Shown here: one piece after another, positions 1-64,000 of the stretch
Layout of the letters: each line of letters opens with the position of its first letter
How positions within the stretch are numbered: the stretch's first letter is position 1
From: Arthrobacter sp. KBS0703
GTDB lineage: Bacteria > Actinomycetota > Actinomycetes > Actinomycetales > Micrococcaceae
Direction: 5' to 3'
Assembly (NCBI RefSeq): GCF_002008315.2
Contig: NZ_MVDG02000001.1
Span: 558,001-622,000 of the forward strand
Length of the DNA stretch: 64,000 nucleotides
Translations under genes and position numbers: made by a program
The notes under the pieces: model-generated
Told to the model about the DNA's origin: nothing
The model's input: only the letters and a program-made list of their open reading frames with translations
Database searches by the model: none

Positions 1-6
1 TAAGGG

Positions 7-894
7 GTGTGGAAAACAGCCCTCCAGCCCCGGTGGATCGCAGGCCTCGTCTTTGCGATCGTCATTTCCGGTGTCTTCGTGCTGTTGAGCCAGTGGCAGT
101 TCGGCCGGTCCAGCCAGCCCGAGGTGCCTGTCAACCCCACTACCGAGGACGTCAAAAGCCTCACCGAGACCTTGAAGCCCGGCGAATTCTTCCGGGGGTC
201 GGTGGCCGACCAGATGGTGACCGCCACGGGCACCTATGACCGCTCCAAGCAGGTCCTCGTTCCGGGCCGGCTCAAGGACGGCAAGACGGGATACTGGGTG
301 GTGACGGCGTTCGCCGTCACGGATGCCCCCGTACTCAAGGGTGCCGCCGCCTCGCCGCAAACCTGGATTCCGGTGGCGCGCGGATGGATCGCCGATCCCG
401 CCGAAGCCGCCGAGCCGCCGTCGGGCACTATCCGGCTGACCGGACGGCTCCTGCCGTCCGAGGCGCCGGTTCCCAACAAGGCCCCCGCGCCGGGACAGGC
501 TTCCGCCGTCTCGGTCGCCGAACTCATCAACATCTGGAACGTCAGCAGCTACCCGGCGTTCGTGTCGGCCACCACGGAGCTCTCCGGAACGTCCGACGTC
601 GGTGCTGCCGCCGCCGGCAGCGGCCTCCAGCCGCTGAGCATCGGCGCGCAGCCGCCGCCCGCCAAGGTCAACTGGCTGAATCTCTTCTACTCGGTGGAAT
701 GGATCGTCTTCGCCGGGTTCGCCCTCTTCATCTGGTGGCGGCTGGTCAAGGATGATTACCACCGCAGCCTGGAGGACGACGAGGACGACGAGGACGACGG
801 CGGCGGCCACGCGCCGGACGACTCTCCCCAGCCAGACACGACCCAGCCAGAAGCAAACCAGCCGGACCCGACCCAACAAAAGGTACAGCCATGA
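7..894 (+). CDS. SURF1 family protein (cytochrome oxidase assembly)
   Basis: Likely assists assembly of the haem-copper cytochrome c oxidase in the cytoplasmic membrane, as known for the SURF1 family. The protein is 295 residues. It opens with a membrane segment at about residues 10-28 that ends in the SURF1-like W-Q-F-G-R. A second segment lies near residues 228-245 (FYSVEWIVFAGFALFIWW), so the layout is two helices flanking a large extracytoplasmic domain. The C-terminal tail is very acidic (runs of E and D) and then rich in P, Q and T. An in-frame stop at bases 1-3 makes GTG at 7 the start. The last four bases overlap the next gene (ATGA), indicating translational coupling. Confidence 0.9.
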   Translation: MWKTALQPRWIAGLVFAIVISGVFVLLSQWQFGRSSQPEVPVNPTTEDVKSLTETLKPGEFFRGSVADQMVTATGTYDRSKQVLVPGRLKDGKTGYWVVTAFAVTDAPVLKGAAASPQTWIPVARGWIADPAEAAEPPSGTIRLTGRLLPSEAPVPNKAPAPGQASAVSVAELINIWNVSSYPAFVSATTELSGTSDVGAAAAGSGLQPLSIGAQPPPAKVNWLNLFYSVEWIVFAGFALFIWWRLVKDDYHRSLEDDEDDEDDGGGHAPDDSPQPDTTQPEANQPDPTQQKVQP

Positions 895-1403
895 TCGAAC
901 CCAAGCCTGCCATCCAGCCGCAGCCGTCGAACCAGACGGGCTCAGGAGCGGCGAAGAAGCGACGTTTCGGCGGAACGGAAGCGCAGATTCGCTCGGCCCT
1001 GAAGTTCTACAAGGTCATGGCCTACCTCACCGGCGCCATGCTGCTGCTGCTCTGCGCGGAGCTGGTGGCGCGCTACGTCTTCGGCCAGTACCTGTTCGCG
1101 GGCGGGACCAACGCCCTGACGGGCCAGCCGTTCGGGTTCGGATTTACCGAGGCCGAGCCCAAGGGTGTGCTCAACGGATTCAACGTGTCCGTCGCGGTGC
1201 TCATTGTCCACGGCTGGATGTACGTGGTGTACCTGATGTCGAATTTCCGGCTCTGGACGCTGATGCGCTGGCCGTTCGCCAAGATGATCCTGCTGGCACT
1301 TGGCGGCGTGGTGCCGTTCCTCTCCTTCATCGTGGAGAAGAAGTTCCACGCCGAAGTTGAAGCCGAACTGGCAGCCAACCCCCAGGCAGCCAGCCGGTAC
1401 TAG
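891..1403 (+). CDS. DUF3817 domain integral membrane protein
   Basis: Small membrane protein of 170 residues with the DUF3817 pattern: a helix in the K-V-M-A-Y-L-T-G region, a second around the L-I-V-H-G-W-M-Y-V-V-Y-L segment, and a third ending in F-I-V-E-K-K. The first 40 residues are polar and proline/glutamine-rich. The family is widespread in actinobacteria with no established biochemical function. It overlaps the SURF1 gene by four bases, a pairing common in Arthrobacter-like chromosomes, which hints at a respiratory or membrane role, but that is inference only. Confidence 0.85.
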   Translation: MIEPKPAIQPQPSNQTGSGAAKKRRFGGTEAQIRSALKFYKVMAYLTGAMLLLLCAELVARYVFGQYLFAGGTNALTGQPFGFGFTEAEPKGVLNGFNVSVAVLIVHGWMYVVYLMSNFRLWTLMRWPFAKMILLALGGVVPFLSFIVEKKFHAEVEAELAANPQAASRY

Positions 1404-1490
1404 CCGCTGAGCCGCCTCACCGGAGTTTCGTGCGTCACAGCAGGCCCCCTCAAGATGCGTCGGGGCAACGGTGCAAAGTAGTCTAGGACG

Positions 1491-3080
1491 GTGACTACTC
1501 CCACTGCATCCCAAACTTCCCAGAAGCCGGTGCTGGTTGTTGACTACGGTGCCCAGTACGCGCAGCTGATTGCCCGCCGCGTCCGGGAAGCGAACGTGTA
1601 TTCGGAAGTGGTTCCGCATACCTACAGCACCGAGCAGCTCCTGGCCAAGAACCCCGCCGCCATCATCCTGTCCGGCGGCCCCTCCAGCGTGTACGCGGAC
1701 GGCGCCCCGAAGGTGGGGGCGGACCTCTTCGAAGCCGGCATCCCGGTTTTCGGCATCTGCTACGGCTTCCAGGCAATGGCCAACGCGCTGGGCGGCAAGG
1801 TGGCCCAGACCGGACTTCGTGAGTACGGTTCCACCGAAGCCACCGCAGTGGGCGCGGCCCGCTCCATCCTGGCCGGCGTGCCTGAACTGCAGAACACCTG
1901 GATGAGCCACGGCGACTCCGTCCAGGAAGCACCCGAGGGCTTCGAGGTCCTGGCAACCACCGCCGGCGCGCCGGTGGCCGCGTTCGCCAACGAGGAAAAG
2001 TGCCTCTATGGCGTGCAGTGGCACCCGGAGGTCAAGCACTCGGCATACGGCCAGCAGGTCCTGGAAAACTTCCTGTTCAAGGGCGCCAAGCTGGAACCCA
2101 ACTGGACCACGGGCAACATCCTCGAAGAACAGGTTGACCGGATCCGCAAGCAGATCGGCGACGCCAGGGTAATCTGCGGCCTCTCCGGCGGCGTGGACTC
2201 GGCCGTGGCCGCCGCCCTCGTCCAGCGCGCAGTCGGCGACCAGCTGACCTGTGTGTTCGTGGACCACGGGCTGCTCCGCGAAGGCGAAGCGGAACAGGTT
2301 GAACGGGACTTCGTCGCCGCAACCGGCGTGAAGCTCTACGTTGCCAATGAGCAGGAACGCTTCCAGGCCGCACTGGCGGGCGTCAGCGATCCGGAAACCA
2401 AGCGCAAGATCATCGGCCGCGAATTCATCCGTGCCTTCGAGGAAGCGGAGCTGGCCATCATCGCCGAAGCCGCGGCGCACGGCGAGAAAATCAAGTTCCT
2501 GGTCCAGGGCACGCTGTACCCGGACGTCGTCGAATCCGGCGGCGGCGAAGGCGCTGCGAATATCAAGAGCCACCACAACGTGGGCGGCCTGCCCGAGGAC
2601 CTGCAGTTCGAGCTCGTCGAGCCGCTGCGGGCCCTGTTCAAGGACGAGGTCCGCGCCGTCGGAGCCCAGCTGGGCCTGCCCCAGGAAATCGTCGGCCGCC
2701 AGCCGTTCCCCGGCCCCGGCCTGGGAATCCGGATCGTCGGAGAAGTCACCAAGGAACGCCTGGACCTGCTGCGCAAGGCTGACGCCATCGCCCGGGCCGA
2801 GCTGACCGCTGCCGGACTCGACAACGACGTCTGGCAGATGCCCGTGGTGCTGCTGGCAGACGTCCGCAGCGTCGGCGTCCAGGGCGACGGCCGGACCTAC
2901 GGCCACCCGATCGTGCTGCGCCCGGTCTCCTCCGAGGATGCCATGACGGCCGACTGGTCACGGCTTCCGTACGACCTGCTGGCCCGGATCTCGAACCGGA
3001 TCACCAACGAGGTTGAGGGCGTCAACCGCGTGGTGCTGGACGTGACCAGCAAGCCGCCGGGAACCATCGAGTGGGAATAG
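1491..3080 (+). CDS. guaA: GMP synthase (glutamine-hydrolysing)
   Basis: Converts XMP to GMP using glutamine and ATP, the last step of guanine nucleotide synthesis. At 529 residues it is the usual full length. The N-terminal class I glutamine amidotransferase shows the nucleophile elbow G-I-C-Y-G-F-Q and the catalytic His-Glu in W-H-P-E-V. The ATP pyrophosphatase P-loop S-G-G-V-D-S-A-V lies near residue 230. The C-terminal dimerisation domain ends in the typical K-P-P-G-T-I-E-W-E. The start is GTG at 1491, directly before the conserved region. A strong terminator follows. Confidence 0.98.
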
Positions 3081-3086
3081 CGTTTT

Positions 3087-3120
3087 GAGTGGCCGGTCTC
3101 CGCAAGGAGGCCGGCCACTC
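3087..3120. terminator. Hairpin terminator after guaA
   Basis: A perfect 10-bp inverted repeat GAGTGGCCGG / CCGGCCACTC with a 14-nt loop starts 7 bases after the guaA stop. The T-run is weak on the plus strand. Confidence 0.7.
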
Positions 3121-3242
3121 CGCTTTCCTGGCAGTTGTTTTTTGCCGGGCAATGCGGGCGGCGCTGCGAAATCCGCCGCAACTTAGCCCGTTCCAGTGTT
3201 GCGGTCTCTCACCCGTGGCCGTTTGCGGCTACGCTCGAAAGT

Positions 3243-6200
3243 ATGCCCGTATGGTCCAAGGCGTCACGTGCAAGCGCAGAAAAGAAGGCAGTAGTGTCAG
3301 TTGGTCAGGTCGACTCCGAGGGTTCGGAGGAGCTCAGGAAGTGGCTGTCCGGGCTTAAGCCCGTTACCGGGGCGGACACCATGCTGCGCTTCACCAAAAC
3401 CCCCGAGGGCTCGATCGACCTCACGAACGCGCACCCGTCCGGCCTTGCCCAGCTCATGGCAGGGCGCCGCACCCGGCTTTCCACGCTGATCCGTGACCAG
3501 CAGCAGTACGTTGTAGCTGCCCGGGCTTCCCGGAACCTGCGGTCCAAGATCTTCGAACTCGCCAATGACCGCGGCATCGAGGCCGGCTACTTTTCGGCCG
3601 GAACAGTCGTGTGGACGTCCGCCGTCGGCGGTAAGCCGCAGCGGGTCTCCGCGCCGGTCATGCTGACTGCCATCTCCCTCACCATCCGCCCCGGCGAAGG
3701 TGACTACGAGCTGCAGCTTACGGAGCAGGCCCGCATCAATCCGGCCCTGATCCGGCACCTGAAATCCATCCACGGCATCGTGTTCGACGTCAACGCCGTG
3801 ACCCGGATGGCTTACAGCACCGCGCGCTTTGACCCCCAGCCCGTCCTGGACCGGCTCAGCACGCTGGTCAAGCCGATCCACGGTGCGGAGGTGGAGCACA
3901 ACCTGCTCGTCTCCACCTTTGCGGACCTCTCCGGCAACCTGGACGACCCCTGGATCAACCAGCAGAACCCGCTCGTGGCGTCGCTGGCCCGGGCCGCATC
4001 CGGCGAAGTCCTGGAGGTGCCCGCGCTGCAGCCCGGACGGTTCCCGAGCGTGGACGAGCGCGACCCCGCCGATGAGCTGCTCCTTCTGGATGCGGACGAG
4101 GACCAGCAGTACGTGATTGACGCCGTCCGGGCAGGGGACTCGCTGGTGGTCAGCAGCCCGCCCGGAACCGGCCAGACCCAGACGGCGATCAACGCCGTCG
4201 GCGCCTTGGTGGACGAAGGCAAGACAGTCCTGGTGGTGGGGGACCGGCGCGCCAGCCTCAACGAAGTGGCCGGCCGGCTCGAGGACCTCGGCCTGGAGTC
4301 CGTCCTTTTCCAGCTGTCCGGCAGCGCAACGCCCCAGCAGCTCAAAGGCCAGCTGGTCCGGGCCATCGTCCGCAACGAGAAATCCAGCGAGCCGCGGCTG
4401 GGCAGCCTGCACAAGACCCTGACCGAGCACCGGCACGCGCTGATGGACCACGTGGCGTCGCTGCACAACGTCCGCAAGCGCTGGGGCTGCTCGCCGTACC
4501 AGGCCATGCAGTCGCTGGCGGAGCTGACGGCGATCCAGCCGGCCCCGGCCACCACGGTCCGGCTGAAGCGCAGTGTGCTGGACAGCATCCGGGACCGCGA
4601 GGAACTCGCCGGCCGGCTGAAGCGCGCCGCGGAACTCGGCAGTTTCAGCAGTGCCTCCACGTCGAGCCCCTGGCACGGCGCCCGGCTGGTGACGCGGAAG
4701 GAGACGGAGGAGGCGCAGGATCTGGCACGCTCCGTCGCGAAGAAGCTGCCGCTGCTGAACGAGCGCATGAAGGACGTGGCCGGCCACGCGGAGATCCGCC
4801 TTGGCACGACCTTTGCCGAGTGGGGTTCCCAGCTCAAGCTGCTGGTCGCCGTCCGGGAGAGCCTGGACAAGTTCACACCCGATATCTTTGACCGGCCCGT
4901 GCACGACCTCATCTCCGCGACCGCATCGTCCGCCTGGCGCCGCGAGCACAACGTGGACATGGCATCCATGCAGCGTTCGCGCCTGCGCCGGGTGGCCAAG
5001 GAGTATGTCCGGCCCGGCGTGCACATCGCCGACCTCCACAGCTCACTGGTGCTGGTGCAGGAGCAGCGCGCACAGTGGGCCGGGTACGCCACCACGCAGC
5101 GACATCCCGCGGTGCCGTCGGGACTGGCCGAAATCACCCTCATGTACCGGGGCCTGACCCGTGAACTGAAGATGTTGGGCGACGCCCTGCGGCACACACC
5201 GGCCGGCGGATCACTGGAAACGACGCCCTACCCGGAACTCATGGAACGGCTGGAACGGCTCGTCGCCGACAGCCAGACGCTCAAGACGCTGCCCGAGCGC
5301 ACGCTGCTGATCGAGAACATGCGCGAGCACGGTCTGGGCGAGCTGCTGGCGGATCTCTCGGAGCGTGAGGTCCCGGCCGAGTCCGTTGCCGCGGAGCTCG
5401 AGCTCGCCTGGTGGCAGTCCGCCCTGGAAGCGATGATCAGCGGCGATGACTACCTCGCCATGTCCGACGGCGACGCCCTGCGCCAGCTTGAGGCCGAGTA
5501 CAGGCTTGCCGACAACGCCCATATTGCCAGCGGTGCCGGACGGCTCCGGTGGCAGCTCGCCGAGCGCTGGCGCGCCGGCATCGCCAAGAACCCGCGCCAG
5601 GCGGACCTCCTCAGGAGCCTGCTCAAGGACGGGCGGGTCACGCTGGCGGCGCTGACGGCCCAGGCTCCGGAACTTGTTCCCATGCTGGTTCCTGTCTGGT
5701 CGGTGAGCCCGTACCTGATGACGGGCCTCCTCCCTGCCGAGCAGAAGTTCGACGCCGTGGTCATCCTGGATGCAGAAGCGACGTCGCTGCAGGCTGTCCT
5801 GCCGGCCGTGGCCCGCGCAAAGCAGGTCATTGCGTTCGGGGACGACAAGATCGCGAGCCCGCGCACGTTCACCGTCGCGGTGGAGCGGCTCGCTGCCGGC
5901 GAACAGTCGCACCAAAGCGTTGAAAGCGCCTTCACCGCGCTGGCTGCGGTCCTGCCGACATGGCGCCTGCACTCCGTGTACCGCGCGGTTGACGAAGACC
6001 TGGTGCTGCAGCTGAGCAAGGGCTTTTACGACGGCGGCCTTCGCCGCCTTCCCGAAGGCCAGTCCGCCACGGGGCTGGACCGTGCCCTGCTGGTGGAGTA
6101 CCTGCCCGACGGCACGGGGCTGCCGAGCGCCGATCACGAGGGCGTGGAGTCGGTCGTGGCGGAGGTCAACCGCGTGGTGGAGCTGGTGTTCGAACACGCC

Positions 6201-6623
6201 CGCCTCCGTCCGCGCACCACCCTGGCCGTCGTCACAGCCAGCCTTCGGCATGCCGCGAGGATCGGCGAGGCCATCCGGCTGCAGCTGCCCAACCATCCTG
6301 CGCTGGCCGAATTCTTCACCGCCGGGGATGAGTCCTTCCGCGTGGTAGATCTTGAGCGCGCCCAGGGGCTGGTCCGCGACCACGTGATTTTCTCCCCGGG
6401 CTACGGCCGGACTCCGCACGGGCGCGCCCTGCACAACTTTGGTCCGCTGTCCGCCGAGGGCGGCCGGGCCAAGTTCGCCCTGGCCATGACCCGCGCCCGC
6501 CAGTCCTTGCACGTCCTGACGTGCTTCAAGCCGGAAGACCTTGACCGGACCCGGCTGGCGCACGGGGCGGTGGACCTGTACGAACTGCTGGACCGCGAGA
6601 TCTCCGGCAACACGGACCTCGGC
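3243..6623 (+). CDS. Large AAA / superfamily 1 helicase-like protein, 5' part (split by adapter artefact)
   Basis: First 1127 codons of a predicted P-loop NTPase of the type annotated in Arthrobacter as AAA family ATPase or DNA helicase. ATG at 3243 is preferred because upstream in-frame sequence has no family character. The Walker A region reads S-P-P-G-T-G-Q-T-Q-T near residue 312, with Gln in place of the usual Lys. A helicase-type C-terminal segment containing K-F-A-L-A-M-T-R-A-R-Q-S-L-H-V-L is present. The reading is interrupted at 6624 by two Tn5 adapter junctions. Collapsing the 11-base repeat CGGACCTCGGC present on both sides (6613-6623 and 6714-6724) joins this piece in frame to the 3' part, giving about 1324 residues. 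Confidence 0.85.
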
Positions 6624-6661
6624 CTGTCTCTTATACACATCTAGATGTGTATAAGAGACAG
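6624..6661. other. Embedded Tn5 mosaic-end junction adapter (artefact) 1
   Basis: Exact 38-bp palindromic junction of two 19-bp Tn5 mosaic ends (CTGTCTCTTATACACATCT and its complement). It is the product of mate-pair circularisation, not a natural transposon, because there is no transposase and no 9-bp target duplication. Confidence 0.97.
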
Positions 6662-6672
6662 GCGCTCGGGGC

Positions 6673-6710
6673 CTGTCACTTATACACAACTAGATGTGTA
6701 TAAGAGACAG
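6673..6710. other. Embedded Tn5 mosaic-end junction adapter (artefact) 2, two mismatches
   Basis: A second 38-bp adapter junction, 11 bases after the first, with two substitutions in its left half. The 11 bases between (6662-6672) cannot be placed. Confidence 0.95.
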
Positions 6711-7318
6711 TGGCGGACCTCGGCGACCGGCTGCGGGCTCGCGGGGCCCGCGTCTGGCACCAGTATGACGGCGTCATCGACGTCGTGGCCGCGGCCGACC
6801 CCCTCAGCACCATGGGCCAGGACGCCGCTGAGATACCGCGGCCGGTGGCCATCGAGTCTGACGGGACCGAGCAGTACCGGCAGATGACGGTCCGCGAACG
6901 CAGCAGGCTGCGCCCGCAGCTGCTGGAGCGCCTCGGTTGGCGTTACATGCCTTTGTGGACGATCGAAGTCTTTACGGATCCCTCAGCCTGCGCCGACCGG
7001 ATCGGCGGCTACCTCGGACTCGAGAAGCCCGCCCTCCCGCTCCGGTCCGTGGGCTCGCCGGGGTTCTTCGACGACGACGTCAGCTCTCTCGCCGAGGAGC
7101 CCTACGAGGGCGGCGGCGAGGGTTCCTACGACGGATCCTACGATGGCGACGACCAGGATTCGGACCCCGGTGCGGGCCGCGGCAGCGAGGAATTCGTGGT
7201 GGGTCCGGAAGGGTTTTCAGACGGCAGCGCCGACGAAGAATTCAGCGACGCCCATGAAGACGATGTTGAGAACGACTACGACGGTGATACCGCGGACAGG
7301 AAGGACGGCACGCAGTGA
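6711..7318 (+). CDS. Helicase-like protein, 3' part (continuation across adapters)
   Basis: Encodes the C-terminal part of the protein begun at 3243. It contains G-D-R-L-R-A-R-G-A-R-V-W-H-Q-Y-D-G, which resembles the nuclease-like end domain seen in large actinobacterial helicases, then R-L-G-W-R-Y-M-P-L-W-T-I-E-V-F. A long, strongly acidic, Gly/Ser/Asp-rich tail follows. Bases 6714-6724 repeat 6613-6623; joining at that repeat keeps frame. The stop overlaps the next start as GTGA (7315-7318). Confidence 0.85.
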
Positions 7319-7599
7319 ACGCCGCTGCAGTGAACGATGGCTCCCGGAAGGACGCTGGCACCCCGAGCGACGGCGGCTCCCCGAAGGGCGGCGCCACCCG
7401 GAATGGCGCCACCCGGAATGGCGCCACCGCCTCTTCGAAGGCGTCCGGGCCGGCTCGGAAGACCCCCGGCCCGGTGAAATCGGCGGGCGTGGTGCCCAAC
7501 AAGGCGTCCGAGGACGATCCGCGGGTGTGGGGCGATTCCGGTGCCGACAATGACCACGATGCGTGGCTGAAGGAGCAGCGGCCCCCTCACTGGGGTTAG
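7315..7599 (+). CDS. Small conserved hypothetical protein
   Basis: 94 residues, translationally coupled to the helicase gene by a GTGA overlap. The N-terminal two thirds are low complexity (G, A, T, S, K, P, with tandem G-A-T-R-N repeats). The end is ordered and acidic, finishing in W-L-K-E-Q-R-P-P-H-W-G. No function is recognised; the coupling suggests an accessory partner of the helicase. Its stop codon overlaps the stop of the convergent SAF gene. Confidence 0.7.
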   Translation: MNAAAVNDGSRKDAGTPSDGGSPKGGATRNGATRNGATASSKASGPARKTPGPVKSAGVVPNKASEDDPRVWGDSGADNDHDAWLKEQRPPHWG

Positions 7600-8365
7600 C
7601 CGCCTGCTGACCCCACGAGTACAAAGAACAGCTTGCCCTGGGTTGAGGCACCCGCAAGGGCACTGGCCTGGGCTGGCGTTGCCGCCACGACTATGAGGCC
7701 TTCCGAGTCGCCGGTGCCGAGCCACTGGCCGCTCTGGCCCTCTTGGCCTGACGTCCACAACACGGGCACGGAGCTGGCCAGCACCTTTGATGAAGACGCT
7801 TGCTCGTAGCCGTTGCCGTTCGTCAGCACGACGTTGACGAGCTGGCCGGGGGAGACCAGCTGGATGGAGGCAGGGTCCGCCATGCGCAACGGCACTGCGG
7901 CAGAACCAGGTGCGGCTCCCGTGAGCAGTCCAGGCCCCACGAGCTGGGCGTCCGAGAGCAGCTGCCCCTTGCGGAGTGGGGCGGCCAGCTGTTTTCCCTC
8001 CAGCCCTGGGGCATCAGTGAACGAGCCGGCGGGCAGCAGGGACGGCGGAATGTTGACCGCCGCGATGTCGTCGCCGCCCAGGGCCGCTCCTGTCTCTTAT
8101 ACACATCTAGATGTGTATAAGAGACCCGCGCCGCGGCGATGGCCCGGACGGTGTGGGCGGGGGCGGGCGTGAGCTGGTGGACGGCTAAGCCGGCGGCCAA
8201 ACAAAGCAGCAGCGCCACGGCAAGGCGGCGGTTGCGGGTCAGCCAGCCGGCGAGGTCAGGAGCCCGGCGGGGCGGGCGGCCCGGGCTTCCGGGAAGCGCA
8301 GTGCGTCGGCTGGCGCGCCCGGCCGACGGGGAGGTCCTGACGGGGAAGATTCCGGTAGCTGGCAT
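7596..8365 (-). CDS. SAF domain protein, CpaB-like (split by adapter artefact)
   Basis: Predicted membrane-anchored protein with a SAF domain, related to CpaB/RcpC proteins of Flp pilus systems. The N-terminal part (8365 to 8126) starts M-P-A-T-G-I-F and has one membrane helix (LAVALLLCLAAGLAVH). After the adapter at 8090-8125 the frame shifts and the SAF motif continues: A-L-G-G-D-D-I-A-A-V-N-I-P-P-S-L-L-P-A-G, then L-L-S-D-A-Q-L-V-G-P-G-L-L. Several bases seem lost at the junction, because the SAF start (typically R-D-L-P-A-G) is missing. No other pilus gene is nearby, so the role is uncertain. Confidence 0.75.
8090..8125. other. Embedded Tn5 mosaic-end junction adapter (artefact) 3
   Basis: 36 of 38 bases of the junction adapter, lacking the final AG. 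It interrupts the SAF-domain gene and adds the peptide V-S-Y-T-H-L-D-V-Y-K-R-Q, a signature of untrimmed Nextera adapters in translated databases. Confidence 0.97.
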
Positions 8366-8499
8366 GCTGCCACGCTACGTAGCCTGTAGTGCTGAGTGAC
8401 AGGCGGGAGTTGCCCTATGTGGAAAGCGGGCCGCGCAGGGGCCCGTATGTGGACATCCGCGGGGCGGACATCATTCCGGACAAGCAGGGCGGGGCGGGG

Positions 8500-8763
8500 T
8501 CAGCTGGCAGCGGGAGCCGCCGGAGCGGCGGCAGGCACAGCAGGGGCTGAAGCGGCCGGTGACGACGAGACCGTGCTGCCCTTGGCATCGCGCGAATCAG
8601 TGCGGTAGAACCCGGATCCCTTGAAGACAACGCCTACGGTGTTGAACTTCTTGCGAAGGGTCCCCTGGCACTCGGGGCAGGACGTCAGAGTGCTGTCGGT
8701 GAATGACTGCACGATGTCGAAGGCATGGCTGCAATCCTTGCAGGCATAGGCATACGTGGGCAC
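8500..8763 (-). CDS. FmdB family zinc ribbon protein
   Basis: 87-residue protein with the FmdB signature: M-P-T-Y-A-Y-A-C-K-D-C at the N terminus and C-P-E-C-Q-G-T at about 34-40, giving a four-cysteine zinc ribbon. The motif F-K-G-S-G-F-Y-R-T-D typical of the family follows. The C-terminal 25 residues are an Ala/Pro low-complexity tail. The family is proposed to be regulatory, without firm biochemistry. Confidence 0.9.
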   Translation of the reverse strand: MPTYAYACKDCSHAFDIVQSFTDSTLTSCPECQGTLRKKFNTVGVVFKGSGFYRTDSRDAKGSTVSSSPAASAPAVPAAAPAAPAAS

Positions 8764-8929
8764 TGTGGATCCTCCTCATGGACAAGCGGCAGGTCCTGTG
8801 CTGCAAGCTTCATCTCCGGGACATTCCTTGACGGAACACCGCGGCGGAAATGACCGCTTAGCAGTCGCAGGGCCTGAGTGCCAATTCTATCACCCTGCCG
8901 GCGTTGCCTCCACGTCAGCGGTACCGCTT

Positions 8930-9541
8930 TCACGCCAGCCGGATCACGCCCGAGGGGGTCAGGACCGCGTCGACGGGCCGGTCAAAGCTTTCGGCCGGGA
9001 TCGTCGAAGCAGGCAGGAGCTCGGCGTCGTAGATGATGGCGGCCCTGGGGGCGCGCAGGCCGGTGGCATCCACCGCCGCCAAGAACTTGTCGTAGTACCC
9101 GCCGCCCTGCCCGATCCTGTTGCCGTTCATGTCCACGGCCGTGGCGGGGAGGAACATTGCAGCCACCTCCTTGATGGCCTCGAGGCCGTGGCGCTCCCCG
9201 GCCGGCTCCTGGATGGGCGCGTACCTGCTGCGGACAAATTCGGAGGACGGGTTCCAAAACACCCAGCTCAGGGCGCGGTCCGGTTCGCAGACGGGAAGCA
9301 GCACGCTGTGGCCTGCCTCGTGGAGGGCGGTGATCAGCCGGAGCGTGGGCGGTTCGAAGGCTACGCCAAGATAGGCGGTGAATGTCGCCGGCCGTCCGTC
9401 CGCGATCGTGTCCGCCCAGGCCAGGCCGTGGGCGGCAATTCCGTCCGCGGCGTCCGATAAGGCGCTGGCCGGCAGTCCCGCGCGCAGCGTCCGGTGCCTG
9501 GCACGGATCTCATCCTTAGCCGGCTGGTTCTCTGGTGGCAT
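8930..9541 (-). CDS. 5-formyltetrahydrofolate cyclo-ligase
   Basis: ATP-dependent conversion of 5-formyl-THF to 5,10-methenyl-THF, returning a storage folate to one-carbon metabolism. The protein is 203 residues. Motifs: K-D-E-I-R-A-R-H-R near the start (basic ATP-binding region), L-P-A-T-A-V-D-M-N-G-N-R-I-G-Q-G-G-G-Y-Y-D-K (the family's glycine-rich ATP loop), and a C-terminal P-V-D-A-V-L-T-P-S-G. ATG at 9541 (M-P-P-E-N-Q) is chosen; an upstream extension to 9595 lacks family character. It is divergent from galU. Confidence 0.93.
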   Translation of the reverse strand: MPPENQPAKDEIRARHRTLRAGLPASALSDAADGIAAHGLAWADTIADGRPATFTAYLGVAFEPPTLRLITALHEAGHSVLLPVCEPDRALSWVFWNPSSEFVRSRYAPIQEPAGERHGLEAIKEVAAMFLPATAVDMNGNRIGQGGGYYDKFLAAVDATGLRAPRAAIIYDAELLPASTIPAESFDRPVDAVLTPSGVIRLA

Positions 9542-9631
9542 GGCGGGCCGTCCTTTGTCGTGTCGGGAGTCCGGCCGGGCCACTGCCGGAAGCATTTACC
9601 GTATGAATGTTCCCTCCGATAGATTAGTCGA

Positions 9632-10537
9632 GTGACTTCCACTAATCGTTCAGTCCGCAAGGCCGTCATCCCCGCAGCGGGCCTCGGCACCAGGTTCCTG
9701 CCCGCCACGAAGGCGATGCCCAAGGAGATGCTGCCGGTGGTCGACAAGCCGGCAATCCAGTACGTCGTCGAAGAGGCCGTCAAAGTTGGCCTGAGCGATG
9801 TCCTGATGATCACCGGACGCAACAAGCGCGCCCTCGAGGACCACTTCGACCGGGTTCCCGCCCTGGAAGCCACCCTGGAGGCCAAGGGAGACACCGCCAA
9901 GCTGGAGTCGATCCAGGCAGCGAGCAACCTGGGGGACATCCACTACGTCCGTCAGGGCGACCCCAAAGGGCTGGGCCACGCTGTCCTGCGCGCCCGCCAG
10001 CACGTGGGACACGAGCCTTTCGCCGTGCTGCTCGGTGACGACCTGATCGATGCCCGCGACGAACTGCTGAGCACCATGATCGAAGTCCAGGCCAAGACCG
10101 GCGGCTCCGTCGTGGCCCTCATCGAAGTGGATCCGTCCCAGATCAGCGCCTATGGCTGCGCCGATGTTGCCGCGATCGACGGCGAGGGCTTCGTCCGGAT
10201 CAACAAGCTCGTGGAAAAGCCGGACGTCGACGAGGCACCCTCCAACCTGGCGATCATCGGCCGGTATGTACTTCACCCCGCAGTATTCGACGTGCTCGAA
10301 CGGACGGCCCCCGGACGCGGCGGCGAAATCCAGCTCACAGATGCGCTGCAGGAACTCGCAGCCAGCGACGGAGACGGCTATGGCGTCTACGGCGTGATCT
10401 TCCGGGGCCGGCGCTACGACACCGGCGACAAACTCAGCTACCTCAAGGCCTGTGTCCAGCTCGCCATCGACAGCGACGACCTTGGCCCCGGCCTGCGTGA
10501 GTGGCTGCCGGAGTTCACCGCCGGACTGAACAAGTAA
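9632..10537 (+). CDS. galU: UTP--glucose-1-phosphate uridylyltransferase
   Basis: Makes UDP-glucose from UTP and glucose-1-phosphate for cell-wall and exopolysaccharide synthesis. 301 residues, full length. The nucleotide-binding motif A-V-I-P-A-A-G-L-G-T-R-F-L-P-A-T-K is followed by A-M-P-K-E-M-L-P-V-V-D-K-P. Further markers are Q-G-D-P-K-G-L-G-H-A-V, the metal-binding L-L-G-D-D-L, and F-R-G-R-R-Y-D-T-G-D-K near the end. The start is GTG at 9632. The GNAT gene follows after 6 bases, so the two are probably one transcript. Confidence 0.97.
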   Translation: MTSTNRSVRKAVIPAAGLGTRFLPATKAMPKEMLPVVDKPAIQYVVEEAVKVGLSDVLMITGRNKRALEDHFDRVPALEATLEAKGDTAKLESIQAASNLGDIHYVRQGDPKGLGHAVLRARQHVGHEPFAVLLGDDLIDARDELLSTMIEVQAKTGGSVVALIEVDPSQISAYGCADVAAIDGEGFVRINKLVEKPDVDEAPSNLAIIGRYVLHPAVFDVLERTAPGRGGEIQLTDALQELAASDGDGYGVYGVIFRGRRYDTGDKLSYLKACVQLAIDSDDLGPGLREWLPEFTAGLNK

Positions 10538-10543
10538 CCCTCC

Positions 10544-11164
10544 ATGAGGGTCAGCCACATCTGGCCGGTCACGCTGGAATGCGGGGACATCGTCCTGCGT
10601 CCTATCCGGTACCGTGACCGCAAGGAATGGACGGAGGTCCGTACGCGGAATAGCGAGTGGCTTGCACCCTGGGAGGCATCCAACCCCGCGCCGGGCGGCG
10701 CGCTGCCCGACTACCGGCAGATGGTGAAGTCCCTGAACTCCCAGGCGGCCCAGGCAACGGCCCTGCCGTTCCTGATCACGGCCTGGACCCCCGGGTTCCG
10801 CGACCCGGTCATCGTGGGCCAGTTGACGGTGTCCTCGATTGTGTGGGGCTCGGCCATGATGGCAACGCTTGGCTATTGGGTGGACGAGGCCAGGGCGGGG
10901 CAAGGGATCGCGCCCACCGCTGTTGCCATGGTCACGGACCACTGCTTCCGGACGCTGGGCCTGCACCGCATGGAGATCAACATCCGGCCGGAGAACGGTC
11001 CCAGCCTCCGTGTCGTGGAGAAACTCGGTTTCCGCGACGAGGGCTACAGGCCCCGGTTCCTGCACATCAACGGGGAATGGGCTGACCACCGAACCTTCGC
11101 GCTGACCTCAGAGGAGGTTCCGGAGGGGCTGCTCGGTCCGTGGCTCCGCAGGAGACCGGCCTGA
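10544..11164 (+). CDS. GNAT family N-acetyltransferase (RimJ/RimL type)
   Basis: 206 residues with a GNAT fold. The acetyl-CoA loop appears as V-D-E-A-R-A-G-Q-G-I-A-P-T-A-V, followed by H-R-M-E-I-N-I-R-P-E-N and S-L-R-V-V-E-K-L-G-F-R-D-E-G, the pattern of ribosomal-protein or spermidine-type acetyltransferases. Substrate is unknown. It lies 6 bases after galU, as is common in related actinobacteria. Confidence 0.88.
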   Translation: MRVSHIWPVTLECGDIVLRPIRYRDRKEWTEVRTRNSEWLAPWEASNPAPGGALPDYRQMVKSLNSQAAQATALPFLITAWTPGFRDPVIVGQLTVSSIVWGSAMMATLGYWVDEARAGQGIAPTAVAMVTDHCFRTLGLHRMEINIRPENGPSLRVVEKLGFRDEGYRPRFLHINGEWADHRTFALTSEEVPEGLLGPWLRRRPA

Positions 11165-11271
11165 GGGTCCGGGGCCAGGCAACTTCCTCGGCATAAGTCC
11201 ATTGATTTGAGAGCCCGCCCGCGACACACCGAGACGAATGCCACACCCGGTCGCCTATTCCTCATACGGTT

Positions 11272-12267
11272 TTGTATGTGGACATCCCCCTTAGCAGCTC
11301 AGTCATCCTTGTGGTCGCTGTCGCGCTCTGGATTTTATGGGTTGCCCCTTACGTGCTCCGCAACCGCCGGCATCAGTTCCAGGCTGCCGGTGACCTGACG
11401 GTGGAGACCGTTGACGCCGAAACTGCAAACCCGCAAGCCGGGAGGGTCGCACACATGACCGCCCAGCAGGAGAAACGCATGGACACCAGGAAGAGCAGCG
11501 AATCCGCAGCCGGCTTCACGCCGGCCAGGTCCGGTGGCCAGCCGGCCGCAAAGGACGGCGGTGCCTTCCGCATCCGCTACGGACGGACAGCCATCGCCCT
11601 CGCCGGGCTGCTGTCCCTCATTACAGCGGTGGTCAGCGGCGTCCTGCGGATCTTCGGCATCGGCAACCCCTGGCTTCCGGCCCTGGCGTTCCTGACCGGC
11701 GCTGCCGCCGTCGTTCTTCTGCGTCGGCTGGCCGTCCGGGACCGCCGGAAGAAGATGAACGCCGCATTCAGCGCTGCCATGGGTTCGCGGGCTGAAAGCA
11801 GTACCCGCACGGAGCGGTATTCGGATCCGGTGCCGTCCGGGGAAGGCGCCGTCCAGCGGGAAAACATGCTCTTCGACGCCGAAGCCGTTGCGCCCCGACC
11901 CAAGCCCCTGACGGCGAGGGAACTCCGCGAGGCCGCCTTGGCAGTGGCCGTCGCAGCGGGAGACAACAGTGCCGCCCAGGCTGCCAGCGAACCGGCCGCG
12001 GCTGAAGACACCAGCTGGGAGCCGGTAGAAGTTCCCAAGCCCACCTATGTTGAGGCTGCTAAGGCGGACCGCCCCGCACCCGAACCGCTCGATCTTCCGG
12101 AGTCTCCCAAGGCCGTCGGCAAGCCTTCGCTCAAGCAGGGCCCCGCCGCTGTCTCTTATACACATCTGGCCGTGGCAGCGCCGAATGCCGGCCCCGCGCG
12201 GCCCCTGACCAAGGCCCAGAGCGCGCTGAGCAACCTTGACGACGTCCTGCAGCGCCGCCGGGCGTAG
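11272..12267 (+). CDS. Membrane protein of unknown function (contains adapter)
   Basis: About 331 codons. One membrane helix lies at the N terminus (SSVILVVAVALWILWVAPYVL) and two in the middle (IALAGLLSLITAVVSGVL and LPALAFLTGAAAVVLL), followed by a long charged cytoplasmic tail ending in L-S-N-L-D-D-V-L-Q-R-R-R. Start is TTG at 11272 or GTG at 11278. A single 19-bp Tn5 mosaic end sits at 12149-12167; its codons (V-S-Y-T-H-L) are not native. The frame before and after both look genuine, so native bases were probably lost there. Confidence 0.7.
   Translation: MYVDIPLSSSVILVVAVALWILWVAPYVLRNRRHQFQAAGDLTVETVDAETANPQAGRVAHMTAQQEKRMDTRKSSESAAGFTPARSGGQPAAKDGGAFRIRYGRTAIALAGLLSLITAVVSGVLRIFGIGNPWLPALAFLTGAAAVVLLRRLAVRDRRKKMNAAFSAAMGSRAESSTRTERYSDPVPSGEGAVQRENMLFDAEAVAPRPKPLTARELREAALAVAVAAGDNSAAQAASEPAAAEDTSWEPVEVPKPTYVEAAKADRPAPEPLDLPESPKAVGKPSLKQGPAAVSYTHLAVAAPNAGPARPLTKAQSALSNLDDVLQRRRA
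12149..12167. other. Embedded single Tn5 mosaic end (artefact) 4
   Basis: Exact 19-bp mosaic end without its mirror half, within a coding region. It marks a possible misjoin or consensus error. Confidence 0.95.
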
Positions 12268-12297
12268 CGACCGTCCGCGCGGGTGTAGCCTCAGGCC

Positions 12298-13098
12298 ATG
12301 ACCCGTATCTGTGTGGCCGGCGGCACCGGCCAGGTGGGCCGCGAAGTGGTGAGCCAGGCGCTTTCCGGCGGTCACACCGTCGCCGTCCTCAGCCGCAACC
12401 CGCCTCCGGCAGGTTCCCCGGAACACCACGACGGCGCCACTTACTTCCGTGCCGACGTCACCACCGGCGAAGGGCTGGCGGAAGCGCTGGCGGGTGCCGA
12501 CGTCGTGATCGACTGCCTTGAGGGGCAATCAGGCAAGGCGCTCAGGCTGTTTGCCGCCGGCGGTGCGTTGTTGCTTGCCGCGGCACTCGAGGCCGGCGTT
12601 GGGCGGGCGGTCCTGCTCTCCATCATTAACTGCGGTCAGAGCAGTTACGGGTTCTACCGGTCGAAAGCGGACAAGGAACGGGTGTACGCCCGTTCCCAGC
12701 TCGAAACCGCGACAGTGCGGGCCACACAGTTCCACAGCCTCGTGGCCGGGCTGTTCGCTGCCGGGTCTCGCGTTGGCCTCATTCCCGTGGTCAGGGGCGC
12801 CCGGTTCCAGACGATTTCCCCGGCCGATGTGGCCGCCGCACTGCTGGAAGCAGCGGTGGGGCCAGCGGCCGCCGACCGGCACCGCCTGCGGACGATTGGC
12901 GGCCCTGAGATCCAAGATATGAACGACCTGGCGCGCACGTGGAAGCAGGTCACGGGCGCCCGGGGCGTCGTGGCAGCGTTCTCGTTGCCCGGGTCTATGG
13001 GCAAATTCCTGCGCGAAGGCAAGAACCTGGCGCCCGGGGAGCGCTACGGACGCGAGACATTCAGGGGCTGGCTGGAAAAGCGGGCGGAAAATTTGTAG
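12298..13098 (+). CDS. NAD(P)-binding Rossmann-fold protein (NmrA / atypical SDR type)
   Basis: 266 residues with the dinucleotide-binding motif V-A-G-G-T-G-Q-V-G-R at residues 6-15 and the pattern D-V-T-T-G-E-G-L-A-E-A-L-A-G-A-D-V-V-I-D typical of NmrA-like atypical short-chain dehydrogenases. The usual SDR Y-x-x-x-K appears as Y-R-S-K-A-D-K-E. It may be an NAD(P)H-dependent reductase or a redox sensor; the substrate is not visible. Last protein gene before the tRNA. Confidence 0.8.
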   Translation: MTRICVAGGTGQVGREVVSQALSGGHTVAVLSRNPPPAGSPEHHDGATYFRADVTTGEGLAEALAGADVVIDCLEGQSGKALRLFAAGGALLLAAALEAGVGRAVLLSIINCGQSSYGFYRSKADKERVYARSQLETATVRATQFHSLVAGLFAAGSRVGLIPVVRGARFQTISPADVAAALLEAAVGPAAADRHRLRTIGGPEIQDMNDLARTWKQVTGARGVVAAFSLPGSMGKFLREGKNLAPGERYGRETFRGWLEKRAENL

Positions 13099-13142
13099 CC
13101 TAGGGAAACCGGCGTTGCGGTTGTCTCTGGCAGTGGCGCCCC

Positions 13143-13215
13143 GGGGTTATAGCTCAGTTGGTAGAGCGCTTCGTTCGCATCGAAGAGGTCAGGGGTTCGA
13201 ATCCCCTTAGCTCCA
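13143..13215 (+). tRNA. tRNA-Ala (anticodon CGC)
   Basis: A complete cloverleaf can be folded. The acceptor GGGGTTA pairs with TAGCTCC (two wobbles), the D stem is GCTC/GAGC, and the anticodon stem is CTTCG/CGAAG with loop TTCGCAT, giving anticodon CGC. The T stem AGGGG/CCCCT carries loop TTCGAAT, and the discriminator is A. CCA is not encoded. It forms the border between chromosomal genes and the accessory region, a typical integration target, but no second copy of its 3' end was found in the window. Confidence 0.95.
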
Positions 13216-13567
13216 CAATTTGTAGGGTTTTTCCGGCCTTAATGGTGCCTGGATAAACACTTTGGTAACACTTTGGGTCACATACTTGACGGCGTTCAGA
13301 GTTTGAGCAGTGTGTCATAGCGCCATCCTAGGGGAGTGGTGGCCGGATCGCTGCTCGGATCCAAGCCCCAGGCATTGGAACGCCCTGGAGGATTCAGGAA
13401 ATTTGTTCGGTGCAGACGCTGACATTTGCACGAACGGTGAATCACTAGGCAAAACTTGCTAGAGGGACATTGCTTGTACCGCATGGGTAAGGCCCGAGTG
13501 TGGGTTGCCGCGTAGAAAGTAGAAACAGGTGTGGGGCGGACAGACCGCCTGGCCACATCAGCGGGTG
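13216..13567. other. Stretch without a supported gene after tRNA-Ala
   Basis: No convincing coding sequence. Just after the tRNA there is an imperfect repeat, ACACTTTGGTA / ACACTTTGGGT (13257-13278). The base composition is lower in GC than the genes on either side, consistent with an insertion boundary. Confidence 0.4.
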
Positions 13568-13708
13568 TTAGCTGTCGCGCCGAGAACTCAATAGGCTCCT
13601 ACCGGGGGTAACCGACGTCGAAGCTCCTGTTGGCCCTCCTACGGCGTTGTAGAGCCAAACGTTGGCATCGTCCTCATAGCCCGTCGGATGTTTGGCGACT
13701 GTGGACAT
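13568..13708 (-). CDS. Possible small protein (46 aa)
   Basis: ATG at 13708 is preceded by a strong ribosome-binding site (GGAGGA, 6-7 bases upstream). It encodes 46 residues starting M-S-T-V-A-K-H-P-T-G-Y-E-D-D-A-N and ending R-R-D-S. No homology is recognised. The good ribosome site is the main support. Confidence 0.4.
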   Translation of the reverse strand: MSTVAKHPTGYEDDANVWLYNAVGGPTGASTSVTPGRSLLSSRRDS

Positions 13709-13874
13709 CTTTCCTCCTCCGAGCCAGAGACTATGTGGTTCAATCCGGCTGCCCTATAGCTTGCTGCTTGCCGTGACCAAGTGTCGGTTGCTGGCCAAGT
13801 CGTCTTCCTTCTGCCTGTCGGTAGCCTTGAACGGATAGGGCTGACAGCAGATGGCCTCGTGGCAGACGCTCCCC

Positions 13875-13904
13875 GGCGACCAGCTCCGGCGGTGCCGTAC
13901 ACAT
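13875..13904 (+). promoter_or_regulatory. Element-type promoter (GGNNAS-N14-CCGYACACAT)
   Basis: GGCGAC, 14 bases, then CCGTACACAT, ending 7 bases before the ATG at 13912 of the phosphoesterase gene. Confidence 0.6.
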
Positions 13905-13911
13905 GGGAGGG

Positions 13912-14700
13912 ATGAGCGAAATTAGTGCGGAGCACAATGAGGTGGACCATTGGCCGGACGAGCTTCTGGTCGCCGGTGACTGGCACGGGAACACCATTTG
14001 GATGGAGAAGGTGCTGCGGGCCGCTGCCCGTAGCGGACACAAAACGATCATCCATGTCGGTGACCTGGCCGTCCTGTGGCCGGCGGCCAACGATAACGAC
14101 AAGTTCACGAAGGTCCTGAAACGGCGCCTGGACGAGCATGATTTGACGCTGGTATTCGTGGACGGCAACCATGACGTGCACCCGAAGCTGCGGGCCCTGC
14201 CTGTGAATGAAGACGGCTTCGGTGTGATCAATGACCGGCTGCTGTACGCACCGCGCGGGCACCGTTGGAATTGGTCGGGGGTTCGGTTCGGGGCCCTAGG
14301 CGGGGCATATTCGGTGGACCGCCGTTCCCGGAAGCTGGGCAAGTCCTGGTGGGAGGGGGAGGAAACCAGTGAGGCCGACGTCTGTCGCTTGGGCCCGGGC
14401 CGTTTGGACGTGCTGATCACCCATGAGGTTCCGGCAGGGATTGACGTCGTGTCGGAGTTCTCCTTCGGGCTGCCGAAGGTCATTGAGCAGGAGGCGTACG
14501 CCAACCGCCTGTTGGTCCGGGACGCCGTTCGCAATACCGAGCCCCGACTGGTGTTTTCCGGTCACTGGCACCAGCGGCGCAGCGCACTGATGCCGAACAT
14601 GGGCACCCAGGTTCATGTCCTGCACATGGACCAGTTCGAGGGCAATGTCGTGGCCCTGAACTTGAAAACTCTGGGAGTTCGGGAGTACCCGCTGGACTGA
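13912..14700 (+). CDS. Calcineurin-like metallophosphoesterase
   Basis: 262 residues with the metallophosphoesterase motifs in order: G-D-W-H-G-N (near 24), H-V-G-D-L-A-V (near 50), V-D-G-N-H-D (near 84), I-T-H-E and G-H-W-H-Q-R (near 220). Together these supply the two-metal site. The substrate is unknown; such enzymes on phages and plasmids act on nucleotides or phosphoproteins. ATG at 13912 is preceded by GGGAGG. The gene sits in the accessory region and carries the repeated upstream promoter-like element. Confidence 0.85.
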   Translation: MSEISAEHNEVDHWPDELLVAGDWHGNTIWMEKVLRAAARSGHKTIIHVGDLAVLWPAANDNDKFTKVLKRRLDEHDLTLVFVDGNHDVHPKLRALPVNEDGFGVINDRLLYAPRGHRWNWSGVRFGALGGAYSVDRRSRKLGKSWWEGEETSEADVCRLGPGRLDVLITHEVPAGIDVVSEFSFGLPKVIEQEAYANRLLVRDAVRNTEPRLVFSGHWHQRRSALMPNMGTQVHVLHMDQFEGNVVALNLKTLGVREYPLD

Positions 14701-14787
14701 AGCACCATTACGGAGACGCGTGGTGCGGTTCCCTCGTCTTTCGTGACTGGTATTGCTTACCAGGTGTGCGGCACTAGGCTCTCGGGC

Positions 14788-15480
14788 ATGATGAAGAATC
14801 TTACGATTGGTGGCCTGAAGGTCAGCGTCGGGCACGCCAAGGAGTTGGCCGGGGAGTATATGAACCAGCCCGGCAGATGGTCCTACCCGGCGTACGACAG
14901 CTATCCGGGCAACGGTGATCCGGACACGATCGGCCCACAGGACGTGCTGGCTGCCGGGCTCCTGAACGCAGGGCAGAACCCGCTGACGACCCAGTACACG
15001 TTCGAGAGCCTGTCCCATGAGATCAACACCCGGCTGGGGAACGTGCCTCGGTCCACCCTCGACATGGCGGACGATCCGACGCTGGAGGTGATCGCGCACC
15101 TGTTCGGTGTCCTGGACCGGAAGGAACGGCCCCTGTCGGTCCGGTTGACCAAGCTGAGCAAGGTCCTGCACCTGAAGCGCCCGGGCCTGCTCCCGCTGTA
15201 CGACGACCACGTCTGGCGGGCCTATAGCAAGCTTGGAAACGTCCGGGTCCAACCGAAGTTAGGCCGCGGCTGGAAGGATTTCGCCCTCGCTTGGCTGCCT
15301 GAGATCAGGAAGGACCTCCGCGACGGACTGGAGCACTGGACGGAAATCGCCGGCCTCGCCCCGGTCGACGGCCCTACTGTCACCCCGCTACGCGCACTGG
15401 ACATGGTGGTCTGGCGTCTGGTTGAGGAAGTGGCCCCGCGGCCGCGTAAGCCCAGGCGCTCCAATCAGGTACCGGCATAG
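14788..15480 (+). CDS. DUF6308 family protein
   Basis: About 230 residues resembling the uncharacterised actinobacterial DUF6308 family. Recognisable segments are L-L-P-L-Y-D-D-H-V-W-R-A-Y, preceded by R-L-T-K-L-S-K-V-L-H-L-K-R-P, and the final L-R-A-L-D-M-V-V-W. Tandem ATG codons at 14788 and 14791 give the start. Function is unknown. The family is frequent in mobile and defence-associated contexts, but nothing here fixes a role. Confidence 0.7.
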   Translation: MMKNLTIGGLKVSVGHAKELAGEYMNQPGRWSYPAYDSYPGNGDPDTIGPQDVLAAGLLNAGQNPLTTQYTFESLSHEINTRLGNVPRSTLDMADDPTLEVIAHLFGVLDRKERPLSVRLTKLSKVLHLKRPGLLPLYDDHVWRAYSKLGNVRVQPKLGRGWKDFALAWLPEIRKDLRDGLEHWTEIAGLAPVDGPTVTPLRALDMVVWRLVEEVAPRPRKPRRSNQVPA

Positions 15481-15521
15481 CAAGGCCGCGCACCTGCGGG
15501 CCCTCCACCACGGTCCAGTCG

Positions 15522-15746
15522 TTGTTGGAGCCGTTGCGGATCCAGATCGGCTACCGCGGCGAAATCCAGGTATGCCTGCTGAACACGGACCGGAACAAAG
15601 CAATGGACTTCAAGCGCGGAAACCGTATCGCCCAGTTAGTCATCCAGCGGATCGAAATCGCCTCGTTCGCCCGAGTCGATGAGCTCACTGAATCGGTCCG
15701 CGGCACCGGCGGCTTCGGCTCCACGGGAGGCTTCGCGGCGCCCTGA
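15522..15746 (+). pseudogene. dUTPase (dut) 3' fragment
   Basis: Encodes only the C-terminal half of a trimeric dUTP diphosphatase: Y-R-G-E-I-Q-V-C-L-L-N-T-D (motif III), R-G-N-R-I-A-Q-L-V-I-Q (motif IV region), and the Gly-rich end R-G-T-G-G-F-G-S-T-G (motif V). The substrate-binding and catalytic motifs I and II, which should lie about 80 residues earlier, are absent. The preceding sequence is unrelated, so this is a truncated remnant, probably of phage or plasmid origin. Confidence 0.8.
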
Positions 15747-15940
15747 TGCCGTCTGACGTGCGGCTTTACTGAAGCCGCAGGGCGGAGCGGCCCGGACCTG
15801 ATGCTTGCCAAAGTGTCGGATGATGCTGCTAATGTGTGGAACGCAGCACGTCAGGAAAGACCGTATGGTGGCCTGACAAGCCTTGAATCAAACATATGCA
15901 GCAGCCGACTACCTAACGGAAAAGGTCTGCCACTGCGAAG

Positions 15941-15976
15941 AAGCCCCGGAACCTCGAACGTCCCGGGGTTTCTTTG
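15941..15976 (+). terminator. Rho-independent terminator
   Basis: Stem AAGCCCCGG with CCGGGGTTT (one G-T pair), 13-nt loop, followed by CTTTG. It lies in the gene-free stretch 15747-16118, which otherwise shows nothing supportable. Confidence 0.6.
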
Positions 15977-16118
15977 CGTCCAGGGGTAGTAGCCCCTCCG
16001 CCTTCTTTGTGTGCGGCCCGCGGGCGTTTCGATCAGCGGTGAGGGCGTTCCGGATTCCCGCACACATTGGCAGTACCGGCAGGGAGCCGGGAATGCCGAT
16101 ACCGGAGGACCGAACACC

Positions 16119-16544
16119 ATGGCTACTTTCAACCTGGACGAGCTGCTCACCATCAACGACAGCGACCCGATCACGTACTCCGAGGGCCACCCGGGCGCCG
16201 GTAACCCGCAGGCCCTCTTCGGTCAGGACCACTTCGGCGGACCGCAGCTGGCCATGTTCGACAAGACCCACCGCGGCACCGACCTGTACACCACCTACAG
16301 CGTCGGCGGCTGGGAAGCCGGGAACTTCCACCGGGTCATCTGCGAGGGACCGCTGGTCGAAGGACCGCACGCCTGGATGAGCGCCAACGCCACCGTCCTC
16401 ACCGCCCACAAGCAGGAACGCCGCGAACAGATCCTCGTCGCCGAGGGCGACACAATCATCCTCCGAGGCACCGAATACGCCATCAGCCAGGACCGCTACG
16501 GCTACATCAAGCTGACCCCGACCCCAGTTTCGGCCGAGGCGTAA
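16119..16544 (+). CDS. Hypothetical accessory protein
   Basis: 141 residues, M-A-T-F-N-L-D-E-L-L-T, acidic at first, no membrane segments, Trp/His/Gly-rich middle (V-G-G-W-E-A-G-N-F-H-R). ATG at 16119 has GGAGGA about nine bases upstream. A perfect terminator follows at once. No family is recognised. Confidence 0.65.
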   Translation: MATFNLDELLTINDSDPITYSEGHPGAGNPQALFGQDHFGGPQLAMFDKTHRGTDLYTTYSVGGWEAGNFHRVICEGPLVEGPHAWMSANATVLTAHKQERREQILVAEGDTIILRGTEYAISQDRYGYIKLTPTPVSAEA

Positions 16545-16551
16545 GCACAGC

Positions 16552-16584
16552 GAAGCCCCGGCGCGGAGACCTTGCCGGGGCTTC
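16552..16584. terminator. Perfect hairpin terminator
   Basis: GAAGCCCCGGC / GCCGGGGCTTC, an 11-bp perfect stem with an 11-nt loop, placed between two convergent genes. It likely serves both. Confidence 0.8.
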
Positions 16585-16595
16585 TACGTGTCGCC

Positions 16596-17306
16596 CTAGT
16601 ACTGGATGTCGGCGATCTTCCAGTTGCCGTCCACGACCTTCATGGTGAAGGTGTACGTGCCGGTCACGGGAATGGTGTCGTTCTTGTCGTACTCCGTGCT
16701 GATGCGGTTCTCGGACGCGTTACTGCTGTTGGTCCAGCTGACCGTGAATTCCGCATGTCCCTCGTCCGCCGAGCCGGACACATTTCTGACTTCGCCGGTG
16801 GCGGCCATGGTGCGTTTGTACGGCACCGAGTCCTCCCATGTGATCAGAGCGCGCTCGATCGTCGCCACGTTGATCTTGGTCTCCGTAATTTTCATGTGGC
16901 TGAGGCGCGGGTTGGCTTCAAAGCCTTCGACGAAGAGTGCCTTTGTGACCAGCTCGGCACCCGCTTCCGCAATGGGCTGTGCGATCTCAGCTGGCTTCTT
17001 GTTAGCGTTCGGATCCATGTACTTCTCATTGGTTTCCTGGTTTGCTCCGTAGTTCTCCCAAGCGGTCCACCTGTCATCCAGAATGGCCTTGGCCAGGCTC
17101 TCAACCGGATATTTATCGACGGGAAGCTCGAACGACGCAGCAGTAGCAACTGTGCTGACGGCCGAAGGGGACACAGAGGCGGCAGGTGATGAGCTGGCGG
17201 CTACCGGCGCCGAAGCAGGTGCCGCCTGGGGCGAGGAGCACCCTACCAATGCGGAAGCCAGGAAGGCTGTAAGGCAGGCTGCCCCCAGGGTCGTTTTAGC
17301 TGCCAT
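16596..17306 (-). CDS. Secreted lipoprotein of unknown function
   Basis: 236 residues. It has a classic type II signal peptide: basic start, hydrophobic stretch, lipobox L-V-G-C-S at about 20-24. An Ala/Ser/Pro/Val-rich linker of some 35 residues follows, then a globular domain ending in V-V-D-G-N-W-K-I-A-D-I-Q-Y, which recalls the closing strand of NTF2-like or SnoaL-like domains. No catalytic motif is seen. Confidence 0.75.
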   Translation of the reverse strand: MAAKTTLGAACLTAFLASALVGCSSPQAAPASAPVAASSSPAASVSPSAVSTVATAASFELPVDKYPVESLAKAILDDRWTAWENYGANQETNEKYMDPNANKKPAEIAQPIAEAGAELVTKALFVEGFEANPRLSHMKITETKINVATIERALITWEDSVPYKRTMAATGEVRNVSGSADEGHAEFTVSWTNSSNASENRISTEYDKNDTIPVTGTYTFTMKVVDGNWKIADIQY

Positions 17307-17384
17307 GATTCCCCCAAATATTGTGATGAGCTGGCGCCAGTATATTGGTCGTCCGCACCAGGCTTGTGGAAATGACCGACGCTT

Positions 17385-18101
17385 CTAACCGTGGAGTGCC
17401 GCCACGGCCTTGGCTGCCACCTGGATGCTTTCCCAACCCCGCCGGCCAGCGGCAATAGTGCGGCGGTCGAGTGCGACGCCCTTGTTCTGAAGGATCGCTA
17501 CCAGGGTCGCGTTCACGACATCCTCGCGGAGCTCGCTCAGCCAAGGGCCACGGATGTTCGGCATGACCGGAATGCGGGCCCGGATGGTCAGGAAGTGCCC
17601 GCCAATCATGGCCGCCGCGAAGCAGATGATGCCGATGATAAGCAGCTTCAGGTAGTTTTCCTGGTCGGTGGCCACAATGTAAGCGGGCGGTGCGATCAGT
17701 GCCGCCATCAGGCCCAGACGCATCGCCAGGATTGCCCGGGCACTGCCGGAGGCCTTGCGGCGGGCCACGGTGCCGGCCAGCTGCTTGTCCCGGACAGCCT
17801 GCGCCTTCAGCCGCCACTGGCGCTGCGAACCCAGGTGAAGCTGGACGAGGGCGCGGGCCGCGGCCAGCTCCTCCGGGTTCTCTTTCCGGAGGGCGGTCAC
17901 GACCGGGTCCTCGGCGTCGGCCCAGGCACTGTCCAGGCGGCGGTCGATGGCGGCGGCCATGTCATTCAGACCCAGGCGGGCTGCGGCTTCGGCGGTTTCT
18001 TCGACGCGGAGCGGCTGTGCCGGGCTGGTTTGCTGTGGTGTTCCTTCGTGGCGGGCGCCGTACCGCGGCGACCCGTCGACGAGCTGATATTCATTGCTCA
18101 T
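17385..18101 (-). CDS. Two-helix membrane protein, 'DGSPRYG' paralog A
   Basis: 238 residues. It starts M-S-N-E-Y-Q-L-V-D-G-S-P-R-Y-G. A soluble helical N-terminal half of about 130 residues precedes two membrane helices (LGLMAALIAPPAYIVA and LLIIGIICFAAAMIGGHFL). The C-terminal domain contains D-V-V-N-A-T-L-V-A-I-L-Q-N-K. It is a tandem paralog of the next gene upstream, with the same layout. Last gene of a four-gene operon (19620 to 17385). Family not recognised. Confidence 0.7.
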   Translation of the reverse strand: MSNEYQLVDGSPRYGARHEGTPQQTSPAQPLRVEETAEAAARLGLNDMAAAIDRRLDSAWADAEDPVVTALRKENPEELAAARALVQLHLGSQRQWRLKAQAVRDKQLAGTVARRKASGSARAILAMRLGLMAALIAPPAYIVATDQENYLKLLIIGIICFAAAMIGGHFLTIRARIPVMPNIRGPWLSELREDVVNATLVAILQNKGVALDRRTIAAGRRGWESIQVAAKAVAALHG

Positions 18102-18218
18102 TGTTTCCCCATATCGTGGCCCGGCTGCGGGTCCTTCGGTTGCTGCACGCCGGACTGGGCCGGCGGCTCTGCCGGTCCGAGGATCATTGTCCATGGCAAC
18201 GGTCGGCAGGCTGGATTG

Positions 18219-18968
18219 TTACGGCTGCGCGGGGTTGGTCCGCAGTTCCTGCGCCACGGTGGCGACGTAGCGGGTGTGGTTCCAGCCGCGGAGCGCGGCC
18301 TTGACGGTGCCCTGGTCGAGCGGGATGTCCTTGCTCTGCAGGACAGCCACCAGGGTGGCGTTCACGACGTCGTCCCACAGGAATCGGGCGTCCTCGCGGT
18401 CAATGCGGGTCGGCAGGCTGCCGGGGTCCACGGTCCGGCCCAGCTTCCGCTGGATGGGGCGTGTACCCAGGTAGATGCCCAAGACGATGACCAGCGAGAT
18501 CAGGGGAGGGGCTTTCGTCGCGGCAAGACCGATCACGATGACCAACATGGCCACACTGAGTCCGATCGACATGAGCGACGCAGCCAGTTGCCGCATGAGG
18601 GTGCCGTCCATCTGGGCTTCCTCGATAACGGCTTCTGTGTACGCAGTCTTGGCGCCACGCATCCACACCGCCGGGGAGTCCAGGCGCTTGGCGACGGTGG
18701 CCTCGGCTTCCTTGAGCTCCTCGGGGTGGTCTGCCCGCAGCCCGGAGATTATTTCGGCGTCGGCGTGGTTGTACTTGTCGAGGACGAAGCGGTGCTGCAC
18801 AGCCAGCTTCAGTTCGGCAGCGTCCAGCAGTGCAGCGGCGTCCGCCGTCTGCCCGACCCGGATGAGGTTCGGGGCGGTGGCAACCGAAACTTGGGCCAGG
18901 CCGGTGGTGCGGATGCCGTATCGCGGCGAGCCGTCAGCCAACATGTACTCGGAGTTGTTGCGGATCAT
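18219..18968 (-). CDS. Two-helix membrane protein, 'DGSPRYG' paralog B
   Basis: 249 residues. It starts M-I-R-N-N-S-E-Y-M-L-A-D-G-S-P-R-Y-G and, like paralog A, has a helical N-terminal domain, a central hydrophobic pair (SIGLSVAMLVIVIGLAA and ISLVIVLGIYLG) and a C-terminal D-D-V-V-N-A-T-L-V-A-V-L-Q-S-K. Start overlaps the upstream gene as ATGA. The conserved C-terminal domain (L-D-x-x-T-x-x-A-x-x-R-G-W) may face the cytoplasm. Function unknown. Confidence 0.7.
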   Translation of the reverse strand: MIRNNSEYMLADGSPRYGIRTTGLAQVSVATAPNLIRVGQTADAAALLDAAELKLAVQHRFVLDKYNHADAEIISGLRADHPEELKEAEATVAKRLDSPAVWMRGAKTAYTEAVIEEAQMDGTLMRQLAASLMSIGLSVAMLVIVIGLAATKAPPLISLVIVLGIYLGTRPIQRKLGRTVDPGSLPTRIDREDARFLWDDVVNATLVAVLQSKDIPLDQGTVKAALRGWNHTRYVATVAQELRTNPAQP

Positions 18969-19345
18969 GCAGCCACCTGCTCCGCCTTGGCCCGGGCCTC
19001 CCGCGCTTCTTGGGCGGTGGCCGGGCTGTACCCGGTGAGCGCGTTGACTGTGAGGCCGACGAGGATGTCCCTGTCGGTGCCGCCGACAGTCAGGTGGCGG
19101 TGGATCGCCTCAAGGCCGCGGGTGTGGCGCTTGAGCTCCTCAGCGAAGCGCTGATCCGAGCCAGTGCCGGCCGCCGAATTGCGCAGCGCACTGCCAGCCA
19201 GGCGGAGCATGAATTCGGTGTCGTTACCGCCGGCGAGCAGGTGGTTCTGGATGCCGGTCAGGGCCCGCGACTGCAAATGAAGTCTGGCGTTCTGGCGCGC
19301 AGCTGGGACCTGGGCGGGTGAAGGGACAGCTGTCAGAGTGCTCAT
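18965..19345 (-). CDS. Hypothetical soluble protein of the DGSPRYG operon
   Basis: 126 residues, mostly helical by composition, rich in Ala and Arg. Internal repeat-like segments L-L-A-G-G-N-D-T-E-F-M-L-R-L and L-T-V-G-G-T-D-R-D-I-L-V-G-L are about 47 residues apart, suggesting a duplicated helical unit. Overlaps both neighbours by four bases (ATGA), so tightly coupled. No known family. Confidence 0.65.
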   Translation of the reverse strand: MSTLTAVPSPAQVPAARQNARLHLQSRALTGIQNHLLAGGNDTEFMLRLAGSALRNSAAGTGSDQRFAEELKRHTRGLEAIHRHLTVGGTDRDILVGLTVNALTGYSPATAQEAREARAKAEQVAA

Positions 19346-19620
19346 GATTCATCCTCGTCTTCGTCGGGGTTGTAGGGGCCGGCGGACAGGATCAGCTGCG
19401 GCCAGGTGGGGTCCGTTTGGATGCCTTCGAGGGAAACCTGCGTGGAGACCCCGCTCAGACGGGCGGAGTCGCGGGCCTCGGCGAGCCGGGCCGCCAGGAG
19501 ATCCTGGTTGGCGCGGACCATGGCGAGGAAAGGCTCCGCGTCATTCGCCGTCTGGTCTTCGTTGGTGTACTCGAACGCGAAGGTGATCTTCTCGAGGAAT
19601 TGTTCGAAGTTGGCGCTCAT
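19342..19620 (-). CDS. Hypothetical acidic protein, first gene of the operon
   Basis: 92 residues, M-S-A-N-F-E-Q-F-L-E-K-I, acidic throughout and ending D-E-D-E-D-E-S. The stop overlaps the next start. No clear ribosome site precedes the ATG at 19620. The sequence right upstream is the truncated beginning of the divergent nucleotidyltransferase, so the true start or the native 5' region may have been lost by rearrangement. Confidence 0.55.
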   Translation of the reverse strand: MSANFEQFLEKITFAFEYTNEDQTANDAEPFLAMVRANQDLLAARLAEARDSARLSGVSTQVSLEGIQTDPTWPQLILSAGPYNPDEDEDES

Positions 19621-19647
19621 GGCCACGTTCATTCCATCGACATCGAG

Positions 19648-21054
19648 GTGTACGGGCTCTCCAAAGATGAGGTCCGGAAGGCCCTGCCCGGGGACGTGAA
19701 TGAATTTGGCCCGTCCTTCGGGGTCTTCAACACCTCCCTCAACGGCCAGGACTTCGACGTCGCATTGCCCCGCCAGGACAACAAGACCGGCGACGGCCAC
19801 CGTGGCTTCGTCGTCGAGACCGACCCGAACATGCCCTTCGATGTCGCCTTCGCCCGGCGCGACTTCACCATGAACGCAATGGGCTGGGATGCGGAATCCG
19901 GCGAGCTCGTGGATCCGCTCGGCGGCCGCGCCGACCTCGAAGCCGGCATCCTTCGCCACACCGGAGACAAGTTCCAGGAAGACCCTCTAAGGGTGCTCCG
20001 CGGTGTCCAATTCGCTGGCCGATTCAACATGGAGCTTGCCCCGGAGACGGCCGAGCTGTGCCGGGAGATGGCGCCGGCGTTCCACGAACTGCACAAGGAC
20101 GGCATCTGGAAGCAGTTCCGTAAGCTGAGCGCCGAAGGAACCCACATCTCCAAGGCGCTCGAGGCCCTGCACACCTCCGGCTGGGAGCAGCATTTTCCTG
20201 GCCTGGCGGCGACCCGCGGGGTCCCCCAGGATTTGACCTGGCATCCGGAAGGGCCCGTGCATGTCCACCTCGGGATGGCGGGTGACCAGGCGGCACGGAT
20301 CGCCCGCCGTGACGGCCTCGATGAAGAGGAGACGTCCATCCTGGTCCTGGCCGCGATGACCCACGACTTCGGCAAGGCTCATTCCACGAAGATCGACGAA
20401 GACGGCAGGATCACCTCCGGCGGCCACCACGAAACGGGGGTCGCCCCGGCCAAAGACTTCCTGGAGCGCATCGGCGCCCCGCAGCGGTTCCACGAGAAGA
20501 TCCTTCCGCTGATCCGGGAGCACATGTGCCACAACCCCGGCGGCGAGGCCACGGTCAGCGCCTCCGCGGTCCGCCGGCTGCTGCAGCGGCTGGATAACGC
20601 CGGCGGCGGTCCCACCCTGAAGCAGTGGGCGCAGCTGGTGGAGGCGGACAAAGCCGGCCGCGGTGAAGGGGCCAGGCGCGGCAGGAACTATCTGCCTGAC
20701 TGGCTAGCCATCGCGGACCGGATCGGCAACGAGAAGGCTGTCGGCAAGGCAATGCTCAAGGGCCAGCACCTGGCCGAGGCAGGAATCCCGCGCGGACCGA
20801 TGTGGGCGATCATCGTGACCCAGTCCGAGGAAGCCCAGGACGACGGTGCGTTCGCGGACGAGGAAGGCGCCAGGGAGTGGTTCGCGGCCAACCGCGACGC
20901 CATCATGAAGGAGACGACCCGGCGCCTGCAGAAAGCCCAGGCAGCGTCCGAGAAGAAGAAGGCCGCGATGGCGATTGCATTGAAAGCGCGGCAGGAGGAG
21001 CAGAAGGCTGCGGCGCGGGCTGCCAAGGCGGCCAGACAGGCGGCTGGATCCTAA
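19648..21054 (+). CDS. CCA-adding / poly(A) polymerase-like nucleotidyltransferase with HD domain, N-terminally truncated
   Basis: Resembles bacterial tRNA nucleotidyltransferase fused to an HD domain. Present: V-Y-G-L-S-K-D-E-V, F-G-P-S-F-G-V-F-N, A-R-R-D-F-T-M-N-A-M-G-W-D, G-G-R-A-D-L-E-A-G-I-L-R-H, then the HD motif M-T-H-D-F-G-K-A-H and E-H-M-C-H. Missing: the N-terminal G-G-x-V-R-D and the first aspartate of the catalytic pair. The frame runs back into a region antisense to the neighbouring operon gene with no good start (GTG at 19648 is only a candidate). A Lys/Ala-rich tail closes the protein. Probably non-functional or misassembled at about 19,620. Confidence 0.75.
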   Translation: MYGLSKDEVRKALPGDVNEFGPSFGVFNTSLNGQDFDVALPRQDNKTGDGHRGFVVETDPNMPFDVAFARRDFTMNAMGWDAESGELVDPLGGRADLEAGILRHTGDKFQEDPLRVLRGVQFAGRFNMELAPETAELCREMAPAFHELHKDGIWKQFRKLSAEGTHISKALEALHTSGWEQHFPGLAATRGVPQDLTWHPEGPVHVHLGMAGDQAARIARRDGLDEEETSILVLAAMTHDFGKAHSTKIDEDGRITSGGHHETGVAPAKDFLERIGAPQRFHEKILPLIREHMCHNPGGEATVSASAVRRLLQRLDNAGGGPTLKQWAQLVEADKAGRGEGARRGRNYLPDWLAIADRIGNEKAVGKAMLKGQHLAEAGIPRGPMWAIIVTQSEEAQDDGAFADEEGAREWFAANRDAIMKETTRRLQKAQAASEKKKAAMAIALKARQEEQKAAARAAKAARQAAGS

Positions 21055-21070
21055 GGGTGAAGACAAATGA

Positions 21071-21104
21071 AAAGACTGGCCTGCCGATTGGCGGGCCAGT
21101 CTTT
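21071..21104. terminator. Bidirectional terminator
   Basis: Perfect 11-bp stem AAAGACTGGCC / GGCCAGTCTTT with a 12-nt loop and T/A tracts on both sides, between convergent nucleotidyltransferase and cold-shock genes. Confidence 0.85.
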
Positions 21105-21115
21105 CGTAGAAGCCG

Positions 21116-21319
21116 TTAGAGCGGCTGGATGTTCTCTGCCTGCGGACCCTTGGGGCCCTGCGTAACGTCGAACTGAACCTTCTGGTTCTCGTCGAGGGAG
21201 CGGTAACCGCTGGAGGCGATTGCCGAATAGTGTGCGAACACGTCAGCGCTTCCGTCGTCCGGGGCGATGAAACCAAAGCCCTTTTCGGAGTTGAACCACT
21301 TGACCGTACCTGTTGCCAT
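21116..21319 (-). CDS. Cold shock protein (CspA family)
   Basis: 67-residue nucleic-acid chaperone: [18 protein letters not shown] (RNP1), D-V-F-A-H-Y-S-A-I (RNP2), ending [10 protein letters not shown]. Full-length and intact. It acts by melting RNA or DNA secondary structure. A copy within accessory DNA is common on actinobacterial plasmids and phages. Confidence 0.95.
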
Positions 21320-21453
21320 GCTGTTTTCCTTCACGGGTCGCTGGCCGGTTCCGCTCTTCGGATTACCGTCCCAGCCACTCACAAGCTCGAGCCTATGTGT
21401 CCGATCCGGCTCCCGGCAAGGGATTGCGTCAGAAGCGGAAACCGGTAGGTCCG

Positions 21454-21858
21454 CTACTCGAGGAAGTCGCCGATGATGTGGACCCAACCGGACCCGGCGC
21501 GGAACACGACAGCTGCCTTGCACCTGTTGCACCACCACTGGCCCTTGAACCAGCGACGATCGGTGGCGCCCCGGCAGGAGCTGATGTCGGGGTTGTCGCC
21601 ATCTGTTGCGGCCTGGACCAGTGCAGCGAGCATGCTGTGCACGTCGGCCTCGTAGGTGTCGAGGGCATGGAGGTCACGCAGCTCGCATCCCGGACCGTCC
21701 AGGCACGTGTCGTCATGAAGTCGGCGGGCAATTGTGATGACCGCTTGGCTGTTGACGGTGATGGTCAGAACAGGAGCACAGGCCTCCACGAGGAATGCTT
21801 CTGTGGCCGGACGGTCTGCAAACGAATCGCCGATCAGGTCGTTCATCATGGCGGTCAT
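21454..21858 (-). CDS. Hypothetical protein with a possible C-terminal zinc site
   Basis: 134 residues, M-T-A-M-M-N-D-L-I. The C-terminal part has cysteines arranged C-R-G-A...W-W-C-N-R-C within a Trp-rich context, which could bind zinc. AGGAG lies upstream of the ATG at 21858. The repeated CCGCACACAT element is found 42 bases upstream, giving a short leader. Function unknown. Confidence 0.6.
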
Positions 21859-21900
21859 TGGTACTCCTGGTGCTCTTGGTGTTCCTGCTACTTACCATCT

Positions 21901-21930
21901 ATGTGTGCGGCATCACAGAAAGAGCCACCC
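21901..21930 (-). promoter_or_regulatory. Element-type promoter, longer leader
   Basis: On the minus strand GGGTGG, 14 bases, CCGCACACAT; 42 bases before the ATG at 21858. Confidence 0.5.
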
Positions 21931-21948
21931 GATTTCAGGTGAGGTGTC

Positions 21949-21978
21949 GGGAAGTCCGATCCGCTCCTCCGCACACAT
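21949..21978 (+). promoter_or_regulatory. Element-type promoter
   Basis: GGGAAG, 14 bases, CCGCACACAT, ending 7 bases before the ATG at 21986 (Thg1-like gene). No ribosome-binding site lies in the gap. Confidence 0.6.
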
Positions 21979-21985
21979 GGCGCGC

Positions 21986-22500
21986 ATGACAACCACAGCG
22001 CCCGAAACGCCCACCCTGACGATGAAAGATCTGGAGCGGCAGTATCGCACTGTCCTGCCGGCAAAGAGTTACGCCGTCATCCGTGTGGACGGCAAAGGGC
22101 TTCTCCAAGTACACCAAGGGGCTGCAACGCCCGTTCGATGCGAAGTTCACCGCTGACATGCAGGCCACAGCCCTGTTCCTGTGCGAGAACATCGACGGTG
22201 CGCACTTCGCCTACACCCAAAGCGACGAGATCTCCGTGATCATCTCCGATCTGGCAGGCAGCAACTCCCAGCAGTGGTTCGGCGGGCAGGTCCAGAAGAT
22301 CGTCTCCACGTCAGCCGCCCTGGCCACAGCGAAGTTCAACCGGCTCCGGCCCGAGGTGGAGAACCTCGCCTTCTTCGACGGACGCACGCACCACCTCAAC
22401 GGCCCCGGCGGCGTCCTGGAGTACCTGCAGTGGCGCCAGGCAGATGCCATGAAGAACAGCGTCGGCATGCTCGCCTCCCACCACTTCAGCCACCGGGCAC
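21986..22500 (+). pseudogene. Thg1-like tRNA(His) guanylyltransferase, frameshifted and 3'-truncated
   Basis: Thg1-family enzymes add nucleotides 3'-to-5' to tRNA ends. The N-terminal M-K-D-L-E...Y-A-V-I-R-V-D-G-K continues, after a one-base slip at about 22,093-22,099 (AAAGGG), as G-F-S-K-Y-T-K-G-L-Q-R-P-F-D. Then come Y-T-Q-S-D-E-I-S (the catalytic carboxylate region), F-N-R-L-R, F-F-D-G-R, W-R-Q-A-D-A-M-K-N-S-V and A-S-H-H-F-S-H-R-A-L. After about 22,500 family similarity ends and the sequence becomes the 3' end of an opposite-strand gene. Either a decayed gene or a misjoin plus a base error. Confidence 0.75.
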
Positions 22501-22504
22501 TGAC

Positions 22505-22942
22505 CGGGGCGGCCAACGCGAGGATGCCTTCGCGGGCCTGCCGGTCGAGCCGGTCCTTTGCCGCCACATGCCGGCGGAGTCCCTGGACCACGGCCGCGCC
22601 GCCCGGGCGGCTCAGGCCGGTGAACTCCAGCGGTACGGCGCCGATGTGCAAGGTCAGCGTGCCGAGGCCGAGGACTGTATGCCATTGCACGAGAGCTATG
22701 CGGTCCAGTCCGATGTCCTCGTTGACCCTCCAGATGAGGCCATGGCAGAGGAACAGGAACCGGGTGTCGGTGATGACCGCCAACCCGAAGCAACCCTGAT
22801 ACCGGCACTGGGCCATGGCGGCTACCGTTTCGTCCGGTGAGAGCAGGGACTCCAGCTGGCGCAGCTCCCGCCCGCTTCCAAGGGAAAATCTGGCGCTGGC
22901 GCGTGCGGCGGTTATGTCGGGACGGAGTGTGGGCGCGGCCAT
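22505..22942 (-). CDS. Bacterial PH-domain-like protein, 3' end lost
   Basis: Starts M-A-A-P-T-L-R-P-D. Core L-E-S-L-L-S-P-D-E-T-V, then Y-Q-G-C-F-G-L-A-V-I-T-D-T-R-F-L-F-L, then W-H-T-V-L-G-L-G-T-L-T-L-H-I-G, resembling the bPH domain of short, membrane- or stress-associated proteins. The frame formally runs on to 22211, but from about 22,500 it is only the antisense of the Thg1-like gene, so the native C terminus is missing. A 7-bp palindrome lies 17 bases upstream of the start. Confidence 0.55.
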
Positions 22943-22959
22943 GGAAGTCTCTGTTCTGT

Positions 22960-22976
22960 CGGGTAGTTGCTACCCG
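22960..22976. promoter_or_regulatory. Palindromic operator-like site
   Basis: Perfect inverted repeat CGGGTAG-TTG-CTACCCG, 17 bases upstream of the PH-domain gene and about 29 bases from the signal peptidase stop. Could be a repressor site or a short hairpin. Confidence 0.45.
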
Positions 22977-23004
22977 GAGACTTGCGCAGATAGTGCCGGG
23001 CAGG

Positions 23005-23616
23005 CTAGACGCTGGCTGCAGTTGCTTTCTTCTTCGCCGTCCGGCGGCCGGGGAGGAGTTCGCGGGCGAACAGGAAGATCCCGTAGCTGACGAGCCCGAC
23101 GGCCAGAATGCTGGGGAGTGATGCAACCCCGGCGTGGAAGGCCAGGAGCCGCAGCGCCCCGGCGAAGGGGACGTAGTAGTCCATCTTGCCGATGATCTGC
23201 TCCGGCCGTACCGGCTTGTCAGGGGCCGGGTTCGCGTCACCCTGGACAATGACTTCCGTTGCATGGCCGTCCGCTGATTTCACGTCGATGACCCGGTGCG
23301 TGATCGGGATGCCACCCGTGATGTTGTCGTCGGGCTGGTAGGCGATGACGTCCCCGACTTTGAGGGTGTCCGCGTCGACCGGGTGATAGATCAGGATGTG
23401 CCCAGGCGGCAGGTTCGGTGCCATTGACCCGGTCATGACCGTCAGGGCCGTCCCTCCGGTCACGGCAGGCAGGACGGCGCAAACGCCGACCAGAGCCATC
23501 GCCACGACGAAGGCTACGGTGATTCCGAGGTCGATCAGGCGGCTGCCAAAGCGTGGGTTTGGGGAGCCTGTGGCGGGAGCTGCTTCGGTCGGTTCGGGAC
23601 GTGTCGTAGTCGTCAT
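23005..23616 (-). CDS. Signal peptidase I, ER/archaeal (SipW-like) type
   Basis: 203-residue membrane protease of family S26. An N-terminal helix (VAFVVAMALVGVCAVLPAV) is followed by the catalytic serine in V-M-T-G-S-M-A-P-N. The general base is a histidine in I-T-H-R-V-I, not the lysine of ordinary bacterial enzymes, which places it with the ER-type/SipW group. A C-terminal helix (LAVGLVSYGIFLFA) and a basic tail end the protein. Within the element it could process a specific surface or exported protein. The start has the CCGCACACAT element 7 bases upstream. Confidence 0.9.
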   Translation of the reverse strand: MTTTTRPEPTEAAPATGSPNPRFGSRLIDLGITVAFVVAMALVGVCAVLPAVTGGTALTVMTGSMAPNLPPGHILIYHPVDADTLKVGDVIAYQPDDNITGGIPITHRVIDVKSADGHATEVIVQGDANPAPDKPVRPEQIIGKMDYYVPFAGALRLLAFHAGVASLPSILAVGLVSYGIFLFARELLPGRRTAKKKATAASV

Positions 23617-23623
23617 GGGGGGA

Positions 23624-23653
23624 ATGTGTGCGGAGGGGCTACGACTCCTGCCC
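23624..23653 (-). promoter_or_regulatory. Element-type promoter
   Basis: Minus strand GGGCAG, 14 bases, CCGCACACAT, ending 7 bases before the ATG at 23616. Confidence 0.6.
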
Positions 23654-23662
23654 GCCCACCTA

Positions 23663-24733
23663 TCAGTCGACCGGCGCAGGCGCCGGCGGATTTATCGCTT
23701 CCGCGTCCAGCCTATCCCGGACGCTTTGGGGCATCGTGGAGCAGGAGTCCTTGCCGCGCTGGGCCGCGTGGTCAGAGGCCATATCCGTGATGCCCACGGT
23801 CGCGATGGCGGCCTTCATTCCGCCCATGCCTTCGAGCTGCCGGGCAAGCCAGACGTTGGCGGCACCGTTCACCAGGTTCTTCACCGCCGGGTGGGCGTCC
23901 GGGCCGAGGTCGATGCCTCCGTGCGGGGCGCGCCGCACCAGGTCCGGCAGGGGCAGCACTCCCTGAAGCTGCCAGGCGTTGTACTCATACATGGCCCACG
24001 GAGGCGTGTCGAAGTAGTACCAGCTGGCGGCGCAGATGCCGTACAGGCCGGGGCCGAACTGCGCGTAGTTCAGGTACAGCTCGAGCATCCGCTGGTCAGA
24101 GAGGGTGTAGCTGTACTGGGTGGAGAGGCCAGCCTCCAGTGCCTTACGGATCGCGGTCGGATTCTCCCTCTCCTCCCACAGGAACATGTTTTTGAGCAGC
24201 TGCTGCGGGATGGTGGACCCGCTCGGGTCAGGCTCTCCCCGCCGGTACGCCTCCGCGCGGGCCATGAGGTCTTCCCAGTCGAAGGCGCCGGCACGGGAGC
24301 CGAGCTGCTGGTCTTCGTGGGCGATGGTGGCGGCCACCATGAAACGGCTGATGTGGTCCAAACCGACGTACTCGTAGATGACGCCATGCCGGGACTGGAG
24401 CATGTAGGCGGTCCGCGAGGGAGTGAAACCGGCAGCGATGGCGAACGCCAGAATCTGAAGGACAAGTACGGGGGCGAGCAGGACGGCGAGGGTCCGCCAC
24501 AACCACCGCAGCTTCCTCCTTTTCTTCTTCTTCGCAGGCGGCTGTGCTTCGGGTCCCGTAGCGGGCGGAGGCCCCGGACTAGGAGCCGGCGGCGGAGGAG
24601 AGGCAGGCCGCGGGGCGAGCGGCTCGGTCATTCCCGACGGCGGCAGCGGGGCAACAGTCACGGGTGGGGATCCGGCCGGCCGCAAGCCCTCGAACGGCAC
24701 CGGTTCGATCCTGGTCGGTGTCTGAAAGTCCAT
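23663..24733 (-). CDS. GT51 family peptidoglycan glycosyltransferase (monofunctional)
   Basis: 356 residues. A Pro-rich cytoplasmic N terminus precedes a K/R cluster and one membrane helix (LAVLLAPVLVLQILAFAIAAG). The glycosyltransferase domain shows the catalytic Glu in T-I-A-H-E-D-Q-Q-L, then G-S-T-I-P-Q-Q-L-L-K-N-M-F-L, then L-E-L-Y-L-N-Y-A-Q-F-G-P-G-L-Y-G-I. No transpeptidase domain follows. It polymerises lipid II outside the membrane; on a mobile element it could locally remodel the wall, for example for DNA transfer, which is inference. Start M-D-F-Q-T-P at 24733. Confidence 0.85.
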   Translation of the reverse strand: MDFQTPTRIEPVPFEGLRPAGSPPVTVAPLPPSGMTEPLAPRPASPPPPAPSPGPPPATGPEAQPPAKKKKRRKLRWLWRTLAVLLAPVLVLQILAFAIAAGFTPSRTAYMLQSRHGVIYEYVGLDHISRFMVAATIAHEDQQLGSRAGAFDWEDLMARAEAYRRGEPDPSGSTIPQQLLKNMFLWEERENPTAIRKALEAGLSTQYSYTLSDQRMLELYLNYAQFGPGLYGICAASWYYFDTPPWAMYEYNAWQLQGVLPLPDLVRRAPHGGIDLGPDAHPAVKNLVNGAANVWLARQLEGMGGMKAAIATVGITDMASDHAAQRGKDSCSTMPQSVRDRLDAEAINPPAPAPVD

Positions 24734-24946
24734 CGGCCCGTCCCCACTGTTGATGCAGCTGTCCCCTTGGCGGCTCAAGGGAGTGAGGAAAGTCTACGAT
24801 CCGGCTTATCTCCATGCCTATGGATATGCCCTCTTCAAGGCTCTGACAATCTCCGGCAACACCTTCCCTCACGCCGTCAAGACATCTGACCGTCTGCGTA
24901 ACAAGGAGCTGACCTGCGGCTACGCATGTTTACTGGGTGTGGGGGC

Positions 24947-24976
24947 GGGGAGTGCTGTGTCCGACTCCGCACACAT
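24947..24976 (+). promoter_or_regulatory. Element-type promoter
   Basis: GGGGAG, 14 bases, CCGCACACAT, ending 6 bases before a short upstream reading frame (24983) that leads into the ABC transporter. Confidence 0.6.
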
Positions 24977-24982
24977 GGACCG

Positions 24983-25021
24983 ATGACGTCCGCCCGCCCC
25001 CGAAAGAAAGCTGCACCATGA
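24983..25021 (+). CDS. 12-codon leader peptide coupled to ABC transporter
   Basis: ATG at 24983 lies 6 bases after the promoter-like element and encodes M-T-S-A-R-P-R-K-K-A-A-P. Its TGA overlaps the ATG of the ATPase gene (CCATGA). If transcription begins at this ATG, the leader would be read from a leaderless mRNA and deliver ribosomes to the ATPase start, which has no strong ribosome site. Confidence 0.4.
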   Translation: MTSARPRKKAAP

Positions 25022-25947
25022 TCGAGGCTCACGGCCTGACCAAGCGGTACGGAAAACGCATCGCCGTCGACGACATCACCTTCACCGTCCAACCAGGCCA
25101 GGTCACCGGATTCCTGGGGCCCAACGGCGCCGGAAAATCCACCACCATGCGCATGATCCTGGGACTGGACCGGCCCACCGCCGGCCAGGTCCTGGTCAAC
25201 GGCCGCCCCTACGCCCAGCATCGGGCGCCCCTGCGCGAAGTCGGCGCCCTGCTGGATGCGAAAGCAGTCCACCCGGCCCGCAGCGCCGCCAAGCACCTGT
25301 CCGTCCTGGCAGCCACGCATGGCATCCGCCGCAGCCGCGTGCAGGAAGTCATGTCGATGACCGGCATCTCCGATGTCGCCCGCAAACGCGTCAAGGGGTT
25401 CTCCCTGGGCATGGGCCAGCGCCTCGGTATTGCCGCGGCTCTCCTCGGCGACCCGAAGACCGTTATTTTCGACGAGCCGGTGAACGGTCTGGACCCTGAG
25501 GGCGTTCAGTGGGTCCGCAACCTGGCCCGGCACCTTGCCTCAGAAGGCCGGGCTGTCTTCCTCTCCTCGCACCTGATGAGCGAGATGTCCCAGACCGCGG
25601 ACCACCTCATCGTCATCGGCCGCGGCCGGATCATCGCCGACGCACCCGTGGCCGAGATCCTCGCCCACGGCCAGGACAGGACCCTGGTCCGCAGCGACCG
25701 TGCCGACCTTCTTCAGGCTGGCCTCGCAGCCGAAGGGATCTCCTTCCGCGAGATCGAGCCCGGCCACCTGGAAGTCACCGGCGCCGAGCCGCGGCGGATC
25801 GCCTGGATTGCCCGCGAGCAGGAGGCACTGATCTACGAGCTGGTCCCGGTCCGGGCAACGCTCGAAGAGGCGTACATGGAACTGACCCGAGACGACGTTG
25901 AATACCGCTCCGCCGTACTGGCCGGGGCAGGAGGGGGAACCCGATGA
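25018..25947 (+). CDS. ABC transporter ATP-binding protein
   Basis: 309 residues. Walker A G-P-N-G-A-G-K-S-T-T, a degenerate signature F-S-L-G-M-G-Q-R, Walker B V-I-F-D-E-P-V-N-G-L-D-P and H-loop S-S-H-L. The C-terminal extension of about 90 residues (domain after residue 215) is usual for exporter-type drug or bacteriocin-immunity ATPases (BcrA/CcmA-like). Overlaps the permease gene by four bases. Likely exports an antibiotic, lipid or peptide; substrate unknown. Confidence 0.93.
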   Translation: MIEAHGLTKRYGKRIAVDDITFTVQPGQVTGFLGPNGAGKSTTMRMILGLDRPTAGQVLVNGRPYAQHRAPLREVGALLDAKAVHPARSAAKHLSVLAATHGIRRSRVQEVMSMTGISDVARKRVKGFSLGMGQRLGIAAALLGDPKTVIFDEPVNGLDPEGVQWVRNLARHLASEGRAVFLSSHLMSEMSQTADHLIVIGRGRIIADAPVAEILAHGQDRTLVRSDRADLLQAGLAAEGISFREIEPGHLEVTGAEPRRIAWIAREQEALIYELVPVRATLEEAYMELTRDDVEYRSAVLAGAGGGTR

Positions 25948-26834
25948 GCACGACCACCGCACCCACCGGCCGCCGCCGGGCAGCTGCCCCGCATCCCCGG
26001 GAGGAGGCCACCGGACTAAACTTCCTGCGGGCCGTCTACGCCGAATGGCTCAAGCTGACCTCGCTGCGCTCCAGCTACGTCATCCTCACGATCACCCTGC
26101 TGGGCATGGTCGGCATCGGCGTGCTCAGCGCCTTTGCCGTCCTGGCCATGGCTGACGGGCTCCTTGACGTCGGCGGTCCGTCCGGCGCCCCAGGACCAGA
26201 AGTCATGGGCGAGGAGCTTGGGGTGCAGGCGCGCGGCATTCCGGCCTCCGGGATCGCCATTGCCCAGTTCCTCATCGCTTCCCTGTCCGTCATGCAGATC
26301 GGCTCCGAATACGGCACCCGGATGATCTCCACCACCCTTACCGCCGTCCCCCGCCGGCTCACCGCACTCGTGGCCAAGACAATCGTCATCGCCGGGATGT
26401 CCTTCGCTGTGGGCGCCGCCGCGGCCGTCATCTCCTATGCGGTGGCCCAGCCCATGCTGGAGCCCAAAGGACTGAACTACTCCATCACCGCGGACGGCGT
26501 CATTCCGAGCATCCTCAGCACCGGCGCGTACCTTGCACTGATCGCCATCCTGGGACTGGGCATCGGCACCCTCCTGCGAAACAGCGCGGGCGGCATCATG
26601 ACCACCCTGGGAATTCTGATCGTCGCGCCGATCGTGCTCGCGATCCTGTCGGGGCAGAACGAACTCTTCATGGACATCAGCCGCTATCTGCCCTCCTCTG
26701 CAGGCATCGAGATGGTTGCCATCAAGACCCTGCCGGATGCGTTGACACAGACCCAGGGAGGGCTTGTCGTGTCCGCCTGGGCCGCCGCGGCACTGGCCGG
26801 AGCGCTGGTGACTGTGAAGCGCCGGGACGCCTGA
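25944..26834 (+). CDS. ABC transporter permease (ABC-2 type)
   Basis: 296 residues, about six membrane helices: VILTITLLGMVGIGVLSAFA, a region around I-A-Q-F-L-I-A-S-L-S, TIVIAGMSFAVGAAAAVISY, TGAYLALIAILGLGIG, GILIVAPIVLAIL, and a last one near AWAAAALAGALVTV. The segment G-S-E-Y-G-T-R-M-I-S-T-T-L is the ABC-2 permease hallmark. Start overlaps the ATPase (ATGA), so the two proteins form one complex. Confidence 0.9.
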   Translation: MSTTTAPTGRRRAAAPHPREEATGLNFLRAVYAEWLKLTSLRSSYVILTITLLGMVGIGVLSAFAVLAMADGLLDVGGPSGAPGPEVMGEELGVQARGIPASGIAIAQFLIASLSVMQIGSEYGTRMISTTLTAVPRRLTALVAKTIVIAGMSFAVGAAAAVISYAVAQPMLEPKGLNYSITADGVIPSILSTGAYLALIAILGLGIGTLLRNSAGGIMTTLGILIVAPIVLAILSGQNELFMDISRYLPSSAGIEMVAIKTLPDALTQTQGGLVVSAWAAAALAGALVTVKRRDA

Positions 26835-26897
26835 CTGACCGACCGCACTTACAGTAGGCCTGCGGACTAACGCAAGGCCATTCGATAGGGTTTGGGC

Positions 26898-28058
26898 ATG
26901 GCTAAGTTCCGCTCGTCCCGGCATGATCACGAGATCCTGCTTGCTGACTGGCTCGAAGCTGAGGAACTGGCTGCCTGGTACATGCGCGAGGACCTTGGCA
27001 TGAGCGCGGCCAGGGTCACCGGTTCGGGCAACGACAGGGGCATCGACGTCGTTGCTGACAGCGCGGTGGCTCAGGTCAAGCACGTGAGCGTGCCGGTCGG
27101 TGCACCTGTTGTCCAGGCCGCCTTGGGCGCCGGGCACGGTAATGAAGCGGTTTTGTTCTTTTCGTTGTCTGGATACACCCGGCAGGCGGAAGAGTTCGCA
27201 GCGCGAGCCGGAGTCTGTCTTTTTCAGTACGACATCTATGGGGATGTACGTGCAAGGAATGACGCAGCGCGAGAGCTTGTCGCCAACCGTAAAAGTGCGA
27301 GTAGCGCCCAAGACACTGGATTGAATCAACTCCGAGCGAAGGCCGCTCCGGCGTTAGCGAGATTAGAGACTGTCCGGCGTACCGCCGACACTCTCGCAAC
27401 CAGTCTGGAGCACGCTGCCGACTTGGGAAACGACGACAGGACCTTGGCGCTCATTACCGGTCTATATGCACAATTCTATGAAAAACGGGACAGCCGGTGG
27501 GGCTATCCTGCTTCAGAGGAATCCATCGAGGCCGGGTGGGCCGAGCTAGTTTTGAAGACTGTTCGCGGAAACGTCCGGGTGTCTAGAGCGGCCGTGGACG
27601 CAGGCGTGCATGAGCTAATTGAGCTCCACGACGAATTAGGGGATCTGGACCGGCTACGCCAGTTGACGGCCGCCCAATGGCTCCGAGCCCTATCTGACTG
27701 GGAGTTCCGGTGGAACCGCGCTCGGTATCTAATGACCTGTTCGTACTTTCCTCCCACCGAAAACGAACCGCCATTGGAAACCTTTGAACTCGAGGCCGTT
27801 ATCGACATGAGTAACGGGGGAAAGTTCAATCATGCGGTGGCTTCGAGGTGGATAGATGGCCCAACAAGATCGGGCGACCCCGAGAACTGCTTCGCTGCTG
27901 CTCAGATAGACCCGGTAGGTCGTGGGGCAGATTATTGCCTCCGACTTCTCGAAGACTTCTGGGGTATGGACTTTAGCGGAGCCGAGGACGGGAAACCCGC
28001 CTATCCATTGGGATGGTCCCAGAAAGACGTAGACTCGCTGCGCCGCATAGTGGACTGA
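26898..28058 (+). CDS. Restriction-endonuclease-like (Mrr-type PD-(D/E)xK) protein
   Basis: 386 residues. The N-terminal 110 residues look like a restriction endonuclease domain: helix with E-A-W-like start, then G-N-D-R-G-I-D-V-V-A-D...A-Q-V-K-H, which supplies the D...QxK metal site. The rest (A-N-R-K onward) is a long helical region without known domain. Such proteins cut modified or foreign DNA. Codon use is less GC-biased after residue 130 than in neighbours, hinting at separate origin. Single gene, start ATG 26898. Confidence 0.7.
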   Translation: MAKFRSSRHDHEILLADWLEAEELAAWYMREDLGMSAARVTGSGNDRGIDVVADSAVAQVKHVSVPVGAPVVQAALGAGHGNEAVLFFSLSGYTRQAEEFAARAGVCLFQYDIYGDVRARNDAARELVANRKSASSAQDTGLNQLRAKAAPALARLETVRRTADTLATSLEHAADLGNDDRTLALITGLYAQFYEKRDSRWGYPASEESIEAGWAELVLKTVRGNVRVSRAAVDAGVHELIELHDELGDLDRLRQLTAAQWLRALSDWEFRWNRARYLMTCSYFPPTENEPPLETFELEAVIDMSNGGKFNHAVASRWIDGPTRSGDPENCFAAAQIDPVGRGADYCLRLLEDFWGMDFSGAEDGKPAYPLGWSQKDVDSLRRIVD

Positions 28059-28076
28059 GCCTTGTCCGCAGTCATG

Positions 28077-28535
28077 TCAATCCTCCGCCAGATGCTGCGG
28101 GCGCATCGCCTCGACGTCGAGCTCCAGGGCGATCTTCTCGTCTTCGGTCAGCGGGCGCACTGCCCTCTCGAACAGCTCCACGCCGGCGGCCCAGTTGTCC
28201 CATCGCCCGTCGCTCCGGAGCGGTCCATCCAGGCGTACAGCCGCGGCAATGAGAATGGCGGTGACGACCTCGTCGTAGGGCTTCTGCTCCGTCTTGCAGA
28301 AGGTCCACATGTCCGGGTAGTGCGGCTCCTTGGTGCCGCGCAGGTGGAACGTCTCGTAAGCCTCGCCCGCGGCCCGGGACCCATTCAGGCGGATCCCCTC
28401 TGTCTCGTCCAGAATGGGCAGGCCCTGGCCTTTCGGGCCGCAGACCGTCACAGAGGTGTTGTCGATGATCTTCCGCGCATCATCGATCACCTCGGCGGTT
28501 GCCATCAGACCGGGGAAGTAGTGGGTGTAGCCCAT
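28077..28535 (-). CDS. Hypothetical phage/plasmid protein (MGYTHYF type)
   Basis: 152 residues starting M-G-Y-T-H-Y-F-P-G-L, a start shared by a group of uncharacterised phage and plasmid proteins. Contains Y-E-T-F-H-L-R-G-T-K-E-P and F-C-K-T-E-Q-K-P-Y-D-E-V-V-T-A-I-L. No catalytic motif recognised. Convergent with the preceding nuclease-like gene. Confidence 0.65.
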   Translation of the reverse strand: MGYTHYFPGLMATAEVIDDARKIIDNTSVTVCGPKGQGLPILDETEGIRLNGSRAAGEAYETFHLRGTKEPHYPDMWTFCKTEQKPYDEVVTAILIAAAVRLDGPLRSDGRWDNWAAGVELFERAVRPLTEDEKIALELDVEAMRPQHLAED

Positions 28536-28635
28536 CGCTCGCTCCTGGTAGTTCTCCCTTCGAATCTACCGCGGTCCGCCTCCAGAAGCTGGTCACACAT
28601 TGCATTCGCGGAGCTTCCTACGCATGTTGTTCTGT

Positions 28636-29505
28636 ATGGGCATACCGCAGACGATTCAGATTTACCTCCCCCAGGGCGATCCCGCCGGCATCCGGATGGC
28701 GGAGATCACTACACGGACCGTCCGCCTCTTCGAAGTGCCCAGGACGCTGCTGAGCGACTTCCGCTCCATGCCCGAGTCCAAGCAGGTCGGTGTCTACTTC
28801 CTGTTCGGCTCCACGCCAGAAGGCCGTGCCCGCGCTTACGTGGGCCAGTCGGGCAACGTAGGTGATCGGATCAAAGACCACGAGGGGAAGAAGGAGTTTT
28901 GGGACAAGGCCCTGGTCGCAGTTTCCCTCACCAACTCCTGGACCAGCACCCACGTCAGCTACATGGAGTGGCAGGCGATCCGCAGGGCTACCGTGTCCGG
29001 ACGGTACGAGCTGGAGAACGGCAACGATGCCTCCAACCCTCATACGCCGGCGCCGCTGGAAGCTGACTGCCAAGAGTACCTTGAGACTATCTCTGTCCTG
29101 ATCACTACGCTCGGCTACCCGCTGATGGAGCCACTGGTGCAGCCCAAGGGACTGGGACAGGACGACGGCCCGGAGATGATCTTTGTCAAGGTCCGGGGTG
29201 CCGAGCTCCGCGGGTACTCGACGTCTGAGGGGATCGTGGTCCTGGCGGGTTCCTTCGGGCGTTCGGCAGCCGCCCCGTCCGCAGCAACCTCCATCCTCAA
29301 CTACCGTCAGCGGCTGCTCGATCAAGGGACCGCCGCCATCCAGGACGGCACCTACACGCTCCTGAGAGATCACCTGTTCGGTAGTCCCAGCACGGCAGCC
29401 GCAGTCATGATCGGTGCCAGCGTCAACGGCCGTGTGACCTGGAAGAATGCTTCCGGACTGACCTTCCAGCAGATGGAGGATATGAAGCTGGCCGGAGCTT
29501 CCTAA
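28636..29505 (+). CDS. GIY-YIG nuclease family protein with C-terminal DUF4357-like domain
   Basis: 289 residues. The GIY-YIG core is G-V-Y-F-L-F-G...A-Y-V-G-Q-S-G-N-V-G-D-R-I-K-D-H (residues about 54-85), with a later catalytic-type glutamate in Y-M-E-W-Q-A-I. The C-terminal part, G-S-P-S-T-A-A-A-V-M-I-G-A-S-V-N-G-R-V-T-W-K, matches the DUF4357 pattern commonly found behind such nucleases. Role likely in DNA cleavage or restriction. Confidence 0.85.
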   Translation: MGIPQTIQIYLPQGDPAGIRMAEITTRTVRLFEVPRTLLSDFRSMPESKQVGVYFLFGSTPEGRARAYVGQSGNVGDRIKDHEGKKEFWDKALVAVSLTNSWTSTHVSYMEWQAIRRATVSGRYELENGNDASNPHTPAPLEADCQEYLETISVLITTLGYPLMEPLVQPKGLGQDDGPEMIFVKVRGAELRGYSTSEGIVVLAGSFGRSAAAPSAATSILNYRQRLLDQGTAAIQDGTYTLLRDHLFGSPSTAAAVMIGASVNGRVTWKNASGLTFQQMEDMKLAGAS

Positions 29506-29603
29506 CTAACGCGGCTGCGGTTCCCAACCTGGAACGGGCTTCGCCTTCGCCGGATTCGAGCGGCACGAGTGCGAGAAGCGGGAGATGGTCGCTGCAGTAG
29601 TCG

Positions 29604-29954
29604 TTGAATTCCTCGCAGGCACTTCTACGCCTTCTTCACGGCCAGCACGAGGTCGTCCGGGTGGAGATCGAAATCCAGGAGATCCTCAACCCCGAGTACG
29701 AACGACCCGCGCGCCCGGGGCCGTATGCGGTCATCCACTCCTTCGAGGTCTCCGAGGACCACCGCCGCCGCGCCCTCGGAACCGATGCCCTCCAACTGAT
29801 CGCCGACCGCTACGAGGGCACGCCGCTGGAGGCGTTCTCCGCGGGCGCCGAGAAGTTCTGGGGCTCCCTGGGATGGGCACGGTACGAGCACACCACGGAG
29901 CCCGGCCACTCACACCCCATGTTTGTGAGTGGGACGCGACAGCAGGCGAACTGA
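29604..29954 (+). CDS. GNAT-like acetyltransferase, short
   Basis: About 116 residues from a TTG start; the true start is uncertain. Contains S-F-E-V-S-E-D-H-R-R-R-A-L-G-T-D-A-L, an acetyl-CoA-loop-like segment, then F-W-G-S-L-G-W-A-R-Y-E, typical of the end of GNAT folds. It is shorter than usual at the N terminus, so it may be partial. Substrate unknown. Confidence 0.55.
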   Translation: MNSSQALLRLLHGQHEVVRVEIEIQEILNPEYERPARPGPYAVIHSFEVSEDHRRRALGTDALQLIADRYEGTPLEAFSAGAEKFWGSLGWARYEHTTEPGHSHPMFVSGTRQQAN

Positions 29955-30005
29955 GGCGGCGCAGCGGTAACCTTGCCTTCTACCAGCTAAACCCGGGAGC
30001 CACGA

Positions 30006-30860
30006 ATGACCTATGAGCCCGATCTGGACGACCCGGCCGACCGGCGCAAGCTGATGTTGGCAACGGCCGACCACGCGGCAGCGTCATCCGCGCACCATCT
30101 CCGTGACTTGTCCGCCACCAAGGCACCAACCGACCGCCTGCCCGTCTCGGAGTACATGGGCGAGATGCTGCGCGCAGTGAAGAACCATGCCGAGGGATAC
30201 CTGAAGCACCTCTATAGGGCACCCGTATACGTCTCAACCGACCGGCAACCCTGGTTGGACGACGAGCCGGCATGGGTCATCAACCTGCAGGACGGGTGGC
30301 AGAACCTCCTGGCCGGCTTCGAGCACGCCGCCGTCAGCTACACCCTGATCACCCTCCGCCGGCCCTTCATTAGCGCAGTCGCCCCGGTGTTCTCCGAGCG
30401 CCGGTACATGGCCGCTGCAGGCCTGGGCGCCTGGCAGCAGGGCGAGCGGGAGGAACCGAGGAAGGTTCATCCCTCGTCTGCGGACGCACTGGGTTCGTCC
30501 GCGCTCAGCTTCGGTCTTCCCGCTGATGACCTCTCCGCTGCTGCGTTCAGGCCCGCCGCCAGGATGCGGCCCAAGGCGGGGGCACTGCTACTGAGCGGAT
30601 GCAGCTCGCTCGATCTGGTGGACGTCGCGCGCGGCGCCACGCAAGGCCACTTCGAAGCGAGCGTGAACCCAGCAGACGTCGCGGCAGCTTTGCTCATCCT
30701 CAACGAAGCCGGAGGCATCATCACCGACTGGAAGGGTGTCGATATTCACCCAAGGAACGCGGGCACGGTCAACCTCGCGGCCAGCAACGGCTGGGTTCAC
30801 GGGGAGATGATCCAAACGCTCTCGAAGCTCAAGGCCGGGGCTGCATCTGTCACGGTCTGA
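30006..30860 (+). CDS. Inositol-monophosphatase-like protein with altered active site
   Basis: 284 residues. The second half follows the IMPase plan: W-V-I-N-L-Q-D-G-W-Q-N-L-L-A-G-F (normally W-x-x-D-P-x-D-G-T-x-N), G-S-S-A-L-S-F (normally G-S-A-A-L), and S-V-N-P-A-D-V-A-A-A-L-L-I-L-N-E-A-G-G-I-I-T-D. The first metal-binding Asp is Asn and the Thr is Trp, so phosphatase activity is doubtful. It may be a binding protein derived from the fold. Confidence 0.65.
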   Translation: MTYEPDLDDPADRRKLMLATADHAAASSAHHLRDLSATKAPTDRLPVSEYMGEMLRAVKNHAEGYLKHLYRAPVYVSTDRQPWLDDEPAWVINLQDGWQNLLAGFEHAAVSYTLITLRRPFISAVAPVFSERRYMAAAGLGAWQQGEREEPRKVHPSSADALGSSALSFGLPADDLSAAAFRPAARMRPKAGALLLSGCSSLDLVDVARGATQGHFEASVNPADVAAALLILNEAGGIITDWKGVDIHPRNAGTVNLAASNGWVHGEMIQTLSKLKAGAASVTV

Positions 30861-30886
30861 ACACTGCTCCGCTCAGATGTAATCTG

Positions 30887-31960
30887 ATGCCGACACCACT
30901 ATCAATTGGGGGACCAGTGCCTAAGATCGTCACCAAGCCGCGGTGGACGCCGCCCGAGCCTTCGCATCCAATCGGGACCCTGCTTCCGGGCAGCGCTGAG
31001 ACCTCGAAGCTTGAGGAACAGGTCCGGGCCAGGCTGACGGCCGCAGGGGTACAGCTCCATGACGAGCGGCTCGGGATCCAGTGCGGGTTCGATGAGGCCC
31101 GGAACAGGTATCCCGTCCTCACCCCGGATTTCCTAATCCTGGACGCCAAGGTCTGTATCGAGATCGACCCGGCCAACATTCATGCCGACAGGGTCGACCA
31201 GGACAAGGTCCGCAACGCACTGCTCGCGGCCGCCGGCTGGCGGGTTGTGAGACTGCGGCTTGGAAGCTTGGAAGCTATCGGGGAGTGGGATGTCGTCTCG
31301 GACTCCGGCACGCTCACCGTAGCGGCCGTTCCCGCTCTGGTCGAAGCCATCGGGGACGCCGTCGCCGGCAGGCCAGGGGTGGTGCGGACCGTGAAAGGCA
31401 AGCCCGCCGCGCCCCGTAAGAAGTCTCGGCTCGGAGCGATCCGGGAAGACGAGTACAAGTTCGGCGTCCACACCGTCCGATGGACGCTTGACGACGGTGA
31501 GGTGCTGGACCTGGCAGTCGTGGACAACGGACGCTACCTGGGCCGGGTAATGAAGTCTGAGTTCCCGCGATACGTCCGGCCCCTCGACCTGCGGGACATA
31601 CCCAAGGACGACTGGCGGAAAGCCCTGGAACCCCTCTTTGAGGGCATGGAACCCTCCGAGTTCGAGCCCGTGTCGACGTTCCCCTGGGGCGACTCACTGT
31701 TCATCGGGCCTCAGGCCGGAACGATCTACCTGAAGGACAAGTTCAGCCCCTTCGGACCGGGCGAGGTTCTCACAACCAACCTTGAAGGCGTCCACGAGTA
31801 CAACGCCGCGGCCATCCAGGGAGCTGACCACGCTGTGCTGGCCGAGCTGCACGCCGAGGCCATCGCACTCGGCTGGGAGATCGAGAGTGTGAGCCTAGAA
31901 TCCGGGCGGAACGGCGAGTATCAACGAGTAGTTCTCAGCCGCAAGGGCTTTGAGGCGTAG
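30887..31960 (+). CDS. DUF559/Vsr-like PD-(D/E)xK domain protein
   Basis: About 357 residues. Near residues 70-120: R-Y-P-V-L-T-P-D-F-L-I-L-D-A-K-V-C-I-E-I-D, then D-K-V-R-N-A-L-L-A-A-A-G-W-R-V-V-R-L-R, the layout of DUF559/Vsr endonuclease folds (D...E-x-x). A basic linker and a separate C-terminal domain of about 200 residues without known family follow. ATG at 30887 is taken as start; GTG at 30917 is possible. Confidence 0.6.
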   Translation: MPTPLSIGGPVPKIVTKPRWTPPEPSHPIGTLLPGSAETSKLEEQVRARLTAAGVQLHDERLGIQCGFDEARNRYPVLTPDFLILDAKVCIEIDPANIHADRVDQDKVRNALLAAAGWRVVRLRLGSLEAIGEWDVVSDSGTLTVAAVPALVEAIGDAVAGRPGVVRTVKGKPAAPRKKSRLGAIREDEYKFGVHTVRWTLDDGEVLDLAVVDNGRYLGRVMKSEFPRYVRPLDLRDIPKDDWRKALEPLFEGMEPSEFEPVSTFPWGDSLFIGPQAGTIYLKDKFSPFGPGEVLTTNLEGVHEYNAAAIQGADHAVLAELHAEAIALGWEIESVSLESGRNGEYQRVVLSRKGFEA

Positions 31961-32078
31961 GAGGCCGGTGGGCGCCCGTGATGCTCGACTCAGCGGCGCC
32001 GTTCAGGGAATACCAAGTGCCAAAAGACTCTTGTTCATAGTGGGCGGCCGTCCGTTGGCTGCCCCGTGAAAGGACCCC

Positions 32079-32351
32079 TTGCCCACAGCTTTTATCCCGT
32101 TCACCATGCGTGCCTCGGCACGTAAGGACCACCAGCGCACCTTCCGCACGGACATCCAGCGGATCTCCGCCGGCCACCTTCGGTTTGCCCCGGTAGATAT
32201 GCTCAGGTCCACCAGCACTCAGGCCCTCTTCCGCGGCGCCGTCCCCACAGGCGCGCATACAGCGACCGACGCGCATCTCACCCGCTACCTTGAGGACCGC
32301 CTCGCCACGGATGGCATCCACCTGGATCTCAGCGTCAGCATCGAGCGCTAG
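32079..32351 (+). CDS. Small hypothetical protein
   Basis: 90 residues from TTG at 32079 (AAAGGA upstream) or shorter from ATG 32106. Basic (R-A-S-A-R-K-D-H-Q-R-T-F-R), no membrane segment. A perfect terminator follows right after the stop, which supports a real transcription unit. Confidence 0.5.
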   Translation: MPTAFIPFTMRASARKDHQRTFRTDIQRISAGHLRFAPVDMLRSTSTQALFRGAVPTGAHTATDAHLTRYLEDRLATDGIHLDLSVSIER

Positions 32352-32360
32352 CAGATGACG

Positions 32361-32390
32361 AAGCCCCGGACCGATTCGGTCCGGGGCTTT
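32361..32390. terminator. Perfect rho-independent terminator
   Basis: AAGCCCCGGACCGA / TCGGTCCGGGGCTT inverted repeat with a minimal loop and a T-rich tail, between two convergent genes. Confidence 0.85.
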
Positions 32391-32401
32391 CTTGTGCCCG
32401 C

Positions 32402-33253
32402 TTACAGCCGGAAAGTCGGCTCCGCGTGCTGGTAGGACGCGAAGCTGCCACGGTTGGAGGCGGCGGTCGTCTTGCCCCGGCCGGCCCCTCCCACAGCCTT
32501 CGCCATCCGGCTCTGGAGCTTGCGTTGGGCATCCCACAGTTCCTGCTGAATCCTGGTGAGATCGCCGCGGGTGACGCGGTTGCCTTTCGAGTCGGTGTAC
32601 TCCTGGCAGCGGGACGGCTCCGTGGCGGCGCCGATCGGCCCGTAGGCGACGTGGCAGGACGGGCCCTGGCCTTCGTCGGCGGCGTATTCGTTATTGCCCA
32701 TGATGACCCCGCCGGTGTGACGGGTCCATTTCACGCGCTGGAGCCGGTCGAAGAAGGCGCTGCCGGCCACCGAAGCGTGGGCCCGCTCCGTGGCGCCGCG
32801 ATTCTCGCTGGTGCTCCACCTGACGGTGCTGCTTTCTTTATCGAAACTGACGGATCCTTCACCAGCCGGGAAGCTGGTGGTCCTGTTGGTCGGGAACGGC
32901 AGGTCTGACTTGAGGACCCGTGCTGGCTTGCCGCTGCGGGGGAGTCCGAGGCGCCACTCGACGTCGTCGATGAACTCTTCCGCGAATGGCGGCTTCGCGG
33001 GGCGGTTCCATGACGACCGGTCCTGGTAGGCGTACAGCTCCTTGTGCTTGGCGTCCGTGTACCTCCGGAGGGCCGCCGTGTAGGCGGCCGGGTCGGTCTG
33101 CTCTTTGCGGGTCAGGCCCTTCCAGAATGCCTGGGTCTCGTCGAAGACTTTGGTCTGGTGCTCGTGCGTGGCTTTCTGCACGGCCTGGCGGACTGCGGCG
33201 AATTCGGCGGAGGGGAGGATGATCTCCCCGTGCTGGGTATCCCAATGGCCCAT
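32402..33253 (-). CDS. Hypothetical accessory protein with C-terminal HAEPT tag
   Basis: 283 residues, M-G-H-W-D-T-Q-H-G-E-I, charged, no membrane helices. A Lys/Arg-rich region (T-R-I-Q-Q-E-L-W-D-A-Q-R-K-L-Q-S-R-M) precedes the end G-S-F-A-S-Y-Q-H-A-E-P-T-F-R-L. That last segment matches the N-terminal tag G-G-Q-F-A...H-A-E-P-T of the sigma-like protein in this window. SD AAAGGAA upstream; promoter-like element 27 bases upstream. Confidence 0.65.
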   Translation of the reverse strand: MGHWDTQHGEIILPSAEFAAVRQAVQKATHEHQTKVFDETQAFWKGLTRKEQTDPAAYTAALRRYTDAKHKELYAYQDRSSWNRPAKPPFAEEFIDDVEWRLGLPRSGKPARVLKSDLPFPTNRTTSFPAGEGSVSFDKESSTVRWSTSENRGATERAHASVAGSAFFDRLQRVKWTRHTGGVIMGNNEYAADEGQGPSCHVAYGPIGAATEPSRCQEYTDSKGNRVTRGDLTRIQQELWDAQRKLQSRMAKAVGGAGRGKTTAASNRGSFASYQHAEPTFRL

Positions 33254-33280
33254 CGTGTTCCTTTCAGCGGCTTTTCCTTT

Positions 33281-33310
33281 CTGTGTGCGGCTACGAGAGC
33301 CTGAGTGCGC
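33281..33310 (-). promoter_or_regulatory. Element-type promoter, weaker match
   Basis: Minus strand GCGCAC, 14 bases, CCGCACACAG; 27 bases before the ATG at 33253, with a ribosome site in between. Confidence 0.4.
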
Positions 33311-33347
33311 GTATTCTCCTCTCTAAAGCAGCGAGCACGGGGGAGCA

Positions 33348-33695
33348 ATGACTGAGGCAACAACCGGGGATCTTGAGACGATCGAGCACGCCGGCTCACT
33401 TGAGCAGGTCCGGGTGCCGGCGTGGGAGGCCAAGTACAAGTTGAGCGAGAACCCGGAGGAGTTCGCCCACATGGTCTGTTGCCGAGACCTGGACTGGCGA
33501 CGCGCCATTTGCGGGTACGTCGAGGAAGAACCGACCCTCATGTACGAATCAGAGAACATCTGCACTATGTGCGTGGAGACCGCGCTGAAGATGGGCGCCG
33601 TAATGGGGTCCCGCACGTGCCCCATCGACAACCAGGAATGTCCGCCCGACGACGAAGTGGACCGGATGATCACCGAGCGGACCTCCCGGTCCTGA
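33348..33695 (+). CDS. Hypothetical cysteine-rich protein
   Basis: 115 residues, acidic. Cysteines at H-M-V-C-C-R-D, A-I-C-G-Y, N-I-C-T-M-C and S-R-T-C-P...E-C-P could bind zinc or form a treble-clef-like fold. ATG at 33348 has GGGGGAG upstream. No family recognised. Confidence 0.6.
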   Translation: MTEATTGDLETIEHAGSLEQVRVPAWEAKYKLSENPEEFAHMVCCRDLDWRRAICGYVEEEPTLMYESENICTMCVETALKMGAVMGSRTCPIDNQECPPDDEVDRMITERTSRS

Positions 33696-33818
33696 CTCGG
33701 CGCTGGATCGGACCTGCGGGAGGTCTTCCGCGAAACCGACAAGCGGCTCATTCCGTAGCGCAGACCTGGCCGCCGGCCACCGTCGGCGACCAGTCCGGAG
33801 ACCCTTTCTGCGGTGGGC

Positions 33819-33848
33819 GGAGACGGTGGCCTGCATTTCCGCACACAT
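33819..33848 (+). promoter_or_regulatory. Element-type promoter
   Basis: GGAGAC, 14 bases, CCGCACACAT, ending 8 bases before the GTG at 33857. Confidence 0.6.
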
Positions 33849-33856
33849 AGCCGAAC

Positions 33857-34986
33857 GTGACCCAAACACCAGCCCCTCTCACACCAGCAGCTGCGCGCCG
33901 GGCAGAATTCTTCGACAACCGCCATGCGGCCTTTGCTGCCTTCATGGAAGCCAACGGCAAGCGTCCTCGGCAGAATTCGGTTGACCCGGTGGAACGCGCC
34001 CTGGCCGCCTGGTTCATTACTCAGCGGCAGAAGAGAGACAAGGGCACGATCGCTCCTGACCAGGCCCCGAAGCTGCTCGAAGTTGAAAAGACGTGGCTGC
34101 AAACCCCCGGGAAGGCTGCCATTGTCACCGCAAAGGATGGTCTGAGCGGCCACGTCCGGAGGGTCATTGCGTTCTTCGAAAGGCACGGGCGCCTCCCCGG
34201 CCACACAGACCCGGCCGATGCCACCGATTACCAGGCCCTCCGGATCATCTGGCGCCACTACCGCAAGGGCACCCTGTCGCCGAAAGAAACGAAAGCTCTG
34301 CGGGGTATCCCGGGTGCGCTGAAAGTGACCCGAAAGACCCGATGCCCCGCCTTGCTGAGCTGCAGGCCTGGTGCGCGAAGCATGGACGCCTTCCACGCCA
34401 CACTTTGAAAGGTCTGACGACCACTGAGGCTAACGCCGAACAAAGCCTTGGGCAGTGGATGTACCGTCACGTCAACCGGCGGCACGAACCGCTGGAGACC
34501 GCAGAGACGGTCCACATCCGGGACAGCATCATCGCGCTTCAGGACGCCTACCCGGCTTCCGGCAAGGTCATTGAGGAAGTCAGGGCGGCCGCCGTCGTGG
34601 ATTTCATCGAAAAGAACGGCAGGCTGCCCCAGGTGCGCCGCGAACACAGGCTTTACGAGCACGCCTTCGCCATCCGGAACCGCTACCGCCACGGAGGAGC
34701 ATTCAGACCGGCGACCGTCCGGATGCTGGAGCTGACCGAGGCTTTGCCGAACCATCTTGAAAGCCAATGGGACGCTGACTTCGAGCGGCTGACCGACTTC
34801 GTGAGTATCCACGGACGCCTTCCCGTGGCCGTCGAGAAACCTGGCCGCGGCCGTCCCACCACCGAGCACCATCTCGCCCGGTGGATCAGTCAGGAGACCG
34901 GCGCCGGGGCAACGGTGACCGGTTCTGTCAGGCGCTCAAAGCTCGCCACGCTCATCAATTCGGTAGACCTCCAGATGGCCGCATAG
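33857..34986 (+). CDS. Helicase-associated-type repeat protein (apparent frameshift)
   Basis: Five helical repeats of about 65-75 residues, each with a pattern like F-x-x-x-N/H-G-R/K-x-P, seen as F-M-E-A-N-G-K-R-P-R, F-F-E-R-H-G-R-L-P-G, W-C-A-K-H-G-R-L-P-R, F-I-E-K-N-G-R-L-P-Q and F-V-S-I-H-G-R-L-P-V. This is the helicase-associated (HA) domain type, here without a helicase. Two frames join at about 34,320-34,345, where a one-base change seems to have occurred. HA repeats are thought to bind nucleic acid. GTG start 33857. Confidence 0.65.
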
Positions 34987-35048
34987 GGCTGCATCCCTTC
35001 CTTTGATGGGCGCACTGCGTGTGCCTCCCTTTGGCGTGCAGCCTGCCC

Positions 35049-35078
35049 GGGTAGCCTGAGCGAAGCTGCCGCACACAT
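35049..35078 (+). promoter_or_regulatory. Element-type promoter
   Basis: GGGTAG, 14 bases, CCGCACACAT, ending 8 bases before the ATG at 35087. Confidence 0.6.
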
Positions 35079-35086
35079 GAAGGAAC

Positions 35087-35830
35087 ATGAAGATCAACCG
35101 CTCCGCCGCTACCAAGTCCCTGACAATCATCGCCAGTCTTTTCCTTGCCGGCTCCCTTGCCAGCTGTGACGCTGCCGCCAACGCCGGGACGAAGGTCGCG
35201 GAAGCAATCAAGAGCGCCGCCCCCAGCATCGCTGCGGAGAGCCCGGCCGCCCCCGCCGCCAACCCGGCAGAGGCAGCCAGCGCGCTGGCCCAGCTCGAAA
35301 TGATTCCGGTCAAGGGCCGCGCCCCGAAGACCGGCTACTCCCGCGAAGAATTCGGCGCCGCTTGGGCCGACGTTGACCGCAACGGCTGCGACACCCGCAA
35401 CGACATCCTCGCCCGCGACCTTGAGGGTGAGACGTTCAAGCCCGGCACCCACAACTGTGTCGTCGCCACCGGCACCCTCGCCGACAAGTACACCGGCAAG
35501 ACCATCAACTTCGTCCGCGGCACCGACACCAGCTCCGACGTCCAGATCGACCACATCATCCCGCTCAGCCTCGCGTGGCAGACCGGAGCCCAGCAGATCA
35601 GCGAAGAAAAGCGCAAACAGCTCGCCAACGATCCGCTGAACCTCATGGCCGCCGATGGCCCCGCGAACATGAGCAAGGGGGATCGGGACGCCGCCACCTG
35701 GCTCCCGCCGAACAAGGCGTTCCGCTGTGAATACGTCGCGCGACAGACTGCCGTGAAGGCCAAGTACCAGCTGTGGGTCACCCAAGCCGAGCACGACGCC
35801 ATTGCCGGCATCCTGGCCACCTGCAAGTAA
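35087..35830 (+). CDS. Secreted HNH nuclease lipoprotein (DUF1524-like)
   Basis: 247 residues. Signal peptide with lipobox L-A-S-C at about 25-28, then an Ala/Pro-rich linker. The nuclease domain has V-Q-I-D-H-I-I-P-L-S-L-A-W (catalytic His) and later N-D-P-L-N-L-M-A-A-D, the DUF1524 / GmrSD C-terminal HNH arrangement, plus K-A-F-R-C-E-Y-V. Exported and probably attached to the outer membrane face, so it would act on extracellular DNA or in competition. Its promoter element sits 8 bases upstream. Confidence 0.85.
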   Translation: MKINRSAATKSLTIIASLFLAGSLASCDAAANAGTKVAEAIKSAAPSIAAESPAAPAANPAEAASALAQLEMIPVKGRAPKTGYSREEFGAAWADVDRNGCDTRNDILARDLEGETFKPGTHNCVVATGTLADKYTGKTINFVRGTDTSSDVQIDHIIPLSLAWQTGAQQISEEKRKQLANDPLNLMAADGPANMSKGDRDAATWLPPNKAFRCEYVARQTAVKAKYQLWVTQAEHDAIAGILATCK

Positions 35831-35861
35831 TCTGCAGGGAGCAACGAATATCAGGAGACCA

Positions 35862-36752
35862 ATGAGCGACTCAGCCACCGTCCAGTTCCGTATCAGGGCT
35901 GCCAAGCCCGACGACTACGACGCCGTCCAGGCAACCGCCGAGGAGGTTCTGCCGGACCTTGCGTCGGACGAATCCCGGGACGCCTTCAGCAGCAACATCC
36001 TCAACTGGAGACGAGCGAAACGCTCGATAAAGGTCGCGGAAGTCGACGGCCAGGTCGTCGGCCACGTCTCAGTCGGTCCCTACCAGGCGGGAGGGCCTGT
36101 TTATCACAGCGCCTGCATGACCCTCCACCAGCTTGCTGTCCGCCGGGAGTTTCAGGGCAAGGGCATCGGAAACGCACTTCTGGCCGAAGCCCTGAAGACA
36201 GCCAAGGGCTTCCAGACTGGCATTGTCTTCGCGGCAGTCAACAACAGCAGCGCCTCCTTCTACGAGCAGCACGGATGGACTTTGGGGGAAACCGGCGAAG
36301 GGTTCGCCTTCATTGAGCAGGAAAAGGTTGAAGATGCGGGGGAGCGCGCAAAGGGTGACATAGTAGGCCTCCTTGACAAGGCATCGACCCCGCGCGGCGG
36401 GAAAGTGGACCTCCCTGGCGGCTTCAACCGAACGGCCTTCCTTGTCACCAACCAGAACGAGATCCGGACAGCCTTCCACTTCCCGGTAACAGCGGAGAAC
36501 CCGGAGGGTCTTCCGCTCCTGGGCGTCATCGACAAAATCTGTGCAGACACATCCGAGGTGAGTAGGCTCCCGCTGTCCGTCCTGCTCATGGTGGCCAGTG
36601 AACTCGCTAAAAGACTGGGTAAGGATCGCGCCCGAGATCTGGCCAACACCTGGGTCCAGGAGTCCAGCGAAGGCACGGATATGGCCAGGCGCCTACGGTC
36701 ACCGCGTTCTACGCCTAAAGAGATATTCGACCATCTCTTCGAGACCGTTTAG
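35862..36752 (+). CDS. GNAT acetyltransferase with extra C-terminal domain
   Basis: 296 residues. N-terminal GNAT: H-Q-L-A-V-R-R-E-F-Q-G-K-G-I-G-N-A-L-L (acetyl-CoA loop) and N-N-S-S-A-S-F-Y-E-Q-H-G-W. Residues 170-296 form an additional helical domain of unknown family. AGGAG precedes the ATG at 35862. It follows the HNH gene by 31 bases, so may be co-transcribed; a self-protection role is possible but unsupported. Confidence 0.75.
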   Translation: MSDSATVQFRIRAAKPDDYDAVQATAEEVLPDLASDESRDAFSSNILNWRRAKRSIKVAEVDGQVVGHVSVGPYQAGGPVYHSACMTLHQLAVRREFQGKGIGNALLAEALKTAKGFQTGIVFAAVNNSSASFYEQHGWTLGETGEGFAFIEQEKVEDAGERAKGDIVGLLDKASTPRGGKVDLPGGFNRTAFLVTNQNEIRTAFHFPVTAENPEGLPLLGVIDKICADTSEVSRLPLSVLLMVASELAKRLGKDRARDLANTWVQESSEGTDMARRLRSPRSTPKEIFDHLFETV

Positions 36753-36763
36753 GGCTTCTACCT

Positions 36764-36793
36764 GACCCCCGCACCGATCTTCGGTGCGGGGTC
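36764..36793 (+). terminator. Rho-independent terminator
   Basis: GACCCCCGCACCGA / TCGGTGCGGGGTC stem followed by TTT, directly after the GNAT gene. Confidence 0.8.
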
Positions 36794-36895
36794 TTTGCCG
36801 TCCGGTCACCAGCCGGACACTGATTGTCAGACCCCGCCCGTAACATCTGCTCCGACTGGGACCCCAACAGTCGCGGGCGGTGGAAAGGGTACGAA

Positions 36896-37372
36896 ATGAG
36901 CGAGTACGGCCATCCTGAGGCAACCATTCCGCCGCCGGCTTTCCCCCTCCCGGCCGCCATGCCAGCGGCACCGTCACAGCTCCCGGCGCAGGCTTCAAAG
37001 GCGAAGTCGGCGTTGCGGATTTCCGCCGGCGTGGTCTCCATCGCCGTCGGGTTCTGGGGTGGCAGCGCCGCCCTGGCCCTGCACTCGATGAGCTCCATGC
37101 TCGGTCCGCGGTTCGCCTGGCTGGGCTTCCTGCTCGGCTTCGCAGCGCTCTGCACCGTCACCACAGGCTTCGCCGAAATCATCCGGCACCGTCTGAAAGA
37201 CCTGCGCGTGCCCGCCCTGTCGATCGCGTTCGCCTCCGTCAACGTCCTTGGCTACGTGGCCGTGTTCATCGCCTTCCCGATCGTCACCCCCATGCTCGGC
37301 GGACTCGTCGCCTCCGCGCTGGGCATCGTCCTGATCGCCTTGACGATGGTCTTCGACGCCTGGCCGGACTAA
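36896..37372 (+). CDS. Membrane protein with LRISAGVV motif (copy 1)
   Basis: 158 residues. Pro/Ala-rich N terminus, then K-S-A-L-R-I-S-A-G-V-V leading into the first of about four membrane helices. A similar protein with P-L-R-I-S-A-G-V-V sits at 62.1 kb. Unknown function; the pair links the two plasmid-like regions. SD GGAAAGGG upstream. Confidence 0.65.
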   Translation: MSEYGHPEATIPPPAFPLPAAMPAAPSQLPAQASKAKSALRISAGVVSIAVGFWGGSAALALHSMSSMLGPRFAWLGFLLGFAALCTVTTGFAEIIRHRLKDLRVPALSIAFASVNVLGYVAVFIAFPIVTPMLGGLVASALGIVLIALTMVFDAWPD

Positions 37373-37456
37373 GCCCCCTGAGCACCCCCCGGCTTGGGAT
37401 AAACCCTGACCTACGCATGAGAACCAGTAAGCAGTATCGATCGACCGGAGGCACAA

Positions 37457-39025
37457 GTGTTTTTCCTACCCAGCACTGATCGGACAGGCCAGGACGAACT
37501 GATCCTGTCGGCCAGTGACATCGTCGCCGGCTCGACATGCGAATTCGCTGCCGTCCGCAAACTGGACGTGCTCCTGAACCGGCTCCCCGCGTTGCCGGTC
37601 GAACATGACGCGATGGCCGAACTCACCGCAGCACTCGGGGACAAGCACGAAGCAAAGGTGCTGGGACTGCTCCGGGAAGAATTTGGTCCTACCCGTGTCT
37701 ACGAGGTCGGGCCGCCGCGCACCTTCGACCGCGCCGGCCTGGAAGCCCGGCACCGGGGAACGATCCAGGCCCTCCGCGATGGCTTCGACGTCATCTTCCA
37801 GGGCTCCTTCTTCGCCGACGGTTTCCACGGCCGCGCCGACTTCCTGATCCTGCAGGAGGACGGCACCTACGCCGTGTTCGACACCAAGCTGGCCCGCAGC
37901 GCCAAAGCCGAAGCCCTGCTCCAGCTCGCGGCGTACGCCGACCAGCTCCGCAGCGCCGGCGTCCCGGTGCACCGTGACGGCCACCTGATCCTGGGCACCA
38001 ACGAAACCACCAGCCACCCGCTGCCGGAAAGCGTCCCGCTGTTCTACGCGGCCCGGGACCGGCTCCGCGCCGTCCTGGAAGCGCACCGACTGGGCTCCCT
38101 GCCGTCCGCGTGGGGTGACCCGCGCTGGCTGGCATGCCTGAAATGCCCCGACTGCAAGGCCGAGATGGAGGCCGCCGATGACCTGATGCTGGTGCGACGG
38201 ATGAACAAGTCACGCCGGGCCAAGCTCATCGAGGCCGGCATCAGGACGAAGGCCATGTTCGCCGCGGCCGACCTTCCCGACGTCGGTATCAAGATGGACC
38301 CGCTGTGGTTCGAGCTGCAGGACCAGGCGCGGCTGCAGTGCGGCCTGGGGGAGATCGACGGAACCATCAACGGCGTCTCCTACAAGGTCCTGCCCAACCC
38401 GGCCGTCATCGCCATGCCCAAGCCGAGCGCCGGCGACATCTTCTTCGACTTCGAAGGGGACCCGCTCTGGCAGGACCCGGCGACAGGGGAGTGGGGCATC
38501 GAGTACCTGTTCGGACTCGTCGAGCACACCGCCGACGGGCACGACTTCATCGCCTTCACCGCGCACAGCCTGGAAGAGGAACGCCAGGCACTCATCGACT
38601 TCATGGATCACGTCGCCGAACGCCGCGCGGCCTACCCGGACCTGCGCATCTTCCACTATGCCCAGTACGAGGTCAGCGCCCTACGGAAGCTGGCCCGCCG
38701 GCACGGGGTCATGGTCGATGAGGTGGAGGAGCTCGTCGAAACCGGCGTGATGTTCGACCTGTACGAAACCGTGAAGGGCTCCGTGCGGATCTCTGACCGG
38801 TCCTTCAGCATCAAGAAACTGGAGCCGCTGTACATGCCGGCCGGCCGGATCGGGGTCACCAACGCGGTGGACTCCATGGTCCAGTACAGCGTTTACCGCG
38901 ACGCCGTCGATTCCGGTCAGGAGCAGGCTGCCAAGAGCATTTTTGCCGCCATCAGGGACTATAACGAGTACGACTGCTTGTCCACGTGGAAGCTACGGGA
39001 CTGGCTGCTGAACCTAACCCGGTAG
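37457..39025 (+). CDS. RecB-like / RNase H-like nuclease (TM0106 type), helicase part absent
   Basis: 522 residues. N-terminal RecB-like nuclease: G-R-A-D-F-L-I...V-F-D-T-K-L-A-R-S...L-Q-L-A-A-Y-A. A Cys pair C-L-K-C-P-D-C follows. The C-terminal RNase H-like exonuclease contains D-I-F-F-D-F-E-G-D-P and ends Y-N-E-Y-D-C-L-S-T-W-K-L-R-D-W-L. Chromosomal relatives usually continue for some 600 residues with a superfamily 1 helicase; here the gene stops cleanly. Possibly a stand-alone form using a helicase in trans. Confidence 0.75.
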   Translation: MFFLPSTDRTGQDELILSASDIVAGSTCEFAAVRKLDVLLNRLPALPVEHDAMAELTAALGDKHEAKVLGLLREEFGPTRVYEVGPPRTFDRAGLEARHRGTIQALRDGFDVIFQGSFFADGFHGRADFLILQEDGTYAVFDTKLARSAKAEALLQLAAYADQLRSAGVPVHRDGHLILGTNETTSHPLPESVPLFYAARDRLRAVLEAHRLGSLPSAWGDPRWLACLKCPDCKAEMEAADDLMLVRRMNKSRRAKLIEAGIRTKAMFAAADLPDVGIKMDPLWFELQDQARLQCGLGEIDGTINGVSYKVLPNPAVIAMPKPSAGDIFFDFEGDPLWQDPATGEWGIEYLFGLVEHTADGHDFIAFTAHSLEEERQALIDFMDHVAERRAAYPDLRIFHYAQYEVSALRKLARRHGVMVDEVEELVETGVMFDLYETVKGSVRISDRSFSIKKLEPLYMPAGRIGVTNAVDSMVQYSVYRDAVDSGQEQAAKSIFAAIRDYNEYDCLSTWKLRDWLLNLTR

Positions 39026-39156
39026 TGCCGCGGCGGCCCGCCGTCTGTTGTTCCCTTGCCCCTGCGTTGTTGTTACGGTGACCGGGACACGCCCGCTAGC
39101 GGTTACCCTGTGAGTCTGTGACAACGGGACCCCGCGATCCTGTGACTCTGTCCCCG

Positions 39157-39191
39157 AAGCCGCGCCCCGTACCTATCCGGTGGCGCGGCTT
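39157..39191 (+). terminator. Terminator overlapping the next promoter
   Basis: AAGCCGCGCC / GGCGCGGCTT with a 15-nt loop, then TTGTCTT. The 3' arm contains the GGCGCG half of the downstream promoter-like element. Confidence 0.65.
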
Positions 39192-39211
39192 TGTCTTGCC
39201 GCCGCACACAT
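39182..39211 (+). promoter_or_regulatory. Element-type promoter
   Basis: GGCGCG, 14 bases, CCGCACACAT, ending 7 bases before the ATG at 39219 of the putative antitoxin. Confidence 0.55.
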
Positions 39212-39218
39212 CAGCAGG

Positions 39219-39316
39219 ATGAACCAGAACAGCGACAGCGGCGCGACCCAGGCCGAGCGCAAAGACAATCTTGAGGCCACGACGCCGAACTGCTGCAGCG
39301 TCTGGAGGACGCGTGA
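39219..39316 (+). pseudogene. Very short antitoxin-like gene upstream of Doc (frameshifted)
   Basis: ATG at 39219 reads M-N-Q-N-S-D-S-G-A-T-Q-A-E-R-K-D-N-L-E. The other frame ends D-A-E-L-L-Q-R-L-E-D-A and stops at TGA, overlapping the GTG of the toxin gene (GTGA). A one-base change between would make a peptide of about 32 residues, far shorter than known Phd antitoxins. Antitoxin identity is inferred from position only. Confidence 0.4.
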
Positions 39317-39686
39317 CTGCGCACCTGTCTGTCGAGGAGGCCAAGCACTTCCTCGGCCGCTACGGATTCTTCGTCCGGGACGAGGGACTGCTCGCCTCCG
39401 CTGTCGCCCGCCCGCCACCACCTTCATGGGCCACGACGTATACGAATCCCTGGAGCTCAAAGCTGCTGTGCTGCTCGAGTCAGCCGCCCGGAACCATCCT
39501 CTGGTGGACGGCAACAAGCGGACTTCCTGGACGCTGATGGTGCTCTTCCTGTGGCTGAACGGGTACCGGCATGACTTCGGCACGGATTCGGCCTTCGACC
39601 TGGTCGTTGGCGTCGCTGAGGGGCGCCTGTCCCTAGAGGAGTCCAGCGCCCGCATCGGAGCCCGTATGGTGCGCCGGGAGGGCTAA
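39313..39686 (+). CDS. Doc/Fic family toxin (apparent frameshift)
   Basis: About 124 residues. Starts GTG: V-T-A-H-L-S-V-E-E-A-K-H-F-L-G-R-Y-G-F-F-V-R-D. A base is missing near 39,408-39,413 (A-R-P then A-T-T-F-M-G). The Fic-type catalytic loop reads H-P-L-V-D-G-N-K-R-T-S-W, as in death-on-curing toxins that phosphorylate EF-Tu. Ends E-S-S-A-R-I-G-A-R-M-V. Would function in plasmid maintenance if intact. Confidence 0.8.
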
Positions 39687-39690
39687 GGGG

Positions 39691-40503
39691 CTAGTGAGGG
39701 ACCCGGCGTAGATCCCACAGCCGCCAGGCCTCGCTGGTCATCATGGTTGCTGCACCGACCGCCCTCACCAGCTCGTCGATGGTGGTGGTGAAGCTATGGG
39801 GTTCCCCGTTGGCGGTCTTCGCTTTCTCGGTCTTGCGCACCGCCAGTGGCCAGGCCCGGCCATGTGCGGCGGCGCTCGCAACACGCCATTCGTAGGCGAG
39901 GGCGAACCGCATCCAGTGGTCATCGGGGGAGCCGCCGGCGGTCAAGTGCGCCGCGGCCTCCTGCATCATCGTCGTGGCTGTTGCATCAATCTTCGGCAAG
40001 CTTTTTCGAAGGTCCCGTATGCGAGAGACTTCAGCCGTGAGCCCGTCGGTCAGGCCGTTCATCTCATCCATGAACTCCTTGCTGAAGTTCGCGTTGGCAT
40101 ACGCGTCATTGGTGTAATCACGCAGGAAGGTCCGGTGCTGTGACCGCTCGTCCTCCGCTATCGCAAGCGCCCGGGCCCGCCGGGTCACCCGGTTACCGCT
40201 CAGCACCCACACTGCTTGGGAGGCTCCCAGCAGGGCGGCACGGGTCGGTGTGAAGAGCGACGTGGGGCGCATGTTCAGCTCGTCCCGTGCCAGGTCGGCC
40301 ATAAGGCCCAAGTGATCAACTGCGGAGAGCAGGCCGGACCACGCTGCCGTCCGGACCGGGGCAGTAACGAGCCCTTTGTCGTCACCGGCCAGGGAACTGC
40401 CGGGGGTCACCGGATCCGGAGCTGCCAGCCGCTTTTCCCAGCTCCGGGCGGCGTCGAGACACCGGTCCAGTCTGCCCAGCCACAGCGATTCGCTTTCATC
40501 CAT
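39691..40503 (-). CDS. Hypothetical helical protein
   Basis: 270 residues, largely helical, Trp- and Ala-rich, without signal peptide. Segments T-R-A-A-L-L-G-A-S-Q-A-V-W-V-L-S-G and A-Y-E-W-R-V-A-S-A-A-A-H-G-R. No known family recognised. Convergent with the Doc gene with 4 bases between. Confidence 0.6.
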   Translation of the reverse strand: MDESESLWLGRLDRCLDAARSWEKRLAAPDPVTPGSSLAGDDKGLVTAPVRTAAWSGLLSAVDHLGLMADLARDELNMRPTSLFTPTRAALLGASQAVWVLSGNRVTRRARALAIAEDERSQHRTFLRDYTNDAYANANFSKEFMDEMNGLTDGLTAEVSRIRDLRKSLPKIDATATTMMQEAAAHLTAGGSPDDHWMRFALAYEWRVASAAAHGRAWPLAVRKTEKAKTANGEPHSFTTTIDELVRAVGAATMMTSEAWRLWDLRRVPH

Positions 40504-40610
40504 CCCCTGAACCTACAACGCCGGGCCGGAGGCGAACCGACAGGGACGGCGCGCTCCTCTGCGCATGTTCCCTGGTAGAGGCACCGCCCGGTGAACCGAG
40601 GAACGCCCGT

Positions 40611-41030
40611 TCAGCCGGAGATGAGGCCCATGACGCGCTGAACCTTCGGGTCGTGAGTGAGTCGTTCACGGTGCGTGTCCGAGAGGTCCCATGCCGCCAG
40701 AGCTGCGGCGCGCACCAGCGGGTGGGGGTCTTCGGCGGCCCTGTCGCCCGTGCCCGCGTACCCGGTGTTCGCTGCCGCGAGGCGCACGGCCGGCGGCTGG
40801 TCGGCCTCGGCGAGGCGCTCCAGGACGTCATCCGGGACACGGATGCTGGAGGTCACCTCCGCGCGGACTAGCGGGTCGCTGCTTTCGGACAGTGCACGGA
40901 GCTGGTCGACGTCGGCGTCGCCTACGGATGGAAAGTCCGCGTTCGTGATGCTGAGGTCTGGCTCCATGTGGGCCGAAGCGGCGAACTGGCCGCCGCCTCG
41001 GACTCCTTTGGGTACTCGGTTCGTGGGCAC
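40611..41030 (-). CDS. GGQFA-tagged HEAT-like repeat protein
   Basis: 139 residues from GTG at 41030, six bases after AGGAGG. N-terminal tag T-N-R-V-P-K-G-V...G-G-Q-F-A-A-S-A-H-M-E-P. Then HEAT-like helical repeats: D-P-L-V-R-A-E-V-T-S-S-I, P-P-A-V-R-L-A-A-A-N, H-P-L-V-R-A-A-A-L-A-A-W. Lies 10 bases after the sigma-like gene and shares its N-terminal tag, so they are likely co-expressed and may interact. Confidence 0.7.
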   Translation of the reverse strand: MPTNRVPKGVRGGGQFAASAHMEPDLSITNADFPSVGDADVDQLRALSESSDPLVRAEVTSSIRVPDDVLERLAEADQPPAVRLAAANTGYAGTGDRAAEDPHPLVRAAALAAWDLSDTHRERLTHDPKVQRVMGLISG

Positions 41031-41040
41031 TTCATGCCTC

Positions 41041-42077
41041 CTAGGCGGTCTTGCTGTGCTTGTTGTTGGCGATGGCCATGGCGGACTCCCACATGGTCTG
41101 GGCGACGCCTTCACCGCGGGCTTCGAAGCCTTCGAGCATCGTGACGACGCTCTCCTGGTCCTCGAATCCCAGCTCGCCGAACGGGGCGAACAGCGCATCG
41201 GTGGCCTCTGTTGCTTCGCCGTTGGTGGACCAATCGCGCAGGCGCCCATGATGCCGCCCTCGAGGTTATTGATGACTCCGCGGTGCCTGGTGACCTGGCG
41301 CTGGGACAGGCTGCCCGGGTTGGACATCGGCACCTGGGTGCCCTCGGCGATGGCGTTCCAGGCCAGGCGCTTCATTTCGGCCTTGTGGGCGGCGCCGGTT
41401 TCCTCCATGGCGTTGTGTGCACGGTCCATGTAGGAGCCGGGCTCGATGTAGTGGCCGCTCTGTTCGGGGTTCACGAGGGTCGCTCCAAGGGTCGACTCCA
41501 CGCCACCATCTGCTCCGTGCGGGGCGTCGAGGGAACGGTCAAAGGTGCGGGCGATCCGGAAGTCCTTGGAGGGCTTGTGGCGCGGATCGTGCCACTCGTC
41601 GAGAACCTTCTGGGCCAGCTCGTCCTTTTCACGCTGCGTCATCGGGCGTCCGCTCTTGGCCTCGGTCGCTTCCCGCTGAGCTTCAAAGATGCGGTACGCC
41701 TTGCGGTCTTCGGCGCGGAAGACGTTCTCGGTGGAGCGCACCGTGACGTTGGCGGCCGTAGAGGTCACCATCTGCTTGAAGTCGGTGATCTTGCGGCCCT
41801 TGTCCAGCGCCTCGAGGGTGCGGAGGATCGTCTCCTGGGCGATGTCGTCCCTGTCGACGATGACCGACTTGTCCTGCTGGTTGTAGCGTCGCTGCCAGTG
41901 CGCAGCGGAGGTGTAGGCGATGTCGACGAAGTCTTCAGTGTTGGTGAACTCTTCCAGGCGCTGTGCGGCGAGGCTCAACGTGGGCTCGGCATGCGCGGTC
42001 GCTGCGAACTGGCCGCCCGTGGGGATGCCTTTCGGGACGCGGTTCATGCCGGTTGAGGATGCGGTGTCGTTGCTCAT
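41041..42077 (-). CDS. Sigma-70-like protein with GGQFA tag (apparent frameshift)
   Basis: About 345 residues. Tag at residues 11-31: M-N-R-V-P-K-G-I-P-T-G-G-Q-F-A-A, then H-A-E-P-T-L. A region-2-like segment is D-R-D-D-I-A-Q-E-T-I-L-R-T-L-E-A-L, followed by M-V-T-S-T-A-A-N-V-T-V-R-S-T-E-N. A later L-S-Q-R-Q-V-T-R-H-R-G-V-I-N-N-L could be a helix-turn-helix. A base seems missing at about 41,236-41,243; the other frame continues D-W-S-T-N-G-E-A-T-E-A-T-D to a TAG at 41041. It carries the repeated promoter-like element 7 bases upstream. Sigma identity is a moderate inference. Confidence 0.55.
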
Positions 42078-42084
42078 GCCTGGT

Positions 42085-42114
42085 GTGTGTGCGGCAATTT
42101 CGCAAAACGCGCAG
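42085..42114 (-). promoter_or_regulatory. Element-type promoter of the sigma-like gene
   Basis: Minus strand CTGCGC (poor upstream block), 14 bases, CCGCACACAC, ending 7 bases before ATG 42077. Possible autoregulation. Confidence 0.5.
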
Positions 42115-42207
42115 GTTTTTGGAAAAAATGTCCGGAATCGCTTTTCCGGGCCGTGGATCAGCAGCGCTCCAGGATCCGGTTTGCCGCCGCGCGGGCCTTT
42201 GCCGGGA

Positions 42208-42546
42208 CTACTGTGCCGTCGCGATCAGCGGTGGCGATGAGGGTGGCCGTGTATTCGCAGAGTTCCCCTGTGCCATCTCAGGCCAGTCCGCCGGGCGCAG
42301 CAGAACATCGTTGACATCAGGGGCCGAGGAACGGCCGGGCAGGGCTCCGGTGGTGATCCGTGCCAGCTCACGATCGGCTGCAGCCCTCCCCTCGGGGGTC
42401 TGGAAGCGGGCCGCTTCGTAGGCTTCACGGTCCTCAGCGGTGATGACGGTTCCGGTGGGATTGACGCCGTCTGAGCAGCCGGTCGCCAAGGCGAGAAGAG
42501 CGCCTGCTGCGGCTGCTGTGGCAAGGGTCTTTCTGACGGTGCTCAT
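42208..42546 (-). CDS. Small secreted lipoprotein
   Basis: 112 residues. Signal peptide with lipobox L-A-T-G-C-S at about 21-26, then a short acidic, Arg/Ala-rich domain (T-A-E-D-R-E-A-Y-E-A-A-R-F). No known domain. ATG at 42546 placed by the 7-base distance from the CCGCACACAT element. Lies next to the DUF2637 gene, divergently, so may belong to transfer or entry exclusion functions; this is speculation. Confidence 0.6.
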   Translation of the reverse strand: MSTVRKTLATAAAAGALLALATGCSDGVNPTGTVITAEDREAYEAARFQTPEGRAAADRELARITTGALPGRSSAPDVNDVLLRPADWPEMAQGNSANTRPPSSPPLIATAQ

Positions 42547-42553
42547 GCCGCTC

Positions 42554-42583
42554 ATGTGTGCGGAAAATGGTGCCTCCTTCACC
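42554..42583 (-). promoter_or_regulatory. Element-type promoter
   Basis: Minus strand GGTGAA, 14 bases, CCGCACACAT, 7 bases before ATG 42546. It abuts the TGGTCCA repeat array. Confidence 0.6.
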
Positions 42584-42586
42584 GGG

Positions 42587-42661
42587 TGGTCCACCCCTGG
42601 TCCAGGGTGGTCTTTTTGGTGGTCCATGCAGGTGGTCCATCAAGTGGTCCATGCTGGTCCA
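42587..42661 (+). repeat. Phased TGGTCCA iterons upstream of DUF2637 gene
   Basis: Six copies of TGGTCCA starting at 42587, 42598, 42620, 42633, 42645 and 42655. The spacings (11, 22, 13, 12, 10) are close to one helical turn or two, so they face the same side of DNA. A further pair in opposite orientations, GGTCCA (42712) and TGGACCA (42720), lies just before the gene. Confidence 0.75.
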
Positions 42662-42749
42662 TTAGCGCAGGTCAGATTGTCGGGGACCGGTCCTAGACTG
42701 GCATTTCGAGCGGTCCATGTGGACCACCGTCGAGGGAGGAAGCGGACGA

Positions 42750-43502
42750 ATGACTTCACGTATCGAGCCCGATAGCCGGACGATGGTGATGCTGTCACTG
42801 ACCTTGGTTGGCGTCCTCGCGGCGGCAAGCTTCACCCTGTCCTTCCTTGGCCTGATCCAGGCCGCCGCGTGGGCCGGCATTCCCGAGTACCTGCGCTGGC
42901 TGGTGCCGATCGTCGTCGACTCCACGATCCTCGTTTATGCCGTTGCGGCCAGTGTTCAAAGGGCCAGAGGCGAATCCACGACCCTTGCCTGGGTGGCTGT
43001 CGGCTTCTTCACGCTCGTGTCGGTTCTCGCCAACGGCGCTCACGTTCTGGCGCCTGGAGGTGTGCCGGCAGTCCTTGATTCGACCGTCATTTTCGGTGCC
43101 TTCCTGGCCGCCATCATGCCCGTCAGCCTGTTCTTCGCGACGGAGACGACAGTGAACCTGGTGGTGGCTCCTCCCTACGGCTCGGTGGCCCAGCGGAGGA
43201 AGCGGGCACGCGACCAGGTGGTCCGCGCGGACCAGCTGGACCACACAAAGGACCAGTGGACCACTTCGGGTGGACCACGAAAAGGACCACTGCGTGGACC
43301 AGCAAATGGACCAGGGGTGGACCACCTAAAGGACCACCCGCGGACCACCCCAAAACCGAGGGCTGAAGTGGACCCGGTGAAGGTCCGCGAACTGGCCGGT
43401 CAGGACCTCAGCCAGCGGGTTATTGCGCAGCGTCTGGGCGTATCCAAAACGACGGTCGCCAGGGTGCTTGCAATGACTCCTGGTCCGAACCCAATCCCGT
43501 AG
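42750..43502 (+). CDS. DUF2637 (SpdB-like) membrane protein with C-terminal HTH
   Basis: 250 residues. Four membrane helices (LTLVGVLAAASFTLSFLGLI, a segment near V-D-S-T-I-L-V-Y-A-V, WVAVGFFTLVSVLANGAHVL, VIFGAFLAAIMPVSLFFA) match DUF2637, known from actinobacterial conjugative plasmids as spread-type proteins. A low-complexity Gly/Pro/Asp/His stretch encoded by GGACCA repeats follows. The end, L-S-Q-R-V-I-A-Q-R-L-G-V-S-K-T-T-V-A-R-V-L, is a clear helix-turn-helix. It could bind the flanking iterons. Confidence 0.85.
   Translation: MTSRIEPDSRTMVMLSLTLVGVLAAASFTLSFLGLIQAAAWAGIPEYLRWLVPIVVDSTILVYAVAASVQRARGESTTLAWVAVGFFTLVSVLANGAHVLAPGGVPAVLDSTVIFGAFLAAIMPVSLFFATETTVNLVVAPPYGSVAQRRKRARDQVVRADQLDHTKDQWTTSGGPRKGPLRGPANGPGVDHLKDHPRTTPKPRAEVDPVKVRELAGQDLSQRVIAQRLGVSKTTVARVLAMTPGPNPIP
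43229..43347 (+). repeat. GGACCA array inside the DUF2637 gene
   Basis: Eleven GGACCA copies with starts at 43229, 43238, 43250, 43258, 43272, 43284, 43296, 43308, 43319, 43331 and 43342. Spacing settles to 11-12 bases. They are the reverse orientation of the upstream TGGTCCA set. In protein they encode a loose G-P-x-x pattern. Confidence 0.75.
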
Positions 43503-43542
43503 GTTCCCTCCCCGATCTTGTGTGCCCGTCGTTCATACCCCT

Positions 43543-43666
43543 GGTGTGTGTGAGGCCGTTTGGCTGCTGTCCGTTGCGAGCTGGTCCTACCAGTCATCCG
43601 CTCGGGTGTGTGTGAGGCCGTTTGGCTGCTGTCCCTTGCGAGCTGGTCCTACCAGTCATCCGCTCG
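43543..43666 (+). repeat. 62-bp tandem direct repeat, two copies
   Basis: Units 43543-43604 and 43605-43666 are identical except for one base (CCGTTGCG versus CCCTTGCG). The unit length is not a multiple of three. The repeat overlaps the 3' end of the minus-strand tagged gene. Confidence 0.9.
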
Positions 43667-44067
43667 GGTAATTGTCGATGTTCGTCTAGCCTATACCAAG
43701 GGGATTTGAACCCACGTCTCTCACGTTCAAGAAGGTATCGCAGGATGCCCCTGTTATCCGCCAGACTCAGCTCCCGCATGCCCCAACAAAGGGTCGGTCG
43801 CGCCCACTTCAGCGACGATTTCTCCGTAATGTTCACCGTCTTGGCCGGGGAGATCCAGTAGCCGGACCCGTCGTCGGAGCGGTTCACGTTCAGGGTCTCG
43901 ATGACGTCGCTGTCCGCCAGCTCCTGGAAGGATTCGCTCTCACCGGGCGAGAGGACGATGTCGCGGGTGGCGGGATCAAGCAGGAGTGTCGACTCGGCGT
44001 GGGCGTCGGGGGCGAACTGTCCGCCGGTGGTGATTCCTTTGGGCTGCCGGTTCTGTGATGTCGTCAT
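43594..44067 (-). CDS. GGQFA-tagged hypothetical protein
   Basis: 157 residues. N terminus M-T-T-S-Q-N-R-Q-P-K-G-I-T-T-G-G-Q-F-A-P-D, then H-A-E-S-T-L, the same tag as on the sigma-like and HEAT-like proteins. A middle part G-Y-W-I-S-P-A-K-T-V-N follows, then R-Y-L-L-E-R-E-R-R-G-F-K. The C terminus is encoded within the 62-bp tandem duplication, so it may be altered compared with the ancestor. ATG at 44067 lies 7 bases from a CCGCACACAT element. Confidence 0.6.
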   Translation of the reverse strand: MTTSQNRQPKGITTGGQFAPDAHAESTLLLDPATRDIVLSPGESESFQELADSDVIETLNVNRSDDGSGYWISPAKTVNITEKSSLKWARPTLCWGMRELSLADNRGILRYLLERERRGFKSPWYRLDEHRQLPERMTGRTSSQGTAAKRPHTHPSG

Positions 44068-44074
44068 GCCCACC

Positions 44075-44104
44075 ATGTGTGCGGCCAGGGCTTCAAACGG
44101 CGCC
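44075..44104 (-). promoter_or_regulatory. Element-type promoter
   Basis: Minus strand GGCGCC, 14 bases, CCGCACACAT, ending 7 bases before ATG 44067. Confidence 0.55.
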
Positions 44105-44173
44105 GGCGGCCGGGATGAACAGCTTTGGAGGTGAATTTGCCGCTCTACCGCCCACTCCCACCGATCGACCATG

Positions 44174-44378
44174 AAACGACCACTTGGTCGAGTGGGAAAT
44201 TCCGCGGAATACCGGGGAATATAGGGCCCCCTACTACTACTACTCTACTTAAACGACCAGAAATAGAGATATATATAAGGGGGCCCCTTGTTCTCTTCCT
44301 AGAGAGCCCCTCCCCTTCCTAGTTAATACACTTTCCCTTCCATATAGGTGTCCCCTCCCGGGTCGTTTTGGTCGAGTG
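44174..44378. other. AT-rich, repeat-bearing non-coding region (possible origin)
   Basis: Part of a non-coding stretch from 44105 to 44810. It is clearly richer in A+T than the surrounding DNA. AAACGACC occurs at 44174 and 44251 and inverted as GGTCGTTT at 44361. TTGGTCGAGTG occurs at 44184 and 44368. There is a palindrome ATTCCGCGGAAT (44199-44210), and an inverted pair GGCCCCCTA / TAAGGGGGCC around 44225 and 44277. The layout resembles a plasmid replication or partition site, but no replication protein is identified in the window. Confidence 0.45.
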
Positions 44379-44518
44379 AGGGTCCAGCCGGACACAAAAT
44401 CCGCGCCAGCATTGGGATGCGGGGCCGTTTCGTCACCCTACCGGCGGTAGGTTCCCGAACGTTTTGACCGCATTCGGCGGTCGATCGCCTGAATTTGTGA
44501 GAGACGTCGGTTTTACCT

Positions 44519-44600
44519 CATGTGATAACCTGAGGAACGATATTCCGCCTCTAGAGACGAGGGTTATCACATGGCTCCCAAATGGGGGCCTTTTTGCTTT
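44519..44600 (+). ncRNA. Long hairpin followed by an intrinsic terminator
   Basis: CATGTGATAACC (44519-44530) pairs perfectly with GGTTATCACATG (44562-44573). The 31-base loop has a smaller GAGG/CCTC pair. Right after it GGCTCCC-AAAT-GGGGGCC (44573-44590) forms a terminator with TTTTT. Could be a regulatory RNA, an attenuator, or the end of a transcript. The region 44600-44810 shows nothing else. Confidence 0.5.
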
Positions 44601-44810
44601 TCTGGGGCTCACTGATCCGTGGTGGAATTTCGCTGGTTGGGGGGCAACAAAGCTTATCGGCTGCGCCGAACGCAGGCCATGGTCCGTAGCAGTCCACAGT
44701 GCGACTAGCCGCGCAGGCAGTGCAGGTCTGTCAGCGACGAACCAGGCACGGGCAGCACGACGGCCGCGATCATCTGATTTCCACTGCTCCGGAGAACATA
44801 CTCAACAAAG

Positions 44811-46000
44811 TTAGACGGCTTCGAGGATGCTGACGTAGTTGGCGATGCCTACTCCGCCCATGTTCTGCACTGCAGCGCAACGCGGGTTAGTGAGCTGCAT
44901 TGCCCCGGCGGTACCGGTCAGTTGCATGGCGGCGATGACGTGCTGGGATACACCGGTGGCGCCGACGGGATGGCCCTTTGCCTTGAGTCCGCCTGAGACG
45001 TTGATGGGCAGTTTGCCGTCCCTGAATACCCAGCCTTCCTGAACCGCCCGAGCGCCCTGGCCGGGTTCGGTTAGGCCCATAGCTTCGTACATGATGAGTT
45101 CGGCGATGGTGAAGCAATCGTGCAATTCAGCGAAGTCCAGGTCCTCCAGTCCGACGCCCGCCATTTCCAGCGCCCGCTGCCAGGAGGCGCGCGTGGCGTT
45201 GAACGCCGTGGGGTCCCGGCGTTCTGCCGGAAAGAAGTCGTTGGCCTGTCCGAAGCCGCTGAGCCGCACAGGTGCGGTGGCTGCGTTGGGCGACGTGGAG
45301 AGCACGACGGCGGCAGCGCCGTCGGACACGGGGGAGCAGTCGGTGCGGCGCAGTGGGTCGGCGACCATCGGGTTCTTGTCCGAGACCGTGCGGCAGAACG
45401 CTTCACCAAGGTCCTTGCGCAGCTGGGCATACGGATTATCCACGCCGTTGCGGTGGTTCTTCGCGGCGATGGTTCCCAGGATGTCGGACACTTTCCCTGA
45501 ACCGTCGCCGTAGCGCTTCTCATAGTGCTTGGCCACATCCGCGAAGAGCCCGGTGAAGCCCGTGGTGGATGGTTTGCCCGCCATGTCATAGTCAGCACCC
45601 AGCAGGCCTGCCCCCACCACGTCGGCGCTTGCATGCGTCATCTTCTCGGCGCCGATGACCAGCACCGTTTTTGCGGTTCCGGCCAGCAGGGACTTGGTGC
45701 CCTGTTGAAACGCGGCTGACCCGGAGGCGCACGCGTTTTCGACGCGGGTGGCGGGAACGTTGGCGAGCTGGTCCGAAACCTGCAGGGCCAGGGAGGACGG
45801 GAAGGCCAGCGGCATCATGCCGGAATTGAACTGGCCAAGGTAGATTTCGTCGATCTGCCCCGGTTCGATCCGTGCATTGCTGATCGCCTCGTTGGCAACC
45901 TGTACGATCAGCGATTCAAGTGTCTCGTCGGTGAGCTTGCCGAACCGGCTGTGGCCCCACCCGGTCAGCAGGACATCCTTGCCGAACTGTTCCTTCAGGC

Positions 46001-46004
<4 letters not shown>
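44811..46004 (-). CDS. Acetyl-CoA acyltransferase (SCP-x type thiolase)
   Basis: 397 residues. Active-site Cys in V-E-N-A-C-A-S-G-S, then [11 protein letters not shown] and the C-terminal [14 protein letters not shown], placing it in the SCP-x / acetoacetyl-type thiolase group. It splits a 3-oxoacyl-CoA into acetyl-CoA plus a shorter acyl-CoA. The start ATG at 46004 (GGAG upstream) overlaps the CoA-transferase B stop (ATGA). It would finish the reaction series begun by the two CoA-transferase subunits. Confidence 0.9.
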
Positions 46005-46672
<668 letters not shown>

Positions 46673-46739
46673 GGGGTTCTCCTTTGTCCTCAAATTAAGG
46701 GGCTCACTTGCTCATTTGCTCTTTTGTGCGAGCGGGATG

Positions 46740-47459
46740 TCATACGGATACTGCCGCTTTGAGGCATGGGCGGACGGTGCGTTGTTCGATGTCCTTGATC
46801 CTGTCGCTGGCTTCGATAAGGCGCTGAACGTACACTCCGGGGGTCGCGACGTGGTTCGGGTCTAGCACGCCCGGTTCTACGATCAGCTCGGCCTCGGCAA
46901 CGGTCACTGCTCCTGCCGTGGCCACTATCGGGTTGAAGTTTCGTGCGGTGTAGCGGTAGATCAGGTTGCCGTCGGTGTCGGCGGTGTGGGCGTGGACCAG
47001 TGCGACGTCGGCCCTTATGGCGCGCTCCTGGACGTACGTTTCGCCGTCGAACACCTCGTGCGGTTTGCCCTCGGCCACCAGGGTGCCCACGCCGGTCTTG
47101 GTGTAGAACGCGGGGATGCCGGCGCCGCCGGCGCGCAGCCGCTCCGCCAGGGTGCCCTGCGGGGTGAACTCCACCTCGAGGACACCGGCGAGGTACTGCT
47201 CGGCGAAGAGCCTGTTTTCGCCGACATATGAGGCGATGACCTTGCGCACCTGGCCCGCCTCGATGAGGATGCCAAGACCCTTTCCGTCCACACCCATGTT
47301 GTTCGAAACCACCGTGAGGTCCCGGACCCCGGAGTCCCGTACGGCCTCAATCAGGTCCGCCGGAATGCCGCTGAGGCCAAAGCCGCCGACAGCCAGCGTC
47401 ATGCCGTCCTGGAGCACTCCGTGCAGGGCCTCGTCTGCGCCGGTCTTAAATTTGGTCAT
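46740..47459 (-). CDS. 3-oxoacid CoA-transferase subunit A
   Basis: 239 residues. G-G-F-G-L-S-G-I-P-A-D-L-I (CoA-binding glycine loop) and N-N-M-G-V-D-G-K-G-L-G are characteristic. ATG at 47459 has GAGGAG five bases upstream. Gene order A-B-thiolase, all minus strand, is typical of acetoacetate and 3-oxoadipate degradation. Confidence 0.93.
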   Translation of the reverse strand: MTKFKTGADEALHGVLQDGMTLAVGGFGLSGIPADLIEAVRDSGVRDLTVVSNNMGVDGKGLGILIEAGQVRKVIASYVGENRLFAEQYLAGVLEVEFTPQGTLAERLRAGGAGIPAFYTKTGVGTLVAEGKPHEVFDGETYVQERAIRADVALVHAHTADTDGNLIYRYTARNFNPIVATAGAVTVAEAELIVEPGVLDPNHVATPGVYVQRLIEASDRIKDIEQRTVRPCLKAAVSV

Positions 47460-47691
47460 CACATCTCCTCGTTGAAGTGGCTTGGTTTGTAACTCGTGCG
47501 ATGGTTTGAACGGGAGGCGCTGGTCCATCCGTTTTATGGACTACGAGCGTAGTTTGAGGTCCAACCGCGGCCCTTCCTCGTAATTTCGCGCCATACTGTG
47601 TGGACATGCGGCGAACGCGTGCGCTGTAGCGGCCGGTGGAGCTTGGACTTGAACATTGTTCGATTCGCAGTAAGCAGACATGCCCAAACGC

Positions 47692-47916
47692 TTAGTGGTC
47701 GTTTTCGGTAGTCGGTAGAAAGTGCGCGAAGACCTGGTCGCCGTCATCCCTGAAGACCATCTGCCTTGAAGCTACGCCTTCAGCTGAGATCCAAAGAAGT
47801 AAACCATCCGGGGTGACTGCTTCGACTGTTCCTTTGCGGACCAGCTTCCCTCCGTTCCAAATTTCTACACGCTGCCCGAGGGCTCGCTGCCAATCTGGTT
47901 GCAGGTGAAGGTCCAT
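47692..47916 (-). CDS. Small hypothetical protein
   Basis: 74 residues from M-D-L-H-L-Q-P-D-W (GAG upstream). Predicted small beta-barrel-like sequence: V-E-I-W-N-G-G-K-L-V-R-K-G-T-V-E-A-V-T-P-D-G-L-L-L-W-I-S. No known function. Between PrpC and the CoA-transferase genes, same strand. Confidence 0.6.
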   Translation of the reverse strand: MDLHLQPDWQRALGQRVEIWNGGKLVRKGTVEAVTPDGLLLWISAEGVASRQMVFRDDGDQVFAHFLPTTENDH

Positions 47917-47975
47917 GGTGTTCTCCTGAGGCATGCGGGGGTCAGATTTGGATGAGTCGTGCCAGGCTTGGTGAG

Positions 47976-48042
47976 CCTGCGGTGAGGTGTGTGCGTTGCG
48001 AATAGTTGATGATCCCGGTGATCATCCACGCCTCACCGCAGG
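47976..48042. repeat. Nested perfect inverted repeat downstream of prpC
   Basis: CCTGCGGTGAGG (47976-47987) and CCTCACCGCAGG (48031-48042), with an inner pair GATGATC (48008) / GATCATC (48020). It lacks a T-run, so it is not a standard terminator. Possibly an mRNA stabiliser, processing site or protein-binding site. Confidence 0.6.
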
Positions 48043-48065
48043 AGTCGGGGGCTGCAAGGTTGCAG

Positions 48066-49202
48066 CTATACGGAGCGCTGTTCGTGGCCGTCGTATGCGC
48101 TGAGGGGGCGGATGAGGGAATTGGACGCCGGTTGTTCCATGATGTGGGCGGTCCACCCGGTGATGCGACTCGCCACGAAGATCGGGGTAAAAGTGGGGGT
48201 GTCAAAGCCCATGAGGTGGTAAGTGGGTCCGGCAGGGTAATCGAGGTTGGGTTTGATACGCTTCGCCTCGTCCATGGCGGATTCGAGCCCGTTGTACAGG
48301 CCAAGGAGTTCGGGCCGTCCGTAGTGGCTAATCATCTTGTCTAGCGCGGCCTTCATTGTGGGAACGCGGGAGTCCCCGTTCTTGTAGACACGGTGGCCAA
48401 AACCCATGATCTTCTTTTTATGCGCCAGGGCCTCTTCCATCCATGCCTTTGCCCGTGCCGCTGCTTCGTCCATCGACTCATCGCTGCGAATGCCGATCTC
48501 GTCGAAGGTGTGCATGACGGCCTCGTTGGCCCCGCCATGGAGCGGACCTTTGAGGGCGCCGATGGCGGCTGTCACGGCCGAGTGGAGGTCTGAGAGCGTG
48601 GAGGTGACCACCCGGGCAGTAAAGGTCGAGGCGTTGAAGGAGTGCTCGGCGTACAAGATCATTGAGACGTTGAAGGCCTCAACCACCTCATCCACCGGAT
48701 CTTCACCGAACGTCATCCACAGAAAGTTGGCCGAGTATCCCAGGTCGTCACGAGGTTCTACGATGTCCAGGCCCCGCCGGCGGCGCTGATCGTAAGCCAC
48801 CACGGCAGGCATGGCAGCCCAGAGGTCAATGGCCTTAGTGATGTTGGCCTGGGGAGATGAGTCCTCTGCCAAACCATGCCGGGCTCCCAGTACTGACGCG
48901 GCGGTGCGGCAGACATCCATGGGGTGCGCGCTAGTTGGCAACGACTCAATGGCAGCCCTCACCGCCGGGTCAAGAGTACGTCGACTTCGCTCCTGGACCT
49001 TCAACGCCGCGAGTTGCCACGGGTCAGGCAGTTCGCCGTACCAGAGTAGGTAGGCGACTTCTTCAAAACTGCATTTTTCCGCGAGGTCCTGGACGGGATA
49101 GCCGCGGTAGAGCAAAGAGTTGGTTTCTGCGTTGACCTTGGAGATGGCGGTATGGTCCACCACGACGCCGGCCAGGCCTTTCTTGATTTCGGTGTCAGCC
49201 AT
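48066..49202 (-). CDS. prpC: 2-methylcitrate synthase / citrate synthase-like
   Basis: 378 residues. Condenses propionyl-CoA (or acetyl-CoA) with oxaloacetate. Catalytic histidine region G-P-L-H-G-G-A-N-E-A-V, then M-G-F-G-H-R-V-Y-K and N-L-D-Y-P-A-G-P-T-Y-H-L-M-G. The next gene upstream is methylisocitrate lyase, so the methylcitrate reaction is favoured. No PrpD is nearby; a chromosomal aconitase/PrpD would be required. AAGGAG precedes ATG 49202. Confidence 0.9.
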   Translation of the reverse strand: MADTEIKKGLAGVVVDHTAISKVNAETNSLLYRGYPVQDLAEKCSFEEVAYLLWYGELPDPWQLAALKVQERSRRTLDPAVRAAIESLPTSAHPMDVCRTAASVLGARHGLAEDSSPQANITKAIDLWAAMPAVVAYDQRRRRGLDIVEPRDDLGYSANFLWMTFGEDPVDEVVEAFNVSMILYAEHSFNASTFTARVVTSTLSDLHSAVTAAIGALKGPLHGGANEAVMHTFDEIGIRSDESMDEAAARAKAWMEEALAHKKKIMGFGHRVYKNGDSRVPTMKAALDKMISHYGRPELLGLYNGLESAMDEAKRIKPNLDYPAGPTYHLMGFDTPTFTPIFVASRITGWTAHIMEQPASNSLIRPLSAYDGHEQRSV

Positions 49203-49230
49203 GCTGAACTCCTTCGTTGCAGTCGTTGTC

Positions 49231-50136
49231 TTAGGGGTTCCCGGGAATTTGAAAATTGAAGATGCCGGAATCGAATTTGTTGTACGCCTCGTAGTCGACG
49301 AGGTCGTATAGCCGGCCCCGGGTGAGCATCTCGGGTACGCGAACCTCCTGGCTTCCCAAGCTCTTGAGCGTTTCCAAGACCCTTTCCGCAGCGCCCATGG
49401 CGCTGCGGAGCAAGGTGACGGGGTAGATGACCATGTTTACGCCAACCGCCTGTAGCTGGTCAGTGGTGAAGAGGTCGCTCTTGCCGAATTCGGTCATGTT
49501 GGCCAGGATCGGCACATCAACGGCGTCGCGGATGGCTCGAAACTCGTGCAGATCTCGCATGGCTTCGGGGAAGATGGCGTCGGCGCCGGCGTCGACGAGG
49601 GCTTTCGCCCGGTCCTTCGCGGCTTGGAGGCCGTCCACGGCCCGAATATCGGTGCGGGCCATGATGAGGAAGTTCGGGTCCCGCCTGGCATCGGCTGCCG
49701 CCCTGATGCGTTTGGTGGCGGTGTCGAGGTCAACGACGTTTTTGCCGTCGAGGTGGCCGCAGCGTTTGGGGTTGAACTGGTCTTCGATGTGGCAGCCGGC
49801 GAGGCCGGCGTTTTCCAGTTCCTGGACACTGCGGGCCACGTTCATGGGTTCGCCGAAGCCGGTGTCGGCGTCTACTAGGCAGGGCAGGTCAGTCATCCGG
49901 GCGATCTGACCGGCCCGGGTCGCCACCTCGGTGAGCGTGGTGAGGCCGATGTCTGGCAGGCCCAAGTCGTTGGCCAGGACGGCACCGGAGATGTAGACGC
50001 CGGTGAAGCCCTTTTCCTCGATCAGCCGGGCCGACAGCGGGTTGAACGCGCCCGGAAACTGCTGGATGGCTCCGCAGGACAGCAGCTCCCGGAGCCGGTG
50101 TCGTTTCTGCTCCGGGGCTTTCTCTGAGTAGAGCAT
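49231..50136 (-). CDS. prpB: 2-methylisocitrate lyase
   Basis: 301 residues of the ICL/PEP mutase family. The family active-site motif reads P-K-R-C-G-H-L-D-G-K (K-R-C-G-H). Metal site D-A-D-T-G-F-G and the end M-L-T-R-G-R-L-Y-D-L fit PrpB. It splits 2-methylisocitrate to pyruvate and succinate, so propionyl-CoA is a probable product of the pathway in this island. Confidence 0.93.
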   Translation of the reverse strand: MLYSEKAPEQKRHRLRELLSCGAIQQFPGAFNPLSARLIEEKGFTGVYISGAVLANDLGLPDIGLTTLTEVATRAGQIARMTDLPCLVDADTGFGEPMNVARSVQELENAGLAGCHIEDQFNPKRCGHLDGKNVVDLDTATKRIRAAADARRDPNFLIMARTDIRAVDGLQAAKDRAKALVDAGADAIFPEAMRDLHEFRAIRDAVDVPILANMTEFGKSDLFTTDQLQAVGVNMVIYPVTLLRSAMGAAERVLETLKSLGSQEVRVPEMLTRGRLYDLVDYEAYNKFDSGIFNFQIPGNP

Positions 50137-50282
50137 AGGTCTCCCTATCGGGTCATGGTCCTATAAAAACGCAGATGGGTGCTGCCAGACGGTCAATCAG
50201 GCCGGGGCTGCAATGATGTTCAGTTGATCCGGTCGCCGGGCCCTTGGTCGGGAAGGGTTCTTCGGCGAAGGAGAGGGGACAC

Positions 50283-51065
50283 TCACTCTCTCTTGCGACT
50301 GGGAAAAGAAGGTGGTCTGCCCTCCGAGAACGCCGCCAACCCTTCTCGCGCGTCCTCGCTCGCGAACGCCTTCTGTCCGTACATCGCCTCAGCGTGGAAG
50401 GCTGCGTCCTGGGGCATTTCTCCAAGATGCAGAACCGAAGACTTGATGACCTCGAGGGCCGTTCCGCTGCGGCTGAGCAACCGCTCAGCAACAGCCAGGG
50501 CCGCTGGCAGCACGTTTTCGTCAGTCACGACCTGATTGAGCAAACCGTACCGGAGCGCTGTGTCCGCATCGATGGTCTCTCCGAGGAGCATTAATTCCAT
50601 GGCCCACGCATAGGGTATCTGGCGCGTAAGCCGGGTAAGGGTCCCTCCGGCAGGCACGACGCCCACTCCACACTCCGGAAGTGCGAAACGGGCGGACGCG
50701 CCTGCTATCCGGAGATCTGTGGAGAGCATGATTTCGAAACCACCGCCAAGGCAAAGTCCGTTCACAGCCGCGATGACCGGCTTGTGGAGGCGTGTGTGCT
50801 TCTGGTGCGCCCCGTCCCATTCCGAAATATCGAAGCGTCCCTCGGACAGGGCAGGAATGGATTCTGTGAGGTCAGCCCCCACGCAGAACGCGCGGTCCCC
50901 GCTTCCAGTGAGCACTGCGACGCCTATCGCGTCGTTGTCGCGCACTTCATCGAATGCTGCCGCAAGATCTTGGTACATGCCCAGCGTAAGGGCGTTGAGC
51001 TTCTCGGCCCGATCGAAACGGATAACTGCGATGCCACCGTCCCGGTCAATAGCTATATTGCTCAC
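50283..51065 (-). CDS. Enoyl-CoA hydratase/isomerase (crotonase family)
   Basis: 260 residues. Both catalytic glutamates of hydratases are in place: L-G-G-G-F-E-I-M-L and F-A-L-P-E-C-G-V-G. CoA-binding D-R-A-E-K-L-N-A-L and oxyanion G-A-D-L are also present. The GTG start overlaps the CoA-transferase stop (GTGA), so it acts in the same route, probably hydrating an enoyl-CoA such as a glutaconyl-type one. Substrate not defined. Confidence 0.9.
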   Translation of the reverse strand: MSNIAIDRDGGIAVIRFDRAEKLNALTLGMYQDLAAAFDEVRDNDAIGVAVLTGSGDRAFCVGADLTESIPALSEGRFDISEWDGAHQKHTRLHKPVIAAVNGLCLGGGFEIMLSTDLRIAGASARFALPECGVGVVPAGGTLTRLTRQIPYAWAMELMLLGETIDADTALRYGLLNQVVTDENVLPAALAVAERLLSRSGTALEVIKSSVLHLGEMPQDAAFHAEAMYGQKAFASEDAREGLAAFSEGRPPSFPSRKRE

Positions 51066-52333
51066 CGGATCACCTTCTTGCGCTTCAACTCCGCGACGTC
51101 CACGTCGCTCAGACCGGCCAGCGCCTTTAGGACGACGGCCGTGTGTTCGCCAATCTCCGGGGCAAGCCCGCGCGCCTGGGGCGGCGTCTTACCCATCTTG
51201 ATCGGCGAGCCGACCATTCGCAGCGGGCCATAGTCGGGATAGTCAACATCGACGATCATGTCGCGGGCAGCGATCTGCGGATCTGTCACCACTTCGGCGA
51301 TATTCTTGATAGCGCTCAACGGAACGGCGTCACCAGCCATCGATTCGAGCTCATTCTTCGTCCGGTCGGCGAACCAACGTACCAGAATAGGGCGGACAAG
51401 CTTTTCATATGTCACAGGGTCAAAGCGCTTCGCCATGGAGTCAATCCCCGGGTCATCGGCCAGTTCCGGCTCACCAAAAAGCTCGCAGCTGATGCGCCAG
51501 AACTTGTCGGTGTAGCCGCCGAAGAAGACAAACCCATCCTTGCAGGGGTAGAGCTCGTACGGTCGAACAAACGGGTGCTGGTTGCCGAGAGGCTCCGCGA
51601 CTTTTCCCTCCACTGTGTACGAGACCACTGCTGTTTCCGTGAGGCTCAACACAGAGTCCTGCTGGGAAATATCGACGAGCTGACCTTCGCCCGTCCTCTC
51701 GGCGTGCCTAAGAGCCGAGAGGGTTCCGATGACGCCGTAAAGCGTCGCCGATAGGTCACCGATGATCGTTCCGACACGAAGAGGTGCCTGGCCTGGCTCG
51801 CCATTCATCGACCACAGTCCGCCGGTTGCCTGGGCACTGTTGTCATATGCCGGGCGGCGTCGGTACGGTCCTGTCTGCCCATACCCCGACAGGGCTGTAT
51901 AGACCAGTGAAGGATTGATGGCCTTCAGGTCCTCGTAGCCGAGGCCGAGTTTGTCCATCGTTCCTGCCCGGAAGTTTTCCACGAGCACGTTCGCCTTTTG
52001 GACTAGCGAGCGGAGGACCTCTTTACCCTCCGGGGTCGCCACGTTCAGGGTCATCGCAAGCTTGTTGCGGTTGTACTGGGCGAAGAATGCGCTGAAGGAG
52101 CCTCCGGTACTGTTCTCCAGTAGTGGCGGGAAATCGCGTGTGTAGTCCGGTTCGTCTGGATGTTCGATTTTGATTACGGTGGCTCCGAGATCTGCCAGGA
52201 TCATTGAGCAGAATGGCCCCGCGACCACACGTGTGATGTCGAGGACGACAACGCCTCGCAGCGAGCCCTGTTGGGCTGCCGGAGGAAGCCATGCACTGAG
52301 ATCGTAGGGCATGGCATTGGCACGTTCACTCAC
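51062..52333 (-). CDS. CaiB/BaiF family (type III) CoA-transferase
   Basis: 423 residues. V-V-L-D-I-T-R-V-V-A-G-P-F-C-S-M-I-L-A-D-L-G-A is the family's opening. R-N-K-L-A-M-T-L-N and V-L-V-E-N-F-R-A-G-T-M follow, and the catalytic Asp lies in the conserved Y-D-N-S-A-Q region. Activates a carboxylic acid by CoA transfer. GTG start 52333 with GGGAG. Positioned between HyuB and the hydratase, so it likely activates the acid formed by HyuAB. Confidence 0.9.
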   Translation of the reverse strand: MSERANAMPYDLSAWLPPAAQQGSLRGVVVLDITRVVAGPFCSMILADLGATVIKIEHPDEPDYTRDFPPLLENSTGGSFSAFFAQYNRNKLAMTLNVATPEGKEVLRSLVQKANVLVENFRAGTMDKLGLGYEDLKAINPSLVYTALSGYGQTGPYRRRPAYDNSAQATGGLWSMNGEPGQAPLRVGTIIGDLSATLYGVIGTLSALRHAERTGEGQLVDISQQDSVLSLTETAVVSYTVEGKVAEPLGNQHPFVRPYELYPCKDGFVFFGGYTDKFWRISCELFGEPELADDPGIDSMAKRFDPVTYEKLVRPILVRWFADRTKNELESMAGDAVPLSAIKNIAEVVTDPQIAARDMIVDVDYPDYGPLRMVGSPIKMGKTPPQARGLAPEIGEHTAVVLKALAGLSDVDVAELKRKKVIR

Positions 52334-52372
52334 GTTTAGCTCCCTTCATGGTTCTGGTGCGGCTAATGGTGA

Positions 52373-54524
52373 TCACGCGGTTCCCACGCCCTGGCGCACT
52401 CGGATCCTGGCTTCGAGAAGTGTTCCGCACGCCGGACTGTAGTACTCATCCAGAAGAACCTCGTCATTGCCGTGGCGCTCACGTGCCCACACCCCGAGCT
52501 CGCCCAAGCGGGCTGCAGCGGGTGAGGTTTGAAGGATCACATCCTCCCGCCAATCAGCGGAAGTCCCGAGTCGTGCACCGCTGGACGGGCAATACCAGCC
52601 ATCAGAGTCCCGTTGCGGGACCGAGGGGCCGGTGCCGGCTCCGTCGGCCTCCGAGGAGATGGCCTTGCCCACACGACTTGAGCGGATCGCCGAGCGTGCG
52701 GCACTGGTCGCGGCTGCATCAACACCGTCCTTCCCCAGTACTACGCCATAGACGCTGTGGGCGATTTCAGCACTGACGTAGCCGTCGGAAACGTCCTTAA
52801 GGACAGCGGCCACGTCCCGCAGGAGCGGGTCACCGTATCCGCCTCCACCGGCGATCCATTGCACGAAGACGTCACCCTTGCGGACCGCGATGGATTGCTG
52901 GTTGATGTTTAGGAGTTCGTCTTCGGAGGTAGTTAGCGTATTGAGAGTGGGGGCCTTTCCCTCCTCAAAAAGAGTTGCGACGTTCGCGTCCCGGAGTATA
53001 CGGTGGCCACTTCCGCCACCCGGCAGGCCTCCCCCGTAGCCGTCGGCCACGATCTGTGAGCTCGGCGAAAACACTGTCTGGGTGACCTCAGAGGCACCGT
53101 GCAATGTCCAGGCGAATTGGAGACCGTGTCCGCCGCGGTAGGTGCCATGGCCGGCACTTTCTGCATTCAGGTGCTTCCAGAGGTAAAGAACGGGGTAGAG
53201 CATCTCGTTCATCTCCACGTCAGGCAGCATGTTGTTAACCTGCGTCATCATTCCGGCGCAGTCGAGGCCATCGTTGTGTGGTTGGGCGCCGGCGCCCATG
53301 CCTCCTCCGTCCATGTTGAACAAAACGAAGTAGTCGCCCGCGTCTGTGTTCCCGGCAGAGATGCCGCCTGTCCAAGAGTCGGCCCAGACTCCCTGCGTCC
53401 TCTCCCGGATTGATTCGTCAGCGCTGCGCCCGCAGGCGTCATTGAGCAGTTTCGTGATGATCCTGCTGACCCGTGCACCGGTAGTCAGGTGACCGTTGCT
53501 GATTGGAGCCGGCGGCACGGGATTGACGATTGACCCGGATTCGGCGATGACGTTGAAGGCCGTCATAACACCCTCGTTGAACGGAACGTCCCAGGCGAGG
53601 ATCGGGACGACGGCGGAAGCCACGCCCCCGACAAGGGCGCCGTAGCTGCAATTGACAAAGCCGTTTGTCTGTTCGCTGGATCCGGTGAAGTCGAATGTAA
53701 TCTGACTGCCGGACTTGATCATCGAGCAGGCTACCTTGTAGAGCTGGTCAACGTGCCCGTTATGCTCGGTCCACTCCTCGGCTGTGTAGATCCCGTCCGG
53801 TATCGCCTCAATGCGATCGCGAACGACGTTTTCGGCCAGCTCGAAGCTGAGTTTCGTGTAAGTCTGGAACTCCTCCTCGCCGAACTCGTCGATCGTCTCC
53901 AGTAGGCGTCGGATGCCCGTGTTGTTGCTGGCGATAAGGGAGCGGACGTCATTCCAGAACAGGGCCGGCACCCGGACGTTGTTGAGCACCAGACGTTTCA
54001 CCCATTCGACAGGTTCGCCGCGCTCGAAGATTTTGACTCCGGGCGGGAGTCGGAGCGCCTCGCTGTAGCAGTCGTAGGCGCCAGGAGCAAAGCCTCCCGG
54101 GGTCATGCCGCCCACATCGACCAGGTGCGCCTGCGACTGTGCCCAGGCAATCAGTTTTCCGTTGTGGAAGACCGGGGAGATGATGTTCGTGTCTGGCGGG
54201 TGGCTGGCCCCGGAGGTGTGAGGGTCGTTGCTGATGTAGGCGTCGCCGGGGGCAACGGGCTCGTCGCCGATGGTTTTGACCAGCGCGTCGATAGCGACGC
54301 TGCCGGATCCGATGTGGAGCTGGACGTAGTCAGAGTAGGCGTAAATTCGACCGGTGGGGTCGAAGAGGGCTGTATTGAAATCACCGGCCTCGGTGATGAC
54401 GGGTGAGCCCGAGGACCGGATCATGGCGATTCCCATCTCTTCGACTATCGAGTCGAGCCGCATTCGGATGACCTCGAGCTTGACGGGGTCGATCCCGGGG
54501 GGGCAGTTGAAGCTTGGCGTTCAT
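52373..54524 (-). CDS. Hydantoinase B / acetone-carboxylase-alpha-like subunit (homopolymer frameshift)
   Basis: About 717 residues. ATG at 54524 (GGAG seven bases upstream) reads M-N-A-K-L-Q-L-P-P and should pass into G-I-D-P-V-K-L-E-V-I-R-M-R-L, but a run of seven G at 54497-54503 shifts the frame; six would keep it. The rest is intact from 54463: S-N-D-P-H-T-S-G-A-S-H, Q-A-H-L-V-D-V-G-G, A-G-N-T-D-A-G-D, H-N-D-G-L-D-C-A-G and G-G-G-G-Y-G-D-P-L. Works with HyuA as an ATP-dependent amidohydrolase or carboxylase. Confidence 0.88.
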
Positions 54525-54549
54525 TGGTTCTCCTCAGCAGGTGGTGGGT

Positions 54550-56610
54550 TCAGGCGGTCTCGGGAAGGCGCAGCAGGAAATGGCCCTCATCAGTAAGTTC
54601 GACGGATCCACCGGACGGGACAAAGATCGTCGTGTCCGGTTCCTCCAGCAGGCAAGGGCCCTCGGCTCGGCCCAGGGCGCCGAAACCACGATGGATGTCG
54701 ATGTCTGTCCGGGTTCCCGCGGACGGTTCGAGTGCCGTACGGCGTGTCATTGCGTGTTTCTCGTCAGAGGCGCCAGCCACGGAAGTCGTCAGTTGCACGT
54801 CGCTTCTACCGACAGCTCGAACCCGGGAGTTGACGAGGAGGATGTCTGTCTCCGTCCACGCCGTACCTGCGCCGAATTCGGCCTCGTAGTCCGCGATGAA
54901 CTGTGCACGGAGGTCATCTTTATCCGACTCTGTGAATGTTCCGCCCTTTAGCTTGGTCGTCACTTCGAAGATCTGACCTACAAACTTCATGTCAGCCTCG
55001 CGGTACACCTCGCGGTGGTCCGCAGGGATACCTTCGGAGGCAAACCACTCTTCCGCTCGACGTTCCAGCCCCGCGAACTCCTCATTAAGCAGCTTTGCCG
55101 GTTGCTGCATCGTCCACGGGCTGGTGCGCACCGCGGAGAAGACCGAGTCTGCGTGCATGAGGCCGTACGCGGAGAAAACGGCGGCATTCCGCGGGATGAC
55201 CACTTCGGTCACGCCGATGTCCTTCGCCAGGCTTGCCGCGAAAAGGCCGCAGGCGCCCCCGAAGCCAACGAGTGTAAACTCCCGCGGGTCGTGCCCCCGG
55301 TTCACAGTGATCTTGCGGAGTGCGTTGGACATCTGGGAACTCGCCAAGCGATAGATGCCTTGCGCGGCCTCGTCCACGGAGATGCCCAGCGGTTTCGCCA
55401 CGTGTTCATCAATGGCACGGCGAGCAAGGTCCTCGTAGAGCTGAACAGATCCACCCAAGTAGTAGTCGGGGTTAATAAGGCCCAGTACCAGTGCTGCGTC
55501 CGTTACCGCGGGGCGCTCACCGCCTGCGCCGTAACAAGCCGGTCCTGGCTTGGAGCCGGCGCTGTGAGGGCCTACACGCAGGAGGCCTCTGCCGTCGATC
55601 CAGGCAAGGCTGCCGCCGCCGGCCCCAATGGTCTCAATGTCTACTGCGGTCAGACTAGTCGGCAATCCGCCGATTTCTGCCCGGGCGAGAAGCCTCAGCT
55701 CGCCATCCATGATCGCAGCAGCGTCTAGACTGGTTCCGCCCATGTCAGCGGTCAGGACTTTGGTCCGTCCCAACTGCTTGCCCAGGAGGCGGGCACCGGT
55801 GACTCCACCGACGGGGCCGGAATTGAACATCGAGATCGGTGCCTTTTGCGTCTCATCGACCGACAGGAAGCCGCCGTGCACCTGCATGATTTGCACAGGT
55901 GTCCGCAATCCGCGATCACGCAGCTCATCAGCCAAATGCTGGAAATGTGTGGCCACGAGGGGTTTAACGGCAGCGTCAAGGGCCGTAGTTACCATCCGCT
56001 CATACTCGCGGTAAACCGGTGTCAGGCTGCTGGAAAGGGTAAAGGGCAAATCAGGGTGGTTTGCCATCAGATAGTCGCCGACCGCTTGTTCATGTGCCGA
56101 GTTTCTGAACGACCAAAGGAAACACACCGCGATTGCTTCCGCCCCTGCTGACAGCGCAGCATCAACGGCCGATTTAATCTCAGACTCTTCCAACTGGAGA
56201 ATCACAGAGCCGTGGGCGTCAATCCGTTCGGCGATCTCGAAAATGTTGCGCCGGTTCACGACCTCCGGAGGCATCAGCATCTTGTGGGGGTCCCGCTCAT
56301 CTGTTCGAGCGGACCGTGCGATGCGTAGGGTGTCCCGGAATCCCGCGGTAGTGAACAGTGCGACGGACGCATACTTCTCCTCGTCGACTGCATTCGTGAC
56401 GATGGTGTTGCCCAGGACGAATCGGTCGACAGACTGGAAGAAGTCTGCTTCTCCCATGCCAAGCCGCTCCCGCAGCACTTCGACCGCCGCCAGGATCCCA
56501 GAGGTCACATCCTTGGTTGAAAAGGCCTTCGCCCGATAGGCGACTCCGTCTTTGAGCGCCACGGCATCTGTGAACGTTCCGCCGACGTCGATACCGACGT
56601 GAAGGGTCAT
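54550..56610 (-). CDS. Hydantoinase A / 5-oxoprolinase / acetone-carboxylase-beta-like subunit
   Basis: 686 residues. ATPase-type N-terminal V-G-I-D-V-G-G-T-F-T-D-A-V, G-N-T-I-V-T-N-A-V, and the second phosphate loop A-D-M-G-G-T-S-L-D. The segment I-E-T-I-G-A-G-G-G-S-L-A-W and V-G-F-G-G-A-C-G-L-F-A follow. The family comprises ATP-dependent hydantoin, oxoproline and lactam hydrolases and the ketone carboxylases. First gene of the cluster, 25 bases before hyuB. AAAGGAG precedes ATG 56610. Divergent from the regulator gene. Confidence 0.92.
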   Translation of the reverse strand: MTLHVGIDVGGTFTDAVALKDGVAYRAKAFSTKDVTSGILAAVEVLRERLGMGEADFFQSVDRFVLGNTIVTNAVDEEKYASVALFTTAGFRDTLRIARSARTDERDPHKMLMPPEVVNRRNIFEIAERIDAHGSVILQLEESEIKSAVDAALSAGAEAIAVCFLWSFRNSAHEQAVGDYLMANHPDLPFTLSSSLTPVYREYERMVTTALDAAVKPLVATHFQHLADELRDRGLRTPVQIMQVHGGFLSVDETQKAPISMFNSGPVGGVTGARLLGKQLGRTKVLTADMGGTSLDAAAIMDGELRLLARAEIGGLPTSLTAVDIETIGAGGGSLAWIDGRGLLRVGPHSAGSKPGPACYGAGGERPAVTDAALVLGLINPDYYLGGSVQLYEDLARRAIDEHVAKPLGISVDEAAQGIYRLASSQMSNALRKITVNRGHDPREFTLVGFGGACGLFAASLAKDIGVTEVVIPRNAAVFSAYGLMHADSVFSAVRTSPWTMQQPAKLLNEEFAGLERRAEEWFASEGIPADHREVYREADMKFVGQIFEVTTKLKGGTFTESDKDDLRAQFIADYEAEFGAGTAWTETDILLVNSRVRAVGRSDVQLTTSVAGASDEKHAMTRRTALEPSAGTRTDIDIHRGFGALGRAEGPCLLEEPDTTIFVPSGGSVELTDEGHFLLRLPETA

Positions 56611-56850
56611 GGTGTTCTCCTTTGAATCCGAAATTGTTTGAATCGCGCTCAGCGGGGCTTGTCCTTGATGTCTTCCTCGATAGTGAAGGTGGGACTTCCC
56701 AAGTTGAGTATCTGTACGATCTGGACCGAGTCTACGCGTGCCGTATGACGAGTACCATGTGGTTTAAACACTCTGTCGACGGCATGATTGTGGCCATTCC
56801 ACATACAAAAGGGACGTCTTACCGGTCGGGGCGCAGGGAAGGAAATGACG
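56611..56850. promoter_or_regulatory. Divergent control region hyuA / regulator
   Basis: About 240 non-coding bases between divergent genes, lower in GC than the flanks. It presumably holds promoters for both and the binding site of the GAF/PucR regulator. No exact operator could be fixed by eye. Confidence 0.4.
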
Positions 56851-58692
56851 ATGAACGAGAGTGAGAGCTGGGTTGCAGGCCAAGCGCAGGGCACGACGCG
56901 GCAACTCCGCGAGGTCCTGGCTAAACACGTTCGCAGAGAAGCCGAACTCGAGGAGCTCAACCACGCGGCCCGGGATCTTACGAGAATTCGCGAGGTCGAG
57001 CACACTCTCCGTAAAGTCACCGAGCGCACGAAGCGGCTTTTGGACTGCGACGTTGCATATCTCTCGGCAGGAGTTGAGGGCGAAGGCGACTTTGCCGTCC
57101 GCGCCTGGTCCGGCAACCTTTCCCCGGCATTTCTGGGCATACGCGTAAGTGTCGGAAACGGTGTCGGAGGCGCAGTCGCTGCTACGCGCCAGCCGGTTCA
57201 GGTGGAGGACTACTTGCGCGCACCTGAGATCGAACACAACGATTATCTTGATAGCCACGTCCGAGGTGAAGGTATCCGAACTCTTCTGGGAGTGCCTTTA
57301 GAAGTCGACGGACGTCTGCTGGGTGTGTTGTTCGCCGGCAGGCGCACACCCTTGTTGTTTCAGGAATCAGAAATTGTCCTGGTCAGTTCGCTGGCAGCCC
57401 ACGCCGCCGTCGCGCTAGACAATGCCCAATTGTTCGAGTCGCAGGAGACGACGATGCGGGAGCTGCAGAGGTACGCATCGCTCCTGAAAACCCAGAATGA
57501 GGCTGCGGAGGCCTCCGCCGAGGTGCACGAGCAGTTGACTCAAGTTCTGCTCCGGGGTGAGGGCGTAGGCCACATCATGGCGATCATCGGCCGCGCCCTC
57601 AAGGTCGACGTCGCGATGATCGATGAGGCCGGGGCAGTGCTCGCCGGGCATGGTGAGAACCCGCCATCCCCGCCCTTCACGGAAGAGGTTGAGGCTGCAC
57701 TGAAACGGAGCCGCAAGACTGGGCGTTCGGTGAGCGCCGGCGGTCCAGACGGGCGGCGGTGGTATGTCGATACGGCTGCAGCAGGCCCGACGTTCCTTGG
57801 GTCCGTGCTTCTTGCTTCAACCCGGGAGCTGACAGATGTTGAAGTGCGAACGTTTGAGCGGGCAACACAGACCACCTCTGTTTCACGATTGGCCGATGCC
57901 GCGATGGCTGAGGCCGAGATGAGGGCATCGAGCGAAGTGATTCGGCGGCTCATCGATCCGCGTCGATCGAGTCTCGACGATCTTGATCGTTTGGCACGGC
58001 GTCACCAGCTGTCCGCCGGACCAGTCACGGTGACGGCATCGGATGCTGAGCACGGCCGAAATGCCGCGCACCTGGCCGCTGCAGTGGCTTTGTGCTCAGA
58101 GACTGGGGGGCTAGCCGCCTGGTACGAGGATCGCCTTGTGACGATTCAGCCCGGCGACCCAAAAGCCGTCGCAGAGTCTCTGTGGAGACGATTGCGATCC
58201 TCGGCCGGCTCCCCCGCCACGGTTTCGGCGGCCGGGCCTGCGAGGTCACTCCTCGAGTTGAGTCACCTCTATCGAGAGTCGGTTCAATGCCTCAAGCTGA
58301 TGCATCAGCTGGGGCGCTCGTCCACGTGGGGGTCGACGGCTGAATTTGGCATCTATTCGATGCTATTTACCGAGGGCGCAAGTGATGGCCTCGACCATTT
58401 CGTAGACAGTAACATCGGGCGTTTGCTTGAATACGACACACGCCACGGCGCGGATCTCGTAACTACTGCAACTGCATATCTGGAGTCATCGAGCAGCCCG
58501 TCAGCGACGGCATCCATGCTTGATATTCACGTCAATACGGTCTCGCAACGGATCTCCCGCATCGACCGGATGTTGGGCCCCGACTGGCGACAGTCTCCGC
58601 GGCAACTGGAGCTCCACACAGCGCTCCGCCTGCACGCCCTTCGTGCCGGCGGACACTTCAATCAAAGGTCAGATCAAATCGCGGATCGCTGA
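56851..58692 (+). CDS. GAF domain / PucR-CdaR family transcriptional regulator
   Basis: About 613 residues. N-terminal coiled coil, then a GAF domain (residues about 55-200: A-Y-L-S-A-G-V-E-G, V-G-N-G-V-G-G-A-V, L-L-G-V-P-L-E-V-D-G-R-L-L-G-V-L-F-A). A second coiled coil leads to a PucR/CdaR-type C terminus, with the helix-turn-helix S-A-T-A-S-M-L-D-I-H-V-N-T-V-S-Q-R-I-S-R-I. Start at 56851 or 56845; GGGAAGG suits 56851. Divergent to hyuA, so most likely the pathway activator responding to substrate. Confidence 0.88.
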   Translation: MNESESWVAGQAQGTTRQLREVLAKHVRREAELEELNHAARDLTRIREVEHTLRKVTERTKRLLDCDVAYLSAGVEGEGDFAVRAWSGNLSPAFLGIRVSVGNGVGGAVAATRQPVQVEDYLRAPEIEHNDYLDSHVRGEGIRTLLGVPLEVDGRLLGVLFAGRRTPLLFQESEIVLVSSLAAHAAVALDNAQLFESQETTMRELQRYASLLKTQNEAAEASAEVHEQLTQVLLRGEGVGHIMAIIGRALKVDVAMIDEAGAVLAGHGENPPSPPFTEEVEAALKRSRKTGRSVSAGGPDGRRWYVDTAAAGPTFLGSVLLASTRELTDVEVRTFERATQTTSVSRLADAAMAEAEMRASSEVIRRLIDPRRSSLDDLDRLARRHQLSAGPVTVTASDAEHGRNAAHLAAAVALCSETGGLAAWYEDRLVTIQPGDPKAVAESLWRRLRSSAGSPATVSAAGPARSLLELSHLYRESVQCLKLMHQLGRSSTWGSTAEFGIYSMLFTEGASDGLDHFVDSNIGRLLEYDTRHGADLVTTATAYLESSSSPSATASMLDIHVNTVSQRISRIDRMLGPDWRQSPRQLELHTALRLHALRAGGHFNQRSDQIADR

Positions 58693-58701
58693 TGCGATCT
58701 A

Positions 58702-59625
58702 TCAGTGGCCCATAGCCATGGCGATTCGTGAGCGCGGCCGGCCCAGGAAATCAGTAATGGTTTGACCTGCTCGTACAACTGCGTCCAGGTCCACGCCGGT
58801 GCTGATTCCTAGACCATGAAGTAGCCACAAGAGTTCTTCCATCGCGAGGTTACCGGTCGCGCTTCCGGCGAACGGACACCCACCGATCCCTCCCGTAGAT
58901 GCATCGAAGCACGTGATCCCGGCACGCAGCCCAGCCAGGACATTGGAGAGTCCTTGCCCATATGTGTCGTGAAAGTGCAGGGCAAGGCGGTTCAGGGGAA
59001 CGCCAGCAGCAACGTGCTCATTTACCAAGGCCGTGACATGCGCGGCGGTGGCGACGCCGATGGTGTCGCCGAGGCTGATCTCATAGCAGCCAGCGTCGAG
59101 TAGTTGGCGCGAAACGTCGGCAACGGCCTTGGTCTCCACAGCGCCCTCCCAGGGGTCCCCGAAGCACATGGACACGTAGCCGCGGACGGTCATGCCGCTC
59201 CTGAGTGCTTCGGCGGCGACTTCTGCTGCCATCTCACAAACCGCCGTTCGGCCCGCGTTCAAGTTCCTATGAGCGAACGTTTCGGTCGCGCTGGCGAACA
59301 CGGCTATGGACTTCACTCCACTCTCCCGTGCTCGTTCCAGCCCCCGCATGTTTGGGACCAGCACCGGATGTCTGATGAGGTCACCGAGCTCCGCGAGGAC
59401 CTCTTGAGCGTCAGCTAGCTGCGGCACCCACTTGGGCGACACAAAACTCGTCGCTTCTACGAGGGGCAGGCCAGCGCCAACAAGCTCCTTGATGAAGCGA
59501 ACCTTAACGTCGGTCGGCACCAGGGTGGCTTCTGCCTGCAGGCCGTCCCGCGGCCCTACCTCGTAAACTACGACATCCTGAGGGAAGTCTTGATCTCGGT
59601 AGACCGCAGGCCGTGGCCCTGTCAC
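58702..59625 (-). CDS. mvaB: Hydroxymethylglutaryl-CoA lyase
   Basis: 307 residues. V-Y-E-V-G-P-R-D-G-L-Q-A-E, N-M-R-G-L-E-R-A, S-M-C-F-G-D-P, L-G-D-T-I-G-V-A, H-F-H-D-T-Y-G and the signature G-G-I-G-G-C-P-F-A carrying the catalytic cysteine. Splits HMG-CoA into acetyl-CoA and acetoacetate. GTG start overlaps the HMG-CoA reductase stop (GTGA). Convergent with the regulator gene. Confidence 0.95.
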   Translation of the reverse strand: MTGPRPAVYRDQDFPQDVVVYEVGPRDGLQAEATLVPTDVKVRFIKELVGAGLPLVEATSFVSPKWVPQLADAQEVLAELGDLIRHPVLVPNMRGLERARESGVKSIAVFASATETFAHRNLNAGRTAVCEMAAEVAAEALRSGMTVRGYVSMCFGDPWEGAVETKAVADVSRQLLDAGCYEISLGDTIGVATAAHVTALVNEHVAAGVPLNRLALHFHDTYGQGLSNVLAGLRAGITCFDASTGGIGGCPFAGSATGNLAMEELLWLLHGLGISTGVDLDAVVRAGQTITDFLGRPRSRIAMAMGH

Positions 59626-60899
59626 GACCTAGTCCCAGTCCGGAGTTCCGCGAGAATCTTCTGAGCAAATTCAGTTCGGACGATCTTCTCACCAACCATT
59701 CGCGCAACTACCTGGTCAATTTCGTGTAGCTCCGCACCGGCAGTCACCGCGATGTTGCGCGCGTGCAGTGACATGTGGCCGCGTTGGATGCCCTCAGTTG
59801 CCAAGGCACGGATGGCACCCGCATTCTGAGCCAAACCCACCGCGAGAATGATGTCCGCCAGATCAGCCGCGGTCTTGACCCCTAGAATGGCGATATTCGC
59901 CTGGGCCACAGGGTGCACCTTGGTGGCGCCGCCGACCAGACCGACAGGCATAGGAAGTTCCAGCGTTCCGACGAGATTTCCGTTTGCGTCCTTCTCGAAT
60001 CGTGACATCGATGTGTACCGGCCATGCTCATCGATCGCATGGGAGTGGGCGCCCGCCTCGACAGCTCGCGTGTCGTTTCCCGTGGCCAGGACAACAGCAC
60101 TAATGCCGTTCATGATGCCCTTGTTGTGTGTGGCTGCACGGTAAGGATCCACAACGGCAAATTCCGCCGCGTCAATCATGTCCTCGACAACCGCCGGTCC
60201 GCCGAGGGCAGCCGCATCGAACACCGCCCGGACTCTAGTGAGCCTGAGATCGGCCTTGTTGGTGAGGATGCGCAAAAGACTTCGCCCGCCAGCGATCTCG
60301 GCGACACGGGGGGCGATGGCTTCAGCCATCGTGTTGACCGCGTTTGCTCCCATTGCATCTCGGACGTCGACGACGAGGTGGAGGACCACGTATGTCTGTC
60401 GCGAGCTGGGTACGAGGCGTACTAGGATGTCGACCGCGCCGCCGCCGAACTTAACAAGCTGTGGATCCTGATCGTTGGCTAATTCGATCAGCTCTCGCCG
60501 GGCCTCAAGGAGCCGGTAACGGGCGCCTACGGGATCGACGACATCGATTACCTGTACTTGCGCCTGCATGAGCGGCGGTGTTGACGTCGTAACGAAACCG
60601 CCATGATCACGGGTCATGCGGGCCAGGTTACTGGCGGCGGCCACAACCGAAGGTTCCTCCGTCGCCATCGGAACGAGAACATCCCGTCCGTTCACAATGA
60701 AGTTCGTGGCGATGCCAATCGGGATACCGAGGACACCTATGGTGTTCTCCACCATGAGGTCTGCCTGCTGGAGACCTAATCCCTGCTCGGGGCTCAGAGC
60801 ATCGAGCCGTCCGGCATCCAGCCCCGCTTCAGCGATTACCTTTCCGCGTCGTTCTTCGACGGTGAAATTCCGAAACCCGGAGAGCCTGCTGTTAGTCAT
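59622..60899 (-). CDS. mvaA: HMG-CoA reductase, class II (degradative type)
   Basis: 425 residues. Class II landmarks: V-E-N-T-I-G-V-L-G-I-P-I-G-I-A-T-N-F (catalytic Glu), N-A-V-N-T-M-A-E, H-N-K-G-I-M-N-G (catalytic Lys), A-T-G-N-D-T-R-A-V-E-A (Asp), and C-terminal H-M-S-L-H-A-R-N (His). In Pseudomonas mevalonii the same gene pair, reductase plus lyase, oxidises mevalonate to HMG-CoA and cleaves it. The coupled arrangement here suggests mevalonate use. ATG at 60899 with GGAAGGA. Confidence 0.93.
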   Translation of the reverse strand: MTNSRLSGFRNFTVEERRGKVIAEAGLDAGRLDALSPEQGLGLQQADLMVENTIGVLGIPIGIATNFIVNGRDVLVPMATEEPSVVAAASNLARMTRDHGGFVTTSTPPLMQAQVQVIDVVDPVGARYRLLEARRELIELANDQDPQLVKFGGGAVDILVRLVPSSRQTYVVLHLVVDVRDAMGANAVNTMAEAIAPRVAEIAGGRSLLRILTNKADLRLTRVRAVFDAAALGGPAVVEDMIDAAEFAVVDPYRAATHNKGIMNGISAVVLATGNDTRAVEAGAHSHAIDEHGRYTSMSRFEKDANGNLVGTLELPMPVGLVGGATKVHPVAQANIAILGVKTAADLADIILAVGLAQNAGAIRALATEGIQRGHMSLHARNIAVTAGAELHEIDQVVARMVGEKIVRTEFAQKILAELRTGTRS

Positions 60900-61189
60900 G
60901 AAGGTCCTTCCATACATGTTTTTTGAGGGCTACTTGCACAAACTCTAGACTTCGTCCGTCAGCGTGGATATGTGTTTGCACCACATCGGCGAGCAATTGA
61001 ATGTGATAAAGATCCACATTTCAGCTTTTCGTGACCGCCGAAAATCAAAAATGGATGTCCCTATATGCGGGTACTTCGGAGCACGAGTAGGGGTGTCCGG
61101 CAGCACGTGGCTACCCAGCCCTGGTTTCCGCACCTTGGACACTCCGAAGAATGCCAGGCAACAGGCTCCGGTCCGGGCAAGTAGGAGCC
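60900..61189. other. Intergenic region between catabolic island and plasmid-like genes
   Basis: No gene seen. Comparatively A+T-rich near 60930-61060; probably contains the mvaA promoter. No repeat or adapter marks the boundary. Confidence 0.4.
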
Positions 61190-61774
61190 CTAAGCGGCGG
61201 CCATCTCCAGCAGGGGATAGAGGGCAGCTTCCCAGTCCTTCCACTCCCGAAGCCGCGGAGCTTCCGCGAGGCTGCGGTTGTAGGACTGGTCGAAGACGAG
61301 GTGCTGCCAGGTCGGCACCATGTTGCCCGTGATGCCCGGCTTGTCGTCGATGAGCACGTCCCCGCGGACCAGGGTCTTGTCATGGGTGAGGATGACCCGG
61401 TTCACCCAGCGGCTCCCGAGGTGCTCTTCAATGGAGGCCAGCTTCTCAGAGGCACAGGTGGCGTGCGTAGCGAACGGCGTGGAGCAGAAGAAGACGTTCA
61501 GTCCGGCCTCCTCCATCGCCAGAACGGCCTCGATTGCCCCGGGCATGGATTCAAGGTTCCGGTAGAGGCCCTCGGTGTTCATGGCCTGCAGCAGGACATC
61601 ACGGTCGCCGCCGGGGCCGCACAGGTGGTTGCAGTCCATCTGCTGGCCCAAGGGCACGATCGGGAAGTTCGGGTCCAGCTGCAACAGGATGCGGTTGAGG
61701 GCGTTGCCCCAGTCGAAGAAGCAGCCGTCCATATCGACAAGCGTGACGGGCCGGCCAGGGGAGGGAGTAATCAT
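61190..61774 (-). CDS. 5'(3')-deoxyribonucleotidase-like HAD phosphatase (NT5C family)
   Basis: 194 residues. HAD motif I V-D-M-D-G-C-F-F-D-W, motif II F-F-C-S-T-P-F, motif III/IV L-T-H-D-K-T-L-V-R-G-D-V-L-I-D-D-K-P. This is the layout of NT5C deoxynucleotidases, which dephosphorylate dNMPs. Start M-I-T-P-S at 61774, chosen because it is exactly 7 bases after the CCGTACACAT element. Such enzymes are frequent on phages and plasmids. Confidence 0.85.
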   Translation of the reverse strand: MITPSPGRPVTLVDMDGCFFDWGNALNRILLQLDPNFPIVPLGQQMDCNHLCGPGGDRDVLLQAMNTEGLYRNLESMPGAIEAVLAMEEAGLNVFFCSTPFATHATCASEKLASIEEHLGSRWVNRVILTHDKTLVRGDVLIDDKPGITGNMVPTWQHLVFDQSYNRSLAEAPRLREWKDWEAALYPLLEMAAA

Positions 61775-61781
61775 GGGCTGC

Positions 61782-61811
61782 ATGTGTACGGCGTTTCCAA
61801 GCAATGTCTTC
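61782..61811 (-). promoter_or_regulatory. Element-type promoter
   Basis: Minus strand GAAGAC, 14 bases, CCGTACACAT, 7 bases before ATG 61774. The only copy right of the catabolic island. Confidence 0.55.
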
Positions 61812-62060
61812 ATGGCCGGACAATACGGCCGGCCTATGACAAAAGGTCAGGGATGAGGCAAGCTCGGCTGACAGATCACCGTCTGTCCACTAAGCTCGCC
61901 AACTGGCCCGGCCGCACATTACGTGAACGTGGTCGGTAGCGTCACGGTTTTCGTCCTAAGCAGCGCGCATCTACACTGACTCCGGTTGGGGGAATTCCGC
62001 GGTGCCATGCCGATGCTGTCTGTCCTCCAGCAAGGACACGATTACAGCACGGGAGACGAA

Positions 62061-62540
62061 TTGAATATTGATGGACCGCACACCCCGCCCGGGCAAGTCC
62101 AGAATGGCGACCAGTATGTACAAACCGCTCCGCAGGGAGTCTGGCAGTTCAAGCCCAAGGCCTCCCCGTTGCGCATTTCTGCCGGAGTTGTCGGGCTGGT
62201 CCTCTCAGTGGTGGGGATCTTGTTCTCCGGGATTCTCCTCTTTGGTAGGAACGGCGGATCCAGTACGCCGCTGAACGGGTGGATGATCCTGTTCGTCATC
62301 GTGGGGTCCATCGGATCCCTCGTCACCGGCATTGTCATTCTCGCGAAGCAGCGCAAACGCGGCGGGGCAACCCCTTGGCTCGTGCTTTCCTTCGCGGCAT
62401 TGGTTGTTGTTGCATGTCTGAGCTTCATGGCCACGCGGGACATTGGCCTCCCCGGTGCCCCACCAATGATCATGCCGTTCGCGCTTGCGACGGCGGTTCT
62501 GGCCGGCCTGGTGATTCTGATGGAGAAACTCCGGCGCTAG
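62061..62540 (+). CDS. Membrane protein with LRISAGVV motif (copy 2)
   Basis: About 159 residues from TTG 62061 (GGGAGA upstream); an ATG at 62007 is an alternative. Polar Gln/Pro-rich start, then K-A-S-P-L-R-I-S-A-G-V-V entering the first of four helices (VVGLVLSVVGILFSGILLFG, WMILFVIVGSIGSLVTGIVIL, WLVLSFAALVVVACLSFMA, FALATAVLAGLVIL). Related to the protein at 36.9 kb. Stop overlaps the convergent ATPase stop. Confidence 0.65.
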   Translation: MNIDGPHTPPGQVQNGDQYVQTAPQGVWQFKPKASPLRISAGVVGLVLSVVGILFSGILLFGRNGGSSTPLNGWMILFVIVGSIGSLVTGIVILAKQRKRGGATPWLVLSFAALVVVACLSFMATRDIGLPGAPPMIMPFALATAVLAGLVILMEKLRR

Positions 62541-64000
62541 GTTGTGCAAAGGCTTGGAGGCCGCCCGGTGATAACCTGCTCCAAAGTCTCGTCGGGGGTG
62601 CCGCGTTCGCGCAGCTTGATGCCCAGGGCTTTGATGCCGGTGGCGAGTTGGACGGCGACCTTGTCGGAGGTGCCGGCGAGCAGCTGGTAGGCGTAGAAGA
62701 TCGGGGACATGCCGTGCTTGAGGATGCGGTCGTCCCGGTCCTCGATGGAGTCGAGCCCCCGGTCGTCCACGGACATTGCCGCGGTCAGGACCGACACGAT
62801 TGTCGGGAAGGACCGGTCACCGATGGCGTCGGCGCCGAACGTGTACTTCATCGCGTTGGTGAAGAAGAGCGCCTTGGCTGCGTTGTCACCGGGCACGGCG
62901 AACAGGTCGATGCCGCGGGTGCGCGGGTCGGCGACGTCGATGACGAGCACCTTGTCTCCGAGCTTGTGGGCCCACTCGACGTACTTGGCGACGCCGTCGC
63001 CTTTGGACTCGAAGGCGATGAGGGTGTTGTTGGCCCCGGGGTAGCCGGGCTTGCCGGTCGGGTTGACCCGCTCCAGGCAGTGCCAGCCGAACAGGGACCG
63101 GACACAGAGGGACTTGCCGGAGCCGGGCTTGCCGATGATCGCGACACCGAAGAGCATGGCGGCCGCTGACAGGTGCGCCGAGCCGTCGTCGTTGGTGCCC
63201 AGCAGCGGGCCGATCTTCTGCAGCATGACCGGCGGCGTGGCGCGGGCGCGGGTGGCTGCTGCGCCGGAGACAGCACCGGCGTGCGGGGAGACCATGCCGA
63301 CGACGACGTTGGGTCCGAGCATGAAGGTGTCCGGCGCCAGCGGGTAGTCGCCGTCGGAGGCGGGGATGAACTTCTCGAACGGGACCTTCTCGCCGTTGAT
63401 GGTCCGGCTGCCGCGCACCTGTCTCTTATACACATCTAGATGTGTATAAGAGACAGGGGCCGGCCGCGCCGTGAGGCCGGCGGAGCGAACACCGGCTGGG
63501 CGAGCTGGTTGCGGAGCTTCGTGTCGGGGGACGCGATGCGTCCGGCGAGGGCGGCGAGTCCGAGGATTACGGCCACGCCCGAGATCGCATAAAGGATCGG
63601 GGAAATGCTCGCCGGAATGTAGGCGGCGTACTCGGCCGGCAGCTGCGGAAGACCGAACAGGGTCGCGGCGGCAAGGATCAGACCGACCGGCAGACCGAAG
63701 AACAGGGCGTGCTTTGTCGGTGCGAACCGGACACCGGAGTCCAGGTCAAAACCGGGCAGGCCCGCGGTGACCTGGGAGAGCAGCGACGTCACTTCCTCCT
63801 TCGAAGAACCGCCGGCGGTGATGGACACGACGACGGCCGTCGGGGAGGTGGAGTGGTGCGTCGGGACAGCGGTGCCGAGCCGGTTCCCGAGCCACGGCGT
63901 GTAGAACTTCCGCTCCTTGTTCGAGGGTTTCCGCATCGTGACAGCAACCCAGGAACCTTCAGGCATCGCGTTGGCCAGGATCCGCGGCAGCTCGGTCGGG
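62537..64000 (-). CDS. Conjugation ATPase-like protein, split by adapter, incomplete at both ends
   Basis: Runs off the right edge of the window. The first part has K-P-S-N-K-E-R-K-F-Y-T and two membrane helices (FFGLPVGLILAAATLFGL and ILYAISGVAVILGLAALAG). Removing the 38-base adapter at 63419-63456 joins ...R-R-G-R-P to V-R-G-S-R-T-I-N-G-E-K in one frame. Then comes Walker A I-I-G-K-P-G-S-G-K-S-L-C-V-R. This fits actinobacterial SCO6880/VirB4-TraC-like conjugation proteins. No Walker B is reached before the stop at 62537, so the C terminus seems truncated. Confidence 0.75.
63419..63456. other. Embedded Tn5 mosaic-end junction adapter (artefact) 5
   Basis: Exact 38-bp junction inside the conjugation ATPase gene. 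Precise excision keeps the frame, so the flanks are genuinely contiguous here. Confidence 0.97.

Follow-up and report, generated by a model that had tools for sequence, protein, structure and literature searches.

The DNA analysed here (the window: 64,000 nucleotides of Arthrobacter sp. KBS0703) contains the left end of a 93,473-bp island inserted at tRNA-Ala. The island is bounded by a 45-bp direct repeat of the tRNA 3' end and a PF00589 integrase gene adjoins its right end: direct repeats and integrase together mark it as a tRNA-integrated mobile element. Those parts of the island that carry the motif described below match the 427-kb plasmid pACHL01 (Table 1). For window positions 13000-37000 a phage origin is not supported: a comparison with the phage collection gave nothing closely similar apart from one 402-base gene piece and tRNA.

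Table 1. Features of the window; promoter entries are predictions and coordinates are window positions.
Position	Strand	Feature	Gene or remark
13173..13217	+	attL: last 44 bases of tRNA-Ala (CGC) plus next base	exact repeat at G000 C1:664601-664645
13874..13912	+	class 1 promoter, GGCGAC ... CCGTACACAT	start codon 13912; metallophosphoesterase gene 13912-14700
16037..16075	+	class 1 promoter, GGTGAG ... CCGCACACAT	leadered; ORF start 16093 or 16119
21893..21931	-	promoter copy, -35 block without A, G before CCG	leadered gene 21454-21858
21948..21986	+	class 1 promoter, GGGAAG	ATG 21986, short frame
23616..23654	-	class 1 promoter, GGGCAG	leaderless ATG 23616; gene 23005-23616 without Pfam match
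24946..24984	+	class 1 promoter, GGGGAG	leadered ABC-ATPase gene 25018-25947
33273..33311	-	variant copy CCGCACACAG, without -35 block	27 bases before gene 32402-33253
33818..33857	+	class 1 promoter, GGAGAC	leaderless GTG 33857; HA-domain protein gene 33857-34408
35048..35087	+	class 1 promoter, GGGTAG	ATG 35087; GmrSD_C-type nuclease gene 35087-35830
39181..39219	+	promoter copy, GGCGCG (without A)	ATG 39219; Fic-domain gene 39219-39686
42077..42115	-	class 2 promoter, no -35 block, G before CCG	ATG 42077; N-terminal RVPKGIPTGGQF-tag gene 40611-42077
42546..42584	-	class 1 promoter, GGTGAA	ATG 42546; ORF 42208-42546
44067..44105	-	class 2 promoter, -35 block without A, G before CCG	ATG 44067; N-terminal RQPKGITTGGQF-tag gene 43594-44067
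61774..61812	-	promoter copy, GAAGAC block, G before CCG	ATG 61774; NT5C-family gene 61190-61774
13875..44619		long, interrupted matches to pACHL01-type plasmids	12 of 13 exact motif copies
44620..61188		no match >250 bases to the five plasmids; no exact motif copy	metabolic genes such as methylcitrate synthase, judged by related records
61189..64000		plasmid-type DNA again	from 62575 matches pACHL01 238517 onward (conjugative DNA-transfer gene there)

The motif, CCGYACACAY, is real: 13 exact copies are present in the 64-kb window compared to 0.49 expected, and the largest number in 100 dinucleotide shuffles was 2. Extended upstream (GGNNA-N15-CCGYACACAY) it occurs eight times against an expectation of zero; GGNNAS-N8-CCG, with 8 and not 14 bases between the blocks and up to three mismatches allowed, shows no excess in the window (79 copies compared to 75.25 expected). 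As a first-pass annotation of the sequence had stated, no exact copy lies in window positions 1-13.2 kb or 44.8-60.9 kb, and GG is found at the expected place upstream of ten of the 13 copies in that annotation (11 of the 13 exact copies). The same annotation placed the motif 6-8 bases before the start codons of eleven genes, and for ten of these the placement holds, with the qualification that the frame at 21986 extends for only 56 codons here (the pACHL01 counterpart is a Thg1-family gene, 63174-63881). The eleventh, 24983, fails as a gene start, since the ATG there opens no 45-codon frame, and the ABC ATPase gene starts, with a leader, at 25018, in agreement with its annotated pACHL01 counterpart (67305). 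Two further copies had been assigned to genes starting at 33253 and 21858; the second stands, the first is the variant CCGCACACAG at 33290 (minus strand), and an exact copy at 16058 (plus strand) was absent from the list. The gaps between motif and start codon had been described as mostly free of ribosome sites, which is correct for most gaps of 7-8 bases; purine runs are present at 13912 (gggaggg) and 35087 (gaaggaac). At two of ten start-adjacent window sites (13895 and 39202) the base before the start is G rather than a pyrimidine, a point against the promoter reading given below.

Five Micrococcaceae plasmids of 375-440 kb, with about 450-560 annotated features per record, carry 166, 145, 144, 135 and 145 exact copies of the motif, compared to 3, 2, 4, 0 and 1 copies of a reversed-motif control. 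In three further plasmids from Arthrobacter, of 185 kb, 172 kb and 1.0 Mb, the counts are 2, 1 and 3 (controls 0, 0 and 5). Of the 395 family genomes surveyed, 290 lack the full motif altogether; a survey of 396 genomes of the order included 361 from other families, each with one copy at most. The plasmid-restricted enrichment that the first-pass annotation had proposed as support is evident across the plasmids and both surveys. Where pACHL01 sites align to the island the motif is intact in 13 of 14 alignments (12 distinct island places), and identity is 97% within the motif versus 80% in the flanks. A viral source for the motif was also considered; the full motif followed by ATG was found in five viral contigs, and since each has a single copy a viral origin is not supported.

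All five plasmids, together with a sixth replicon (Arthrobacter terrae), encode a distinctive sigma-70 factor. The five plasmid proteins fall outside the SigA clade, sigma-70 regions 2, 3 and 4 can be aligned in every one of them, and that of pACHL01 scores above cut-off for PF04542, PF04539 and PF04545. In five of the six replicons the motif is present at the promoter of the sigma gene itself; sigma gene and motif share one plasmid, the sigma gene being among those that carry the motif, an arrangement consistent with a plasmid-encoded sigma factor having its own regulon. Of the 395 family genomes, three contain 104-105 full motifs, and the same three have a plasmid-type sigma (510-615 bits, the best five candidates per genome being scored), although two are plasmids already in the five-plasmid set and only one is independent; among the other sigma matches listed none exceeds 409 bits. 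Co-occurrence of motif and sigma gene is a direct observation, as are the sites and their geometry. We think it probable that the motif is the promoter of this 375-440 kb Micrococcaceae plasmid family and that it is read by the plasmid-encoded sigma-70.

Eight family genomes have 5-13 copies and no such sigma (G035, G038, G105, G338, G037, G096, G231 and G029, the last 82% complete); these copies are either relics, or another reader exists. No plasmid-type sigma was found in the window's own genome, and the island copies are thus either orphaned and silent, or waiting for a plasmid sigma in trans. That intact copies are kept in the window's genome and in other island-bearing genomes could point to host SigA or a different chromosomal sigma as the reader, in which case the plasmid-encoded factor would be a bystander serving some other function. 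In its regions 2.3/2.4 and 4.2 the plasmid sigma does resemble SigA closely: 2.3/2.4 retain the SigA sequence FSTYATWWIRQ. Position T440 is T, I, S, S and S in the five proteins, and no obvious change in this part of the protein accounts for the altered -10; in region 3.0 the Val of SigA is replaced by His in all five and by Asn in the sixth. Reading by SigA, however, predicts chromosomal use, which the two surveys contradict, and high copy number tracks the plasmid sigma; we regard such a reader as unlikely.

The architecture of the element is clearest from the 735 sites pooled from the five plasmids. The core was matched exactly during collection, and core positions of the logo are therefore near 100% by construction. 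The consensus places CGGKGAG at the -35 register and follows it with an extended -10 of sequence CCGYACACAT; the predicted start, a pyrimidine-purine step, lies 17 bases in. Among gaps of 8-23 bases between GGNNA and CCG, 15 bases is found in 504 sites (the runner-up, 13 bases, in 62). An ATG lies exactly 17 bases in at 357 sites, preceded by C or T in 98%; at the 309 sites without a usable start codon at position 17 a purine occupies that position in 94%, with a pyrimidine before it in 76%. From these two sets of sites we infer a transcription start at position 17, which for most genes would be the first base of the ATG or GTG. With position 17 taken as +1, GKGAGN falls at -36 to -31 and ACACAT at -13 to -8; the blocks then occupy the -35 and -10 registers, separated by 17-18 bp and followed by a purine start, as expected of a sigma-70 promoter. 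The blocks themselves depart from the TTGACA/TATAAT consensus, the -35 block having mainly GA in common with TTGACA. The usual -10 consensus of leaderless promoters is named TANNNT, and no separate element of this kind is present in the logo of the 357 ATG sites. In a second class of site the -35 block is missing, and the base directly before CCG is almost always G. We predict about 100 class 1 sites per plasmid, mostly leaderless. Both the leaderless geometry and the unusual -10 of the first-pass annotation hold on the five-plasmid sites, which support its leaderless-promoter reading at the level of sequence; the plasmid sigma as probable reader, the existence of leadered sites and of a class with no -35 block, and the sigma-less chromosomal island go beyond it.

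Phage stoperators overlap ordinary promoters, and the motif might similarly be the operator of a plasmid-wide activator or repressor: the very strict core and gene-proximal position could suit a DNA-binding regulator, and the upstream block is missing in class 2. Against this, the element is asymmetric and fixed in distance to the pyrimidine-purine start (and usually to the start codon), its blocks occupy the -35 and -10 registers, and an ordinary TANNNT element is not evident; an operator is very unlikely. Cluster K mycobacteriophages have start-associated sequences, and with a start codon at 426 of the 735 sites the motif could act in RNA as a translation-start element, but this is scarcely credible given that 257 of the 309 other sites have the start of a 60-codon frame 24-150 bases downstream, half with their own ribosome site (a Shine-Dalgarno tetramer before 128 of the 257), and that the GG block lies upstream of CCG at a fixed 15-base gap.

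If the motif is a promoter read by the plasmid sigma, then RNA polymerase carrying this sigma-70 would recognise it through region 4, in contact with CGGKGAG around -35, and through regions 2.4 and 3.0, in contact with CCGYACACAT as an extended -10. Recognition and promoter activity are here deduced from sequence. Transcription would begin 17-18 bases after the first base of the motif, in most cases giving a leaderless mRNA; the remaining genes would have a leader after the start point, often with a ribosome site. The sigma gene would usually be driven by its own motif promoter. The motif-bearing genes of the window, which sit in an integrated plasmid relative, would be silent unless a plasmid sigma were supplied in trans.

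The common view of large plasmids is that they borrow sigma factors from the host. The present family appears to have a private promoter code and its own sigma, which would separate plasmid from host expression and could predict the plasmid genes that belong to one programme; the code gives exact predicted start points for hundreds of genes. No description of the motif, the plasmid sigma or the XPB-sigma fusion (see below) was found in searches of a limited open-access library. In organisation the system can be likened to SigN (ZpdN) of Bacillus subtilis plasmid pBS32, whose promoters were mapped by 5'-end sequencing and which is induced by DNA damage through LexA (PMC6751061): SigN directs a set of plasmid genes through its own -35/-10 consensus and activates its own gene, and the sigma here is predicted to do likewise. 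Unlike those of SigN, the sites described here are predicted, mostly leaderless and with a GC-rich -10, and three of six sigmas carry a fusion. Leaderless genes of mycobacteria have a -10 hexamer like that of leadered genes (PMC4633059); the plasmid sites resemble actinobacterial leaderless promoters in the predicted start at ATG or GTG, the lack of a ribosome site and a -10-like element at the expected distance, and differ in having CCGYACACAT as the -10 and in clustering on a single family of replicons and the islands related to it. As in group 2 jumbo phages, a large mobile replicon would supply its own sigma to redirect host polymerase, but the replicons here are circular plasmid records with annotated ParA and pilus genes, and in the available text on the phage sigmas no helicase fusion is mentioned (PMC7824862).

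Three of the six replicons encode the sigma as a fusion with an XPB/Rad25-type translocase and an HA domain. XPB in TFIIH opens promoters for RNA polymerase II, and known XPBs are stand-alone proteins or TFIIH subunits; here the domain and sigma regions 2-4 share a single polypeptide. Among solved structures, archaeal XPBII is the best match to the first 467 residues of the pACHL01 sigma (6p4f, E 1.2e-32), and the fusions have SF2 ATPase motifs in common with XPBII, Rad25 (2fwr) and M. tuberculosis XPB (PMC3353954). In an alignment of 36 fusion proteins G-x-GKT (Walker A) is nearly invariant, and DECH and QRLGR invariant. The fusion raises the question of whether sigma-70 promoter opening in bacteria can be ATP-driven. 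It is possible, though doubtful, that the fused sigma opens GC-rich, AT-poor promoters in cis by means of an ATP-driven XPB-type motor: if true, promoter opening in a sigma-70-type system would be ATP-dependent, and the plasmid family would run its own transcription programme in its host. A tblastn search with the fusion helicase domain (E 1e-6) found no stand-alone XPB on any of the three plasmids whose sigma is unfused. The predicted structure of one fusion (P0002, 34 rows) has a mean pLDDT of 66.7 and a pTM of 0.38, values so low that the domain arrangement is not readable; a Foldseek search with this model returned sigma chains only, and no helicase, among the 50 matches listed.

Besides these plasmids, XPB-sigma fusions are found in three of 41 genomes of the window's genus. 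Such a chromosomal fusion was rejected as reader of the motif: the two of these three genomes surveyed have one copy (G009) and none (G344), and region 3.0 of the chromosomal-type fusions is mostly PVHMVE. A single clean fusion event was likewise rejected, the tree (bootstrap not settled) needing several changes and some fusions having a SigA-like sigma part (P0103, P0111).

Exact copies of the motif CCGYACACAY number 13 in the window, against 0.49 expected, and eight (0 expected) have a GGNNA block ending 15 bases upstream; with small corrections, the repeated motif described by the first-pass annotation is thus borne out. Site-by-site re-reading finds the motif followed by ATG or GTG 7 or 8 bases downstream at ten genes. 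An eleventh start-adjacent gene, placed at 24983, falls away because no gene starts there, and an exact copy at 16058 had been missed. The middle stretch said to be motif-free is indeed so (zero exact copies in 44.6-61.2 kb). A G precedes the start at two of the ten start-adjacent sites. One of these genes, at 21986, has a frame of only 56 codons: the counterpart, at window 21986-22799, of a Thg1-family gene of pACHL01 comprises this short frame behind its promoter plus a second frame, and the alignment with the plasmid is broken by a jump at 22509.

Features of the window (positions 1-64,000) and of plasmid pACHL01
Feature	Position	Strand	Remark
tRNA-Ala	13143-13216		window
Exact motif copies before leadered genes	16058, 24967, 21910		window, re-reading
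Variant motif copy	33290		window, re-reading
Tagged genes	40611-42077, 43594-44067	-	window; N-terminal tag; 97 more in five plasmids
Sec, ligase, polymerase and reductase genes	11238-12836, 50166-50444, 303213-305318, 368220-372425, 397923-404836		pACHL01

The suggestion that enrichment would be restricted to plasmids also holds. Five large plasmids of Micrococcaceae carry 135-166 copies each (reversed-pattern controls in brackets): pACHL01 (427 kb) 166 (3), pYJN5-1 145 (2), pPA-B-2242 144 (4), the zg-Y453 plasmid 135 (0) and the zg-Y1110 plasmid 145 (1). In three further Arthrobacter plasmids the counts are 2, 1 and 3, and each of 361 genomes of the order outside the family has at most one. 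Within the family any full motif occurs in 105 of 395 genomes, with three far ahead (G115, 105; G318, 104; G323, 104; next highest 13). By coordinates, G318 corresponds to the zg-Y453 strain and G323 to zg-Y1110, whose plasmids belong to the five, so only one of the three is independent. On the plus strand of pACHL01, seven of the first ten copies, compared by eye, have an annotated start exactly 17 bases downstream.

For the 449 sites that have a start codon no more than 12 bases away, the logo reads C-G-G-K-G-A-G at -21 to -15 from the first C of CCG, with little signal between the two blocks except a K directly before CCG. The gap from GGNNA to CCG is 15 bases at 108, 92, 96, 104 and 104 sites in the five plasmids; the second-best gap, 13, is found at 8, 5, 6, 24 and 19. 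If transcription begins at position 17 (counted from the motif start), GKGAGN lies at -36 to -31 and ACACAT at -13 to -8, and CCGY would occupy the place of an extended -10. Position 17 is the A of ATG at 357 sites, where the preceding base is C (80%) or T (18%). Codon choice is ruled out as the cause of this pyrimidine-purine step, because it is kept at 309 sites where no 35-codon frame has its start codon at positions 14-20 (position 17 purine in 94%, position 16 pyrimidine in 76%). At 257 of these 309, a frame of 60 codons or more begins 24-150 bases downstream, preceded at 128 sites by a Shine-Dalgarno tetramer; such a tetramer is present at only 6 of 426 start-adjacent sites, a weak contrast given that the motif itself occupies most of the Shine-Dalgarno stretch there.

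Sites without the GGNNA block (class 2) differ from those with it (class 1). Last-base variants lacking the GG block are common in the five plasmids (CCGCACACAG 131, CCGCACACAA 38) compared with those having it (2 and 0). Over the five plasmids plus the window, G precedes CCG at 231 of 512 GGNNA-bearing sites, 173 of 236 T/C-ending sites without GGNNA (a heterogeneous group, many keeping part of the block), 135 of 139 G-ending and 36 of 41 A-ending sites. Where the -35 block is missing, a -10 strengthened at its upstream end is, we infer, what would be expected of a sigma70 promoter. Class 2 precedes a special gene set: PxGxPxGG is encoded near the N-terminus at 85 of the 267 start-adjacent sites that lack GGNNA, and at none of the 291 that have it. 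The fuller N-terminal tag RQPKGIPxGGQFAxxxHxEP is common to 99 proteins (16-25 per plasmid, two in the window) whose sequences beyond the tag form 44 groups; the motif core lies directly upstream of 59 of the 99 genes. Such a tag could serve as a signal for targeting or for sorting.

The probable reader of the motif is a sigma factor encoded by the plasmids themselves, and we think it likely that the mechanism is one of a plasmid-encoded sigma acting at mostly leaderless promoters. In pACHL01 it is part of a 990-residue protein (ResIII/DEAD helicase, 32-402; sigma regions 2, 3 and 4, 571-794; HA domain, 852-913); the counterpart in pYJN5-1 is fused in the same way (74% identical), and the other three plasmids have the sigma without the helicase. 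The fusion is also encoded on a sixth replicon, scaffold 5 of A. terrae, with nine motif copies in the 21 kb examined. Five of the six replicons have a motif promoter at the sigma gene itself; in the exception, pPA-B-2242, the sigma gene overlaps the upstream dut gene. In a tree, the plasmid sigmas group with their close relatives and with five other fusion proteins, split from SigA with support of 99/91 (bootstrap not fully settled). A sigma profile above SigA level, scored on the five best candidates per genome, picks out G115 (which carries the A. terrae sigma sequence), G318 and G323 from the 395 family genomes; a further four, at the threshold (406-409 bits), have sigmas inside the SigA clade. 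In region 3.0 (PVHMVE) His replaces Val in all five plasmid sigmas, and among the listed matches the ten closest HA-bearing proteins have His in nine and Asn in one (A. terrae). In E. coli sigma70 it is region 3.0 that recognises the extended -10, so this histidine fits as a candidate link to motif reading. Asp replaces Leu in RGMLFLD of the plasmid sigmas, a change common to many chromosomal fusions and therefore not specific.

The plasmid system would belong with the sigma systems of mobile elements, of which SigN is the closest one described, and it has an unusual fusion. The best solved relatives of the helicase part are, by sequence, XPBII/Rad25, and the ATPase motifs are conserved across 36 aligned fusions; hypothetically, the fusion would open promoters with ATP. 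As three of the six replicons lack the helicase, it is not essential to motif reading. Within the window's genus, a fusion occurs in 3 of 41 genomes. Among the best 120 of 5520 matches in a protein search, the HA domain is present in the ten closest and absent from the other 110, 12 of which lie on contigs over 4 Mb. Micrococcaceae chromosomes, too, carry an XPB-type helicase fused to sigma-70 (L016:42249-45218; P0011-P0120). Some chromosomal sigma parts are SigA-like (P0103, P0111), which suggests that helicase and sigma may have been joined, or partners exchanged, on more than one occasion. pACHL01 also has genes of its own for SecG/SecY/SecE, DNA ligase, DNA polymerase III alpha and ribonucleotide reductase, a degree of independence that seems unusual in a plasmid.

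In KBS0703 (4.86 Mb; window at C1:558001-622000) the motif lies in an integrated element. The last 44 bases of a tRNA-Ala plus the next base recur exactly at C1:664601-664645, just inside which is an integrase gene (PF00589; L118:2870-4213); with both repeats the element measures 93,473 bp. The five plasmids match it at window 13.9-44.6 kb and from 61.2 kb (69-93% identity by piece, pACHL01 best in most places), with no match over 250 bases in 44.6-61.2 kb. Beyond the window the element has one more copy (C1:660987); genome-wide there are 38, the reversed pattern giving 11. The plasmid-type sigma was searched for and not found in this genome or in eight others with 5-13 copies (G035, G038, G105, G338, G037, G096, G231 and G029, the last 82% complete and with split sigma pieces). 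Aligned sites of pACHL01 and the element (14 alignments, 12 distinct places) keep the motif intact in 13, with 97% identity in the motif against 80% in the flanks; for pYJN5-1 the values are 7 of 7, 96% and 73%. Selection may have acted before integration, in the plasmid, so this conservation does not prove that the island's copies are in use: the element could be a relic, or its expression could depend on a plasmid sigma being present. Further plasmid-like stretches, with a few motif copies, lie at C1:1467168-1524994 and 1620023-1626617. About 460 bp at window 44133-44605, upstream of the class 2 gene at 44067, form a dispersed plasmid repeat, present at four places in pACHL01 (8, 131, 222 and 335 kb), four in pYJN5-1, and at C1 1495.9 and 1512.6 kb.
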